39,611 bases of DNA from Syntrophaceae bacterium (GTDB lineage Bacteria; Desulfobacterota; BSN033; UBA1163): contig JACAEV010000084.1 of NCBI GenBank assembly GCA_013388645.1, positions 1 through 39,611 on the forward strand. The letters are read 5' to 3'. Below the pieces are notes generated by a model. It was given only the letters and a program-made list of their open reading frames with translations. It had not been told where the DNA came from and searched no databases. A program made the translations under genes and the position numbers. Positions 1-39,611 of this stretch are shown here, piece by piece. Numbering within the stretch: the stretch's first letter is position 1; each line of letters begins with the position of its first letter.

Positions 1-2
1 CG

Positions 3-1160
3 TCATACCACATTGTATTCTTGGATGAGTTTACCTTCACGGAAACGGCTGAGCCTTAATGCGGTAATATCAAGGGTATGAGCTTTGCCATCAATAATTT
101 CTTCAGCCAAAAGCAATCCACAGATGGGTCCGTGCATTAAGCCATGGCCTGAGAAACCATTGATGCAATAAAAACCATCCACTTCCGGCACTTTTCCTAA
201 GATCGGATGGGCATCCGGAGTGACTTCATAGAGACCTGCCCAACGGCTGCTAATCCCGACATTTTCCAGCAGTGGCATCCGTTCCATGGCTGCATCGAAG
301 TGTTCGAATTCCCAGTCTCGATCCACCTCTTGGTTGAAACTTGGTGGCTCATTAAGGTTGGACATGCCCGTGAGAATGCTCGGGCCTTCTCGGTGGAAAT
401 AGAGATTCTTCGCAAAATCAATAACAAAAGGAAAATGAGGTGGAAGTTGGGAAATCGGTGTGGTCACAGCGATCTGCCGCCGAATAGGGACAACAGGGAT
501 ATCCACGCCAATCATATTGCCAATTTGAGCAGCCCAAGGTCCGGCGGCATTCACAACAATGGGTGTCTCAATCTCACCCTGTCTTGTTTGGACTCCATGG
601 ATGCTTCCTTTTTTTAAAGTGATGCCGATTACTTCCACATCGGTCAGACACTTTGCTTCTAATCTTTTTGCTCCTACAATATAGCCCTGCACAATACTAT
701 TCGGATCAACCAATCCATCCTGAGGATTCCATGTAGCTCCTAAGACATCCTCAATCTCCATCAGCGGTAGGCGAGACCGTACTTCTTCTCCTTTTAGCCA
801 CTCGGTCATGACTCCAAGTCGATGTTGCAATGCCAAGCTGGCACGAAACGCTCTGACATCCTCCTCCCTGGTGAGAAGGAAAAGATAACCGCACCGCCTA
901 AGGTCTATGGCTTGGCCAAGTTCTTCTTCATAGCGATCCAACATGGGAAGACTGAGAAGGGAAAGACGGATATTGATCTCGGTAGCGAATTGGTAACGAA
1001 TACCACCGGCGCATTTCCCAGTCGCTTCCTGCCCAAAGAGTGGGTCGCGTTCAAGAAGGACGACCTTCTTACATCCTTTCAGGGCCAAGTGATAGGCGGT
1101 ACTTGCACCCATCACTCCACCGCCTATGATCACCGCATCTGCTGTTTTTGGAATGTCCAT
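3..1160 (-). CDS. DAO-family FAD-dependent oxidoreductase
   Basis: Flavoprotein expected to oxidise a small amine or amino acid (D-amino-acid, glycine, sarcosine-type substrates) in the cytosol; the exact substrate cannot be read from sequence. The 385-residue protein begins with the dinucleotide-binding motif VIIGGGVMGAS (about residues 10-20), has the DAO-type NAAGPWA segment in the middle (about 206) and the C-terminal FAD-contact motif NGFSGHGLMHGP (about 333), so all the family landmarks are present at usual length. The ATG at 1160 is preceded by AGGATG. It starts 6 bp after the LysE gene stop and is the last gene of the liv transcript, which suggests that a transported amino acid or amine is its substrate. 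Family call is firm, substrate unknown. Confidence 0.85.
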   Translation of the reverse strand: MDIPKTADAVIIGGGVMGASTAYHLALKGCKKVVLLERDPLFGQEATGKCAGGIRYQFATEINIRLSLLSLPMLDRYEEELGQAIDLRRCGYLFLLTREEDVRAFRASLALQHRLGVMTEWLKGEEVRSRLPLMEIEDVLGATWNPQDGLVDPNSIVQGYIVGAKRLEAKCLTDVEVIGITLKKGSIHGVQTRQGEIETPIVVNAAGPWAAQIGNMIGVDIPVVPIRRQIAVTTPISQLPPHFPFVIDFAKNLYFHREGPSILTGMSNLNEPPSFNQEVDRDWEFEHFDAAMERMPLLENVGISSRWAGLYEVTPDAHPILGKVPEVDGFYCINGFSGHGLMHGPICGLLLAEEIIDGKAHTLDITALRLSRFREGKLIQEYNVV

Positions 1161-1166
1161 GGGTTT

Positions 1167-1796
1167 TCATCCTTTTAGGCTCAATAGGGCCAAGACACCA
1201 AAGGCGATGATGATGATGCCAGAAATCCTGTTTGTCCAGCGAAGTCCAGTGAGATTGAATTTCTTTCCTAGTAACCCTACTCCATTACTTAATAATAGCC
1301 ACCAGAGGGCAGAGCCGATGAAGACTCCCGCAACTAATAATCCTGCTGGAATATAGCCCCCGCCCATGCTTCCCACACCCAATCCAGCGAAAATCGCCGC
1401 AAAAGAGAGAATGGTCATCGGATTGGTAAGGGTTAAGAAAAAAGTGGACACATAGGCACGGGTGAGCCCCTTTCCTTTTGTTGAAGCCGCTTCTTTAGAA
1501 GGGCTTGTTAAAAAGGTCTTTAGGCCAAGATAACAAAGAAATCCACCCCCGATGAGACGAAGCCAAATCTGTTGGCTGATCAGGATATTGGAGATAAAGG
1601 TTAGCCCAAATCCAGCAATGGCACCGTAAATGGCATCAGCAGTAGCCGCACCAAGCCCCGTAATAAATCCCGATATGCGACCCTCGGCCAGGGTGCGGCG
1701 AATGCAGAGCACACCAATGGGCCCTACTGGTGCGGCAATGGAAAAACCGATAATGAGTCCACGAAGCAAGAAGCTGAAGCGGGTAAACTCTTCCAT
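1167..1796 (-). CDS. LysE/RhtB-family amino-acid exporter
   Basis: Predicted inner-membrane translocator of the LysE superfamily, which exports amino acids or derivatives. The 209 residues form about six hydrophobic segments. The N-terminal signature is visible as SIAAPVGPIGVLCIRRTL (about residues 19-36), followed by a Gly/Ala-rich second helix (GLGAATADAIYGAIAGFGL), the most conserved part of this family. The C-terminal helix RISGIIIIAFGVLALL is typical. The gene sits between livF and the FAD oxidoreductase, with gaps of 16 and 6 bp, so it is very probably co-transcribed with the import system. An importer and an exporter in one operon suggests control of the pool of one amino acid or removal of an oxidation by-product. 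Confidence 0.88.
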   Translation of the reverse strand: MEEFTRFSFLLRGLIIGFSIAAPVGPIGVLCIRRTLAEGRISGFITGLGAATADAIYGAIAGFGLTFISNILISQQIWLRLIGGGFLCYLGLKTFLTSPSKEAASTKGKGLTRAYVSTFFLTLTNPMTILSFAAIFAGLGVGSMGGGYIPAGLLVAGVFIGSALWWLLLSNGVGLLGKKFNLTGLRWTNRISGIIIIAFGVLALLSLKG

Positions 1797-1812
1797 ATCT
1801 TTTGATGATCAA

Positions 1813-2520
1813 TTAGGACTCACCGAGGTAGGCTTTTCGAACCATTTCATTCATTCGCAGGTTTTCAGCGGTATCATTCAGTAAGATGACTCCGGATTGA
1901 AGCACATAACCACGACTGGCAACTTGCAAAGCGATACGAGCATTCTGTTCCACTAATAAAATGGTTGTCCCATCAGCATGGAGCTGACGGATGGTATCAA
2001 AGATATTATCAACCAGAACAGGGGCCAGTCCCATGGAGGGTTCATCCATTAACAGCACGCGAGGATTGGCCATCAGTGCACGACCGGTCGCTAACATCTG
2101 TTGCTCCCCACCACTCAGTGTCCCTGCTACCTGGTGACGGCGCTCTTTCAATCTGGGGAAAAGCGCAAAGACTCTTTCGAGATTTTTGCTGATCACTTGA
2201 CGATCCGTAATGGCGAAAGCTCCCATCTCCAGATTTTCTGTCACGGTCAGCCGGCCAAAAACGCGGCGTCCTTCGGGAACCTGGACCACTCCTTTCGCCA
2301 CAATCTCGTGGGGAAGGTAGCGGGTCAGGTCTTCCCCTTCAAATTGAATGGTTCCATGTCGTGGTCGCAACAAACCGCTGATCGTTTTGAGCGTGGTGCT
2401 TTTGCCTGCCCCATTGGCTCCGATGAGGGTTACAATTTCCCCTTTGTCAATGTTCAGGGAGATGTCTTTGAGGGCATGGATATTTCCATAATAGGTATGA
2501 ACATGTTGGATTTCGAGCAT
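1813..2520 (-). CDS. livF: High-affinity branched-chain amino-acid ABC transporter ATP-binding protein LivF
   Basis: One of two ATPases of the LIV-type importer. Walker A GANGAGKST, the ABC signature LSGGEQQMLATGRAL and Walker B VLLMDEPSMGL are intact, followed by the switch histidine-region LLVEQNARIAL. The frame is open upstream to an ATG at 2571, but those extra residues are encoded by the degenerate octamer spacer and have no counterpart in LivF proteins. The family start MLEIQHVHTYYG corresponds to the ATG at 2520, giving about 235 residues, the normal LivF length. An intermediate ATG at 2529 is possible. The gene lies downstream of livG and is separated from it by an octamer repeat tract rather than being directly coupled. 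Confidence 0.93.
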   Translation of the reverse strand: MLEIQHVHTYYGNIHALKDISLNIDKGEIVTLIGANGAGKSTTLKTISGLLRPRHGTIQFEGEDLTRYLPHEIVAKGVVQVPEGRRVFGRLTVTENLEMGAFAITDRQVISKNLERVFALFPRLKERRHQVAGTLSGGEQQMLATGRALMANPRVLLMDEPSMGLAPVLVDNIFDTIRQLHADGTTILLVEQNARIALQVASRGYVLQSGVILLNDTAENLRMNEMVRKAYLGES

Positions 2521-2526
2521 GGCCAT

Positions 2527-2640
2527 CATTATTAGTCCTGTAGTCTTGTAGCCGAATAATTGAATAATCAAGTGGTTTTGAATTTCATTAATTTCTTGAC
2601 TATATGACTAATAGACTATGTGACTATTTGACTAACTTGA
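2527..2640. repeat. Degenerate octamer array in the livG-livF spacer
   Basis: On the plus strand this spacer can be written almost entirely as consecutive 8-mers: TAGTCCTG, TAGTCTTG, TAGCCGAA, TAATTGAA, TAATCAAG, then later TGACTATA, TGACTAAT, AGACTATG, TGACTATT, TGACTAAC. The first part has the core TAGTC and the last part its complement GACTA, so the array forms an imperfect inverted repeat. The livG stop codon and its last few codons lie inside the array. The same octamer core occurs in the spacers at 10758, 19332 and 20351. Confidence 0.75.
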
Positions 2641-3407
2641 GCTGCGCTTCCTCGACCGAGATAGGCCTCGATCACTTTTGGATCTTTTTGAATTTCGGCT
2701 GGAGTCCCCTCCGCAATTTTCTTCCCGTAATCTAAAACGGTTACCGTTTCAGAGATCCCCATGACCACTCGCATCTGATGTTCAATCAGAAGGATGGTAA
2801 TTCCCAGGGCATCACGTAAATGTCGAATGAAATCCATCATGGCCTGTGTTTCACTCGGATTCATCCCAGCGGTGGGTTCATCCAAAAGCAGTAGTTTGGG
2901 CCGGGACGCAAGGGCTCGAGCGACTTCGAGACGCCTCTGATCTCCGTAGGGTAGATTTTTTGCAAGAAAATCCCCCTTTCCTGTCAGATTGACAAACTTG
3001 AGAAGCCGCTTAGCCTCCTCCGACGCTTCTTTCTCCTCCAACCGTGTGGCAGGCAGACCCACCACAATACCAAAATAATTTGCTTTTAAGTGGCAATGAA
3101 GACCGACCAAGATGTTTTCAATAGCCGTCAGGTTAGGGAAGAGGCGGATATTTTGATAGGTGCGGGCGATGCCAAGGCGGACGATCTGATCAGGCAACAG
3201 GCCTATCAGAGAATGTCCATTAAGAGAGATTTCCCCTTCTTCTGGGCGATAAAATCCTGTCACGCAATTAAAAAAAGTGGTCTTGCCAGCGCCGTTCGGT
3301 CCGATAATGCTGTGGATACTGTTTTCTTGGACGTTTAGGTCTAACTCATCCACTGCTAAAAGTCCGCCGAAGCGTTTGGTCATCTTTTGTGCCAGGAGAA
3401 TGGTCAT
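2616..3407 (-). CDS. livG: High-affinity branched-chain amino-acid ABC transporter ATP-binding protein LivG
   Basis: Second ATPase of the LIV importer, working as a heterodimer with LivF on the cytoplasmic face of LivH/LivM. Visible motifs are Walker A GPNGAGKTT (about residues 37-45), the LivG-type degenerate signature LPYGDQRRLEVARAL, and Walker B LLLLDEPTAGM. LivG has the expected 20-residue insertion between Walker A and signature (LVGLHCHLKANYFGIV). Length is 263 residues, normal for the family. The start ATG at 3407 follows the livM stop codon TAG with no intervening base, so translation is probably coupled. The last residues QVSQIVT are encoded by the octamer repeat and are presumably not functional. 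Confidence 0.94.
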   Translation of the reverse strand: MTILLAQKMTKRFGGLLAVDELDLNVQENSIHSIIGPNGAGKTTFFNCVTGFYRPEEGEISLNGHSLIGLLPDQIVRLGIARTYQNIRLFPNLTAIENILVGLHCHLKANYFGIVVGLPATRLEEKEASEEAKRLLKFVNLTGKGDFLAKNLPYGDQRRLEVARALASRPKLLLLDEPTAGMNPSETQAMMDFIRHLRDALGITILLIEHQMRVVMGISETVTVLDYGKKIAEGTPAEIQKDPKVIEAYLGRGSAAQVSQIVT

Positions 3408-5120
3408 CTACGCCCCCTCCTCATTTGAAGAGAGACCTCCTTCCGGAGGAAGCACTTGTTCTGTGGTCTTGGGTTCCCCTTCGTGTAATTCACGGCGGCG
3501 TATTTCTGCTGGCCAAAGTCCTTCTGGTTTCAATAACATCATGACGACCAAGGCTGCGCCATAGACGAGAAGACGATATTCTGCAAATTCCCTGAGCAGC
3601 TCCGGTAAACCCACGAGAGCCACGGATCCGACGATCACACCGGGGATGCTGCCCATCCCTCCTACAATGATCAGACAGATGATGTTGATCGAAATCATCA
3701 CATTGAAGCTATGGGGATAAACGGAGGAGAGTTTACTCGCAAAAATGGCCCCGCTCAATGCTGAGAAACCAGCTCCTGTGGCAAACGCTAATAGTTTCGT
3801 AGCAACAAGATTGATTCCCATGGCCTGAGCGACATCTTCGTCTTCGCGCATCGCCATCCAAGCGCGGCCAAGACGGGAATCTCTTAGCCTTAACGAAATA
3901 AAGATGACAAGCAGACACCCTGCCAAAATGAGATAGTAGATTTCTTGTGGTCTTGCAAACTCAAAGCTTCCGATGGATGCCTTAGGGATTTTACCAACCC
4001 CTTGGGCCCCGCCCAGCCAGGGTCTTAGAAAATCAGAAAGGACGAGAATGCGAATAATCTCCCCGAAGCCGAGAGTGGCAATGGCCAGGTAATCCCCACG
4101 CATCTTTAAGACAGGAATTCCTAAGATCACTCCTGATATAATCCCCATGATGATGGCAATAGGGAGGGCTGACCAAAAAGAGAAGTGGAAAAAACCCAAT
4201 TCAGGGGAGGTTAGTATGGCTGCGGTATAGGCACCGATTGCGAAAAAGGCAACATACCCTAAATCTAAAAGACCTGCATATCCGACCACAATGTTCAGTC
4301 CTAAACCAAGGAGAACATAAAGGCCCACAATGGTTAAAACCTCACTCAAGAAAAGGCCAAGAACCTGGGGAAGAATAAGGAAGACTAAAATGAGAATGGA
4401 AAACCCAATATAGCGTAACACTCGCTGTTGTCCGGATGGAAGATTCTTCACTCCGGTCTGAATTGCTTTTCCCTTAAAGGACCAAAATAGAAGTATTATT
4501 GCAATGACGACAGCTAATACAATAGCTCCTGGGAGGGAGAGCCCATTTGCTGTAAAGATCCATTCGCTGACAACCGCAATCGGTCCCCAAGCAGCCAATG
4601 TAGGACGTAATAAATCCTGAACGACCCCTGCGAGCACCACGCTGCTCAAGGAGGTGACGAGAACCCGTCTCAAGAGGTTGGGAAGAAGATAGACCAGGCC
4701 TGTCAATAAGCCAATCAATGCCGCCACCACAAGAAGCAAGAGTGAACCATTCATTAAGCCCTGACCAAATGTCATGATGTTATAAAGGACAGGTGACGCA
4801 TTGACAAAGATCGATCGCAGATTCACTACGTTTCCCAGAATGACCAAGAGTACTAAGAAAATTCCTGTGACGATACCCGTAACGAGGCTATTTACCAGGG
4901 CCAACACTTTTGTCCGTGAGGTTGTTCGTTTCGCTGAGAGATAGGTGATAAAGACGACGACCAGAAGCAGTAGGGTATGGCCCATGGAGATGACTTCATT
5001 GATAATATCACGTTGGCTAAATCCTTCCACCATTCCGATCAGGGCCAATAGGACACTCACGACTCCGCCAATGAGACCAGTCTTCAATCCTGTTTTCCAA
5101 AGGGAGTGCGTAATTGACAT
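3408..5120 (-). CDS. livM: Branched-chain amino-acid ABC transporter permease LivM with extra N-terminal membrane domain
   Basis: Membrane permease of the LIV importer. The canonical LivM core begins around residue 240 with LTIVGLYVLLGLGLNIVVGY and AGLLDLGYVAFFAIGAYTAA, and continues through RGDYLAIATLGFGEIIRI, the EAA-like cytoplasmic loop RDSRLGRAWMAMREDE and IIVGGMGSIPG. In front of it are about 230 residues with roughly six further hydrophobic helices that ordinary LivM proteins (300-420 residues) lack, making the protein 570 residues. No separate start with a clear ribosome site was found at the core, so the extension appears translated. It lies 18 bp after livH and touches livG. The C-terminal tail is acidic and soluble. 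Confidence 0.92.
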   Translation of the reverse strand: MSITHSLWKTGLKTGLIGGVVSVLLALIGMVEGFSQRDIINEVISMGHTLLLLVVVFITYLSAKRTTSRTKVLALVNSLVTGIVTGIFLVLLVILGNVVNLRSIFVNASPVLYNIMTFGQGLMNGSLLLLVVAALIGLLTGLVYLLPNLLRRVLVTSLSSVVLAGVVQDLLRPTLAAWGPIAVVSEWIFTANGLSLPGAIVLAVVIAIILLFWSFKGKAIQTGVKNLPSGQQRVLRYIGFSILILVFLILPQVLGLFLSEVLTIVGLYVLLGLGLNIVVGYAGLLDLGYVAFFAIGAYTAAILTSPELGFFHFSFWSALPIAIIMGIISGVILGIPVLKMRGDYLAIATLGFGEIIRILVLSDFLRPWLGGAQGVGKIPKASIGSFEFARPQEIYYLILAGCLLVIFISLRLRDSRLGRAWMAMREDEDVAQAMGINLVATKLLAFATGAGFSALSGAIFASKLSSVYPHSFNVMISINIICLIIVGGMGSIPGVIVGSVALVGLPELLREFAEYRLLVYGAALVVMMLLKPEGLWPAEIRRRELHEGEPKTTEQVLPPEGGLSSNEEGA

Positions 5121-5138
5121 TACATTATTCCCTTCCTG

Positions 5139-6209
5139 TTAGGCTTTCTTAACGGCCAGGCGTTCTCCTAATATACCGGTAGGCCTAAAAATTAATACGA
5201 GAACGAGCATGGTAAAAGCGATGGCATCCTTTAACTGATAAGGAGCAATGATACCTAAACCATCCAAGAAAAGGCTGGGACCCACCGACTCAATGAGGCC
5301 GAGAAAAATTCCCCCCAACATGGCCCCTGGGATATTCCCGATCCCACCCAATACGGCTGCAGTAAAGGCTTTAATGCCCGGAATAAAACCCATGAAAAAG
5401 TGAACTTGCTTGAACATCAAAGCGTAGAGAACACCGGCTGCTCCAGCAGCCAAGCCGCCGATCACAAAGGTTGTGGAAATCATCTTATCGACATCGATTC
5501 CCATCATGTAGGAGGCCTCCTTATCTTCAGAAACAGCGCGGATGGCCTTCCCGATGCGGGTTCGTTGAATAAAGGAGTAGAGGGCGGCTAACAATAAGGC
5601 TGCCGCCACAATCACCAATGCATGAAAGCGTAAGATGCGAAATTCCCCAAAGGCCCATTCCCCCTCAAAAATCTTTACAACCGGATAGGCCTGAAAACCT
5701 GATCCATAGAGACCCCGGAAGACATATTGGAGAAAGAACGAAGCACCAATGGCGGTAATGAGCGGAATCAGTCGGGGTGCAGCCCTCAAAGGGCGGTAGG
5801 CGATTCGCTCAAGAAGAAAAGCGATACCGGCTGAAGTAATCATGGCAACAAGGAAAATAACCAAGAGGCTAATGAAGGGATGTTGGTCCAGGAAATCGGA
5901 TCGATAAAAGGCTGCTGCAACGAAATAGGCTGTATAGGGGCCACTCATGAAGACTTCACTGTGAGCAAAGTTAATCATCCTCAAGACGCCATAAACCAGG
6001 GTGTATCCCATGGCAATGAGTGCATAAATGCTTCCCTGGGCCAAACCAAAGATGACGAAATCAAACCAATGATGAGAATTATATCGTCCTGCTGCAATGG
6101 TAGCGGTGGACCCCCAAATAATTAGAGCTAAGATGGCCCCTCCAATGACCCACATGACGATATCCGTAGGGGTAATCCTCTCCTTTAATCGTCTCCATTT
6201 TTTCAACAT
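5139..6209 (-). CDS. livH: Branched-chain amino-acid ABC transporter permease LivH
   Basis: Partner permease of LivM. The core starts near residue 50 with GLAQGSIYALIAMGYTLVYG and INFAHSEVFM, which are diagnostic for LivH. It also carries the loop RTRIGKAIRAVSEDKEASYMMG (first 20 of these are the conserved EAA-like contact to the ATPases) and the C-terminal AVLGGIGNIPGAMLGG. The protein is 356 residues, about 50 longer than a typical LivH because of an N-terminal basic stretch plus one additional hydrophobic helix (residues 17-40). It follows livK after a 103-bp spacer that contains a strong hairpin, and precedes livM by 18 bp. Confidence 0.94.
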   Translation of the reverse strand: MLKKWRRLKERITPTDIVMWVIGGAILALIIWGSTATIAAGRYNSHHWFDFVIFGLAQGSIYALIAMGYTLVYGVLRMINFAHSEVFMSGPYTAYFVAAAFYRSDFLDQHPFISLLVIFLVAMITSAGIAFLLERIAYRPLRAAPRLIPLITAIGASFFLQYVFRGLYGSGFQAYPVVKIFEGEWAFGEFRILRFHALVIVAAALLLAALYSFIQRTRIGKAIRAVSEDKEASYMMGIDVDKMISTTFVIGGLAAGAAGVLYALMFKQVHFFMGFIPGIKAFTAAVLGGIGNIPGAMLGGIFLGLIESVGPSLFLDGLGIIAPYQLKDAIAFTMLVLVLIFRPTGILGERLAVKKA

Positions 6210-6265
6210 AGGGATCTCCCGACCGAATGAGGATTAAGTCAGATTTTAGATGAAGTCCGAATGAT

Positions 6266-6304
6266 AGAAAGGGCTGGAAACGATTTTCATTTCCAGCCCT
6301 TTCT
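6266..6304. promoter_or_regulatory. Perfect 15-bp hairpin between livK and livH
   Basis: The arms 6266-6280 (AGAAAGGGCTGGAAA) and 6290-6304 are perfectly complementary around a 9-base loop. In the direction of the operon (minus strand) the hairpin lies just after the livK stop. No run of T follows it, so it is not a classical rho-independent terminator. By analogy with hairpins downstream of other binding-protein genes, it may stabilise the livK message or attenuate read-through so that the binding protein is made in excess over the permeases; this is inference. Confidence 0.7.
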
Positions 6305-6312
6305 GTTCATTA

Positions 6313-7536
6313 TTAAGGCTTCCAGATCGGTTTATCCGGCATGACCAATTTTTTAACATTGTCCGCTGTGGTTTTGTAAACCCCAATCTTCGGATCCGCA
6401 CAATCGCCGTATTTATCGCAGGAAATATTCCCGGTCAAGCCTTTCATATTCTTGGTGGCATATAAGGCATCCCGAAGTGCCTGACGGCCGATCGTGAGAG
6501 ACCCATCAGACCCTTTCTTGGCGACCTTTTCAATGGCCGCAAAGACCATCATCGCTGCATCATAGGCATGGGCATGGAAAGGGGCGAGGGGTTTTTCGCC
6601 ATATTTCTTCTGATGTTTTTCCAGGAAGCTTTTATAGCCACCGGCAAAAGCTGAGAAATCAGGGCTGGAATGGTACATCCCGATAGCGGTTTCGCCTGCA
6701 GCTTTATAAAAGTCTGGGGAGAAAATACCGTCCGCACCCATCAGAGCAACTTTCTCTAATCCTTTTACTTCTTTGACCTGTCGAGTAATGTGTCCCCCCG
6801 CGGCGATGAAGATGGGATAATAGATGAATTCAGGTTTCCCTGTGGCAATCTTGGTCAGCACTGGCCTCATATCCGTATCCGTAGGAGCAACGGCCTCCTG
6901 AGCCGTGATCGTTCCCCCCAACTTCTTAAAGGTTTCAGCAAAGACGGCTGCCAATTGTTCAGCATAGACACTTCCGTCATGGATCGTCGCTGCCTTTTTG
7001 ACCTTCAGTTGCTTAATAGCAAACTCCGCCGCAACGGCTCCCTGCACCTTATCGTTATGGCACGTGCGCAGATAACCATCATATTCTGGCCCACGTTTTG
7101 GGTCTGTTAAATAGGGTGCCGTATTCGAAGGGGAAACGGTTGCGATGCCCGCTTTCCAAAGAATGGGTGCTCCCGGTTTAGCTTCACTGGAGCAATTTGA
7201 ACCAATCGCTGCGACAATGGTTGGATCAGCAGCGAGTTTGGTTGCAGCCGCCTGCCCACCCTCAGCATTACAGCCTGTATCTTGAAAACTCAGTTTGATG
7301 GGATGACCAAGTAATTTGCCCCCTTTATCTTCCGCGGCAATCTCCACCCCGCGTTTGGTATCGGTCCCTAACGAGGCGTCCGGTCCTGCAATGACAAACC
7401 AACAGGCGATATGGATAGGTTCACCTTTTTTGATTTTTATTTCGCCGATCTTATCTTTGGTTTGTGCGGTTACAGAAATTACAGAGAAGCTTACAACCAT
7501 TACCAAAACAAAGAGCATCATCAAAAAACGTTTCAT
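6313..7536 (-). CDS. livK: Branched-chain amino-acid ABC transporter substrate-binding protein
   Basis: Periplasmic receptor for the LIV importer (type I periplasmic binding fold). A signal peptide is obvious: MKR, a hydrophobic core FLMMLFVLVMVVSFSVIS, then VTAQT, consistent with signal peptidase I cleavage; there is no lipobox cysteine. Mature-protein landmarks are the N-terminal strand IACWFVIAGPDASLGTD, GVEIAAEDKGG, the Ser/Asn ligand pocket segment GSNCSSEAKPGAPI and SPSNTAPYLT, and the late YDAAMMVFAAIEKV helix. Length of 407 residues is typical. A strong ribosome site (AAAGGAGGAGG, 7543-7553) precedes the ATG. It is the first gene of the operon, directly behind the promoter at 7705-7734. 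Confidence 0.93.
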   Translation of the reverse strand: MKRFLMMLFVLVMVVSFSVISVTAQTKDKIGEIKIKKGEPIHIACWFVIAGPDASLGTDTKRGVEIAAEDKGGKLLGHPIKLSFQDTGCNAEGGQAAATKLAADPTIVAAIGSNCSSEAKPGAPILWKAGIATVSPSNTAPYLTDPKRGPEYDGYLRTCHNDKVQGAVAAEFAIKQLKVKKAATIHDGSVYAEQLAAVFAETFKKLGGTITAQEAVAPTDTDMRPVLTKIATGKPEFIYYPIFIAAGGHITRQVKEVKGLEKVALMGADGIFSPDFYKAAGETAIGMYHSSPDFSAFAGGYKSFLEKHQKKYGEKPLAPFHAHAYDAAMMVFAAIEKVAKKGSDGSLTIGRQALRDALYATKNMKGLTGNISCDKYGDCADPKIGVYKTTADNVKKLVMPDKPIWKP

Positions 7537-7683
7537 ACCAAACCTCCTCCTTTCAAAGTTATTATTTAAGGTTCCTTAAAATGAGAAATGGCGCCTGTCC
7601 GTAAGTTAGGCTTATCACCCCCTTATTTGAGAGATGTCTCAAAATCTTTTATAAAAAAAGTTACTTTGACCCTAAACGTAACT

Positions 7684-7694
7684 ACCTATTAGGT
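7684..7694. promoter_or_regulatory. Operator-like palindrome in the liv promoter
   Basis: ACCTATTAGGT is a perfect odd-length palindrome beginning 11 bases downstream of the predicted -10 element of the liv promoter, i.e. around the expected transcription start. Position and symmetry fit a repressor site, but no regulator gene is in the window and the regulator is unknown. Confidence 0.4.
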
Positions 7695-7704
7695 TAGGTC
7701 TGTA

Positions 7705-7734
7705 ATATTATTATTAGATTTATTTATTTGTCAA
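7705..7734 (-). promoter_or_regulatory. Sigma70-like promoter of the liv operon
   Basis: Read on the minus strand there is a consensus -35 TTGACA (7729-7734), an 18-base AT-rich spacer and a -10-like TAATAT (7705-7710). It lies about 170 bases upstream of livK and points into the operon livK-livH-livM-livG-livF. No other comparable promoter is seen upstream of livK. Confidence 0.6.
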
Positions 7735-7781
7735 GTCATATGAATGACGAGATCGATTTAAGCCTTCAACGACCTCTGCAA

Positions 7782-7798
7782 ATGATCTTTGAGATCAT
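7782..7798. promoter_or_regulatory. Short inverted repeat upstream of the liv promoter
   Basis: ATGATCT and AGATCAT flank a TTG loop, a perfect 7-bp dyad about 48 bases upstream of the -35 box and about 30 bases beyond the stop of the preceding gene. It could be an activator site or part of a transcript end; no T tract follows in the transcription direction, so a terminator is unlikely. Confidence 0.3.
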
Positions 7799-7817
7799 GA
7801 CTATAGGCCTTGCAGCC

Positions 7818-7849
7818 AATCTGAAATCTAAGATCTTAAATCTGAAATA
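7818..7849. repeat. Heptamer array over the 3' end of the TIM-barrel gene
   Basis: On the minus strand the sequence reads ATTTCAG, ATTTAAG, ATCTTAG, ATTTCAG, ATT: four consecutive degenerate 7-mers. The stop codon and the last codons (ISDLRS) of the TIM-barrel gene are inside it, so the gene end has been shaped by the repeat. Confidence 0.6.
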
Positions 7850-8607
7850 TATTTTTTTACAGCCTCTAACCCCCTCCAGAGATGAGCTTCTTCGTGAGGT
7901 TCGATTGTATAAAGGGGATTCAGGTTCAATTGTGAAAGGAGGGTAAAGAATTGGTTAAAATCGAATCCTCCCTCTCCCACAGGAAGATGTTCATCCATCT
8001 CTCTGTGATTATCATGGAGATGGACTTCACTCAGAAACCTTTCCATAACCTCCATCCATTGGGAAAGAGGCGCCTTACTGAATACATGATGATGGCCCGT
8101 GTCGAAGCAGAATCGAAAATAAGGAGAATGAATCTCCTCCAGCAAAATCTTAATGGAGTCAGGGTTTTCCTCAAATACATTTTCGATCGCAAGGGACAAC
8201 CCCAGTTCCTCTGCTTCTTTGACCAGCGGTCTCCAGGTTTGGAGGCTGCTTTCGAGCCAAAGCTTTACATTTCCATCAAATTTCCATCTTTCGTACCCAG
8301 GATGAAAGACGATCATCTTGGGCTTAAAAAACCGTGCCAATTCAATTGTTTTTAAAAATCGGTCGAAAGTGACTTCCTTCACCCTTCGGTCCACCCCACC
8401 GGGGCTTAAGTCCATGAACGGACCGTGAAGGGTCGTCTCCAGATCATTTTCTTGGAGAATCTTGGATAGATGTTGAGCCTCTTTCTCATCACAAGCATCT
8501 AAGTCCTCCGCACTGAAATAAATTTCAGGGTTGATGCGGTTTGTAATGGCAAAATCGATACGTTGAAGCAGCATGGAATATGGCACATTAATATGGATGA
8601 TGGTCAT
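7828..8607 (-). CDS. Xylose-isomerase-like TIM-barrel protein (sugar phosphate isomerase/epimerase family)
   Basis: Predicted metal-dependent TIM-barrel enzyme of the AP-endonuclease-2/sugar isomerase superfamily; reaction unknown. Metal-ligand type residues appear in the expected order: TTLHGPF (His), VFHPGYER (His), LAIENVFEE (Glu), FCFDTGHHHVF (Asp, His), EVHLHDNH (His) and YTIEPHEE (Glu). At 259 residues it is full length. Its last residues YISDLRS come from a heptamer repeat and are probably not structural. It is transcribed in the same direction as the liv genes but is separated from livK by 291 bp containing the liv promoter, so it is likely a separate unit. A sugar-phosphate isomerase, a hydroxypyruvate-type isomerase and an endonuclease IV relative are all possible; the last is least likely because the protein is short of the full set of zinc ligands. 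Confidence 0.75.
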   Translation of the reverse strand: MTIIHINVPYSMLLQRIDFAITNRINPEIYFSAEDLDACDEKEAQHLSKILQENDLETTLHGPFMDLSPGGVDRRVKEVTFDRFLKTIELARFFKPKMIVFHPGYERWKFDGNVKLWLESSLQTWRPLVKEAEELGLSLAIENVFEENPDSIKILLEEIHSPYFRFCFDTGHHHVFSKAPLSQWMEVMERFLSEVHLHDNHREMDEHLPVGEGGFDFNQFFTLLSQLNLNPLYTIEPHEEAHLWRGLEAVKKYISDLRS

Positions 8608-8723
8608 GGGGATATTCTCCGGCTTCTATAGGCAAAAGGAACGAATCAAACGAATCTATATCATACTTGACGGTGAAACTCAATTCCTCCACGATCGGGT
8701 GGGACGATCCTCTTCCACGGAGG

Positions 8724-10703
8724 TTAGGACTCTAACAAAGTAAAGGCTTTTGAAAGGCTCTCCTTGCTCCCAATAAGGTAGATGATATCTCCCGGTGTGA
8801 AAACGAACTCAAGGCCTGGACTTGCGATGATTTCATTACCTCTCTTCACTGCAATCACGGTGGCACCTGTTGTGGAGCGTATCATCAGGTCTTTGAGGGA
8901 ACGACCTGAGGCACGAGAACGATCTCTGACCAAGTAGGTTTCCGTATCCACATCTATTAAGATTTCGCATTTCTGTGGAAGATCCTTAGCAGGAAGTTCA
9001 ACCCTTCGCAGGGCTTCGTAACTACCGCTCCGAACCTTCTCGATCTGTTCAATGAGGAGATTTTTAGGAACCTGATAGTGATGAAGGACTTTTGCAAAGA
9101 TTTCGATTGATGTCTCAAACTCTTCCGGGATCACTTCATTGGCTCCCAGTTTGAGCAAATCCTCCACCTCTGAGGTGTAACGGGTTCTTACAATGATATA
9201 AAGTCTGGCATTTTCCTTCCTGGCCACCTGGACAATCCTCCGGGTCGAAGCCGGATCCGAAATTGCCACCACCACCATTCTCGCTGCTGTGATTCCCAAC
9301 TTATGCAGAATCTCCGGACTGGTTCCATCCCCATAGAATATGGGTTCCCCTTTCTTTTTCATCTGAATAACGGTATCGTTATTTAATTCGAGGATCACAT
9401 AGGGAATCGATGATTCTTTCAACACTTCTGCGAGATTTCTTCCATTTAAGCCAAATCCAATGATGATGACATGTCCTTCTCTCCTTGCAGGGAAACCCTC
9501 CTTCTCTGCTTTTTTTCGCATTCTGTCGAGCCGCTCAAGGAGCTTCTTCGAACTTATCCAACTCGAAATTCCTGGAGAAGCTCGAAGGATAAAGGGAGTT
9601 AGAACCATTGTCCATACGGAGGCCGAAAGGAAAAGTTGGTAAAGACTTTCCGTGATAAGTCCAGCGGATTTACCAGTCATTGCCAGAACAAAGGAAAATT
9701 CACCGATCTGGGCCAGATGAAGACCCGTCTGAAGGGAGACCCGGATGGGGTGACCCAAAAGGTGAACAGAAAAGAAGCCAGTGGAGGTCTTGATGAGTAA
9801 AATGAATAGGACGGCTAAGAGAATGATGAATAGATTTTCGACGAGTAAGGTTAAATCCATTAACATCCCGATGGAGATGAAAAAAAGGCCGTTAAAACTG
9901 TCCTTGAAGGGCAAGATGTCAGAGATCGCTTGATAGGCATATTCGGACTCAGAGATGACAAGTCCTGCTAAAAAGGCCCCAAGAGCTAAAGAGAGTCCGA
10001 GCTCAGAGGTCAAGAGGGCTGTCCCGAGACAGAGGAGAATGATGGTGATGACGAAGAGTTCCCGGCTTCGGGTATGGACGATCTGGTGAAGGAGGTTGGG
10101 GACCAGCCATCGGGCACCGAAGATGACGATAAAAAGGATTGCCGCCGATTTGAAGAGGGTCCATGAAACTTGAGTAAAACTGCCTTGGTGGCCGGCTAGG
10201 ATAGGGATCAGAAGCATGAGTGGAACGACACACAAATCCTGAAAAATCAGGATTCCCATGGAAAGTCGTCCATGAGGAGAATCCATCTCTGCCCGGTCAA
10301 AAAGCATCCTCATGACAATTGCGGTACTACTGAGGGCGACGAGAAATCCCATGAAAAAGGAGGCATTCCATTTTCTAAGGAAAGGGTAGGTGAGGGCTGC
10401 CGTGACGAGAAGAGTAAGAAAGACCTGTGAGAAACCTCCTGCAAGGATGGTTGAATGAATCCTTTTGAGGCTTTTCAGAGAAATTTCAAGACCGATCATG
10501 AAGAGCAGGAGGATCACCCCAACCTCTGCAAGAAGCTCCACTTCTCGAACCTCTCGGACGATCCCAAATCCATGGGGTCCCAGAGCGACCCCGGCAATGA
10601 GAAATCCAACGATCGAGGACACCTTGATTTTTTGAAGGAGAAACACGACAAAGGCGGACACCCCGAAGATGATGACTAATGTTTTTAGAAAGGCGAGTTC
10701 CAT
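8724..10703 (-). CDS. CPA2-family monovalent cation/proton antiporter with RCK domains (KefB/RosB-like)
   Basis: Inner-membrane cation (K+ or Na+)/H+ antiporter or K+ efflux protein. Residues 1-380 form the Na_H_Exchanger membrane domain (about 12 helices), including SSIVGFLIAGVALGPHGFG near residue 30, SSTAIVMRMLFD and LSLALGAFLAGLVISESEY. A linker SSKKLLERLDRMRKKAE is followed by a TrkA-N (RCK) Rossmann domain beginning HVIIIGFGLNGRNLAEVL, with the acidic NAD-site residue in YVILELNND. The C-terminal TrkA-C domain includes GRSLKDLMIRSTTGATVIAV. Length of 659 residues is normal. It is monocistronic and divergent from tatA. NAD(H) or nucleotide gating through the RCK domain is expected from the family. 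Confidence 0.88.
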   Translation of the reverse strand: MELAFLKTLVIIFGVSAFVVFLLQKIKVSSIVGFLIAGVALGPHGFGIVREVREVELLAEVGVILLLFMIGLEISLKSLKRIHSTILAGGFSQVFLTLLVTAALTYPFLRKWNASFFMGFLVALSSTAIVMRMLFDRAEMDSPHGRLSMGILIFQDLCVVPLMLLIPILAGHQGSFTQVSWTLFKSAAILFIVIFGARWLVPNLLHQIVHTRSRELFVITIILLCLGTALLTSELGLSLALGAFLAGLVISESEYAYQAISDILPFKDSFNGLFFISIGMLMDLTLLVENLFIILLAVLFILLIKTSTGFFSVHLLGHPIRVSLQTGLHLAQIGEFSFVLAMTGKSAGLITESLYQLFLSASVWTMVLTPFILRASPGISSWISSKKLLERLDRMRKKAEKEGFPARREGHVIIIGFGLNGRNLAEVLKESSIPYVILELNNDTVIQMKKKGEPIFYGDGTSPEILHKLGITAARMVVVAISDPASTRRIVQVARKENARLYIIVRTRYTSEVEDLLKLGANEVIPEEFETSIEIFAKVLHHYQVPKNLLIEQIEKVRSGSYEALRRVELPAKDLPQKCEILIDVDTETYLVRDRSRASGRSLKDLMIRSTTGATVIAVKRGNEIIASPGLEFVFTPGDIIYLIGSKESLSKAFTLLES

Positions 10704-10757
10704 CGGTAACCCTCAGAGAGGATTATAACCCAAATTCAAAGATTTTTTTGAGAATTT

Positions 10758-10806
10758 GTTAGGACAAGGATCTTGTCGTCTCATCGTCCGATAGTTTTAT
10801 CATCCT
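10758..10806. repeat. Octamer tract in the antiporter-tatA divergent spacer
   Basis: Consecutive 8-mers such as AGGACAAG, GATCTTGT, CGTCTCAT, CGTCCGAT, AGTTTTAT are visible, with the cores GGAC and GTCC facing each other (AGGACAAGGATCTTGTC is also a dyad). It belongs with the octamer tracts at 2527, 19332 and 20351. Confidence 0.5.
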
Positions 10807-10874
10807 TTCTGCATATCGCCAATAGAGGTTATTCGAGGAGTGGACTGAACGATGATGCTATGACTCGAACCCCA

Positions 10875-10904
10875 TTGAAATCGAGACAAAAATTATGATA
10901 TAAA
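10875..10904 (+). promoter_or_regulatory. Sigma70-like promoter of the tat-radC genes
   Basis: TTGAAA (10875-10880), an 18-base spacer and TATAAA (10899-10904) lie just upstream of the tatA ribosome site CAGGAGG (10911-10917). The short leader implied (about 10-15 bases) is tight but workable. Confidence 0.5.
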
Positions 10905-10921
10905 TCTTCTCAGGAGGACTT

Positions 10922-11323
10922 ATGTTTAATATCGGAATTCCTGAATTATTAATCATCGTGGCCATTGCCCTGATCGTCTTTGGCCCCAATAAACTTCCTG
11001 AATTGGCCAAGGCTTTCGGCAGGGCGATGAGGGAGTTTAAAAAGGCGACCGAAGAGGTCAAAGAAAGTTTTGAAGCGGAGACAAAAGACCTGGAAGAAAT
11101 TAAACACACGCTCACCGACGAGAATCTCTTAGCAGATTTAGCTGAAGAGATTTCTTCTCCAGAGTCACAGACAGAAGAGATATCTCCACCCCAAGAATCC
11201 TTTGCTCCCGCCGAGAGTCCAACCGTGGAAGAAACCTTCACTCAGATCGAGGGCGAAAGGGTGGAAGAGGGGAAGGAAAAAGAATCCGGGGAGGCTAAAG
11301 AAGGGATTCCTCCCCATGGATGA
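10922..11323 (+). CDS. Sec-independent translocase subunit TatA/TatB
   Basis: Single-span component of the twin-arginine translocase. The 133-residue protein has the N-terminal hydrophobic helix in [18 protein letters not shown], the hinge [20 protein letters not shown] characteristic of TatA/TatB, an amphipathic helix and a long Glu-rich, probably unstructured tail. The Glu within the membrane start (PELL) is TatB-like, while the hinge is TatA-like; many bacteria use one bifunctional protein, so the subtype is left open. An AGGAGG box lies 5 bases before the ATG. The last 8 bases overlap tatC, implying coupled translation. Confidence 0.92.
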
Positions 11324-12089
11324 GAAGAAACTTCCCCTCACCGCTCACCTCCAGGAGTTGAGAAAGCGACTCATTCTCTCCTTTATCGCGATCGGAATCG
11401 GTTTTTTCATTTGTTACGCCCTTAAGGAACTTCTCTTCGATATCCTTGCTGCACCTCTCATGACGATGATGCCTCAGGGAGGGTCATTGGTGTTTATCAG
11501 CGTCGCAGAAGCCTTTTTCACCTATATGAAGGTATCGTTCATCGCAGGGATCATCTTGACCTCTCCCTTCGTCCTCTATCAAATATGGGCATTTGTGGCA
11601 CCGGGTCTTTATCAAAAAGAGAAAAAATATGTCATCCCTCTTATCCTGAGCGGTTCATTCTTTTTTATCTTGGGAGTTCTCTTTGGATATTTTGTGGCAA
11701 TTCCCGTCGGTTTCAAGTTTCTTTTAGGTTATGCAACCGACTTCATCAAGCCTCTGCCGAGCATGAAAGAGTACCTATCTTTCAGCGTTAAGTTCCTATT
11801 AGCCTTTGGTCTGGTTTTCGAATTTCCAGTGGTCTTGGTCATTCTGGCCAGAATCGGAGTGGTTGATGCCAAGACATTGGCCCGGAATAGAAAATACGCC
11901 ATTCTCCTCATCTTCATTTTTGCTGCGGTGATGACCCCACCCGATATCATTTCTCAAGTGCTCATGGCCCTCCCTCTCATGGGGCTCTATGAGTTAAGCA
12001 TTTTATTTTCTAAAATTTTTGGGAAAAAATCCATATCCGCTCCTTCCGAAGAAGGTGGGGGAAAAGGAAAATCGCCTGCCACCCCTTAA
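11316..12089 (+). CDS. tatC: Sec-independent protein translocase TatC
   Basis: Polytopic receptor of the Tat pathway, which recognises twin-arginine signal peptides. The start [20 protein letters not shown] is the conserved TatC N-terminus (HLxELRxR), so the ATG at 11316 is chosen although the frame is open further upstream. Conserved first periplasmic loop and helix motifs are visible ([36 protein letters not shown]), as is the [18 protein letters not shown] region near the end. Six hydrophobic segments and 257 residues match the family. It overlaps tatA by 8 bp and is followed after 6 bp by radC. Confidence 0.96.
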
Positions 12090-12095
12090 TCGACC

Positions 12096-12785
12096 ATGAC
12101 CGAATCCTCTTATAAAATTACTCGATGGCCCCAAAAAGAGAGACCCCGAGAACGGCTTCTCCAACAGGGCCCTCACACCCTCACCGAGACAGAACTTTTA
12201 GGCATTCTAATTGGAAAAGGGACAAGGAAAAAAACGGCAATTGATTTGGCGAGGGAACTTTTAGATCGCTATGAATCTCTTCAAAAGCTCTTCTCTCGCT
12301 CTCCCTCCGAGTTGATGAGGATAAAGGGCATCGGATCTGCCAAAGCGGCCATACTTTCCGCAGCCTTTGAACTGGTGAGAAGAATTGAATCCCAAAGCCA
12401 CCCTCCCAAGGTATCCTTCAAACGGTCTTCAGAGGTGGCCCACCATTACCTTCCGCTGATGAGGGATTTGAGGAAGGAGGTTTTCAAAGTCCTTCTTCTT
12501 AATCGGGCAAACCGTTTGACGAAGGAAGTTACGATCTCGGAAGGGACACTCGAAGCGAGCCTTGTCCATCCCCGGGATGTTTTCCATGAAGCCCTCTTAG
12601 AACCTGCGGCCGGTGTCATTTTGATCCATAATCATCCAAGCGGCAATCCAAGTCCAAGTGAAGAGGATCTCCGAATTACCAAACAATTGGTGGAGGCGGG
12701 CAGACTTTTGGGAATCAAAGTTTATGATCATATCATCTTGGCAGGGGAAAGTTATCGTAGCCTAGCGGATGATGGGCTGATCTGA
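12096..12785 (+). CDS. radC: RadC-family JAB1/MPN+ domain protein
   Basis: RadC (YicR) family protein, widely conserved; the older DNA-repair assignment is not supported biochemically, and a metal-dependent MPN+ hydrolase activity is inferred. The N-terminal part has the RPRERLLQQG start and a helix-hairpin-helix (LMRIKGIGSAKAAILSAA, about residues 70-87). The C-terminal JAMM motif is intact: LIHNHPSGNPSPSEEDL supplies two His and an Asp, with an upstream Glu in the VTISEGTLEASL segment. Length of 229 residues is normal. It follows tatC by 6 bp and is probably co-transcribed. Confidence 0.93.
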   Translation: MTESSYKITRWPQKERPRERLLQQGPHTLTETELLGILIGKGTRKKTAIDLARELLDRYESLQKLFSRSPSELMRIKGIGSAKAAILSAAFELVRRIESQSHPPKVSFKRSSEVAHHYLPLMRDLRKEVFKVLLLNRANRLTKEVTISEGTLEASLVHPRDVFHEALLEPAAGVILIHNHPSGNPSPSEEDLRITKQLVEAGRLLGIKVYDHIILAGESYRSLADDGLI

Positions 12786-12790
12786 CGATC

Positions 12791-12865
12791 AATTCGGAGT
12801 AATTAGTTCGTAGTTCGGAGAAATTGTTTTCTTAACTCCGAACCCTAAACTCCGAACTCCGAATT
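12791..12865. repeat. Inverted heptamer array between radC and the ATP-grasp gene
   Basis: The left arm has TTCGGAG, TAATTAG, TTCGTAG, TTCGGAG (12793-12820); the right arm has AACTCCG, AACCCTA, AACTCCG, AACTCCG, AA (12834-12863). Each arm is a tandem of degenerate 7-mers and the two arms are complementary, so the spacer can fold as one long hairpin ending a few bases before the next start codon. The same heptamer recurs at 26139-26299. Confidence 0.8.
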
Positions 12866-12869
12866 TGCT

Positions 12870-14036
12870 ATGAGCGTTCTGGTTACGGATGGGCATTTCA
12901 GAAAAACATTAGCAGTGGTTCGTTCCCTTGGTCGTAAAGGGGTTTCTGTTGCTGTTGGGGAACGGACATATCTCAATACCTCCTTTTTTTCTAAATATTG
13001 TGATCGGCGCCTCATCTATCCCTCTCCCCGACAATTCCCAGATCAATTTGTGGAGTTTCTTCTAAGAGAGATTAAGAAGACCTCTTATGATTGTCTCTTC
13101 CCGATGGAAGAGGAGACCTTGCTTTTGTTAGTGAAATATCGTTCGGAGATCTCTCGATATACCTATTTCCCCAGTCCTGATTTGGAGAAGATCGAATTCG
13201 TCCGGGATAAAAGAAACCTGATGCAGTTTGCAGAGACCTATGGGATCCCCGCCCCAAAGACCTATTATCTGTCCCCTGCCCAATCCCTCCCATCTTGGGG
13301 GGGAGGAGAGGGTGAGGGGTACGTGATCAAACCTCGAATCAGCTCTGGATCATTTGGTATTGTTTATGTAAGAAAGAGGGAGGATCTTATTGGTTCTTAT
13401 GAAAGCGTCCATCGACGATACCCTTTTCCCATCATTCAGGAATGGATTCCTGATGGAGGAGGCACGTTCGGGCTTGCGGCGCTATTTGATGAGGCTTCAA
13501 ACATAAAGGCTGTCTTTATCTATAAAAAGTTGAGGATGTATCCCGTTCAAGGAGGACCCAGCACATTGCGGGAAGGAGTTGAACATCCTCAAATCAAGGA
13601 GTTAGGTCTCTCTCTTTTTAAAGCTTTAAATTGGGTAGGGATCGGAATGGTGGAATTCAAAGTGGATCCAAGAGACGGCATTCCAAAACTGATGGAACTG
13701 AATCCCCGGTTCTGGGGTTCCTTGCAATTGGCCATTGTGTCCGGAGTTGATTTTCCATATCTCATCTTGAGGATGGCGAGGAAGGAAAAGGTCAACCCGG
13801 TTCTTCATTATGAAGTGGGGAAACGCTGTCGCTGGCTTCTCTTCGGAGATATTCTCCATTTTCTAAACAATCCCCGTCGTTTTCATCTTCAACCTCCCTT
13901 CTTCCATTTCTTTGATCCCCACACGTCCTATGATATTATTTCAAAAGACGACCCACTTCCTGTATTGGGATCGGCGGCCACTTTTTTTACGTTCCTTTAC
14001 GACCCAGAGATGAAGCGATTTTTGGAGAGAAGATGA
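12870..14036 (+). CDS. ATP-grasp domain protein (carboxylate-amine ligase-like)
   Basis: Predicted ATP-grasp ligase joining a carboxylate to a nucleophile; substrate unknown. A pre-ATP-grasp Rossmann-like region (VLVTDGHFRKTLAVVRSLGR) precedes the ATP-grasp fold, which begins around residue 105 (VRDKRNLMQFAETYGIPAPK). The ATP-binding loop is YVIKPRISSGSFGIVYV, and the Mg/catalytic strand is PKLMELNPRFWGSLQLA. The family is often found with polysaccharide and natural-product genes. The start codon directly follows the inverted heptamer array and has no recognisable ribosome site, so its expression may depend on that structure or on read-through. It opens the long collinear block that continues to 30206. 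Confidence 0.78.
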   Translation: MSVLVTDGHFRKTLAVVRSLGRKGVSVAVGERTYLNTSFFSKYCDRRLIYPSPRQFPDQFVEFLLREIKKTSYDCLFPMEEETLLLLVKYRSEISRYTYFPSPDLEKIEFVRDKRNLMQFAETYGIPAPKTYYLSPAQSLPSWGGGEGEGYVIKPRISSGSFGIVYVRKREDLIGSYESVHRRYPFPIIQEWIPDGGGTFGLAALFDEASNIKAVFIYKKLRMYPVQGGPSTLREGVEHPQIKELGLSLFKALNWVGIGMVEFKVDPRDGIPKLMELNPRFWGSLQLAIVSGVDFPYLILRMARKEKVNPVLHYEVGKRCRWLLFGDILHFLNNPRRFHLQPPFFHFFDPHTSYDIISKDDPLPVLGSAATFFTFLYDPEMKRFLERR

Positions 14037-14043
14037 ATATTAT

Positions 14044-14180
14044 GTTCCGAGTTACCAGTTACCGTTTAAAAACCTTAAACACAAAAATACTCTGAAGTGT
14101 TTGGGTTAAAATAAGGGTAACGAAGCCCGTCTCGTTTAGGGTTAGAGGGTTACGTCAAGGTCTTAAGACCAAAGACCCAA
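14044..14180. repeat. Heptamer tract plus one copy of a dispersed REP-like repeat
   Basis: The tract starts with the 7-mers GTTCCGA, GTTACCA, GTTACCG (14044-14064). From about 14083 it contains a segment (AAAAATACTCTGAAGTGTTT, then CGAAGCCCGTCTCGTTTAGG at 14121-14140) that recurs as an imperfect reverse complement at about 24060-24156, also in a spacer. The similarity runs on into the TCTTAAGAC region near 14161. No gene is visible in this 207-bp spacer. Confidence 0.65.
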
Positions 14181-14243
14181 TCCAATGACGATATGAGTAC
14201 CGTTACCGTTAGACGTTATGGGCCATCTGAAAAGGACCACTTC

Positions 14244-15071
14244 ATGAAGAATATGTTGACGGTGGATGTGGAGGACTGGTATCACATCTGTGATATCGAA
14301 CATCTTCTTCCGCCTTCTTGCTGGGATCAATGTGAAAGTCGAATCCTATCTAATATCGAGAAGATCCTCACCCTTTTTAACCGGTTTAAAGTTCAAGCCA
14401 CCTTTTTCGTTCTCGGTTACATTGCAGAAAGAATCCCCCAGATGGTGAAGATGATCTATCTCGAAGGACATGAGATCGCTTCCCATGGTTATGGTCATGT
14501 CCAAGTCTACAAGCAGAAGAAAGAGGAGTTTCTTGAGGACCTCCTTCGATCCAAAAACCTGATAGAAGGTCTGATCGGTGAGACCATTATCGGTTACCGT
14601 GCACCCGAGTGGTCGATCTGTGATGAAAGAAAAAACTCTTATTGGGCTCTCGATCTCTTAACTCAGCATGGATTTCTCTACGATTCAAGCATTGCTCCAC
14701 TTCGTTTCATCGGAGTTTCAAATGCACCCCAAATCCCGTACACGATACCGACCGCTTATGGTCAAATTAGAGAGTTTCCTCCTTTGGTCATGCAATCACC
14801 CCTTGGAAATTTACCCATTGGGGGAGGATGGGGATTGCGAGTATTCCCTTATCGAAATATTTGGAAAACCATCGTTCAATTCAACCGTCTGGGTCATCCC
14901 GCTCTGATCTTCTGCCATCCCTCTGAATTCGATACATTTTCCCCTCCCATTGCTCTTCCCTGGATCAAACGGTTTGTCTGTTATGGAAAGATCAGAACGA
15001 CGGAAGAACGATTGACAAGACTCCTGAATGATTTTGAATTCACCATGGTTCGGAGGTTTCTTCTTGGATAA
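14244..15071 (+). CDS. Polysaccharide deacetylase with DUF3473-like C-terminus (XrtA/PEP-CTERM-type)
   Basis: Predicted NodB-fold carbohydrate de-N-acetylase. Motif 1 is MLTVDVEDWYH (catalytic/metal Asp-Glu-Asp), motif 2 is HEIASHGYGH with the two metal His, and motif 3 is YRAPEWS. The C-terminal part with LPIGGGWGLRVFPYR and ALIFCHPSEFD resembles the DUF3473 region of exopolysaccharide deacetylases linked to XrtA systems. The frame is open back to an ATG at 14193, but the family begins at MKNMLTVDVED and an AAAGGA box lies 8 bases before the ATG at 14244; the upstream codons come from a GTTACC-type repeat. 275 residues. It overlaps the next gene by 8 bp. Confidence 0.85.
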   Translation: MKNMLTVDVEDWYHICDIEHLLPPSCWDQCESRILSNIEKILTLFNRFKVQATFFVLGYIAERIPQMVKMIYLEGHEIASHGYGHVQVYKQKKEEFLEDLLRSKNLIEGLIGETIIGYRAPEWSICDERKNSYWALDLLTQHGFLYDSSIAPLRFIGVSNAPQIPYTIPTAYGQIREFPPLVMQSPLGNLPIGGGWGLRVFPYRNIWKTIVQFNRLGHPALIFCHPSEFDTFSPPIALPWIKRFVCYGKIRTTEERLTRLLNDFEFTMVRRFLLG

Positions 15072-15735
15072 AATCTGTATCCTCATCCCTGCCTATAATG
15101 CTCAATCAACGTTGGGCGTTGTTTTAAAAAAGATTGAGCCTCTCAAGATCGATACAGTCGTGGTGGATGACGGGTCTTCCGATGAGACGAAGAAAGTGGC
15201 CTTAGCAAATGGGGCCCTATTGCGTGTGCATCCGACGAACCTTGGGAAAGGGGCAGCCCTCCGGACGGGGTTTCAATATGTCCTGCAGAGAGATTATCAG
15301 CTGGTTATCACTCTGGATGCCGATGGTCAACACGATCCATCCGAAATCCCGTCTCTCCTCACAATATTTCAAAGCGTCAAGGCGGATATCCTCATTGCCT
15401 CTCGGGCCGCCGCATTTGGGGAGATGACGTTCCTCCGTCGGTTCTGGAATCGCCTGGGAGCAAAAGCGGTTTCGCGTCTTTGTCATTCAGATATAACGGA
15501 CAGTCAGTCTGGTTTTCGACTGATTCGGAGCAACGTTCTTAGAGCAGTGGATCTCTCGACATCTCGATTCGAGACGGAGTTGGAGTTCCTGATCAATGCT
15601 TGCAAAAAGGGGTTTCGTGTGTTATCAGTTCCTATTCAGGTCCCCCAGGTCGATGGAACGGCTTCCAGTCATTTCAGGCCTGTGATCGATACGTGGTTAG
15701 TTTGTAAAGTTTTTCTTCGAAGTCTGTTTGGTTGA
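15064..15735 (+). CDS. Family 2 glycosyltransferase (dolichyl/undecaprenyl-phosphate sugar synthase-like)
   Basis: Cytoplasmic-face GT-A enzyme that transfers a sugar from an NDP donor, most like the polyprenyl-phosphate glycosyltransferase subgroup. The start ICILIPAYNAQSTL, nucleotide-binding VVVDDGSSDET, LRVHPTNLGKGAALRTGF, the metal DxD motif in LDADGQHDP, and SQSGFRLIR (QXXRW-like position) are all present. About 223 residues, a soluble single-domain form without a membrane tail. I choose the TTG at 15064 because a GGAGG box lies 8 bases upstream and the start then overlaps the deacetylase stop by 8 bp. An ATG at 15028 in the same frame would add residues unlike the family. Confidence 0.88.
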   Translation: MDKICILIPAYNAQSTLGVVLKKIEPLKIDTVVVDDGSSDETKKVALANGALLRVHPTNLGKGAALRTGFQYVLQRDYQLVITLDADGQHDPSEIPSLLTIFQSVKADILIASRAAAFGEMTFLRRFWNRLGAKAVSRLCHSDITDSQSGFRLIRSNVLRAVDLSTSRFETELEFLINACKKGFRVLSVPIQVPQVDGTASSHFRPVIDTWLVCKVFLRSLFG

Positions 15736-15743
15736 GAAATAAA

Positions 15744-17144
15744 ATGGATTTTTACCAGCGGGCAAAGCGATATTCTATAAAGAAATTTACAACGAGTGCC
15801 TTTTCCCTTCTGGCGAATGCCTCTACCGAAAATTTAATCCGTTTGACCTATCTGGCCGAGAGGATCCCTCAGAAGGATTCTTATCGGGAGAAAATTCGAT
15901 GGATTCGAACTCTCTTCCAGACCGAACATCCGGCTCTGACAATTGCGAGGCGGGTCCTCAGCGAAACCCACCCCATTCATCGAAAGAAACTCATTGCCAA
16001 TTTTATTGTCAATCAACTGCTCGTCGGCACGAATCGAAGGAAGGCGTTTGAGGCGGAAAAAGGCTTCTATCCGCCGGATGCCATGTTGATCAGCCCAACC
16101 ATGCGATGCAATCTCGATTGTTATGGATGTTATGCGGGGGTCTATCCCCAAGAGGATCTTCCTTACAATATCTTGGATCGACTTATGGGCGAATGTAAGG
16201 AGATGGGCATCCATTTGATCCTGATGACAGGTGGTGAGCCGTTTTTGAGAGAGGATCTTTTCGCTCTCTTTGAGAAGCATGAGAACATGATTTTCCAGAT
16301 CTACACCAATGGGACACTGATCGATAAAAAGATGATCGATCGGTTTGTGACGTTGGGCAATGTGGTCCCAGCGATCAGCCTCGAAGGACTGAGAGAAGAA
16401 ACGGATGCGAGAAGGGGCAAGGGGCAGTTCGATCGAATCGTGAAGGTGATGGATGGGCTTCGAGAAGCCGGGATCTTTTTCGCCGTCTCCACGACCCAGA
16501 CCTCCCAAAATACGGATGTGTTGACGAGCGATGCCTTTGTCGATTTTCTGGTAGAGAAGGGATGTATCCTGATTTGGAACTTCCATTATGTCCCTATCGG
16601 AAGAGACCCTGAGCTTTCCCTCATGGTGACGCCCGAGCAGAGGAACCGGACGAGGGAGCGGCTTGCCTATTTTCGGGCGACCAAACCCATCCTCTTCGTT
16701 GACTTCTGGAATGATGGGTGTCTCACGCAAGGATGCATTGCAGCGGGTAGAAAATATTTTCATGTCAACGCCCAAGGCGATGTGGAACCCTGTGTCTTTT
16801 GCCATTTTGCTTCTGATAATATCAAAGAGAAATCTCTCGCGGAGGCGCTCAATTCACCTCTCTTTCGGGAGATTCGATCTCATCAGCCTTTCTCAGAGAA
16901 CTATTTCCGACCCTGCCTTCTAATCGATCACCCACAAGAGGGGAGAACGTTTGCACTTCAACATGCAAAATATTTTACTCATGAAAAGGCAGAGCAGCTT
17001 TTTGTCGATTTTGCACAGGCCATAGATTGCTATGCCCAGGCCTATGGGAGGATTGCGGAGGCGGCATGGAAGGAGAAAATGGAACGTCAACCCCCTCAGC
17101 CTCTCTTTGTCAGGAAAAAGGTAGTGGGTAAACCCGGTTGTTGA
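15744..17144 (+). CDS. Radical SAM protein with SPASM-like C-terminal cysteine region
   Basis: Radical S-adenosylmethionine enzyme, substrate unknown. The [4Fe-4S] motif is RCNLDCYGCYAG (Cys 122, 126, 129), followed by the SAM-contact LMTGGEPFLREDL, IYTNGTLI and AISLEGLREETDARRG. The C-terminal third has further Cys in GCLTQGCIAAG, VEPCVFCHF and FRPCLL, which suggests an auxiliary cluster of SPASM type. A 115-residue N-terminal helical region precedes the radical SAM core. The ATG at 15744 lies 8 bp after the glycosyltransferase stop; a TTG at 15732 is an alternative. It is not a B12-binding type, unlike the four radical SAM genes downstream. Confidence 0.85.
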   Translation: MDFYQRAKRYSIKKFTTSAFSLLANASTENLIRLTYLAERIPQKDSYREKIRWIRTLFQTEHPALTIARRVLSETHPIHRKKLIANFIVNQLLVGTNRRKAFEAEKGFYPPDAMLISPTMRCNLDCYGCYAGVYPQEDLPYNILDRLMGECKEMGIHLILMTGGEPFLREDLFALFEKHENMIFQIYTNGTLIDKKMIDRFVTLGNVVPAISLEGLREETDARRGKGQFDRIVKVMDGLREAGIFFAVSTTQTSQNTDVLTSDAFVDFLVEKGCILIWNFHYVPIGRDPELSLMVTPEQRNRTRERLAYFRATKPILFVDFWNDGCLTQGCIAAGRKYFHVNAQGDVEPCVFCHFASDNIKEKSLAEALNSPLFREIRSHQPFSENYFRPCLLIDHPQEGRTFALQHAKYFTHEKAEQLFVDFAQAIDCYAQAYGRIAEAAWKEKMERQPPQPLFVRKKVVGKPGC

Positions 17145-17238
17145 GCGGATATCCATTCGGTGTCAGTTTCTTTCCGTCATTTAAAAGGGATTACCATTTT
17201 GAGGGTGTCCATTTCATGCAACAATGGAGTAGACATGG

Positions 17239-18339
17239 ATGAAGGTAACCTTTCCCCATCTGGGTTCGATGCATATTTTCTGCAAAGCCATTGCGGAGAC
17301 CGCCGGTATTCCCTATATTGTTCCACCTGAGACTAGCCGAAAAACCCTGACCTTGGGTGCCCTCCACTCCAATGAATGTATCTGTCTTCCATTTAAAATG
17401 ATCTTGGGGAATTTTATTGAAGCCCTGCAGAAAGGAGCCGATACCATCGTCATGGTGGGAAGCGGTCCTCCCTGTCGTTTGGGCCTCTACGATCTTGTTC
17501 AAAAAGTGATTCTGGAGGATATGGGTCTTCATTATCGATGGCTGACCATTCCCCCTCGATTGACCTGGAGGGCCATTTGGAAAAATCATGAAGAAACTAA
17601 AGAATTAAGAAAAGAGTTGAGCGCAAAGAATATTTTTCTCTTTCCTTATGGGCTCTGGATGGGATGGAAGAAGATGATGGCTTGCGAAGCGTTAGAAAAA
17701 TTGGCGATGAAGGTCCGGCCGAGGGAAATCAGTAAAGGAGAAACCCAGAGGAGATGGAGACAGGCTCTTTCTTGGGTCGATGGGGCCAAGACTCCGAAAA
17801 CCCTTGAGGGAGCGGTGAAAAAGGGAAAGACTCTTCTTCAAGAGATGGAACAAGATCATTCCCGAATCCCATTTAAAGTGGCCATCGTGGGTGAACTCTA
17901 CACGGTGATGGACCCGCATATCAATCGAGGCGTGGAACAGAAATTAGGAGAGTTAGGTGTGGAGGTGACCCGCACCTCATGGTTCTCCACCCATATTCTC
18001 AGGAGCGTTCGCCAAAATAAAGCAAATCAAGCTTCAGAGCGTATTCGTTTCTTTGAAGCTTCGAAGGCTTATTTGGATTATGATGTGGGGGCTGAATGTA
18101 ATGTCTCGATCGGTGAGGCCATCTTACGATCCAAAGAGGGATATGATGGGGTTGTCCATCTCATGCCCTTTGCTTGCATGCCAGAGACCACCGCCTCAGG
18201 AATCCTGAACAAGGTTGGGAAGGACTGGGACATCCCCATTCTCACTCTCATTTTAGATGAGCAAGAAATTGAGGGCCGAATTCAGACACTGCTGGAAGCC
18301 TTTGTGGAGATGTTGGAATGGAAAAAAGGGGTCGCATAG
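17239..18339 (+). CDS. CoA-dehydratase-activase-related protein (COG3580-like, 2-hydroxyacyl-CoA dehydratase superfamily)
   Basis: Cys-containing protein of the family associated with BcrAD-type ATPases and related to HgdB-like dehydratase/reductase subunits. Candidate Fe-S ligands are in NECICLPFKM, SGPPCRLG, GAECNVSIG and MPFACMPE. A second half begins with VAIVGELYTVMDPHINRGVE, the hallmark of this family. 366 residues. An ATG at 17239 with GGAG 9 bases upstream is used. It overlaps the next gene by 22 bp and is clearly co-translated with it. It probably forms, with its neighbour, the Fe-S component that receives electrons from the activase at 19379. The substrate cannot be inferred. Confidence 0.75.
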   Translation: MKVTFPHLGSMHIFCKAIAETAGIPYIVPPETSRKTLTLGALHSNECICLPFKMILGNFIEALQKGADTIVMVGSGPPCRLGLYDLVQKVILEDMGLHYRWLTIPPRLTWRAIWKNHEETKELRKELSAKNIFLFPYGLWMGWKKMMACEALEKLAMKVRPREISKGETQRRWRQALSWVDGAKTPKTLEGAVKKGKTLLQEMEQDHSRIPFKVAIVGELYTVMDPHINRGVEQKLGELGVEVTRTSWFSTHILRSVRQNKANQASERIRFFEASKAYLDYDVGAECNVSIGEAILRSKEGYDGVVHLMPFACMPETTASGILNKVGKDWDIPILTLILDEQEIEGRIQTLLEAFVEMLEWKKGVA

Positions 18340-19310
18340 GCATCCCGAGAGCCCTGATGTTTTATCGTTATTTTCCTTTCTGGCAATCCTTTTTTGAGAC
18401 GCTGGGGTGGAAGGTGGTGGTTTCAAATGGAGTCAGACAAAAGGGGAAGATTGTTTATTTTGAAGATAGTTGCCTTCCAATGAAACTTCTGGTCACCCAT
18501 GCCATTCAATTAAAAGAGAAAGTGGATCATCTCTTTATTCCCCGATTGGTCAGCCTTCATCGGAATTATATCATGTGTCCAAAGTTTCGCGGGGCTCCGG
18601 ATATTGTGCGACTTGCCACAGAAGGACACGTCCCCATTTTAAACGAGACCATCGATCTTCGGGAAGGGGAGGGGGCCCTCCTTCAATCGTATTTAAAGAC
18701 AGGTAAGAGACTGGGGGCGACCAAGAAAGAAACGAAAAGGGCTTACCTTGAGGCGAAAAAAACGTTTAATCAATTCCAAAAAGAATGGAAGGATCGAATT
18801 AATCGGCTTCCGACAGGGCGACTCTTTGAAATGGATATTCCCACACCATCAGAGGGAAGTAAAGCTTCATGGCGTGTCGCCCTCATCGGTCACCCTTACA
18901 ATCTCTATGACGCTGATATCAATAAAGATCTACTCACACTGATAAAGAGTTTAGGGATGGAGATCATTACTTCTGATTCTCTTTCTGAGGAAGAGATCGA
19001 ACGAGGAGTGCGTGATCTTTCCAAAGAGATATACTGGTCTTCCGGGAGAGAAATTGTGGGATCTCTCTTTAACTTCCTCTCCGAAGGTGTCGATGGAGTC
19101 ATTTTTCCCACTTCTTTTAAATGCGGTATCGATGCCCTGCTTCAAGAGTTCATAAAGAGAAGATTAAAGATTGAAGGAGGACCTTCCATCCCACTTCTTA
19201 TTCTGAGTTTTGATGAACATACAGGAAGGGAGGGGTTGGTCACCCGACTGGAAGCCTTCCGGGATGTGATGGAACAGAGAAGGTCTGATGGTCAAATAGC
19301 CGTATCGTGA
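18318..19310 (+). CDS. CoA-enzyme-activase-associated protein (DUF2229/COG3581-like)
   Basis: The N-terminus GRIGIPRALMFYRYFPFW is the diagnostic start of the DUF2229 family, which accompanies 2-hydroxyacyl-CoA dehydratase-type activases and is sometimes fused to them. Conserved Cys are visible in EDSCLPMKLL, NYIMCPKFRG and FPTSFKCGIDA. The second half starts ALIGHPYNLYDADINKDL, parallel to the equivalent segment of the preceding gene, so the two proteins are distant homologues and probably a heterodimer. 330 residues. A GGAG lies 9 bases before the ATG. The gene is followed by an octamer repeat spacer and then the activase gene. Confidence 0.78.
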   Translation: MEKRGRIGIPRALMFYRYFPFWQSFFETLGWKVVVSNGVRQKGKIVYFEDSCLPMKLLVTHAIQLKEKVDHLFIPRLVSLHRNYIMCPKFRGAPDIVRLATEGHVPILNETIDLREGEGALLQSYLKTGKRLGATKKETKRAYLEAKKTFNQFQKEWKDRINRLPTGRLFEMDIPTPSEGSKASWRVALIGHPYNLYDADINKDLLTLIKSLGMEIITSDSLSEEEIERGVRDLSKEIYWSSGREIVGSLFNFLSEGVDGVIFPTSFKCGIDALLQEFIKRRLKIEGGPSIPLLILSFDEHTGREGLVTRLEAFRDVMEQRRSDGQIAVS

Positions 19311-19331
19311 TATAGTTAAAAAAAGGACCAT

Positions 19332-19371
19332 GAGACGAAGTGGCTACAAGACGACTGAACTACGGGACTAA
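19332..19371. repeat. Octamer tract before the activase gene
   Basis: Five successive 8-mers are in phase: GAGACGAA, GTGGCTAC, AAGACGAC, TGAACTAC, GGGACTAA. The core GAC-A recurs at the same position of each unit. The tract ends 7 bases before the activase ATG and leaves no room for an ordinary ribosome site. Confidence 0.65.
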
Positions 19372-19378
19372 ATAAATT

Positions 19379-20335
19379 ATGGGAAACTATTTAGGCATTG
19401 ATGTGGGATCCATCACGACCAAGTCAGTCATACTTGGGCAAGACGATCAGGTCCTAGCCAAATCTTATATCCGTAACAGTGGTCGGCCTATCGAAGCCAT
19501 CCAGAAAGGGTTGGAGGAAGTTTTAGCCCAAGTGGGAGGATCCATTTCCATTCATGGAGTGGGAACCACTGGTAGTGCCAGGCATTTAGCGGCCTATTTG
19601 GTGGGGGCAGATCTTATCAAAAATGAGATTACGGCTCATGCCATTGCGGTGGTTGATTTTCTTCCTGAGGCAAAGACCATCATTGAAATTGGTGGTCAGG
19701 ATTCAAAGATCATTGTATTGAGAAACGGCGTCGTCGTTGATTTTGGGATGAACACGGTCTGTGCGGCGGGCACTGGATCTTTTTTAGATCAACAAGCTAC
19801 CAGACTTGGAATCTCCATCGAAGCCTTTGGGGATCTCGCCCTTCAAGCTGATCACCCTGTTCGAATCGCTGGCCGATGCACGGTTTTTGCCGAAACAGAC
19901 ATGATTCATAAGCAACAGATTGGACATTCTGTGGAGGATATTGTCGCTGGTCTCTGCGACTCCTTGGTGAAGAATTATCTAAATAATGTCGGTCGAGGGA
20001 AAGAAATGCTTTCACCGATTGTCTTTCAAGGAGGTGTGGCAGCGAATCGAGGCATCCAAAAAGCGCTTGAGAGAGAGTTGGAAGTTTCTCTCGTCATCCC
20101 GAAACATTTCGATGTCATGGGAGCGATCGGCGCTGCCAAATTGGTAAAGAGGGCCAATCTTTTTAAAACCCAATTTAGAGGGTTCGATCTTACTCAAAAA
20201 TCCTGTTCCACTCGGGGATTCGAATGTAGTGAATGTGAAAACCAATGCGAAGTGATTGAGCTTCTGATGAACCATCATGTGGTCGCCTGCTGGGGCGATC
20301 TCTGTGAACGATATCGGCACCGTGAGAAAGCATAG
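19379..20335 (+). CDS. Acyl-CoA dehydratase-type activase (BcrAD/BadFG ATPase, archerase)
   Basis: ASKHA-fold ATPase that injects a low-potential electron into a partner Fe-S protein at the cost of ATP. The phosphate-1 loop is LGIDVGSITTKSVIL, and IIEIGGQDSKIIVL is the second conserved block. The dimer-bridging [4Fe-4S] ligands are Cys128 in MNTVCAAGTGSF and Cys167 in AGRCTVFAETDM. VFQGGVAANRGIQKAL is the adenosine-site block. At 318 residues it is about 50 longer than simple activases: the tail carries SCSTRGFECSECENQC and ACWGDLCERY, a Cys-rich extension that could hold another cluster. It pairs with the two preceding Cys proteins. Confidence 0.9.
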   Translation: MGNYLGIDVGSITTKSVILGQDDQVLAKSYIRNSGRPIEAIQKGLEEVLAQVGGSISIHGVGTTGSARHLAAYLVGADLIKNEITAHAIAVVDFLPEAKTIIEIGGQDSKIIVLRNGVVVDFGMNTVCAAGTGSFLDQQATRLGISIEAFGDLALQADHPVRIAGRCTVFAETDMIHKQQIGHSVEDIVAGLCDSLVKNYLNNVGRGKEMLSPIVFQGGVAANRGIQKALERELEVSLVIPKHFDVMGAIGAAKLVKRANLFKTQFRGFDLTQKSCSTRGFECSECENQCEVIELLMNHHVVACWGDLCERYRHREKA

Positions 20336-20350
20336 AGTTTGAGATCAGGA

Positions 20351-20420
20351 AGTTTTATGGTCTTATCGTCTTGCAGTTTTTTTAACTATAAGACAAAGTG
20401 ACTATCTGACTATTCAACTT
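20351..20420. repeat. Octamer tract after the activase gene
   Basis: Units ATGGTCTT, ATCGTCTT, GCAGTTTT, TTTAACTA are followed by TAAGACAA, AGTGACTA, TCTGACTA. The core changes from GTCTT to AAGAC/GACTA midway, so the tract forms an inverted pair of octamer runs. It fills most of the 113-bp spacer before the first B12-binding radical SAM gene. Confidence 0.65.
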
Positions 20421-20448
20421 TTTCTTCACTTTGACCCATGGAATAAAT

Positions 20449-21819
20449 ATGAACATCCTCCTCATCAATCCAGCTCCGACAGGGACGCTCAAAGCGACAG
20501 GAGTTCTCTTCCCGCCCCTGGGGATTCTCTACCTTGCAGGATATATAGAAAGGGAGGGATATCGGGTTGATGTGATAGACTTAGCGGTTCGAAAAAGGCA
20601 AAAAGGCCTCGATTTCAAAAAATATGACCTTGTCGGAATTTCCACAGATACGACCCGCCATCGACAAGCTCTCCGGCTGGCTGAAAAGGCCAAAAAACGT
20701 GGTTGCACAGTGGTCATGGGGGGACCTCACCCCGGTTATGTGGATGAAGAAATTCTTTCCACTCAAAAAGTTGATTTCATCGTCCACGGGGAAGGGGAGA
20801 TCACTTTTTCAGAATTAGTCTCTGCCGTACAGAAAAAAGATGGGAATTTCGATTCCATCAAGGGAATCAGTTTTTTCCATAAAGGGCAAGTGGTAAGAAC
20901 TCCTCCCAGGCCCTTCCTGGAGGATCTGAACAGCCTCCCTTTTCCTGCTAGGCACCTGATCGATATGGATGATTATCGGAGGACCAAATTAGGAGGTCGG
21001 CCCATCACCCCCTTGATCACCAGCCGTGGATGTCCATACCGTTGTGCTTTCTGTGCCTCTTCCCACTTTTGGGGAACAAAGGTCAGGATGAGGAGTGTGG
21101 AGGCGATTTTAAAAGAGCTTGAAGAGCTCTATGGCCGATATCATTTTAACGCGGTAGCTTTTTTAGATGATACTTTTAATGTCTTTCCACAGAGGGTCGC
21201 GGATCTTTGTCGTGGAATAATTGAGAGAAAACTTGACTTATGGTGGTGGTGCTTATCCCGGGCAGATCTCCTGCTTCGAAACGAAAGGATGGTCAGCGAG
21301 ATGGTCAGGGCAGGGGCGAAGTCTATTTTCATCGGCGTCGAATCTCCCCACCCAAAGACTCTGGAAGAACTCAAAAAGGGGATAGACGTAGAAGACATGA
21401 TTCAAACAGTGACGATGCTTAAACGGAATGGTCTGGAAATCCATGCAGCCTATATCTTAGGGGGACTTCGTGAGACGGCCAAGACGATTCATGAGACCAT
21501 CCGCTTTGCTAAGAGGCTTGATACCAATGTCGCCCAGTTTTCCATCCTCACCCCTTATCCGGGCACCGCCATCTACGAACAGGTAAAGGATCGAATCTTC
21601 CAATGGAGATCACCGTGGTCATTTTTCGATATGCAGCATCTTGTATTTAAACACGACCATCTCTCTTTCATTCGGATGGAATGGCTTTTGTTGAAGGCTC
21701 ATCTCCTTTACTATACCCGGTCAAAACAGGCGATTCAGGACCTTTGGCATCATATCCGGAAACATCGGCTGGGTATCCGGACCCTTCTCCGTTTTTTAAG
21801 AGACCAATTCTGGGGTTGA
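20449..21819 (+). CDS. B12-binding domain radical SAM protein (first of four)
   Basis: Cobalamin-binding radical SAM enzyme of the class that includes hopanoid and lipid-modifying methylases. Residues 1-150 form the B12-binding-type Rossmann domain (MNILLINPAP, PPLGILYLAGYIEREGYRV, MGGPHPGYVDEEIL, VHGEGE). The radical SAM motif CPYRCAFC has Cys 195, 199 and 202, followed by VAFLDDTFN and FIGVESPHPKTLEELKKG. The C-terminal region (RLDTNVAQFSILTPYPGT) is typical. 456 residues from the ATG at 20449; a TTG at 20431 is possible but lies in poor context. It ends 1 base before the acyltransferase start, so the two are translationally coupled, which favours a lipid or acyl substrate. Confidence 0.88.
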   Translation: MNILLINPAPTGTLKATGVLFPPLGILYLAGYIEREGYRVDVIDLAVRKRQKGLDFKKYDLVGISTDTTRHRQALRLAEKAKKRGCTVVMGGPHPGYVDEEILSTQKVDFIVHGEGEITFSELVSAVQKKDGNFDSIKGISFFHKGQVVRTPPRPFLEDLNSLPFPARHLIDMDDYRRTKLGGRPITPLITSRGCPYRCAFCASSHFWGTKVRMRSVEAILKELEELYGRYHFNAVAFLDDTFNVFPQRVADLCRGIIERKLDLWWWCLSRADLLLRNERMVSEMVRAGAKSIFIGVESPHPKTLEELKKGIDVEDMIQTVTMLKRNGLEIHAAYILGGLRETAKTIHETIRFAKRLDTNVAQFSILTPYPGTAIYEQVKDRIFQWRSPWSFFDMQHLVFKHDHLSFIRMEWLLLKAHLLYYTRSKQAIQDLWHHIRKHRLGIRTLLRFLRDQFWG

Positions 21820-21820
21820 T

Positions 21821-22732
21821 ATGGGAGAACGCCACCCTCGATCTCTTAATCGGTTTATCTATCTCTTTTTCTTTCAATTCTGTTCCACACTCATCCCTAG
21901 ATCATTTCAGAAGTTCTTCAGTGTGGTGGTGGGAGATCTTTTTTACCTCCTGATGAAAGAGACAAGAGCCCATGTCCGAGAAAATATGGAAGGGGTGAGC
22001 AGAGGAAGATGGTCAAAGGGGAAAATAGATGTTCTCACACGAAAAACTTTTCAGAACTACGGCCAATACCTTTTGGATTATATGGTCATGCATCGTCTGC
22101 GTCCATCCAATAAGGACCGATGGGTTGAGGAAGAGGTCGGAGGTGACTATATGAGCGAAGCTCTTCGGGCAGGAAGAGGGGTGATCTGTATTACACCCCA
22201 TCTTGGAAATTGGGAGATTGGAGGACTGCTCTTTTCCTTTAAGGGAGGAAAGCTCAATGTGCTCACCCTCGATGAGAGAGATTTGAATATTCGCTCTTTT
22301 CGGGAAGAGATGAGAAGGAGTAAGGGGATCAAAAATCTCTATATTCATCCGAAGGATGAATCTCCGATGGCTATTTTGGATGCAGTGAAGGCGCTTCGAA
22401 GAAATGAAATCGTGGCGATGTTGGGAGATCGTATCGAGTCTCAAAAAACCATGGTCTTCGATTTCTTTGGGAGAAAAACAAATTTTCCCATCGGGGTGGC
22501 CATTCTCGCCATGGCTACGGAAGCCCCTGTTCTTCCCGTCTTTGTGGTGATGGAAAAAAATCGAAAATATAAAGGAATGATTGAACCTCCCATCTATTTT
22601 AACTCCTCATCGAGAGAAGATCGTGAAGCGGTCATGAGGGAGGGAATGGAAAAACTCATCCAAAAATTTGAAGACTATATCGAAAAATACCCAGATCAAT
22701 GGTATAATTTTTATTCTTATTGGAGTGAATAA
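21821..22732 (+). CDS. LpxL/HtrB-type lysophospholipid/lipid A acyltransferase
   Basis: Membrane-associated acyltransferase that moves an acyl chain from ACP to a hydroxyl group. The catalytic HX4E motif is in TPHLGNWEIGG, the second block is GDRIESQKTMVFDFFGRK, and the C-terminal segment DQWYNFYSYW matches the family end. A hydrophobic N-terminal anchor (FIYLFFFQFC) is present. 303 residues, normal length. It sits between a B12 radical SAM gene and the ACP gene, so the acyl donor is probably the dedicated ACP at 22815 rather than only the housekeeping one. It could be an ordinary late lipid A acyltransferase, but its context argues for a specialised lipid. Confidence 0.85.
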   Translation: MGERHPRSLNRFIYLFFFQFCSTLIPRSFQKFFSVVVGDLFYLLMKETRAHVRENMEGVSRGRWSKGKIDVLTRKTFQNYGQYLLDYMVMHRLRPSNKDRWVEEEVGGDYMSEALRAGRGVICITPHLGNWEIGGLLFSFKGGKLNVLTLDERDLNIRSFREEMRRSKGIKNLYIHPKDESPMAILDAVKALRRNEIVAMLGDRIESQKTMVFDFFGRKTNFPIGVAILAMATEAPVLPVFVVMEKNRKYKGMIEPPIYFNSSSREDREAVMREGMEKLIQKFEDYIEKYPDQWYNFYSYWSE

Positions 22733-22814
22733 AAAAGGTTCAAGTGGCGAGCCGGTCTGCGGTAGGCATAAATCCTTGAAACCTCGGTGATGATTAACAG
22801 GAGAAAAAAAGAGA

Positions 22815-23087
22815 ATGGTTGTGCCAAACGATCAACTGATCGAAGACGTCAAACAACTGATCATCCAGCGATTAAAACTCATGGATATGACGCCGGAGAT
22901 GATTGAGACGGATGCCCCTCTTTTTGGGGAAGGACTCGGATTGGACTCCATCGATGCCCTTGAACTCGTCTTGGGTCTGGAAAAAGAGTTTGGGGTCATC
23001 ATTCCTGATGCAGAGGTTGGAAAAAAAGTCTTTCAGTCCGTCAGAACGATCGCTCAATACGTTTGTGAATCCCGGGGGGCAACATGA
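22815..23087 (+). CDS. Acyl carrier protein
   Basis: Small acidic carrier for acyl chains on 4'-phosphopantetheine. The attachment site is Ser45 in GLGLDSIDALELV, a clear DSI(D/E) motif. 90 residues, with the usual four-helix spacing (VKQLIIQRL at the start, EFGVIIPDAEVGKKVF in the middle). AGGAG lies 10 bases upstream of the ATG. The stop overlaps the next gene start by 4 bases (ATGA), so ACP and acyltransferase are made together. It is not the housekeeping acpP: the sequence is divergent and the neighbours are cluster genes. Confidence 0.93.
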   Translation: MVVPNDQLIEDVKQLIIQRLKLMDMTPEMIETDAPLFGEGLGLDSIDALELVLGLEKEFGVIIPDAEVGKKVFQSVRTIAQYVCESRGAT

Positions 23088-24031
23088 CGCCATCCAAAGG
23101 GAAGATTGCTTTTTGTTTCCCTGGTCAACTTCAGGACAGGCCCATATTGGAGGGCAACCATCCCCTAAAGGGGGATCCTCATCTTGAAGAATTATTGAAG
23201 AGGGCATCTCGTCAGACTCAATTCAACTTCCACAATTTTTCCTTCGAAGGGGAGAAAAAGAACGAGGAAGAGAAAAAGGATTTCAGTCTTAAGCTTCAGA
23301 TCTCGACCTACCTCCTTTCCATGGCTCACTTCTACCGTCTTCGAGCGACAGGATGGGTCCCGGATATTTTTGCTGAACATAGTATGGGGATTTATGCCGC
23401 CTTGGCCGCTTCAGAAGCCATCGATTTTGAGGAGGGTCTCTTCATCACCGAGGGCATTGGCCGACTTCTTAAAAAAGAAGGAGAACTTCATCCGGGAGGC
23501 ATGGCCAGCATCATCGGTCTTCCCTTAGAGGAAATCCAAAAAATCTGTCGAGACCTCAATGGCTTTCATCTCTTTATCGCTAATTATAATGGGTCGATGC
23601 ATTTTGTTCTTTCCGGCGAAGAAGAAGGAATAGGAAAAGCGATTTCCCTGGCCCTTTCGAGGAAGGCGATCTCCGCCAGCAAACTTCCATTTCGTACAGC
23701 TCTTCATTCCCCTTCTCTTTACGCTTTAAGGGAAAAAATCATAGAGATCCTTCAGGAGATCAAGATCCAACCGCTCAAAGTCCCCATCCTGAATCATTGG
23801 ACCATTAAACCCTTGAGAAGAGAAGAGGTCAAAGATTTTCTCTCCCGAGAAATCGGGCGCCCTGTTTATTGGGTTCGTTGTGTTGAGAAATTGCTCCAGG
23901 AAGGGTTTACTCAATTCATTGAAGTAGGACAGGAAGCAATACTAACCAAATTGATTCGATGGATTGACCGTGAGGCAGAAGCTTTCTCTGCTGGGGATCT
24001 CTTAGCAAATAAAGGGTTGGTCTCTCGATAG
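23084..24031 (+). CDS. FabD-like ACP S-acyltransferase (malonyl transferase family)
   Basis: Acyltransferase that loads malonyl or another acyl unit onto ACP. The start KIAFCFPGQL matches the family (FPGQG). The nucleophile elbow is AEHSMG with Ser100; the usual first Gly of GHSxG is Glu here. His about 207 in RTALHSPSLY is the catalytic His position, and the Arg expected to hold the malonyl carboxylate is not obvious in the usual place. 315 residues. It overlaps the ACP gene by 4 bases. The altered elbow and missing clear Arg suggest a substrate other than malonyl-CoA; this is inference. Confidence 0.82.
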   Translation: MTPSKGKIAFCFPGQLQDRPILEGNHPLKGDPHLEELLKRASRQTQFNFHNFSFEGEKKNEEEKKDFSLKLQISTYLLSMAHFYRLRATGWVPDIFAEHSMGIYAALAASEAIDFEEGLFITEGIGRLLKKEGELHPGGMASIIGLPLEEIQKICRDLNGFHLFIANYNGSMHFVLSGEEEGIGKAISLALSRKAISASKLPFRTALHSPSLYALREKIIEILQEIKIQPLKVPILNHWTIKPLRREEVKDFLSREIGRPVYWVRCVEKLLQEGFTQFIEVGQEAILTKLIRWIDREAEAFSAGDLLANKGLVSR

Positions 24032-24059
24032 AGGTTAAGATGCCAGTTCTGTCATTCGG

Positions 24060-24156
24060 TAGGGTTCTTCGTCTTAAGAAATTTACCTGACCGAACGCCC
24101 CTAAACGAAACGGGCTTCGTAGCCGTAACCCTAACCCAAACACCCGGAGTATTTTT
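24060..24156. repeat. Second, inverted copy of the dispersed REP-like repeat
   Basis: The reverse complement of this stretch reads AAAAATACTCCGGGTGTTTG followed by GGTTAGGGTTACGGCTACG and AAGCCCGTTTCGTTTAGG, matching 14083-14141 with a few substitutions and short indels. It fills most of the 181-bp spacer between the FabD-like gene and the thioesterase gene. No gene or promoter is visible in this spacer. Confidence 0.65.
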
Positions 24157-24212
24157 ATTGTTCAAGGGGCACGGAGCCATCACAAAATATGGGTGAGTAA
24201 AGAGGATGTGAG

Positions 24213-24635
24213 ATGAAATACCATGAGACATTCCTACAGGTCCGATTTTATGAAGTGGATATGTATGGAATGGTTTGGCATGGGCACTATATGGGTTGGT
24301 TCGAGATGGGCCGAAATGATCTAACTCAGAGATTTCAGATGGGTCCCCTTCAGCTTAAAGAGAGGAGTCTTTTGGCACCGGTGGTAGAATTGGATTGCCA
24401 GTTCAAGCTACCAGCCACTTTTAGAGATTCCCTCTTGATCCAGACCACGATGGAGAAGACAGAGGTGGCTAAACTGATCTTTCGCTATCGGATTCTCAAT
24501 CAAGAAAACCGAAAGATTCTCGCCACCGGCTCCACCACGCATGTCCTCACTGATCTGGAAGGAAATCTTCTCTACCGAGTCCCTCCAGAGGTGCTCGAAA
24601 AAATTGAGGCCATGCAGAAGTATTTGGAGGTGTAG
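24213..24635 (+). CDS. 4-hydroxybenzoyl-CoA-type hotdog thioesterase (YbgC/FcbC-like)
   Basis: Predicted acyl-ACP or acyl-CoA thioesterase. The catalytic-loop signature is RFYEVDMYGMVWHGHYMGWF, with the Asp and the following Gly-x-Val-x-His-x-x-Tyr pattern of the 4HBT family. 140 residues, one hotdog domain. A GAGG-like box is seen upstream (AGAGGATGTGAG). It probably releases the chain made by the ACP/AT/KS/KR set, or clears mis-loaded carriers. The stop codon lies in the left arm of a hairpin. Confidence 0.85.
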   Translation: MKYHETFLQVRFYEVDMYGMVWHGHYMGWFEMGRNDLTQRFQMGPLQLKERSLLAPVVELDCQFKLPATFRDSLLIQTTMEKTEVAKLIFRYRILNQENRKILATGSTTHVLTDLEGNLLYRVPPEVLEKIEAMQKYLEV

Positions 24636-24710
24636 CGCGGTAGCGTAGCGTTGGCATTTACTGCCGACGAAATGTTCTTTTATCCGTCCCCAATAAATGG
24701 GGGCGCTACA
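24632..24710. repeat. Hairpin-forming spacer with 8-bp terminal inverted repeat
   Basis: TGTAGCGC (24632-24639) and GCGCTACA (24703-24710) are perfect complements flanking the spacer. Inside are CCGTCCCCAAT, also found at the end of the 30207-30271 palindrome, and the local repeat GTAGCGCGGTAGCGTAGCG. The element spans the whole gap between the thioesterase stop and the next start codon. Confidence 0.5.
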
Positions 24711-24717
24711 AAAAAAC

Positions 24718-26202
24718 ATGAAAGTTCTCCTCATTGATCCTCCCCACCAACTCTTCCAGGGTCTTCGGATGTGGGCTCCCTCATTTGGCCTTCTTCAGTT
24801 GGGAGCCTATCTTGAGCGGGAAGGGGTCGACGTTCAAATCATTGACGCCACGACCCTTATAAACCCATGGAAAGATCTCATGAATGCTGTTTCTACATCG
24901 AAGGCAGAGGTCATTGGTATCACCTGCTCGGCCACCTGTCTCTCACCAGAAGCGATTCAAACCATTCATCTCTGCAGAAGGCTTTCCCCAAATTCCATCA
25001 TCGTCGCTGGGGGAAGCCACTTTTCCCTGATGGCTGAAACCATCCTCCGGGAGGTAAAGGAACTCGATTACATCATCATGGGCGAAGGAGAAAATGCCTT
25101 CTCTCAATTTCTTCTGGAATTATCAGGAGGGGGGCAGGGGAAAGGAGTGAAAAGTATTGCCTATCGCGAGGACGGGAAAGTCATTCTTAATGAGAGGCAG
25201 CCTCTTTTGGTCAATTTGGACTCCCTTCCCCTTCCAGCCTATCATCTCATCGATATCGAGAGTCAGGCTTACTACTGGCATGGAATGGGGAAGAGGGCTT
25301 TTGGCCTCTCCACCAGTCGCGGCTGCGGAGATCGATGTGCCTATTGTTCAGAAACGAGATTCTGGGAAGGAGTCTGGAGGGGACGGAGTGGAGAAAAAAT
25401 CATGGAGGAGATTTCTTTTCTCAACCGCCGATACGGAAAAACCCTCTTTGTCTTCAATGAGAATACGTTTAACTGGAGTCGGAAACGGATTGAAGATTTC
25501 TTAGATCAATTGAGGAAGTCAGGTATCAAGATCCATTTCTGGTTTCAATCGCGGATCAGGGATATCCTTCGTGATGAAGATCTCATCCCTGAAATGAGAC
25601 GCCTCGGTCTCTATGAAGTGATGTTGGGGATCGAGAGCATCCGGCCCGATGTGCTGAACCGATATGAGAAACAGCAATCTCGAGAGATGGCTCAAAAGGC
25701 GATTGATCTTCTCAGAAAAAACAAGATCATGGTCATGGCCAACATCATGTTCGGAGATTGGAATGACTCAGAAGAAACGATCAAAGAGGTCTTCCAATTT
25801 GTGAAGGCTCAGAGCGACTTTTTGGTTCTAACTCTGACCACGCCCCTTCCCGGCACAAAATATTTTGAAGAGGCAGAACGGTTGGGAAGAATTCGAGAGA
25901 AAGATTTTGGCAAATACGACTTCATGCATCCAATTATGGATACAAAATTCTTATCTGCAGAGGAGGTTTATCATCTTCAGCAGATCTATTTAAAGAAATA
26001 TTATACCCAACCCAAAATCCTCTTAGGGGCTTTCCTCGACCCAAATCCCTTCAAACGGATGGCTTACCGCCTCATCCTCCGGTATGTTTGGGAGAATGCG
26101 ACGAAAAGGCCTTGGAAGCAACCGAATCTTGATGAACAATTCGGAGTCATGAGTTCGGAGTCGGGAGTATTAAAGCTTAAAAAAGAAGGTAGAAAGCAGT
26201 GA
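24718..26202 (+). CDS. B12-binding domain radical SAM protein (second of four)
   Basis: Cobalamin-binding radical SAM enzyme. The B12-binding-type domain begins MKVLLIDPPHQLFQGLRMW and continues through VAGGSHFSLMAETIL and IIMGEGENAF. The cluster motif is CGDRCAYC with Cys 203, 207 and 210. After the core there is the usual C-terminal helical part (LTTPLPGTKYFEEAERLGRI). I start it at the ATG 24718 where the family begins; an in-frame ATG at 24697 lies inside the preceding hairpin. The final 20 or so residues (from FGVMSSESG) are encoded by a heptamer repeat and probably are junk tail. Confidence 0.88.
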   Translation: MKVLLIDPPHQLFQGLRMWAPSFGLLQLGAYLEREGVDVQIIDATTLINPWKDLMNAVSTSKAEVIGITCSATCLSPEAIQTIHLCRRLSPNSIIVAGGSHFSLMAETILREVKELDYIIMGEGENAFSQFLLELSGGGQGKGVKSIAYREDGKVILNERQPLLVNLDSLPLPAYHLIDIESQAYYWHGMGKRAFGLSTSRGCGDRCAYCSETRFWEGVWRGRSGEKIMEEISFLNRRYGKTLFVFNENTFNWSRKRIEDFLDQLRKSGIKIHFWFQSRIRDILRDEDLIPEMRRLGLYEVMLGIESIRPDVLNRYEKQQSREMAQKAIDLLRKNKIMVMANIMFGDWNDSEETIKEVFQFVKAQSDFLVLTLTTPLPGTKYFEEAERLGRIREKDFGKYDFMHPIMDTKFLSAEEVYHLQQIYLKKYYTQPKILLGAFLDPNPFKRMAYRLILRYVWENATKRPWKQPNLDEQFGVMSSESGVLKLKKEGRKQ

Positions 26203-26299
26203 GCAGTGAATAGCATTTAAGAAGGTGACATGGAACAGGCAGAAGATAGAAATGAAAGATCTTTACTCCGAACCCCGAACTCCGAACTCCGAACTAAGA
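26139..26299. repeat. Inverted heptamer arms across a gene boundary
   Basis: The left arm (26139-26169) reads TTCGGAG, TCATGAG, TTCGGAG, TCGGGAG. The right arm (26264-26299) reads ACTCCGA, ACCCCGA, ACTCCGA, ACTCCGA, ACTAAGA. The arms are complementary and lie inside the 3' end of one radical SAM gene and the 5' end of the next. It is the same heptamer as at 12791-12865. Confidence 0.8.
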
Positions 26300-27672
26300 A
26301 ATTGAAAAGGGTTCTTCTCATTTTTCCCAGGGAGAGAGGGATTAAATTTTCCAATGACACCCTTTATCCTTTTCCCATCTTAGGTCTTACTCTTCTTGCC
26401 GCTCTTTTTCCAAAAACCTATGAAGTGAAGATCCTCAATGAGGTGATTGAGGAAGTTGATTTCGATGCGGAGGTTGATTTAGTCGGGATTACTGGTCTGA
26501 CCTGTGTCATCAAAAGAGCCTATGAAATTGCCGACCGGTTCCGTGAGAGAGGGGTGAAGGTGATGTTGGGAGGGGTTCACCCGAGCCTTTTACCCGAGGA
26601 GGCAAAAGAGCATGCGGACTCTGTATTCATCGGAGAAGCTGAGGGGATGCTACATAAAGTGATCGCAGATTTTGAATCCGGGGATCTTAAGCCGTTTTAT
26701 AAGAATCGGGAGTGGTCGGATTTGAAGGGAATGCCCCTTCCAAGAAGAGATCTTTTGAATAAACGCTATCGGCCTTTTTTTAAAGTGATTGAAACGACTC
26801 GAGGGTGTCCAAATCGTTGTGAATTTTGCTCTGTTCCTATCATCAATGGAAAACGTTATCGGCTTCGTCCCCTTGAAGAGATCGATCAGGAGCTTTCTAC
26901 GATCATCCACAAAAAGGGAGAATATCTCTTCTTATCTGATGATAATGTGACAGCTAGGCAGGATTACGCTTTTGGTCTCTTCGAAATCTTTAAGCGCCAC
27001 AGCGTGAAGTGGATGGGATTTACAACGATCCAGATCGCTACGAATGAAAAACTTCTTGAGAAGGCACGAGAGAGCGGTTGTATCTCTCTTTTCATCGGTT
27101 TTGAATCCCTTCTTCAGGAGAATCTGGACAATGTTTCAAAACGATTTGTGGATACTAAAGAATTGTCGAATTTAGTTAAAACCATTCAATCCCATCGTAT
27201 CGGAATCCAGGGTGCCTTCATTTTTGGATTCGATGGAGATGATCCAACCATCTTTAAGAAAACGGTCGAATTCGTCCAGAAGAACAACATCGACCTTCCC
27301 ACGTTCTCTGTTCTCACACCCTTTCCTGGGACTCCACTGTTTTACCGTTTGGAAAGGGAAGAAAGTATTTTTGACCGCAACTGGTCGCATTATGATATGA
27401 GCCATGTGGTTTTCAAACCGAAAAAGATGACCGTTCAGGAACTTCAGGAAGGATACCTCTGGGCACAGAAATATATCTGTGCCCCTCGATCGATATTGAA
27501 ACGGCTACTCTGGGGGCCCAAGCATCACTTTTTTCATTTCTTGATGTCGAATTTTGTCTTGAGGGGTGCCCAGATGGCTGTGATTCGAAGGATCAGAAAA
27601 GAAGAGATGCCAAAGCCACCAATAACTAAATTACAATCATCAAATAATCAACAAGGGTACAAGGACCAATGA
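26230..27672 (+). CDS. B12-binding domain radical SAM protein (third of four)
   Basis: Cobalamin-binding radical SAM enzyme. The recognisable protein starts around residue 25 (LKRVLLIFPRERG); residues 11-23 (SLLRTPNSELRTK) are translated from a heptamer repeat, so either the repeat invaded the 5' end or the true start is downstream. The N-terminal domain has VMLGGVHPSLLPEEA and FIGEAEG. The cluster motif is CPNRCEFC with Cys 193, 197 and 200. FLSDDNVTA, FIGFESLLQENL and the LTPFPGTPLFYRL end-of-barrel segment follow. The C-terminal tail from ITKLQSS is again repeat-encoded. 480 residues as translated. Confidence 0.86.
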   Translation: MEQAEDRNERSLLRTPNSELRTKKLKRVLLIFPRERGIKFSNDTLYPFPILGLTLLAALFPKTYEVKILNEVIEEVDFDAEVDLVGITGLTCVIKRAYEIADRFRERGVKVMLGGVHPSLLPEEAKEHADSVFIGEAEGMLHKVIADFESGDLKPFYKNREWSDLKGMPLPRRDLLNKRYRPFFKVIETTRGCPNRCEFCSVPIINGKRYRLRPLEEIDQELSTIIHKKGEYLFLSDDNVTARQDYAFGLFEIFKRHSVKWMGFTTIQIATNEKLLEKARESGCISLFIGFESLLQENLDNVSKRFVDTKELSNLVKTIQSHRIGIQGAFIFGFDGDDPTIFKKTVEFVQKNNIDLPTFSVLTPFPGTPLFYRLEREESIFDRNWSHYDMSHVVFKPKKMTVQELQEGYLWAQKYICAPRSILKRLLWGPKHHFFHFLMSNFVLRGAQMAVIRRIRKEEMPKPPITKLQSSNNQQGYKDQ

Positions 27673-27780
27673 TCAACCGTTCTGACTCAGTTTGGTTATT
27701 GATGAATGGGATGGATTCCTAAACCTGTTGGGAACAGGTTTGTAGCTTGATTATTGATAATGGGTGATTAAGGAGTAACG
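27612..27780. repeat. CAA-type heptamer runs flanking a perfect 9-bp hairpin
   Basis: 7-mers ending in CAA (for example GGACCAA, TGATCAA near 27662) are followed by complementary TTGGTTATTGATG-like sequence. In the middle, AAACCTGTT (27721-27729) and AACAGGTTT (27733-27741) form a perfect stem with a GGG loop. There is no T tract after the stem, so it is not a clear terminator. The stop codon of the third B12 radical SAM gene lies in the left part. Confidence 0.55.
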
Positions 27781-27795
27781 GAAATTTAGTTCGTC

Positions 27796-29196
27796 ATGAA
27801 AGTTCTACTTATCTCCGTCAACCGTGAGAGGATGCCTTTTCCTGTTTTTCCACTGGGTTTGGCATACATCGTCAGGGGATTAAGGGAAGGGGGCCATCAG
27901 ATTGAAATCATGGATCTTTGTTTCTCTCAAGAGGTTTCCGTTGATCTTAACAAAACCCTTCTTCGATTTCAGCCCAACCTGATTGGGATTTCTCTGAGAA
28001 ATCTCGATAATCTTACCTATCCCACCTCCGTCTCTTATCTCGAAGAGGTAGAAGAGGTGATTAAAATTTGTCGTCAATCCACCTCGTCGCCAATCGTCAT
28101 AGGAGGTTCGGGATATTCTCTGGCTCCCAAAGAGCTTCTTCAGCACTTTGATGTCGATTTTGGAATTGTAGGAGAAGGAGAAGAAGTTTTTCTCCAATTC
28201 GTAAAATCCATTGAAAAGGGTGACCCCATTTCCCCATCTCCTTATTTCCTCATTAAGGGAAAGCCTTATCCTCCTATGATAGAAGGTGGACGGGTCTATC
28301 CTGTCCGACATCCTGATCGAGCCCTTTTTGAAACGCGTCGTTATTTAGAGGAAGGAGGAATGGCAAACATTCAAACGAAACGAGGCTGCCCTTTCTCCTG
28401 CGTCTATTGCACTTATCCTCTATTGGAAGGTAAGGAGATTAGGACGAGAAAGACGGAGGAGGTGATTGAGGAAATCAGACAGCTTGTTGAGGAAGGAGTG
28501 GATTATATTTACTTTGTGGACGATATTTTTAATTATCCTCCTTCTTATACTGAAGCGTTATGTCGTGAAATGGTTCAAAGAAAATTCAATGTCAAATGGA
28601 GTGCTTTTGTCAATCCAAGTTTTTTAACCGGAAGCCTTTTGAATTGGATGAAAGAGGCGGGATGTGAGGGGATTGAATTTGGAACGGATTCAGGATCCCC
28701 TCAGATGCTCGAAAATTATAAGAAATCATTTACTCAAGAGGATATTATTCGATCATCAAACATCTGTTCAAAACTGAATGTCAACTACTGTCACTATCTT
28801 CTCTTCGGGGGTCCAGGGGAAAACGAAGAGACGATTGAGGAGTCTTTTCGGTTGATGGATCAACTCGATCCAACAGCGATCATTGCCATGTTGGGTATCC
28901 GAATCTATCCAGGAACGGAAATGGAACAAATCTCCCTTTCTCAGGGGGTGATCCAACAGGATGCTCTTCTCATCTATCCCCATTTTTATATCTCCCCAGA
29001 ATTAGGAGGAAGGTTGAGTGAAATCGTTCAGGAGAAAGCCCTTGCGAGAAAGAAATGGATCGTCCCTGGGTTGGAAATTAACATCACGCAGAATCTGATC
29101 GAGCAAATCAGGAGATTTCGAATTCGAGGACCTTTATGGGAATTGGTGGGAAGAATGAAGAAGCCAAGAGTCGGCCCCCTCCGGGACCTGAAATGA
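27796..29196 (+). CDS. B12-binding domain radical SAM protein (fourth of four)
   Basis: Cobalamin-binding radical SAM enzyme. The N-terminal domain (MKVLLISVNRERMPFPVFPL, GLAYIVRGLREGGHQI, IVIGGSGYSLAPKELL, IVGEGEE) is followed by the cluster motif CPFSCVYC with Cys 198, 202 and 205. IYFVDDIFNYPPSY and IEFGTDSGSPQML are the usual radical SAM strands. The C-terminal half (IYPGTEMEQISLSQGV) is shared with enzymes found in lipid-biosynthesis gene sets. 466 residues. The start has no strong ribosome site; it follows a repeat-rich spacer. Confidence 0.88.
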   Translation: MKVLLISVNRERMPFPVFPLGLAYIVRGLREGGHQIEIMDLCFSQEVSVDLNKTLLRFQPNLIGISLRNLDNLTYPTSVSYLEEVEEVIKICRQSTSSPIVIGGSGYSLAPKELLQHFDVDFGIVGEGEEVFLQFVKSIEKGDPISPSPYFLIKGKPYPPMIEGGRVYPVRHPDRALFETRRYLEEGGMANIQTKRGCPFSCVYCTYPLLEGKEIRTRKTEEVIEEIRQLVEEGVDYIYFVDDIFNYPPSYTEALCREMVQRKFNVKWSAFVNPSFLTGSLLNWMKEAGCEGIEFGTDSGSPQMLENYKKSFTQEDIIRSSNICSKLNVNYCHYLLFGGPGENEETIEESFRLMDQLDPTAIIAMLGIRIYPGTEMEQISLSQGVIQQDALLIYPHFYISPELGGRLSEIVQEKALARKKWIVPGLEINITQNLIEQIRRFRIRGPLWELVGRMKKPRVGPLRDLK

Positions 29197-29198
29197 TT

Positions 29199-29239
29199 TA
29201 AACACTAAACACTAAACACTAAACTCTAAACTCTAAACC
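29199..29239. repeat. AAACACT heptamer tandem
   Basis: Near-perfect tandem 7-mers AACACTA, AACACTA, AACACTA, AACTCTA, AACTCTA immediately follow the stop of the fourth B12 radical SAM gene. It is the cleanest heptamer run in the window and has no inverted arm next to it. Confidence 0.8.
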
Positions 29240-29243
29240 TTTA

Positions 29244-29337
29244 CCCTGTTAAGTAATCATGTATGAAATTGATGGTTTCACTTTTCCGAAGGGCCATGGA
29301 AATCAAACCAGAAATAATTCTTCTGTACTTAACAGGG
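29244..29337. repeat. MITE-like 94-bp element with 12-bp terminal inverted repeats
   Basis: CCCTGTTAAGTA (29244-29255) and TACTTAACAGGG (29326-29337) are perfect complements. The interior is itself imperfectly palindromic (GATGGTTT facing AAATCAAACC). No coding capacity. The size and terminal repeats resemble a miniature inverted-repeat element, but no target-site duplication is obvious and no second copy is in the window. Confidence 0.55.
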
Positions 29338-29349
29338 CGAGCAAATGCA

Positions 29350-29455
29350 ACATCTAAAACTCAAAAGATTATTCGGTTTTGAAGTTTGTACTTTGCCTGC
29401 CTGCCGGTAGGCAGGGGGTTTTGAGTTTAGGATTTAAAATCAATACTTAAAACTG
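29350..29455. repeat. Heptamer arms around a GC-rich palindrome before fabG-like gene
   Basis: CTAAAACTCAAAA (29354-29366) faces TTTTGAGTTTAG (29419-29430), and the right arm continues as 7-mers TTTGAGT, TTAGGAT, TTAAAAT, CAATACT, TAAAACT. Between them lies a GC-rich dyad CCTGCCGGTAGGCAGG (29398-29414). This is a palindrome in a palindrome ending just before the ribosome site of the next gene. Confidence 0.55.
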
Positions 29456-29465
29456 GAGGATGACC

Positions 29466-30206
29466 ATGCTGCTTAAAGATAAGGTGGCTATTGTCACAGG
29501 GGGTACGAAAGGTATTGGAAAGGCGATTTGTCTTCTCTTGGCTGAGGAAGGGGCAAGCGTCATTGCTAATTTCTCAAAGGATGTGGAGGCTGCAGAAGAT
29601 TTGATGAGCGAGGCAAAATCAAAAGGATTGAGCATAGGCTTGTTTAAAGCCGATATCACTCAGTTCGATCAGGTAAAAGAGATGGTGGAAGAGACCTTTG
29701 CTCAATACGGAAAGATTGATATCTTGGTGAATAATGTGGGCGTTGTCCGGGATAACTTCCTCATGTTGATGAGTGATGAGGATTGGGATTCCCTTCTCAG
29801 AACCAATCTGACCAGTCTCTTTTATTGTTGCAAAACTGTGATCCGGAAGATGATTCCGCAGAGAAGAGGAAAAATCATCAATATCTCTTCCATCAGCGGG
29901 ATTTTGGGAACTTCAGGCCAGACGAATTATGCGGCAACCAAAGGAGGCGTGATTAGTTTTACGAAATCCCTTGCTCGGGAGCTGGGTCCTCTCAATATTC
30001 ATGTCAATGCCGTGGCTCCGGGATTGATCGAATCAGAAGTGGTGTCCAAGATGCCTAAGGAGAAAGTGGAGGCCATTATCAAATCCTCCAGCCTCGGAAG
30101 GGTTGGAAAGCCTGAAGAAGTCGCTCAGGCTGTGCTCTTTCTGGCGTCAGAGCGTTCAGACTACATCACCGGCCAAACCATTGTCGTAGACGGAGGAATT
30201 GTTTAA
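29466..30206 (+). CDS. FabG-like 3-oxoacyl-ACP reductase (SDR family)
   Basis: NAD(P)H-dependent short-chain dehydrogenase, most likely reducing a 3-ketoacyl-ACP. The cofactor motif is [19 protein letters not shown] is the NNAG-like block; the catalytic Ser and YxxxK are in [10 protein letters not shown] and TNYAATKGG; and the C-terminus [13 protein letters not shown] is the FabG end. About 246 residues. The ATG at 29466 is chosen because GGAGG (29455-29459) sits 6 bases upstream, whereas the ATG at 29460 directly abuts that box. It is the last gene of the collinear block before the accessory island, and its natural partner ketosynthase is found beyond the island at 37511. Confidence 0.9.
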
Positions 30207-30271
30207 AATTGGGGACGGGTTCCTATTTCGGACCATCGAATAGGACCATAAATTTGAACCCGTCCCCAATT
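30207..30271. repeat. Palindromic element with 16-bp perfect arms
   Basis: AATTGGGGACGGGTTC (30207-30222) is perfectly complementary to 30256-30271. A second, nested dyad TCCTATT / AATAGGA (30221-30227 and 30239-30245) lies inside. It begins at the stop codon of the fabG-like gene. It resembles REP-type palindromes bearing a GGGGACGG core; related sequence occurs at 24660-24680 and, more loosely, at 31226-31277. A transcript end for the upstream operon is possible, but no T tract follows. Confidence 0.7.
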
Positions 30272-30375
30272 CCTGCTCCAACGGATTTCCAATCCATTTT
30301 GGGGAAATTTAAAATGGGGCGATTTTAAAAAAGGACATAGAGACTACAATTTATAAACCCCTGGGTCTATTTCGC

Positions 30376-30798
30376 TTAACAAATAACCCTGAGGGCAAGA
30401 CGGGAGAAGTCTTCATCAAAGCTGATGCAGGCAATATCCTTGAGGATTGTCTTGACCACAACATAAGAGATGGCATCGCAAAAAGAGAGCTTCTTGTCCT
30501 TGCTGAATAGACGAAATACCCGCTCAGCTTCGTCCCGGACCGAATCATCGTAGTAAACGATCCTGAGACCAGGCTTGATCTCGTCCAGAAACCGGATCGC
30601 TGCTTTGGAGTTAAATCGGTAAAGAAGGAGGGTGGCAGTTTCGCTAATGATATCCCACGTTGTCCAGAGAGAAATCTTCTGGATCAAAGCTTCCTCAAGG
30701 ATTTGACCTGCCCGCTCATAGTTAATGTCTTTTGGATAAAGGGAAGCAAACAGAAAGGAGGTATCGCAGAAGGCTCGGTCGCCAGGAAACTCAATCAT
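30376..30798 (-). CDS. PIN-domain ribonuclease toxin (VapC-like)
   Basis: Predicted Mg-dependent RNase toxin. The four acidic positions of the PIN fold are visible: AFCDTSFLFA (Asp12), IISETATLLLY (Glu), LSFCDAISYVV (Asp) and ISFDEDFSRL (Asp). 140 residues, normal length. Its start overlaps the antitoxin stop by 4 bases, the usual antitoxin-first arrangement. It lies on the opposite strand to the flanking biosynthetic genes and between two palindromic elements, consistent with acquisition as a cassette. Confidence 0.88.
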   Translation of the reverse strand: MIEFPGDRAFCDTSFLFASLYPKDINYERAGQILEEALIQKISLWTTWDIISETATLLLYRFNSKAAIRFLDEIKPGLRIVYYDDSVRDEAERVFRLFSKDKKLSFCDAISYVVVKTILKDIACISFDEDFSRLALRVIC

Positions 30799-31067
30799 CG
30801 ATTTCCCTTGGGATAAAGATAGTCCTTGACTCTTTGGGAAATAGGCTCTTTGGGTTGCTCTTTCATTCCGGAAGAGAGTTTCTTCCTGAGGCGAAGCAAT
30901 GTTTGAACGGCTTGTCCTGGCTCCACCATCGTCCGGGCAGACCGGATCTCAGCAACGGTCTCATTACGAACGGTAATCATGAAAATGGCTTCAGGATTTT
31001 TCTCTATTTCCTTAATGATCTTTGGGAGGTCTTTCCTCGCATTGCTAACGGAAACGATGTTTTTCAT
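30795..31067 (-). CDS. Phd/YefM-like antitoxin
   Basis: Small DNA-binding antitoxin for the adjacent PIN toxin. MKNIVSVSNARKDLPKIIKE is the typical Phd/YefM N-terminal start, and MITVRNETVAEIRS is the strand preceding the dimer interface; the C-terminal half is basic and would wrap the toxin. I start at the ATG 31067, which follows a GAAGGAG box, rather than at an ATG 33 bases further upstream. 90 residues. A palindrome just upstream is a likely autoregulation site. Confidence 0.8.
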   Translation of the reverse strand: MKNIVSVSNARKDLPKIIKEIEKNPEAIFMITVRNETVAEIRSARTMVEPGQAVQTLLRLRKKLSSGMKEQPKEPISQRVKDYLYPKGNR

Positions 31068-31085
31068 TTGGGACTCCTTCAATAA

Positions 31086-31098
31086 GTACAATTTGTAC
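31086..31098. promoter_or_regulatory. Probable operator of the toxin-antitoxin pair
   Basis: GTACAATTTGTAC is a perfect 13-base palindrome with one central base, about 19 bases upstream of the antitoxin ATG and next to an AT-rich -10-like element (TATACAAT on the minus strand, about 31101-31110). Autoregulation by the antitoxin is the common arrangement for such pairs. Confidence 0.55.
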
Positions 31099-31225
31099 AT
31101 ATTGTATAAAATTGCTTTAAAAAAGTCAACGTAAAAATATTTGTTTTGCTGTTGCCATTCGGTAGGGCAAAAGGGTTTTAAATTTTGAGTGAGGAGGTTT
31201 GTTACTCGGTGTCGTTTACAGAAAA

Positions 31226-31277
31226 GGGGACAGACTACTTCATAGCATTATTGAATTTAAAAAAGTAGTCTGTCCTC
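31226..31277. repeat. Palindromic element with 15-bp arms beyond the toxin-antitoxin pair
   Basis: GGGGACAGACTACTT (31226-31240) and AAGTAGTCTGTCCTC (31263-31277) are complementary except for one G.T position. It shares the GGGGAC start with the element at 30207-30271 on the other side of the toxin-antitoxin genes. Short GGGGACAG hairpins of this kind are often partners of REP-associated Y1 transposases, but no such gene is in the window. Confidence 0.6.
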
Positions 31278-31289
31278 ATTATCTTTTTT

Positions 31290-31704
31290 CTATTTCGCTC
31301 GTTCCCAAATTAAAAGGCCTCGCGTTATCCTTCCGGCAAATCTCGGCGAAGGCCCCCATGCAGTTAAGATCACTAACCGGTCGCCCTCAAATTTATAGAA
31401 TCGCACCTGTTCAGTGCCGGTTCACAGCGGGTTCCAAGAAACATCGACCTTGGTGATTTGTTTGTCTCCTTCAACGTGATACATGCCCGTGTAGGCAATC
31501 ATGGTCCGGTGGAGGGCAACACGGTCTTGATCGGTTTGTGGGGGTTTTCGTCCATCTCCCTCTATGATAACCATCATCCGGTCTTCATGCGTGAAGATGA
31601 TATAGCCTTTCGGATTTTTTCCCCAGTCATAAAATCTTTCACCGGTATCTTGAAACTCACCCTCGAAAGCGACAAGTTTCCAGATGCCAAGTAGCTTTGC
31701 CCGA
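31290..31704 (-). pseudogene. Decayed lipocalin-like domain protein
   Basis: Read on the minus strand from about 31695, the frame gives LLGIWKLVAFEGEFQDTG, then NPKGYIIFTHEDRMMVIIEG, MIAYTGMYHVEGDKQITKV and DVSWNPL, followed by a stop codon (TGA, 31422-31424). The same frame then resumes as TGTEQVRFYKFEGDRLVIL and ends LLIWERAK at 31290. This is the lipocalin-like (Lipocalin_5-type) domain of about 135 residues, where a Trp is normal at the position of the stop, so one TGG to TGA change explains it. The 5' end is also missing: an in-frame stop lies within the 21-bp repeat with no start codon after it. Both defects make it a pseudogene. Confidence 0.82.
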
Positions 31705-31707
31705 TCG

Positions 31708-31749
31708 TCAAACGGGAGTCACATCTTATCAAATGGGGGTCACATCTTA
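31708..31749. repeat. 21-bp tandem duplication at the broken end of the lipocalin pseudogene
   Basis: Two adjacent 21-base units, TCAAACGGGAGTCACATCTTA and TCAAATGGGGGTCACATCTTA, differ at two positions. They lie exactly between the truncated 5' end of the pseudogene and the 5' boundary of the group II intron remnant. Confidence 0.8.
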
Positions 31750-31758
31750 AATATTAGC

Positions 31759-32620
31759 GTGCCCAGCGAAGGGCAGAGCAGTCTAACGGGTGAGAGTCCC
31801 GTCATGGTAGAAGCCAGAGCCATGTAGCATGGATGGCAGGGGGTGGTGGAAACGTTGCCCTCTGAAGCCCATCGACAAAGTCCACGTTTGGGTGGGCGAG
31901 CAACTATCCGGGTCGTAACTTACGTGAACGTAGAAGTAGCCTCGTAAAAGTCAAGTTCCACTGGCCGAGCCTGTTAATTTTAGGCGAAGGCAGCATTCTG
32001 ACACCGACACTGGCTAATGGGTGTAAGAGCGGTGGCGGGGTATCAGCGGCGACACGGATAGAAAGGTGCACTGTCAACTGGGGAAACCCTCCTCGTCCCT
32101 GTTGGAAACGGCAGGAGCAGGGTAGGTTCTATAAGTCAGAAGACGAAGTGAACCGAGAGGCGAGAGGGTGGCGGATGAGTCCATAGTAGTGAAGAGGGTA
32201 AGGACAACATAACCTTACCGGAGCGAAGGGGCTCTGCTGTATCTCAAATCTTTCGACAGAGGCGAGGCAGGGAAGAGTGATAAAAGCTTCCGTAAATCTG
32301 CAGGAGCTGAGGAGAAAGATATACAGCAAAGTGAAGACCGATTCGGCTGGAAGGGGTGGAGTAGGGAAGAGATTTCAGATATGAGATTTCTACTCGAAAG
32401 TCGTTCCAGGCCGATAGGTGTATAAGCTTTGTTGCGAAGAGAACAGGAAAGCCGTATGAGGGGGCGAAGCTTGACCGAAGGGAAACAAACCTCATGTACG
32501 GTTTGAGGTGGCAGGGAATGGAAAAGTGCAATGGAAGCCTAAACGGGCACGAAGCTGGAAACGGCGGATACGGCCAAGGTAAAACCTAAGGTAACTCGCC
32601 ATTCCTTGACCCTGCAGCGA
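31759..32620 (+). mobile_element. Degenerate group II intron lacking most of its reverse transcriptase
   Basis: The 5' end GTGCCCAGCGAAGGGC forms the first hairpin expected at the start of bacterial group II introns, followed by GGGTGAGAGTCCCGTC and GTGGTGGAAACG-type domain I motifs. Near 32447-32504 there is a domain V-like helix: AAAGCCGTA with TACGGTTTG, then TGAGG with CCTCA and a two-base bulge, including the AGC triad. The terminal loop is about 28 bases instead of a GNRA tetraloop. Between these only a short remnant of the intron-encoded protein remains, so total length is under 0.9 kb instead of about 2 kb. The 3' boundary is uncertain; GGCAGGGAATGG (32510) can pair with sequence near 32600-32616. 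Probably immobile without help in trans. Confidence 0.75.
32251..32384 (+). pseudogene. N-terminal fragment of group II intron reverse transcriptase
   Basis: One frame gives RVIKASVNLQELRRKIYSKV followed by KTDSA, which is the conserved segment just before RT domain 0 of group II intron maturases (LQELRRKIY-K-K). It then runs out of similarity and stops at 32382-32384. The catalytic RT motifs (YADD), maturase domain X and endonuclease are absent. The upstream frame contains further stops. This is a deletion remnant, not a functional gene. Confidence 0.72.
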
Positions 32621-32705
32621 GCAGCGGCGATGAGGTTTTTCTTTTTTAGTGGACACAGGGCATAGTGTCCCGTGTGAGCCTTTCCATTACAAAGCAGAAG
32701 ACGAC

Positions 32706-33212
32706 TTAACGGGATTTGCTATTATTTGATTTCCTGGAGAGATGCTTTGCTTCAAGAAGGTATTCAATGTCCTGTTGATCTTTAACATTGGCCTTTCTTA
32801 TTTTTTTCAGTCGGATCAGATCATCAATCGAGGGGATACGAAAACTTACTCTTTTTCTAACATCCTCTTTGATAACTGAGTTGTCATAGCAACTTTCAAA
32901 TTCAATCGTCTCATTCTGAATATTCTTAACGCTCCGCTGAAAAAAGAAATCGTACCTCTTTGTCCCGGAAAACCCCGTGACCATAGGTCTTTTTGTGTCA
33001 GGAGAATTTGAAAGTTCGAAGTTGAGGGTCTCTGAAAGAAGGAATAAAATTTTTCTTTTATCCTTCGGGTGGACCCATATATCATGATCTGCAGTCAAAA
33101 CAGGCCCCCCATAGAGAATAACTGCCCTTCGACCGATGATAAGGTAACGGATTTCATAGCGATTGAGCAATCGGATCAGTTCAAGAAAGCTAATCTCTTT
33201 TTCTCGTTTCAT
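32706..33212 (-). CDS. Nucleotidyltransferase-fold protein (MNT/AbiEii-like)
   Basis: Predicted member of the DNA polymerase beta-like nucleotidyltransferase superfamily in minimal form. The characteristic stretch is RYLIIGRRAVILYGGPVLTA followed by DHDIWVHP, with the active-site acidic pair in ADHDIWV. The hG[GS] motif usually reads IGG but is IGR here, which may impair nucleotide binding. The C-terminal part IPSIDDLIRLKKIRK and KDQQDIEYLLEA matches related proteins, where Lys and Asp residues are conserved. 168 residues from the ATG at 33212. It overlaps the small upstream gene by 23 bp. Such pairs often act as toxin-antitoxin or phage-defence modules; function here is unproven. Confidence 0.72.
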   Translation of the reverse strand: MKREKEISFLELIRLLNRYEIRYLIIGRRAVILYGGPVLTADHDIWVHPKDKRKILFLLSETLNFELSNSPDTKRPMVTGFSGTKRYDFFFQRSVKNIQNETIEFESCYDNSVIKEDVRKRVSFRIPSIDDLIRLKKIRKANVKDQQDIEYLLEAKHLSRKSNNSKSR

Positions 33213-33393
33213 ACTTTTTAGAACCAAACTTTTTAATAAAGTCTTGAATCTCTTCCCACTCTCGATCTATACCTTCCAGTCTCTCAACGGGTGAAAATTT
33301 CAGGAACCAGAGAAGATCCTCTTTAAGCTGGCGTTGTCGCCATAAAGGAATATCTTTGAGGGACTTCGGATATTTAAATTTAAGCGAAGCCAT
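33190..33393 (-). CDS. Small conserved-type protein partnered with the nucleotidyltransferase
   Basis: A 67-residue charged, helical protein (MASLKFKYPKSLKDIPLWRQ at the start, then LLWFLKFSPVERLEGIDREW). The pattern of a Leu-rich helix followed by SPxERL resembles short proteins encoded directly upstream of solitary nucleotidyltransferases. It has no recognised domain. An ATG at 33426 in the same frame would add 11 residues, but the shorter form has the more typical start. The 23-bp overlap with the downstream gene indicates a two-gene module. Confidence 0.6.
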   Translation of the reverse strand: MASLKFKYPKSLKDIPLWRQRQLKEDLLWFLKFSPVERLEGIDREWEEIQDFIKKFGSKKYETRKRD

Positions 33394-33441
33394 TACGTCA
33401 TTCCTGTACCATATAAAATATACCATATTTTAGGGAAGGTT

Positions 33442-33524
33442 TGAATGATTTTGTCGATCTGGCGATTTATGCTTATTCTGTTGAATTCGGCCAGTTGTTC
33501 CGCTCCGAAGCGGCCAATCATTCA
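33442..33524. repeat. Inverted repeat between the DUF488 gene and the nucleotidyltransferase module
   Basis: TGAATGATT (33442-33450) and AATCATTCA (33516-33524) are perfect complements, with a GC-rich imperfect dyad (TTCGGCC and CGCTCCGAAGCGG) inside. The DUF488 stop codon is in the right arm. It may be a bidirectional transcript end or a small palindromic insertion. Confidence 0.4.
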
Positions 33525-33908
33525 GGTGAGGGAAGCGCCGCGCTCGGCGAGGAGTTGACGAAGTACGGAGCGATGGCAGTGCTGCTCGTCGCTGCAATAG
33601 CATCCGACTGAAAAATTGATTTGATGAGATAACGCAGCAAGAAGATCAAGGACATGGCTGTTCTCCGGTCGGCTCATTTCCGAACGGTAGCGTTTGATAA
33701 AAAAGTGCCAAGCCCTCTCATCTTTAGCTGATCTTCCGGTCTTAAGGAGCTCCTCACTGGGGGCAAGGTTAGGAAGCCACACATCAAAATAATTGCGTGA
33801 TGCATACTCGCTTTTGGGCACGCCTCTGGGGGGACGCCGAACAGTGCCAATACGTAATCCTTCATCTTTTGTGCGAGGGCATCCGAGTTGAACGATGCGA
33901 ACCGCCAT
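33522..33908 (-). CDS. DUF488 family protein
   Basis: Small cytosolic protein of unknown function. The family features are an N-terminal strand then GTVRRPPRGVPKSEYASRNY, FDVWLPNLAPS and the conserved Cys/His block FSVGCYCSDEQHCHRSVL near the C-terminus, which may be a catalytic or metal site. 128 residues, within the family range. It is on the minus strand inside the accessory island, with 109 bp of featureless sequence between it and the end of the SBBP gene. No functional link to the neighbours is evident. Confidence 0.85.
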   Translation of the reverse strand: MAVRIVQLGCPRTKDEGLRIGTVRRPPRGVPKSEYASRNYFDVWLPNLAPSEELLKTGRSAKDERAWHFFIKRYRSEMSRPENSHVLDLLAALSHQINFSVGCYCSDEQHCHRSVLRQLLAERGASLT

Positions 33909-34017
33909 GGATTCTCCTCCGTTTTAATTAAAGAGACCTTTCTAAGCAGCCTTGCTCTCTCTTCGGGTACGTCAAATCACTCAGATTAGCCCTTATTTTC
34001 TCCTCGCCAATATCCAA

Positions 34018-37000
34018 TCAGGGAATCACCGATACAGCCCTGTTATTGTTCTTGTCAGACTCGGTCACGCTATTGTCTGAATCAATCAACGCGATGAGGA
34101 ACTTTCCCGAAAGAGAAGTTCTCCTTGAACGAGTGGAAAAAGAGATGTCTTTAGTTGCGCCTGCAACCAGTCCTCTCCGGAAGGTTGAAGTCTTGAGGAG
34201 ATTCCCGAGGGTGAGGCCATCATCGGAGAGGTAAAAAGCCACCTTGAATCTCTTCGCATCGGCAGGCCCAACATTACTCACCGCAAGTGTTCCGGATACG
34301 GATTTGCCACCATCGGAAGAAGTTAAGGTGACCCATGTACCGGTGAGGTCAGGAAGACCTGCCAGAAGGTTAAATGTTGCGGTGCAGGTTTTATCGGCAT
34401 TCATGGTCACCTGACCATCCGAGCAGTCAGGATCACCACTCCAGCCTGCAAACAGGGAGTCTGTATTAGGGGTAGCAGACAGTGTTACCAATGTATTTGG
34501 GATGTAGTCTTCTGTACATTTTAAGCCACAGCTGATTCCAGGAGCGGTTACCGTACCACTGCCATTTCCCGATTTGGTAATGGTGAGGGTATAGAGAGAT
34601 GAGAGGTTATCAAACATGGCCACGAAGGCTTCACCGAGGATAATCTTGCGGTAGGACGTATCAGGCCCTCCAGTAATGTCATTAGCGTCGGTGACATTAA
34701 ATATTGGTTTCTCATTCTTGTCCAGGACAGTAATATTTTCGACACTGCTTACCCATATCTCAGAGCCCCCTGTGCCCTGTTGAAAAATGGTTTCCCCTTT
34801 TACGTTTAGCAGGGTGAAGCTTTGGAGACCTGCATGGATGGCCAATGTATCGTTTCCCGCTCCACCGTCAATAAAGACTAAATCATTCCCGATGCTCACA
34901 TCATAAATGATGGAATCATTGCCTGGACCGGCATCGATGGTGACAATGTCATCACCGTCACCGGCATCCACCCTCATCGTGTCATTACCTGGCCCACCTG
35001 ATTGATCGATGAAATCATTTCCAGGACCACCATTGGCAGTCATCGTATCGTTACCAGAACCACCTTTCTGGGATATCCAATCACCATCGTTTCCGCCTTG
35101 AGCTATTTGATTATCGTCTCCCCCACTTCCCATTTGATAAATCAAATCTTTTCCGGGTCCCGCTCCTATTGACTGAGTATCATTTCCTGTGCCACCGTAT
35201 TGCTCTAACCAGTCATCCTCATCCTCACCAGAAATGGTCTGGGTGTCATTTCCGCCCTCTCCATACTGTAAAATGAAGTTATTAGCTGAGGTACCTGAAT
35301 CTGTTTGGATATCGTCATTATCTGTGCCCGTGTTGATGGTTTGTGTTGTAAAAGTCCAGCTAGAAAAAGTTGTGTCAGCGCCACCTGAGATATTGGGAAA
35401 GTCGCTCGATCCTGTCGAACCTGTCACATAGATTCTTCCAGTGGTGGGGTGGATGGCGACGCCAGTGCCTGTGTCAACACTTCGACCTCCAAGAAAGGTG
35501 GATTGATAAAGGAAATTGAGAGTTCCTGAAAGCCTTGATACAAAAGCCTCACTTGCTGCAAATGTTATGTCAGCTCCGTTTGTGATTTTAGGGAAATCGT
35601 TTGATTCAGTAGCTCCTGTGACATATACATCCCCTGTAGTGGGATAAACGACAATGGCATGACCTATCTCATCAGCACTCCCCCCGAGATAGGTAGATTG
35701 GTGAAGGTTTTTGAGATCAAGCGAAAGTCTCGCTACAAACGCCTCAGAGTTCTCAAAGGTGGTATCAGCACCATCTGTGATTTCCGGGAAGTCATTCGAG
35801 AAGGTCTGGCCTGTTACATACACCCCGCGGGAGGGATGGATAGCGATGCTATAAGCCGAGTCATGACCACTTCCGCCAAGGAATGTAGATTGATAAAGGG
35901 TCCGAAGGTTGCTGGAGAGTCTTGCTACAAATGCCTCGCTTCCCATTAAGGTTATGTCTGCTCCACCTGCGATATTTGGAAAATCACTCGATCCAGTCGT
36001 TCCTGTCACATAGATATCCCCAGAAGTTGGGTGGATGGCAATGGCTGATCCTGAATCATAGCTGCCTCCCCCAAGGAAAGTAGACTGATAAATTGTTCGG
36101 AGATTACTTGAAAGCCTTGAGACAAAAGCCTCGTCACCTGTCATAGTAGTATCTGCACCTCCCGTGATATTGGGAAAGTTCGTGGAGTTTGTCACCCCTG
36201 TGACATAGATGTCTCCTGTGTTAGGATGGATAGCAATTCCATAACTCACTTCATAACCTTCCCCTCCGAGAAAGGTAGACCGTATAAGGGTAAGATCGCT
36301 TGAAAGCCTTGAGACAAAAGCCTCATTGTAACCTGCAAAGGTGGTATCCGCAGCTCCTGAAAGGCCAGGGAAGTCACTGGAGGTTGTATATCCCGTGATA
36401 TAGACATCCCCTGTGTCGGGATGAATGGCAATACCATAGGCTTCATCCCAATGGCTTCCACCAAGGGTGGTGGTCTGAAGGAGGGTTGTCAGATCACTCG
36501 ATAGTCTCGAAACGAAAACCTGACCATCCGATACCCCTGTGATATAGACATCACCAGTGGTCGGATGAATGGCAATGGCTTGGCCTGTCTCTGACCCGTT
36601 TCCCCCAAGGTAGGTAGATTGTAAAAGAGGATCAATGATGAGGGGTTGGGTTTTGTCATAATTGCCGACTTTGAACCCGTATTCATTTGCATCCACAACG
36701 TAGGCGACATCAATATAACTTCGGTTTTGATTTTGATGATTGGCTGCCGACAACTGACGGCTGACGGGTCTCTCTTGATAGGCAATGGGTTTGGTGAATT
36801 TCATCCTCCCCGTATCTGTTTCCACCTCGAGCTCACCTGATCCTGTAACGTTGAGGTCCCTAACACCACTGACACGGATTCTTATTTCATTAGGATCAGC
36901 ACCGGGCTGGATATAGAAAAGCTTTTCCACATTATTTCCGTAAGCCCTGAGTTTAACTTCAATCCCTTGAAAGACTTCTCCCAAACTTACCTCTTCGTAT

Positions 37001-37359
37001 GTTTTAAGTCTCCTCTTCCACTTCCGGGGATCACTCCCGTGGAAATAACTGACCTTTGTGGCGGATTCTTTGCATGGTCTAACCTCAGCCATCCTTCCCC
37101 TTACCGGTTTTTCATTGAAGGTGAAAAAGTTCGGAACAGAATAAATCAATTCGCCCCATTCTGTGATGGAGATGGTCATAGCTGGAGTCTTGGCATAAAA
37201 CTTCACATCATCGTCCATTTGGCCTTCGTTGGAGATGAAGGGAATGCGAAGATTTCCTAAGATTGGTTTGGCATGGGATATATGATAAGAGCTCAGCAAT
37301 AAAAAGCTAAAAGCAAAGAGAGAGATTATTCCAGACGAAATGGTCATCTTCTTTATCAT
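34018..37359 (-). CDS. Large secreted SBBP beta-propeller protein with RTX-like, bacterial-repeat and CARDB-like domains
   Basis: A 1113-residue exported protein. The start is put at the ATG 37359, which gives a signal peptide (MIKKM, then ISLFAFSFLLLSSYH, cleavage near SHA); an ATG at 37479 would place 40 unrelated residues before it. After an N-terminal region of about 250 residues come seven SBBP repeats of about 63 residues (STFLGG, GIAIHPTTGDVYVTG, SSDFPNI, EAFVSRLSS). A Gly/Asp-rich block of about 200 residues with GGTGND, GGPGND and GDGDD units (RTX-like, calcium-binding type) interrupts the seventh repeat. Then comes a GSGTV/FAGWSGD-type bacterial repeat and a CARDB-like C-terminus (LPDLTGTWV, DSDNSVTESDKNNN). 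Probably cell-surface or extracellular adhesion/structural protein; no sorting signal recognised. Confidence 0.85.
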   Translation of the reverse strand: MIKKMTISSGIISLFAFSFLLLSSYHISHAKPILGNLRIPFISNEGQMDDDVKFYAKTPAMTISITEWGELIYSVPNFFTFNEKPVRGRMAEVRPCKESATKVSYFHGSDPRKWKRRLKTYEEVSLGEVFQGIEVKLRAYGNNVEKLFYIQPGADPNEIRIRVSGVRDLNVTGSGELEVETDTGRMKFTKPIAYQERPVSRQLSAANHQNQNRSYIDVAYVVDANEYGFKVGNYDKTQPLIIDPLLQSTYLGGNGSETGQAIAIHPTTGDVYITGVSDGQVFVSRLSSDLTTLLQTTTLGGSHWDEAYGIAIHPDTGDVYITGYTTSSDFPGLSGAADTTFAGYNEAFVSRLSSDLTLIRSTFLGGEGYEVSYGIAIHPNTGDIYVTGVTNSTNFPNITGGADTTMTGDEAFVSRLSSNLRTIYQSTFLGGGSYDSGSAIAIHPTSGDIYVTGTTGSSDFPNIAGGADITLMGSEAFVARLSSNLRTLYQSTFLGGSGHDSAYSIAIHPSRGVYVTGQTFSNDFPEITDGADTTFENSEAFVARLSLDLKNLHQSTYLGGSADEIGHAIVVYPTTGDVYVTGATESNDFPKITNGADITFAASEAFVSRLSGTLNFLYQSTFLGGRSVDTGTGVAIHPTTGRIYVTGSTGSSDFPNISGGADTTFSSWTFTTQTINTGTDNDDIQTDSGTSANNFILQYGEGGNDTQTISGEDEDDWLEQYGGTGNDTQSIGAGPGKDLIYQMGSGGDDNQIAQGGNDGDWISQKGGSGNDTMTANGGPGNDFIDQSGGPGNDTMRVDAGDGDDIVTIDAGPGNDSIIYDVSIGNDLVFIDGGAGNDTLAIHAGLQSFTLLNVKGETIFQQGTGGSEIWVSSVENITVLDKNEKPIFNVTDANDITGGPDTSYRKIILGEAFVAMFDNLSSLYTLTITKSGNGSGTVTAPGISCGLKCTEDYIPNTLVTLSATPNTDSLFAGWSGDPDCSDGQVTMNADKTCTATFNLLAGLPDLTGTWVTLTSSDGGKSVSGTLAVSNVGPADAKRFKVAFYLSDDGLTLGNLLKTSTFRRGLVAGATKDISFSTRSRRTSLSGKFLIALIDSDNSVTESDKNNNRAVSVIP

Positions 37360-37393
37360 CTTTCCACCCCCGGAAAAGGATTCTATAACAAAA

Positions 37394-37422
37394 AAGATAT
37401 TACGAATTCGGAAGTGTGTCAA
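37394..37422 (-). promoter_or_regulatory. Sigma70-like promoter of the SBBP gene
   Basis: On the minus strand TTGACA (37417-37422), a 17-base spacer and TATCTT (37394-37399) lie 35 bases upstream of the chosen start at 37359. This supports that start over the one at 37479, which would lie upstream of the promoter. Confidence 0.5.
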
Positions 37423-37510
37423 CACTAATTGATAATGATGTGTTAGTCTTGCAAGTCTTTGGTTGAAAGTGATATACATAAATACCCTTAGAAAAATTGA
37501 GTGCTTAGTG

Positions 37511-38734
37511 ATGAAATCTAAACGGGTCGCTGTTACAGGGATGGGGGTGTTCTGTTCGGTTGGGAAAACTATAGATGAATTCCTTCAGTCCTTGAGAATT
37601 GGCAATACAGGTATTGGGCCCATCACCCTTTTCGATACCTCAAAATATCCTTGCAAAATTGGAGCCCAAATCAGAGATTATCTGGCCGAGGAATTTTTCA
37701 CAAAAAAAAGGTTAAAAAAACTTTCTAGGACAGACCAATTTGCTATCCTCGCTTCGGAAGAGGCGGTAAGGGCATCAGAGGTTGATTTCTATCCTAATGA
37801 GGAGGTTGGGGTTTGTTTAGGGGCGGGTGCAGGTGGGATGTTCGAAGCGGAATCCTACCACCGGGAAATACTTCTTCAAGGAAGATCCAGCCCTTCGCTC
37901 ATCTGGCCTTTTATCCCAAGTTATACAACAGATCGTATTGCAGATCGTTTCAGATTTTCAGGTCCGAAATTTACGGTTACCACAGCATGCAGCTCATCTG
38001 CGACGGCCATCGGCTATGGAGCAGATCTCCTTCGGAGCGGTAAATGCAAAGCCGTCCTTTGTGGGGGGAGCGAGGCTCTGAGCGAACTCACTTTCGGTGG
38101 GTTCAATTCCTTAAAGGTCATGGATCCTTCTCCCTGCAAACCTTTCGATCGAAAAAGGGCTGGAATGTCTTTGGGTGAAGGAGCGGGTTTCATCATTTTA
38201 GAGGGTTTCGATGATGCAGTGAAAAGGGGAGCTAACATATATGCCGAATTTTTAGGATATGGAATCGGGGGAGAGGCTTATCACATCACCGCACCGGAAC
38301 CTACTGGAATGAGGGAAGCCCGCATTATGAAGGAGGCCCTTGTTGAGGCTGAGGTTGAATCTTCTAAGGTGGATTATATTAACGCCCATGGGACGGGCAC
38401 GCCACTCAACGATAAAGTTGAGACTCTTGCCATCAAGAAAGTTTTTAGGGAAAGGGCCTACTCTATTCCTGTCAGTTCCATTAAACCAATGGTGGGGCAT
38501 TGTCTGGGTTCTGCAGGAGCCATTGAAGCGGTTGCATCCATCCTTTCATTGTATTATCAATTTATCCCTCCCACCCTAAATCACCAAAAGGGAGATGAGG
38601 ATTGTGATCTCGATTATGTCCCAGGAAAATCCCGTGAAATAGAGGTGGAGGTTGTCCTTTCCAACTCCTTTGCCTTTGGCGGAAATTGTACCACTTTAGT
38701 TTTCGGAAGATATCATTTCCCCTCTCCCCCCTGA
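37511..38734 (+). CDS. Beta-ketoacyl-ACP synthase (FabF-like)
   Basis: Condensing enzyme that extends an acyl chain with a carrier-bound unit. The Cys-His-His triad is intact: Cys160 in VTTACSSSATA, His293 in NAHGTGTPLND and His330 in KPMVGHCLGSAGA; the C-terminal NSFAFGGNC loop is present. 407 residues from the ATG at 37511, where the family start RVAVTGMGVFCSVG lies; upstream codons back to 37463 are unlike the family. No ribosome site is clear. It is on the plus strand like the biosynthetic block that ends at 30206, so it is probably the ketosynthase of the ACP/AT/KR/TE set, separated from it by the accessory island. Confidence 0.92.
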   Translation: MKSKRVAVTGMGVFCSVGKTIDEFLQSLRIGNTGIGPITLFDTSKYPCKIGAQIRDYLAEEFFTKKRLKKLSRTDQFAILASEEAVRASEVDFYPNEEVGVCLGAGAGGMFEAESYHREILLQGRSSPSLIWPFIPSYTTDRIADRFRFSGPKFTVTTACSSSATAIGYGADLLRSGKCKAVLCGGSEALSELTFGGFNSLKVMDPSPCKPFDRKRAGMSLGEGAGFIILEGFDDAVKRGANIYAEFLGYGIGGEAYHITAPEPTGMREARIMKEALVEAEVESSKVDYINAHGTGTPLNDKVETLAIKKVFRERAYSIPVSSIKPMVGHCLGSAGAIEAVASILSLYYQFIPPTLNHQKGDEDCDLDYVPGKSREIEVEVVLSNSFAFGGNCTTLVFGRYHFPSPP

Positions 38735-38799
38735 TGGGGTGAAAAAATTAGGAATGTCGGTCAAGCGGAGATATCTTCAAATTTTTAGAATTGCGATTT

Positions 38800-38828
38800 T
38801 TGACAGGCATCGGTCATAGAGCTATGGA
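38800..38828 (+). promoter_or_regulatory. Possible promoter upstream of icd
   Basis: TTGACA (38800-38805), a 17-base spacer and TATGGA (38823-38828) precede icd by about 125 bases. The -35 is consensus but the -10 is weak. A small hairpin CCCTCT/AGAGGG (38909-38925) lies between it and the ribosome site. The rest of the 218-bp spacer shows nothing recognisable. Confidence 0.3.
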
Positions 38829-38952
38829 ACAGATGAGTATCCTTCAAGTGATTAATCGTTTACAGTATCCCCGCTTGCCCTCTATGAAATTCGATTTTTT
38901 CACAGCTTCCCTCTCCTAAAGAGGGTGGGTGGATTGGAATAGGAGATAGACG

Positions 38953-39611
38953 ATGACCGGAGCAAAAATTCAGTACAGCAAAGACGGAAAGCTCGATGTC
39001 CCTGATCAACCGATCATTCCCTACATCGAAGGGGACGGAGTAGGACCAGATATCTGGAGGGCCTCTGTACGAGTTTTCGACGCCGCTGTAAAGAAATGCT
39101 ATGGGGCCCCAAAAAAGATCCACTGGCTTGAAGTTTATGCAGGAGAAAAGGCATTTCAATTGAAAAAGGAGTGGGCTCCGGAGGAAACGATCGAGACCAT
39201 TCGAGAATATAAGGTTGGAATTAAAGGTCCGCTCAGCACGCCTGTGGGAGAGGGAATTCGAAGCATCAATGTATTGTTAAGGCAGAAGCTCGATCTTTAT
39301 GCCTGTATTCGTCCGGTCAAATACCTTTCTGGAACACCAAGTCCATTAAAGCATCCGGAAAAAGTGGACATGGTTGTCTTTCGGGAAAACACGGAGGATC
39401 TTTACGCCGGAATTGAATGGAAGGAAGGATCAGAGGAAGCCATTCGACTTAGGGTATTTCTTGAGAGAGAGATGGGAAAAACGATTCGGGAGGATTCTGG
39501 AATCGGAATTAAGCCCATCAGCCGATATGGAACAAAACGGCTTGTCCGAAGAGCGATCCTGTATGCTCTCTCCCATGACCGAAAGAGCGTCACCCTGGTT
39601 CATAAAGGAAA
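38953..39611 (+). CDS. icd: NADP-type isocitrate dehydrogenase, 5' part (runs off the window)
   Basis: TCA-cycle enzyme oxidising isocitrate to 2-oxoglutarate. The visible 219 residues start [20 protein letters not shown] and contain [14 protein letters not shown], the substrate-loop block [20 protein letters not shown] and [10 protein letters not shown], and [16 protein letters not shown], which together are diagnostic of bacterial Icd. Ser in GIRSIN is the position phosphorylated in enteric Icd. AGGAG at 38941-38945 lies 7 bases before the ATG. The frame is open to the last base of the window, so the gene is cut by the window edge, not broken. It is probably a housekeeping gene outside the biosynthetic block. 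Confidence 0.94.

What the first reader, a model, noticed from the sequence alone, without database searches (positions are those of the whole stretch)
14244..30206. Candidate new lipid/glycolipid pathway: ACP-AT-TE-KR set with four B12 radical SAM enzymes and an electron-injection module
A single-strand block joins a dedicated ACP, FabD-like AT, thioesterase, FabG-like reductase and LpxL-like acyltransferase with four cobalamin-binding radical SAM proteins, one SPASM-like radical SAM protein, a DUF2229/COG3580/activase trio and sugar enzymes; the ketosynthase sits at 37511. Established precedents for B12 radical SAM enzymes acting on lipids are HpnP and HpnR (hopanoid methylation) and GrsA/GrsB (ring formation in archaeal lipids). 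Several overlaps and 1-8 bp gaps support co-expression in parts. The product, for example a methyl-branched, cyclised or cross-linked acyl chain, is inference. No dehydratase (FabZ) gene is seen, so chains may keep 3-hydroxy groups or use a housekeeping FabZ.
Basis: partly seen in the sequence, partly recalled or inferred. Interest (0 to 1): 0.78.

Follow-up and report, generated by a model that had tools for sequence, protein, structure and literature searches.

The report
Ladderane-type lipid cluster, split ether-lipid reductase
This stretch of an uncultured anaerobic bacterium's genome encodes an assembly line for an unusual membrane lipid, of the same general kind as the gene sets suspected of making the 'ladder' lipids of anammox bacteria, here combined with its own three-gene version of the enzyme family that makes ether-linked lipids; the product is unknown.

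Summary
The cluster is real and conserved. Thirteen related loci keep the order SPASM, DUF2229a, DUF2229b, activase, (B12r1), LpxL, ACP, AT, TE, B12r2, B12r3, B12r4, FabG, (KS), as far as their contigs reach. Its class is not new: B12r4 passes the curated model TIGR04072 (lipid biosynthesis B12-binding/radical SAM protein), and similar radical-SAM/type II fatty-acid clusters were reported in 2009 from Kuenenia, Desulfotalea, Geobacter and Pelobacter.

Additions and corrections: (1) the 'missing' dehydratase is FabZ at a second locus of the same genome, with a CrtI-like desaturase, methyltransferases and FabF paralogues with dead active sites; (2) the ATP-grasp gene at 12870 belongs to the cluster, and B12r1 is optional; (3) the AT lacks FabD's malonate-binding arginine; (4) the 'electron-injection' trio is a complete PlsA/Ger-type enzyme (plasmalogen synthase/glycerol ester reductase) split into three genes, besides a fused Ger-like gene elsewhere. 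Split copies form one clade and occur only in genomes with TIGR04072-like genes (19/19 versus 98/278).

Best reading: an anaerobic ladderane-type (glyco)lipid pathway with a dedicated ester-to-ether reductase. The class is well supported; the ether step is inference. Ladderane lipids include ethers, so this is a testable lead.

The parts
12870..14036 (+). ATP-grasp ligase-like protein; first gene of the cluster (role of ligating a head-group part is inference)
   Evidence: Pfam ATP-grasp; present in the same 15 of 17 family genomes as the cluster; adjacent to related clusters in L052, L059, L066
14193..15071 (+). Polysaccharide deacetylase with DUF3473 (alternative start 14244)
   Evidence: PF01522, PF11959; below TIGR03006 cut-off; co-located in related clusters
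15028..15735 (+). GT2 glycosyltransferase
   Evidence: PF00535; co-located in related clusters
15732..17144 (+). Radical SAM/SPASM protein of no curated family
   Evidence: PF04055, PF13186; CxxxCxxC at 126; best NCBIfam hit far below cut-off; PDB hits are peptide maturases and MoaA/viperin-type
17239..18339 (+). DUF2229a: Red2 (C-terminal reduction domain) part of a split PlsA/Ger-type enzyme
   Evidence: PF09989; aligns to residues 1018-1399 of the fused protein, cysteines kept with one shifted by a residue
18318..19310 (+). DUF2229b: Red1 (middle reduction domain) part of the split PlsA/Ger-type enzyme
   Evidence: PF09989 159 bits; aligns to residues 689-1000 of the fused protein; clade of split copies
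19379..20335 (+). Activase (Act part): ATP-driven electron donor of the split enzyme
   Evidence: TIGR00241 over cut-off; PF01869; about 50% identical to both Act domains of the fused protein; PDB: activators of 2-hydroxyacyl-CoA dehydratases and methylbenzoyl-CoA reductase
20431..21819 (+). B12r1: B12-binding radical SAM, BchE/HpnJ-like, optional in the cluster
   Evidence: PF02310, PF04055; below all cut-offs; 7 of 17 genomes
21821..22732 (+). LpxL/HtrB-type acyltransferase
   Evidence: PF03279; HLGNWE motif conserved
22815..23087 (+). Dedicated acyl carrier protein
   Evidence: PF00550; NF006617 over cut-off; DSxD site conserved
23084..24031 (+). FabD-like acyltransferase lacking the malonate-binding Arg
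   Evidence: PF00698; EHSMG Ser and LHSP His kept, Ile in place of Arg
24213..24635 (+). 4HBT (hot-dog) thioesterase
   Evidence: PF13279
24697..26202 (+). B12r2: B12-binding radical SAM, BchE-like; absent from the related clusters of other families
   Evidence: below BchE cut-off 235.6/481
26230..27672 (+). B12r3: B12-binding radical SAM; homologues also at the second locus (40-45%)
27796..29196 (+). B12r4: lipid biosynthesis B12-binding/radical SAM protein (TIGR04072)
   Evidence: 390.7 bits, cut-off 360
29460..30206 (+). FabG-type ketoreductase
   Evidence: TIGR01830 296.9 of 297.75; YxxxK conserved
37511..38734 (+). FabF-type ketosynthase with intact Cys-His-His
   Evidence: TIGR03150 420 of 494, PRK07314 over cut-off; next to FabG in L006, L010, L011; motifs

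Best explanation
This is one of two co-occurring loci for an anaerobic, ladderane-type type II fatty-acid/polyketide (glyco)lipid pathway. Proposed working: the unusual AT loads a non-malonyl acyl unit onto the dedicated ACP. The KS and FabG here, with FabZ, further ketosynthases and a CrtI-like desaturase from the second locus, build a functionalised, probably unsaturated chain. The B12 radical SAM enzymes methylate it and/or form C-C bonds. LpxL transfers it to a lipid or sugar acceptor shaped by the GT2, deacetylase and ATP-grasp enzymes. The split PlsA/Ger-type enzyme (activase + Red1 + Red2) uses ATP-driven electrons to reduce the resulting ester to an alkyl or vinyl ether. Shown here: gene content, conservation, family membership, residue states, the second locus, the split-Ger architecture and its association with TIGR04072-like genes. 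Inferred: every reaction, the order of steps and the product.
For: Conserved gene order; TIGR04072 over cut-off; second locus with FabZ, CrtI-like, methyltransferases, LolA and KS genes in 13/15 cluster genomes and 0/2 others (KS; CrtI-like 11/15 and 0/2; content); dead KS copies with Phe163/Glu333 as in Kuste2805 (with PMC2649909); trio equals Act-Red1-Red2 of a fused Ger-like protein with cysteine positions kept (architecture in PMC12838417, and PMC13274423); split copies are one clade found only in genomes with TIGR04072-like genes; split Red1 directly before KS in six f12 loci and the trio on a ladderane-type contig in G232; tested Ger/PlsA members make ethers from esters (PMC11150832, PMC12838417); AT lacks the malonate-binding Arg.
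Against: No product is known for any non-anammox member; Desulfotalea made no ladderanes (PMC2649909). Trio identity to the fused Ger-like proteins is only 25-27% in the reduction domains, so the substrate may differ. The family genomes already hold a fused Ger-like gene, so ether formation alone would not need the trio. The association test treats related genomes as independent (family-level about 0.009), and the match list was truncated at its weak end. In G250 the trio is not seen next to the cluster.
Confidence: 0.45

Rival explanations
1. Same class of pathway, but the trio is a 2-hydroxyacyl-CoA dehydratase/benzoyl-CoA-reductase-type enzyme acting on the starter or the chain while bound to CoA or ACP (removing a hydroxyl or reducing an aryl ring), not an ether-forming enzyme.
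For: Both DUF2229 proteins have weak HGD-D matches; the activase resembles activators of such enzymes. In family f12 the B12r4-FabG pair lies beside two proteins resembling the 2-hydroxyisocaproyl-CoA dehydratase subunits in L060, L062, L119, L120 and apparently L117, not in L116 and L118. A CoA ligase sits beside the trio in L115.
Against: The closest domain-for-domain match is the Ger/PlsA family, whose tested members act on lipid esters; HGD-D matches are below the gathering score. The f12 pair may belong to a neighbouring TRAP/CoA-ligase catabolic operon.
Confidence: 0.25
2. The product is an aryl-polyene-like outer-membrane glycolipid or pigment made anaerobically, with the radical SAM enzymes only methylating it.
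For: The ACP passes NF006617, a family which to my knowledge includes aryl-polyene ACPs; KS with dead KS partner, FabZ-like, LolA, LpxL, GT2 and TE occur together in related clusters; an HpnN-like MMPL exporter adjoins the trio in G135.
Against: No ammonia-lyase or other aryl-starter gene was seen among the genes read; three to four B12 radical SAM enzymes and the Ger-type trio are not part of known aryl-polyene clusters (own knowledge); KS matches FabF models better than PRK09185.
Confidence: 0.18
3. The bacterium makes true ladderane (fused cyclobutane) lipids.
For: TIGR04072 over cut-off; FabZ, CrtI-like, methyltransferase, dead KS with Phe163/Glu333.
Against: Clusters of this class are widespread (63 of 297 genomes over the TIGR04072 cut-off); Desulfotalea with a syntenic cluster made no ladderanes (PMC2649909); the literature associates ladderanes with anammox bacteria only (PMC9902471).
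Confidence: 0.04
4. The trio is a passenger: two independent operons (ATP-grasp to SPASM, and LpxL to FabG) with the trio inserted by chance.
For: Gaps of 68-95 bp at the borders of the trio; related clusters in other families lack the trio.
Against: The trio is kept at the same place in all family loci that cover it. In related clusters SPASM is followed directly by LpxL and ACP, so left and right parts belong together. Split DUF2229b abuts KS in f12 and the trio lies on the ladderane-type contig in G232.
Confidence: 0.05

Closest known systems
Ladderane-type radical SAM/FASII clusters of Kuenenia stuttgartiensis and Desulfotalea psychrophila, with similar ones in Geobacter and Pelobacter (Rattray et al. 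2009, PMC2649909)
   Same: FabF paralogues including dead ones with Phe163/Glu333, FabZ, FabG, ACP, CrtI-like oxidoreductase, methyltransferase, several radical SAM enzymes, glycosyltransferase, polysaccharide deacetylase; TIGR04072 over cut-off
   Different: Split over two loci; carries a split Ger/PlsA-type trio that I did not find mentioned in that paper; AT and LpxL in the core; one CrtI-like gene at the second locus of the window genome as far as its contig goes; product not shown
PlsA/PlsR plasmalogen synthase and Ger glycerol ester reductase (PMC12838417, PMC11150832, PMC13274423)
   Same: Act, Red1 and Red2 parts all present with conserved cysteine positions; activase about 50% identical to the fused Ger-like protein of the same family genomes
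   Different: Three separate genes in the order Red2-Red1-Act, a single Act; separate clade from fused copies; 25-27% identity in the Red parts; embedded in a fatty-acid/radical-SAM cluster; activity untested
Aryl polyene clusters
   Same: ACP family, KS with dead partner, KR, TE, LpxL-type acyltransferase, GT2, LolA in relatives
   Different: No aryl-starter genes seen; several B12 radical SAM enzymes; Ger-type trio
BchE, HpnJ, HpnR (B12 radical SAM enzymes with known or assigned substrates)
   Same: B12-binding plus radical SAM domains; these are the best-scoring named profiles for B12r1-r3
   Different: All scores far below the curated cut-offs
FabD malonyl-CoA:ACP transacylase
   Same: Fold family, catalytic Ser and His
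   Different: Malonate-binding Arg replaced by Ile in all aligned family orthologues; the genome has a separate normal FabD

Membership tests
Ladderane-type radical SAM/FASII cluster | Member of TIGR04072 (lipid biosynthesis B12-binding/radical SAM protein) | tested here: met
   B12r4 390.7 bits against 360
Ladderane-type radical SAM/FASII cluster | Several FabF paralogues, some with altered active sites | tested here: met
   Window KS intact; second-locus KS copies with Cys163 to Phe or Glu/Ser and both His lost, in G000 and G045; values compared with Table 2 of PMC2649909
Ladderane-type radical SAM/FASII cluster | FabZ, FabG, ACP and phytoene-desaturase-like oxidoreductase | tested here: met
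   FabG and ACP in the window; FabZ (L124, also ORF in L129) and CrtI-like (L128) at the second locus; CrtI-like is below the TIGR02734 cut-off, 182 of 238
Ladderane-type radical SAM/FASII cluster | Direct homology of each protein to the Kuenenia and Desulfotalea proteins | not tested
   No named anammox or Desulfotalea sequence was available; PDB searches with FabZ and a methyltransferase did not single out anammox entries
Ladderane-type radical SAM/FASII cluster | Ladderane lipid product | not testable with these tools
   Needs lipid analysis; Desulfotalea, with a syntenic cluster, lacked ladderanes (PMC2649909)
PlsA/Ger ester reductase | Activation domain(s) plus two reduction domains (Act, Red1, Red2) | tested here: met
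   Three genes covering all parts; fused homologue in the same genome
PlsA/Ger ester reductase | Conserved cluster-binding cysteines | tested here: met
   Positions kept in the alignment with the fused protein and other split copies, one shifted by one residue
PlsA/Ger ester reductase | Two Act domains (proposed mark of alkyl-ether-forming Ger, PMC13274423) | tested here: not met
   One activase gene in the cluster; I therefore say 'PlsA/Ger-type', not Ger
PlsA/Ger ester reductase | Placement in a tree with characterised PlsA and Ger proteins | not tested
   Characterised sequences not available here; only unnamed fused homologues of the phylum were used
PlsA/Ger ester reductase | Reduction of lipid esters to (vinyl) ethers | not testable with these tools
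   Needs an assay
FabD malonyl transacylase | Malonate-binding Arg (E. coli Arg117) present | tested here: not met
   Ile in the window and in ten aligned family orthologues
HpnR, HpnJ or BchE | Curated equivalog score | tested here: not met
   All four B12 radical SAM proteins far below cut-off
Aryl polyene cluster | Genes for an aryl starter (e.g. ammonia-lyase) | tested here: inconclusive
   None seen in the window or at the second locus as read, but the genome was not searched for them

The most novel reading that the evidence does not exclude
Ladderane-type pathways can come with their own ester-to-ether reductase: the split DUF2229/activase trio makes the ether bond of a radical-modified acyl chain. 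It would be a new sub-class of the PlsA/Ger family devoted to one pathway, and a candidate for the unexplained ether step of this class of lipids.
Probability: 0.3. Interest if true: 0.78.

Novelty: new variant of a known kind. Interest (0 to 1): 0.56.

Why it matters
What ladderane-type clusters make outside anammox bacteria has been open since 2009, and how the ether bonds of ladderane lipids form is not explained in the papers read here. A conserved, compact locus that pairs such a cluster with a split enzyme of a family already shown to work in E. coli under anaerobic conditions gives a concrete, expressible hypothesis for both questions, and a genomic marker (split Red1/Red2 next to TIGR04072 or KS genes) with which to look for it elsewhere.

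Tried and rejected
Rejected: 'new class of pathway' (published 2009). 'No dehydratase' (FabZ at the second locus). 'KS separate from the cluster' (adjacent in L006, L010, L011). SPASM protein as a tetraether-synthase relative: solved hits are peptide maturases, cytosylglucuronate decarboxylase and MoaA/viperin-type enzymes. A link between B12r1 and the fused Ger-like gene on G300:C159 (unrelated genes between): taken as chance. Led nowhere: AlphaFold models of DUF2229a and b from shallow alignments were poor (pLDDT 51.5 and 46.1), so no fold search was run. phmmer of DUF2229b against the PDB gave only chance hits. PDB searches with second-locus FabZ and methyltransferase did not single out anammox proteins.
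Full report
WHAT IS THERE. The window is a whole contig (G000:C166) of a 3.95 Mb, 250-contig genome assembly. Related loci with names come from uncultured deltaproteobacterial MAGs such as Syntrophaceae bacterium UBA2188 and UBA2208 and Deltaproteobacteria bacterium RBG_16_49_23. Gaps inside 14193-30206 are -44 to 263 bp.

CONSERVATION. Querying B12r4 returned 13 close relatives at 58-85% identity (two further hits were distant). Mapping all window proteins onto them shows one conserved order: SPASM, DUF2229a, DUF2229b, activase, (B12r1), LpxL, ACP, AT, TE, B12r2, B12r3, B12r4, FabG, then KS and an isocitrate-dehydrogenase-like gene where seen. L013, the most distant of the 13, keeps only B12r4 and FabG. 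B12r1 is missing from most loci and was found in 7 of 17 family genomes. In 17 genomes of the same family, the split DUF2229 gene is present in 15 and absent from two, G081 and G111; B12r4 follows the same pattern, except that in G192 only a distant paralogue was found. The ATP-grasp gene at 12870 shows the same 15/2 split, and homologues sit beside related clusters in L052 and L066, so I extend the cluster to 12870. KS lies close behind FabG in L006, L010 and L011; in the window a 7.3 kb stretch separates them, holding a PIN-like/antitoxin-like pair, short ORFs and a beta-propeller-repeat protein.

CLASS. B12r4 passes TIGR04072, 'lipid biosynthesis B12-binding/radical SAM protein', with 390.7 bits against 360. 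Of 297 genomes of the phylum, 63 have a member over the cut-off, the best at about 650 bits. Neighbourhoods of 40 such hits show a broad family of clusters. In G025, G063, G287, G246 and G202 the order is PSdeac, GT2, SPASM, LpxL, ACP, B12r3, AT, TE, B12r4, then (where the contig continues) FabG, KS and a second KS, with LolA-like (L070, L072) and FabZ-like (L072) proteins further along, and without the DUF2229 trio, B12r2 or B12r1. The highest-scoring loci (L047, L048, L050, L086) carry several KS, ACP, GT2 and LpxL genes around B12r4, mostly with B12r3 or TE. Rattray et al. 2009 described such clusters in Kuenenia and Desulfotalea, and similar ones in Geobacter and Pelobacter, and found no ladderanes in Desulfotalea (PMC2649909). 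'Ladderane' clusters are also reported from many non-anammox phyla with unknown function (PMC9902471). The class is therefore known; its product outside anammox is not.

SECOND LOCUS. A ketosynthase 46-49% identical to the window KS occurs in 13 of the 15 cluster genomes and in neither of the other two. In G045 its locus reads acyl-CoA dehydrogenase-like, dead KS, small membrane protein, FabZ, two methyltransferases, LolA, KS, dead KS and, further on, the start of a CrtI-like oxidoreductase, with a B12r3-like radical SAM gene upstream. In the window's own genome a matching set is split over contigs C214 and C154. The CrtI-like gene occurs at 64% identity or more in 11/15 and 0/2. The dead KS copies replace Cys163 by Phe (or by Glu/Ser) and have lost both His; Phe163 and Glu333 are the values listed for Kuste2805 in Table 2 of PMC2649909. 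This answers the 'no FabZ' point and strengthens the ladderane-type assignment.

THE TRIO. All family genomes except G297 also hold a DUF2229 gene of about 1,260-1,455 aa elsewhere. Those read here have two activase domains followed by two reduction domains, the architecture reported for plasmalogen synthase and Ger (Act1, Act2, Red1, Red2: PMC12838417; two activation domains in validated Ger: PMC13274423). The window genome's copy is cut by a contig end. The window's three genes align to the parts of that protein: activase to Act (about 50% identity), DUF2229b to Red1 (27%), DUF2229a to Red2 (25%), with cysteine positions kept, one shifted by one residue. They are thus a complete split version in reversed order. 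Among the DUF2229b matches listed for 297 phylum genomes, stand-alone copies occur in this family, family f12, G142, G288, G232 and G250. All these genomes have a TIGR04072-like gene: 19/19 against 98/278, Fisher p = 8e-9. This treats genomes as independent; by family it is 6 of 6, about 0.009 against a genus-level base rate. The list was truncated at its weak end, and for G143, G169, G142, G232 and G250 the frame lengths come from the table. The sampled split copies form one clade against the fused ones, support 100/99, with several long branches. In six f12 loci DUF2229b is followed directly by KS and a second KS. In G232 the whole trio lies on the same contig as the high-scoring B12r4, beside a CoA ligase. 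In G250 the trio stands on a contig without other cluster genes.

ENZYME STATES. KS, FabG, ACP and LpxL keep their catalytic motifs. All four B12 radical SAM proteins and the SPASM protein keep CxxxCxxC. The AT keeps Ser and His but has Ile where FabD has its malonate-binding Arg, in the window and ten aligned family orthologues (Ile or Val in two others); the genome's separate FabD has GHSLG and RLRGRFMQ. B12r1-r3 match BchE, HpnJ and HpnR profiles only far below cut-off, so neither methylation nor ring formation can be assigned.

MECHANISM. Most likely: AT loads a non-malonyl unit; KS, FabG and the second-locus FabZ and KS proteins extend it; CrtI-like and B12 radical SAM enzymes desaturate, methylate or join carbons; LpxL moves the chain to a lipid or sugar acceptor prepared by GT2, deacetylase and ATP-grasp; the split Ger-type enzyme reduces the ester to an ether. 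Tested members of the PlsA/Ger family turn glycerol esters into vinyl or alkyl ethers (PMC12838417; [quoted passage not shown] PMC12235221). All chemistry is inference from families. The main rival keeps the pathway but gives the trio a dehydratase or aryl-reductase role, favoured by the dehydratase-like pair beside B12r4 in most f12 loci.

VERDICT. Observation confirmed; interpretation partly supported; a new variant of a known kind. The interesting part, which I found in none of the papers read, is the recurrent tie between ladderane-type genes and a split clade of the ester-reductase family.

Noticed in passing
30376-31100 (-): PIN-domain-like protein and a small antitoxin-like partner overlapping by 4 bp, in the stretch that separates FabG from KS; no NCBIfam match for the larger one.
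   Followed up: partly
34018-37479 (-): 1153-aa secreted-looking protein with DUF7948, SBBP beta-propeller repeats, a G/D/N-rich repeat region and a CARDB domain.
   Followed up: no
7828-8607 (-): TIM-barrel protein whose best NCBIfam hit is the cobamide-remodelling enzyme CbiR (72 of 105 bits, below cut-off); curious so near a B12-dependent cluster.
   Followed up: no
1813-7536 (-): Branched-chain amino-acid-type ABC transporter operon (two ATPases, two permeases, binding protein), read from the sequence only.
   Followed up: no
L060, L062, L119, L120, probably L117 (family f12): B12r4-FabG lies beside a pair resembling 2-hydroxyisocaproyl-CoA dehydratase subunits, a CoA ligase and in some a TRAP transporter; not in L116 or L118.
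   Followed up: partly
L113 (G135), 5814-8390: HpnN-like MMPL lipid exporter adjoining a fused DUF2229b-a gene and an activase.
   Followed up: partly
L127 (G300:C159): B12r1 homologue (82%) on the same contig as the fused Ger-like gene, with unrelated genes between.
   Followed up: partly
L131 (G000:C106): Housekeeping fatty-acid operon with PlsX, FabD, FabG and FabF, and an acyl-CoA dehydrogenase-like gene between PlsX and FabD.
   Followed up: no

Follow-up and report, generated by a model that had tools for sequence, protein, structure and literature searches.

In the portion of PMC11971306 cited here, benzoyl-CoA reductase (BCR) and 2-hydroxyacyl-CoA dehydratase (HAD) act in degradation or fermentation, TudS of the same superfamily desulfurises, and DCCP has no clear role. 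Lipid systems are known separately: the FAS-II clusters of Kuenenia and Desulfotalea are proposed, in the cited part of PMC2649909, for ladderanes and polyunsaturated hydrocarbons. Here we analysed a 39,611-nt stretch of Syntrophaceae bacterium DNA (contig JACAEV010000084.1, hereafter the window), in which three consecutive genes encode two cysteine-bearing proteins, A and B, and an activase. At a probability of roughly 0.55, we read this trio as a two-component, ATP-driven Fe-S enzyme, with relatives that degrade aromatic compounds and amino acids, acting in a little-studied anaerobic pathway to secondary lipids (ladderane-type FAS-II). The genes of the trio and those around it are as follows.

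12870-14036, + strand, ATP-grasp protein, a recurrent upstream neighbour
14193-15071, + strand, polysaccharide-deacetylase/DUF3473 protein
15028-15735, + strand, family-2 glycosyltransferase
15732-17144, + strand, radical SAM/SPASM protein, a conserved neighbour of A
17239-18339, + strand, A, COG3580/DUF2229-type subunit of the HAD/BCR/DCCP fold (366 aa; cysteines 15, 47, 49, 79, 287 and 313)
18318-19310, + strand, B, DUF2229 subunit and paralogue of A (330 aa; cysteines 52, 87 and 269), sharing 22 bp with A (18318-18339)
19379-20335, + strand, activase, BcrAD/BadFG ATPase (318 aa) with C128/C167 and a CxxCxxxC...C tail
20431-21819, + strand, B12a, B12-binding radical SAM protein; the activase-B12a order is kept in the dispersed type described below
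21821-22732, + strand, LpxL-type acyltransferase
22815-23087, + strand, acyl carrier protein (by frame translation)
23084-24031, + strand, FabD-like acyltransferase
24213-24635, + strand, 4HBT thioesterase
24697-26202, + strand, B12b, B12-binding radical SAM protein
26230-27672, + strand, B12c, B12-binding radical SAM protein
27796-29196, + strand, B12d, TIGR04072 (rSAM_ladder_B12) member, 390.7 bits against a cut-off of 360
29460-30206, + strand, FabG-type ketoreductase
37508-38734, + strand, beta-ketoacyl synthase, sharing 57-60% identity with the ketosynthase found after B in the dispersed type

The trio genes and the activase tail

Pfam analysis assigned A to DUF2229 (PF09989) with 48.5 bits against a cut-off of 29.4, with an HGD-D match at the C-terminus staying under its cut-off. 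B scored 159.4 bits, over the same PF09989 cut-off, and the activase scored 165.7 bits for BcrAD_BadFG. A is conserved in 20 related loci with best-segment identities of 66-91%. The open reading frames, the Pfam matches and these conserved relatives bear out the initial annotation, which described a pair of cysteine proteins overlapping by 22 bp and followed by an activase. In one related locus (L023), a stop codon lies within the range given for the B gene. The window combines B12d, which exceeds the TIGR04072 cut-off, with an acyl carrier protein, a beta-ketoacyl synthase and FabG, forming a TIGR04072 lipid-type cluster. The "biosynthetic neighbourhood" first noted is supported, as a secondary-lipid setting. 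The accompanying remark that there is no obvious fermentation or aromatic pathway is true locally and fails for the genome as a whole, in which contigs C135, C68 and C6 carry HAD/BCR-type genes, and C135 and C158 carry activases.

The activase scores 197.5 bits against the curated cut-off of 125.4 for the NCBIfam CoA-enzyme activase model TIGR00241. Its C128 and C167, which we take to be the cluster-bridging cysteines, match, in the alignment, the cysteines of the CAAGTG and CTVFAE motifs in 9gai_D, 4eht and 1hux, as expected from the initial annotation. The C-terminal tail carries cysteines 276, 283, 286, 290, 304 and 309, with 283, 286, 290 and 309 kept in 13/13 close activases, 276 in 12/13 and 304 in 11/13. 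A scan of 24 loci and the window recognised 23 trio-type activases, 22 of them with the Cys tail, and missed those of L038 and L077; the L038 activase has the motif as well. The tail is also present in 21/21 fused relatives, in which the activase and the two other parts are joined in one chain. The additional Cys-rich C-terminus singled out in the initial annotation therefore exists and is a family trait, and we rejected it as a distinguishing feature. In one relative, a 917-aa open reading frame joins the activase to a CrtI-like FAD domain.

Association with lipid genes across genomes

We surveyed 395 genomes of the phylum, among which related genomes are not independent, and found A in 32, B in 30 and both in 29. 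TIGR04072 at E ≤ 1e-60 is present in 25 of the 27 strong-A genomes, as opposed to 131 of the 368 others, and with the window's family left out the values are 14/16 and 131/366. Two of the 27 strong-A genomes lack TIGR04072 at 1e-60, six lack a match over the cut-off, and two lack a stand-alone B. Co-occurrence with B12 radical-SAM lipid genes had been put forward as a check on the trio, and these counts tie the trio to lipids more strongly than the initial annotation could know.

Comparison of the neighbourhoods revealed a B12 radical-SAM gene near the trio in 13/15 close and 8/15 distant loci (the other 7/15 distant loci have none within the stretch examined), in 1/8 dispersed-type A loci, and in 1/20 fused-protein control loci, for which the stretches span 10-20 kb. 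LpxL is a neighbour in 14/15 close, 6/15 distant, 0/8 dispersed-type A loci and 0/20 fused controls. A trio common away from B12 radical-SAM and acyl-carrier genes, which had been named as the sign of chance adjacency, is not what these counts describe, and in view of the fused-protein control and the dispersed-type loci we dropped chance adjacency as an explanation. In the dispersed type, which is essentially one family, A lies with the SPASM gene, B before a ketosynthase and the activase before a B12 radical-SAM gene. The ketosynthase directly follows B in 5/6 loci (the sixth contig ends inside B), and the activase lies directly 5' of B12a in 6/6, with LpxL next in 4/6; since all six come from one family, they amount to a single independent arrangement. 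In 7/8 dispersed-type stretches A is followed by an HGD-D protein, so that A's partner there may not be B.

These links could also describe a reductive activator, in which the trio would not itself turn over lipid but would supply the B12/SPASM radical-SAM enzymes with ATP-boosted electrons, delivered to their cobalamin or Fe-S cluster. The activase-B12a order of the dispersed type is consistent with such a role, as is the presence of a SPASM gene in the stretch surrounding A. All 15 close loci have one, as do 7/8 dispersed-type loci; in the remaining one (L030) just 135 bp precede A. A SPASM homologue also occurs in 17/18 A-bearing genomes searched. However, B12a lies between the activase and LpxL in only 5/15 close loci, being absent from 9/15 and cut in one, and PF01869 is the sole Pfam match of the activase at E ≤ 0.001, with no corrinoid-activator family among the matches. 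TIGR04072 in 131/368 genomes without strong A further indicates that the lipid gene is not dependent on the trio. Since A goes with SPASM and B with ketosynthases in the dispersed type, a shared pathway is as good an explanation as direct electron donation, and we consider the activator role unlikely. Reduction of cob(II)alamin by the trio, as first suggested, is possible and found no direct support here.

Fold and cysteines of A and B

The model of A (pLDDT 82, pTM 0.81) gave 15 Foldseek matches at E ≤ 0.001, every one a DCCP, HAD, BzdNO or MbdON chain, and a second structural look placed chains of the same families on top with Z of 11.4-13.3; these matches are distant, with TM of about 0.43-0.54. 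The model of B is weaker (pLDDT 70, pTM 0.56). It retrieved the same families first in the second look (Z 10.8-12.1), and at E ≤ 0.001 in Foldseek DCCP (6eno) was the sole family match, alongside two KefC chains. Alignment of A with B spans their length (hhalign E 1.7e-32) and brings three cysteines into register, and A and B are paralogues of the dehydratase/benzoyl-CoA reductase/double-cubane fold. Sequence searches of the PDB gave weak, C-terminal DCCP matches for A alone and no family member for B alone, and profile searches gave C-terminal matches to HAD and DCCP. When profiles were compared with those of HAD/BCR subunits from the same genome, only C-terminal parts aligned, or nothing did (probability 1.9).

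The residues C49, C79 and C313 of A are kept in 17/17 rows of a diverse alignment, and C52, C87 and C269 of B in 19/19. In the A model, each of the three lies at most 3 residues ahead of a helix, and helix-adjacent cysteines are likewise described for the BzdN cluster cavity in the cited part of PMC11971306. On this alignment, A and B each present the three cysteines of a predicted site for one [4Fe-4S] cluster. A strict double cubane in A would be a candidate from the close orthologues, in which five cysteines never vary (C15, C49, C79, C287 and C313 in 20/20) and C47 is frequent (16/20), but the diverse alignment keeps just three. Neither A nor B matches the NCBIfam double_cubane model NF040772 at E ≤ 0.001, and the type II protein D reaches 52.5 bits with this model against a cut-off of 350.

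The fold would also suit a 2-hydroxyacyl-thioester dehydratase, in which the catalytic electron is recycled and an enoyl intermediate forms with no net reduction. Chains of 2-hydroxyisocaproyl-CoA dehydratase top both models by Z (13.3 for A, 12.1 for B), and the three-cysteine site is kept in A and B across the wider family, as it is in BzdO and HadB according to the cited portion of PMC11971306. However, less than about 1 to 2 Z separates the HAD, BCR and DCCP rows, so the fold does not pick the chemistry, and other loci of the pathway already contain dehydratases of the FabZ type; we regard this role as doubtful. A general DCCP-like low-potential reductase of small molecules, placed beside lipid genes by chance, would agree with DCCP being the first Foldseek match of both models, with its physiological role being called unclear in the same portion of PMC11971306 and with the seven distant loci that have no B12 radical-SAM neighbour, but it is highly improbable given the near absence of B12 radical-SAM and LpxL neighbours around the fused relatives and the pathway-gene links that persist when the trio is dispersed.

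Proposed role and comparison with known systems

For the preferred reading, an enzyme of the lipid pathway, the family suggests the following mechanism. A and B, two paralogous subunits of the HAD/BCR/DCCP fold, would pair as a heterodimer with one [4Fe-4S] site on three cysteines in each, and the activase, probably a homodimer bridging its own cluster via C128/C167, would hydrolyse ATP to drive low-potential electrons one at a time into A/B. Once reduced, A/B would carry out a radical reduction or radical elimination on an acyl- or aryl-thioester pathway intermediate, a lipid substrate to which the gene context points. More tentatively, an archerase-type (ATP-driven, HAD/BCR-family) enzyme may have been recruited to lipid assembly, with A/B giving a polyene or aryl acyl intermediate a radical or an electron of very low potential. 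A/B would act alongside several B12 radical-SAM enzymes, joined in some lineages by a CrtI-like flavoprotein, in a reductive or cyclising step of a ladderane-like pathway. A lipid-tied branch, if true, would put ATP-driven low-potential reduction to biosynthetic use, and the trio would offer specific genes with which to approach the chemistry, as yet unsolved, of ladderane-type and polyunsaturated lipids in anaerobes. A search of the open-licence literature found nothing on the trio system and no paper on the function of the fused proteins.

Among the known systems, the Kuenenia and Desulfotalea clusters of PMC2649909 resemble the trio's system in their ketosynthases, radical-SAM genes (one with a B12 domain), phytoene-desaturase-like genes and methyltransferase genes, and the window's B12d is a TIGR04072 member; the term "activase" does not occur in that paper, and its cited passages on dehydratases name FabA/FabZ only. 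HAD (3o3m) likewise has two subunits of this fold, three-Cys sites and an activase partner, whereas A and B belong to the DUF2229 family and are shorter, and no fermentation genes were seen in the window. DCCP/DCCP-R (6eno, 7yyl) is closest by Foldseek, but a six-Cys set is not conserved.

Comparison with the class I benzoyl-CoA reductases BzdNO and MbdONPQ, which also have an ATP-driven activase partner, revealed that, among their chains, A is closest to BzdN (8s02_B, Z 12.8) and B to BzdO (8s02_A, Z 12.0). By our own reading of the pairwise alignment and the secondary-structure order, A has no cysteine at two of the six inferred ligand positions of BzdN, C36 and C263. His131 of BzdO lies three residues past its second cysteine (PMC11971306, cited part), whereas the counterpart in B (C87+3) is F90, with no His at that spacing, so that a benzoyl-CoA-type Birch reduction is not implied. 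The equivalog-level models of class I benzoyl-CoA reductase activase subunits (TIGR02259, TIGR02261 and TIGR03192) all stay under their cut-offs for the trio activase, and the trio differs further in its one activase gene and its biosynthetic context; both the activase scores and the missing His place it outside class I.

The fused activase-activase-DUF2229-COG3580 proteins of ~1400 aa, one of which occurs in the same genome (contig C131, incomplete at the contig end), consist of the same parts as the trio, and their second activase domain is likewise followed by the Cys tail. The activase domains of the trio and the fused proteins group separately from four activases of the HAD/BCR type in this genome, with the trio rows not forming one clade, and this grouping, together with DUF2229 in A and B and the Cys tail, assigns the trio to the COG3580/DUF2229/activase fused family. 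In contrast to the single chain of the fused proteins, whose 20 loci are not among lipid genes, the trio consists of three genes with one activase and lies among lipid genes.

Genes of the trio and their neighbourhood

The initial annotation had described two cysteine-containing proteins followed by an activase with both bridging cysteines, and the three genes were recovered as claimed. In alignment, C128 and C167 of the activase match conserved cysteines in activases of known structure.

17239-18339, protein A (COG3580/DUF2229 type), 366 aa
18318-19310, protein B (DUF2229), 330 aa, with 22 bp common to A
19379-20335, activase (BcrAD/BadFG ATPase), 318 aa
22815-23087, ACP, near the trio

Both A and B passed the Pfam DUF2229 cut-off, and the activase lies above the cut-offs of Pfam BcrAD_BadFG and NCBIfam TIGR00241. 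A is present in 20 loci of bacterial MAGs, with best-segment identities of 66–91%. The trio is surrounded by genes for one SPASM radical-SAM protein and four B12 radical-SAM proteins (B12a–B12d), together with LpxL-type acyltransferase, FabD, thioesterase, FabG, and ketosynthase genes. B12d is above the cut-off of TIGR04072 (rSAM_ladder_B12, "lipid biosynthesis B12-binding/radical SAM protein"). Two other contigs of this genome, C154 and C214, encode ketosynthases, FabZ, methyltransferases, CrtI-like proteins, and a further B12 radical-SAM protein, which would belong to the same pathway. In the window, approximately 7 kb (30207-37507) separates FabG from the ketosynthase, compared with only 310 bp in the relative L092; this gap contains a match to a group II intron domain (RF02003, 31784-31923) as well as three ORFs (32706-33227, 33522-33908, and 34018-37479).

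Fold and cysteines of A and B, and the activase tail

Alignment of 20 close A rows (the window and 19 of the 20 loci, L038 being omitted because its match was split in two pieces) revealed that cysteines 15, 49, 79, 287, and 313 are present in all rows and C47 in 16, with C49, C79, and C313 the sole cysteines kept in a wider set of 17 rows. In B, C52, C87, and C269 are invariant (19 rows). Profile comparison aligned A and B over their full length (E 1.7e-32), with these three cysteines of each in register. The AlphaFold2 model of A (pLDDT 82.1, pTM 0.81) gave 15 PDB matches at E <= 0.001, all of them double-cubane cluster proteins (DCCP), 2-hydroxyacyl-CoA dehydratases (HAD), or the benzoyl-CoA reductase (BCR) subunits BzdNO or MbdON (TM 0.43–0.54). 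A second structural comparison likewise placed these families at the top (Z 11.4–13.3), with lumazine synthase (9.8) as the first unrelated row. Confidence in the model of B is low (pLDDT 69.8, pTM 0.56); the top Foldseek match of this model is DCCP (E 1.9e-6), the only family member found at E <= 0.001, and in the second comparison HAD, BzdO, MbdO, and DCCP lead (Z 10.8–12.1), followed by Argonaute (9.9). In entry 8s02 the best chain is BzdN for the A model and BzdO for the B model, a hint that A may correspond to BzdN and B to BzdO. The window's own genome also carries pairs of HGD-D-type subunits on contigs C135, C68, and C6, and the C135 pair, with two activases alongside, matches BzdN (5e-44) and BzdO (9e-18).

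The cysteine-rich tail noted initially takes the form CxxCxxxC...C behind the activase core in 22 of the 23 trio-type activases that were recognised (all but L087), and also in 21/21 fused proteins, in which activase, activase, DUF2229, and COG3580 form one chain of ~1400 aa; a copy on contig C131 of the own genome is included. In a tree of 61 activase domains, midpoint-rooted and with long branches, trio and fused domains stand apart from four own-genome HAD/BCR-type activases (100/99). The trio activases fail to form a single clade; that of the window groups with the second fused domain (93/89). By its common tail motif and the tree grouping, the trio is a relative of the fused protein with the parts split into separate genes.

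Association of the trio with lipid genes

The comparison covered 15 close loci (type I, window excluded), 8 type II loci (A without B and activase after it), 15 distant loci, and 20 fused-protein controls. In these stretches, B12 radical-SAM genes occur in 13/15, 1/8, 8/15, and 1/20, respectively, LpxL in 14/15, 0/8, 6/15, and 0/20, and SPASM in 15/15, 7/8, 3/15, and 0/20. Both type I loci without a B12 gene (L022 and L026) are interrupted by contig ends. Because the close loci mostly represent a single conserved operon, more weight for a link between trio and pathway falls on the distant loci. Several of these combine the trio with CrtI-like, MMPL exporter, START-like, LpxL, and B12 radical-SAM genes. 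The compared stretches of seven distant loci (L079, L080, L084, L085, L087, L088, and L093) lack a B12 gene; among these, an MMPL gene is present in both L080 and L084, in L080 together with START and SPASM genes. In the window's genus, L083 (G319:C201) is a second, paralogous B-A locus, neighboured by LpxL, START-like, B12 radical-SAM, MMPL exporter, and CrtI-like genes. L078 (8669-12892) holds A-B-B-A in tandem, with an activase and a SPASM gene adjoining.

Seven of the type II genomes belong to family f12 and the eighth (G023) to f25. SPASM precedes A, and an HGD-D protein (D, PF06050) occurs in 7/8 stretches, directly after A in all five read out; in L037 the contig ends shortly behind A. 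The D proteins of L030-L035 and L091, after A, have three candidate cysteines. A stand-alone B lies elsewhere in 6/8 genomes, one partial at a contig end, directly 5' of a ketosynthase in five of the six (57–60% identical to that of the window). Additional ketosynthases are found in four of these five stretches, and Pfam matches indicated FabA/FabZ-type genes in L115 and L117; L115 additionally has LolA, methyltransferase, and B12 radical-SAM genes. An activase 66–70% identical to that of the window is present in 6/8 genomes (not G260 or G023), in all six before a B12a homologue (shortened in L150, cut in L149), which LpxL follows in four, the same order as in the window. These SPASM-A, B-ketosynthase, and activase-B12a pairings indicate that each separated piece stays with a pathway gene; all genomes with the B and activase pairings belong to f12 and thus represent one arrangement.

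Among the matches listed for 395 genomes of the phylum, stand-alone A is found in at least 27 genomes as a strong match (E < 1e-60) and in at least five as a weaker one (E < 1e-20), and B outside the fused protein (frame under 800 aa) in at least 30, in three of them joined to A. A and B occur together in at least 29; G280, G194, and G023 have A without B among the matches listed. One f12 genome, G010 (C3:9066-10040), is the sole one with B and no stand-alone A at E < 1e-20 among those matches. The proposed co-occurrence with B12 radical-SAM lipid genes was borne out: TIGR04072 is present at E <= 1e-60 in 25/27 strong-A genomes versus 131/368 others, and over its cut-off in 21/27 versus 63/368. 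Excluding the window's family, the values are 14/16 versus 131/366 and 12/16 versus 63/366; since the sample includes relatives, Fisher values overstate the association. That family has 13 genomes, of which only G081 and G111 lack TIGR04072; they are also its only members lacking a strong A. Because TIGR04072 is present in many genomes that have no A, no more than a subset of such pathways would be served by the trio.

Proposed role and comparison with known systems

Gene context points to the lipid pathway as the user of the trio. By analogy, ATP hydrolysis by the activase would lift electrons onto clusters of A and B, as such ATP-driven transfer is described for HAD, BCR, and DCCP (PMC11971306). 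In descending order of weight, the trio may serve to reduce an acyl or aryl thioester, to supply a radical-SAM enzyme with electrons, or to carry out a radical dehydration. In L086 (10384-13137), an activase and a CrtI-like/amino-oxidase FAD domain are joined in one 917-aa ORF, a link in one lineage between the system and CrtI-like chemistry.

For Kuenenia and Desulfotalea, Rattray et al. (2009, PMC2649909) described FAS-II clusters that contain radical-SAM and phytoene-desaturase-like genes, and they reported polyunsaturated hydrocarbons and no ladderanes from Desulfotalea; the word "activase" is absent from that text. Searches of open-licence literature turned up no publication on a lipid system involving DUF2229/COG3580, so the trio appears to be a variant form of an established enzyme type, placed in a setting that has received little study. 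In BzdN, six cysteines hold a double cubane (PMC11971306). A keeps the three common positions and has C15 and C287 as well in the close rows; it may hold a single cubane or more. BzdO has a three-cysteine [4Fe-4S]-OH2 site with His131 (PMC11971306), but B has F90 at the equivalent spacing, and Birch chemistry therefore does not follow. Compared with the fused protein, the trio is split and has one activase.
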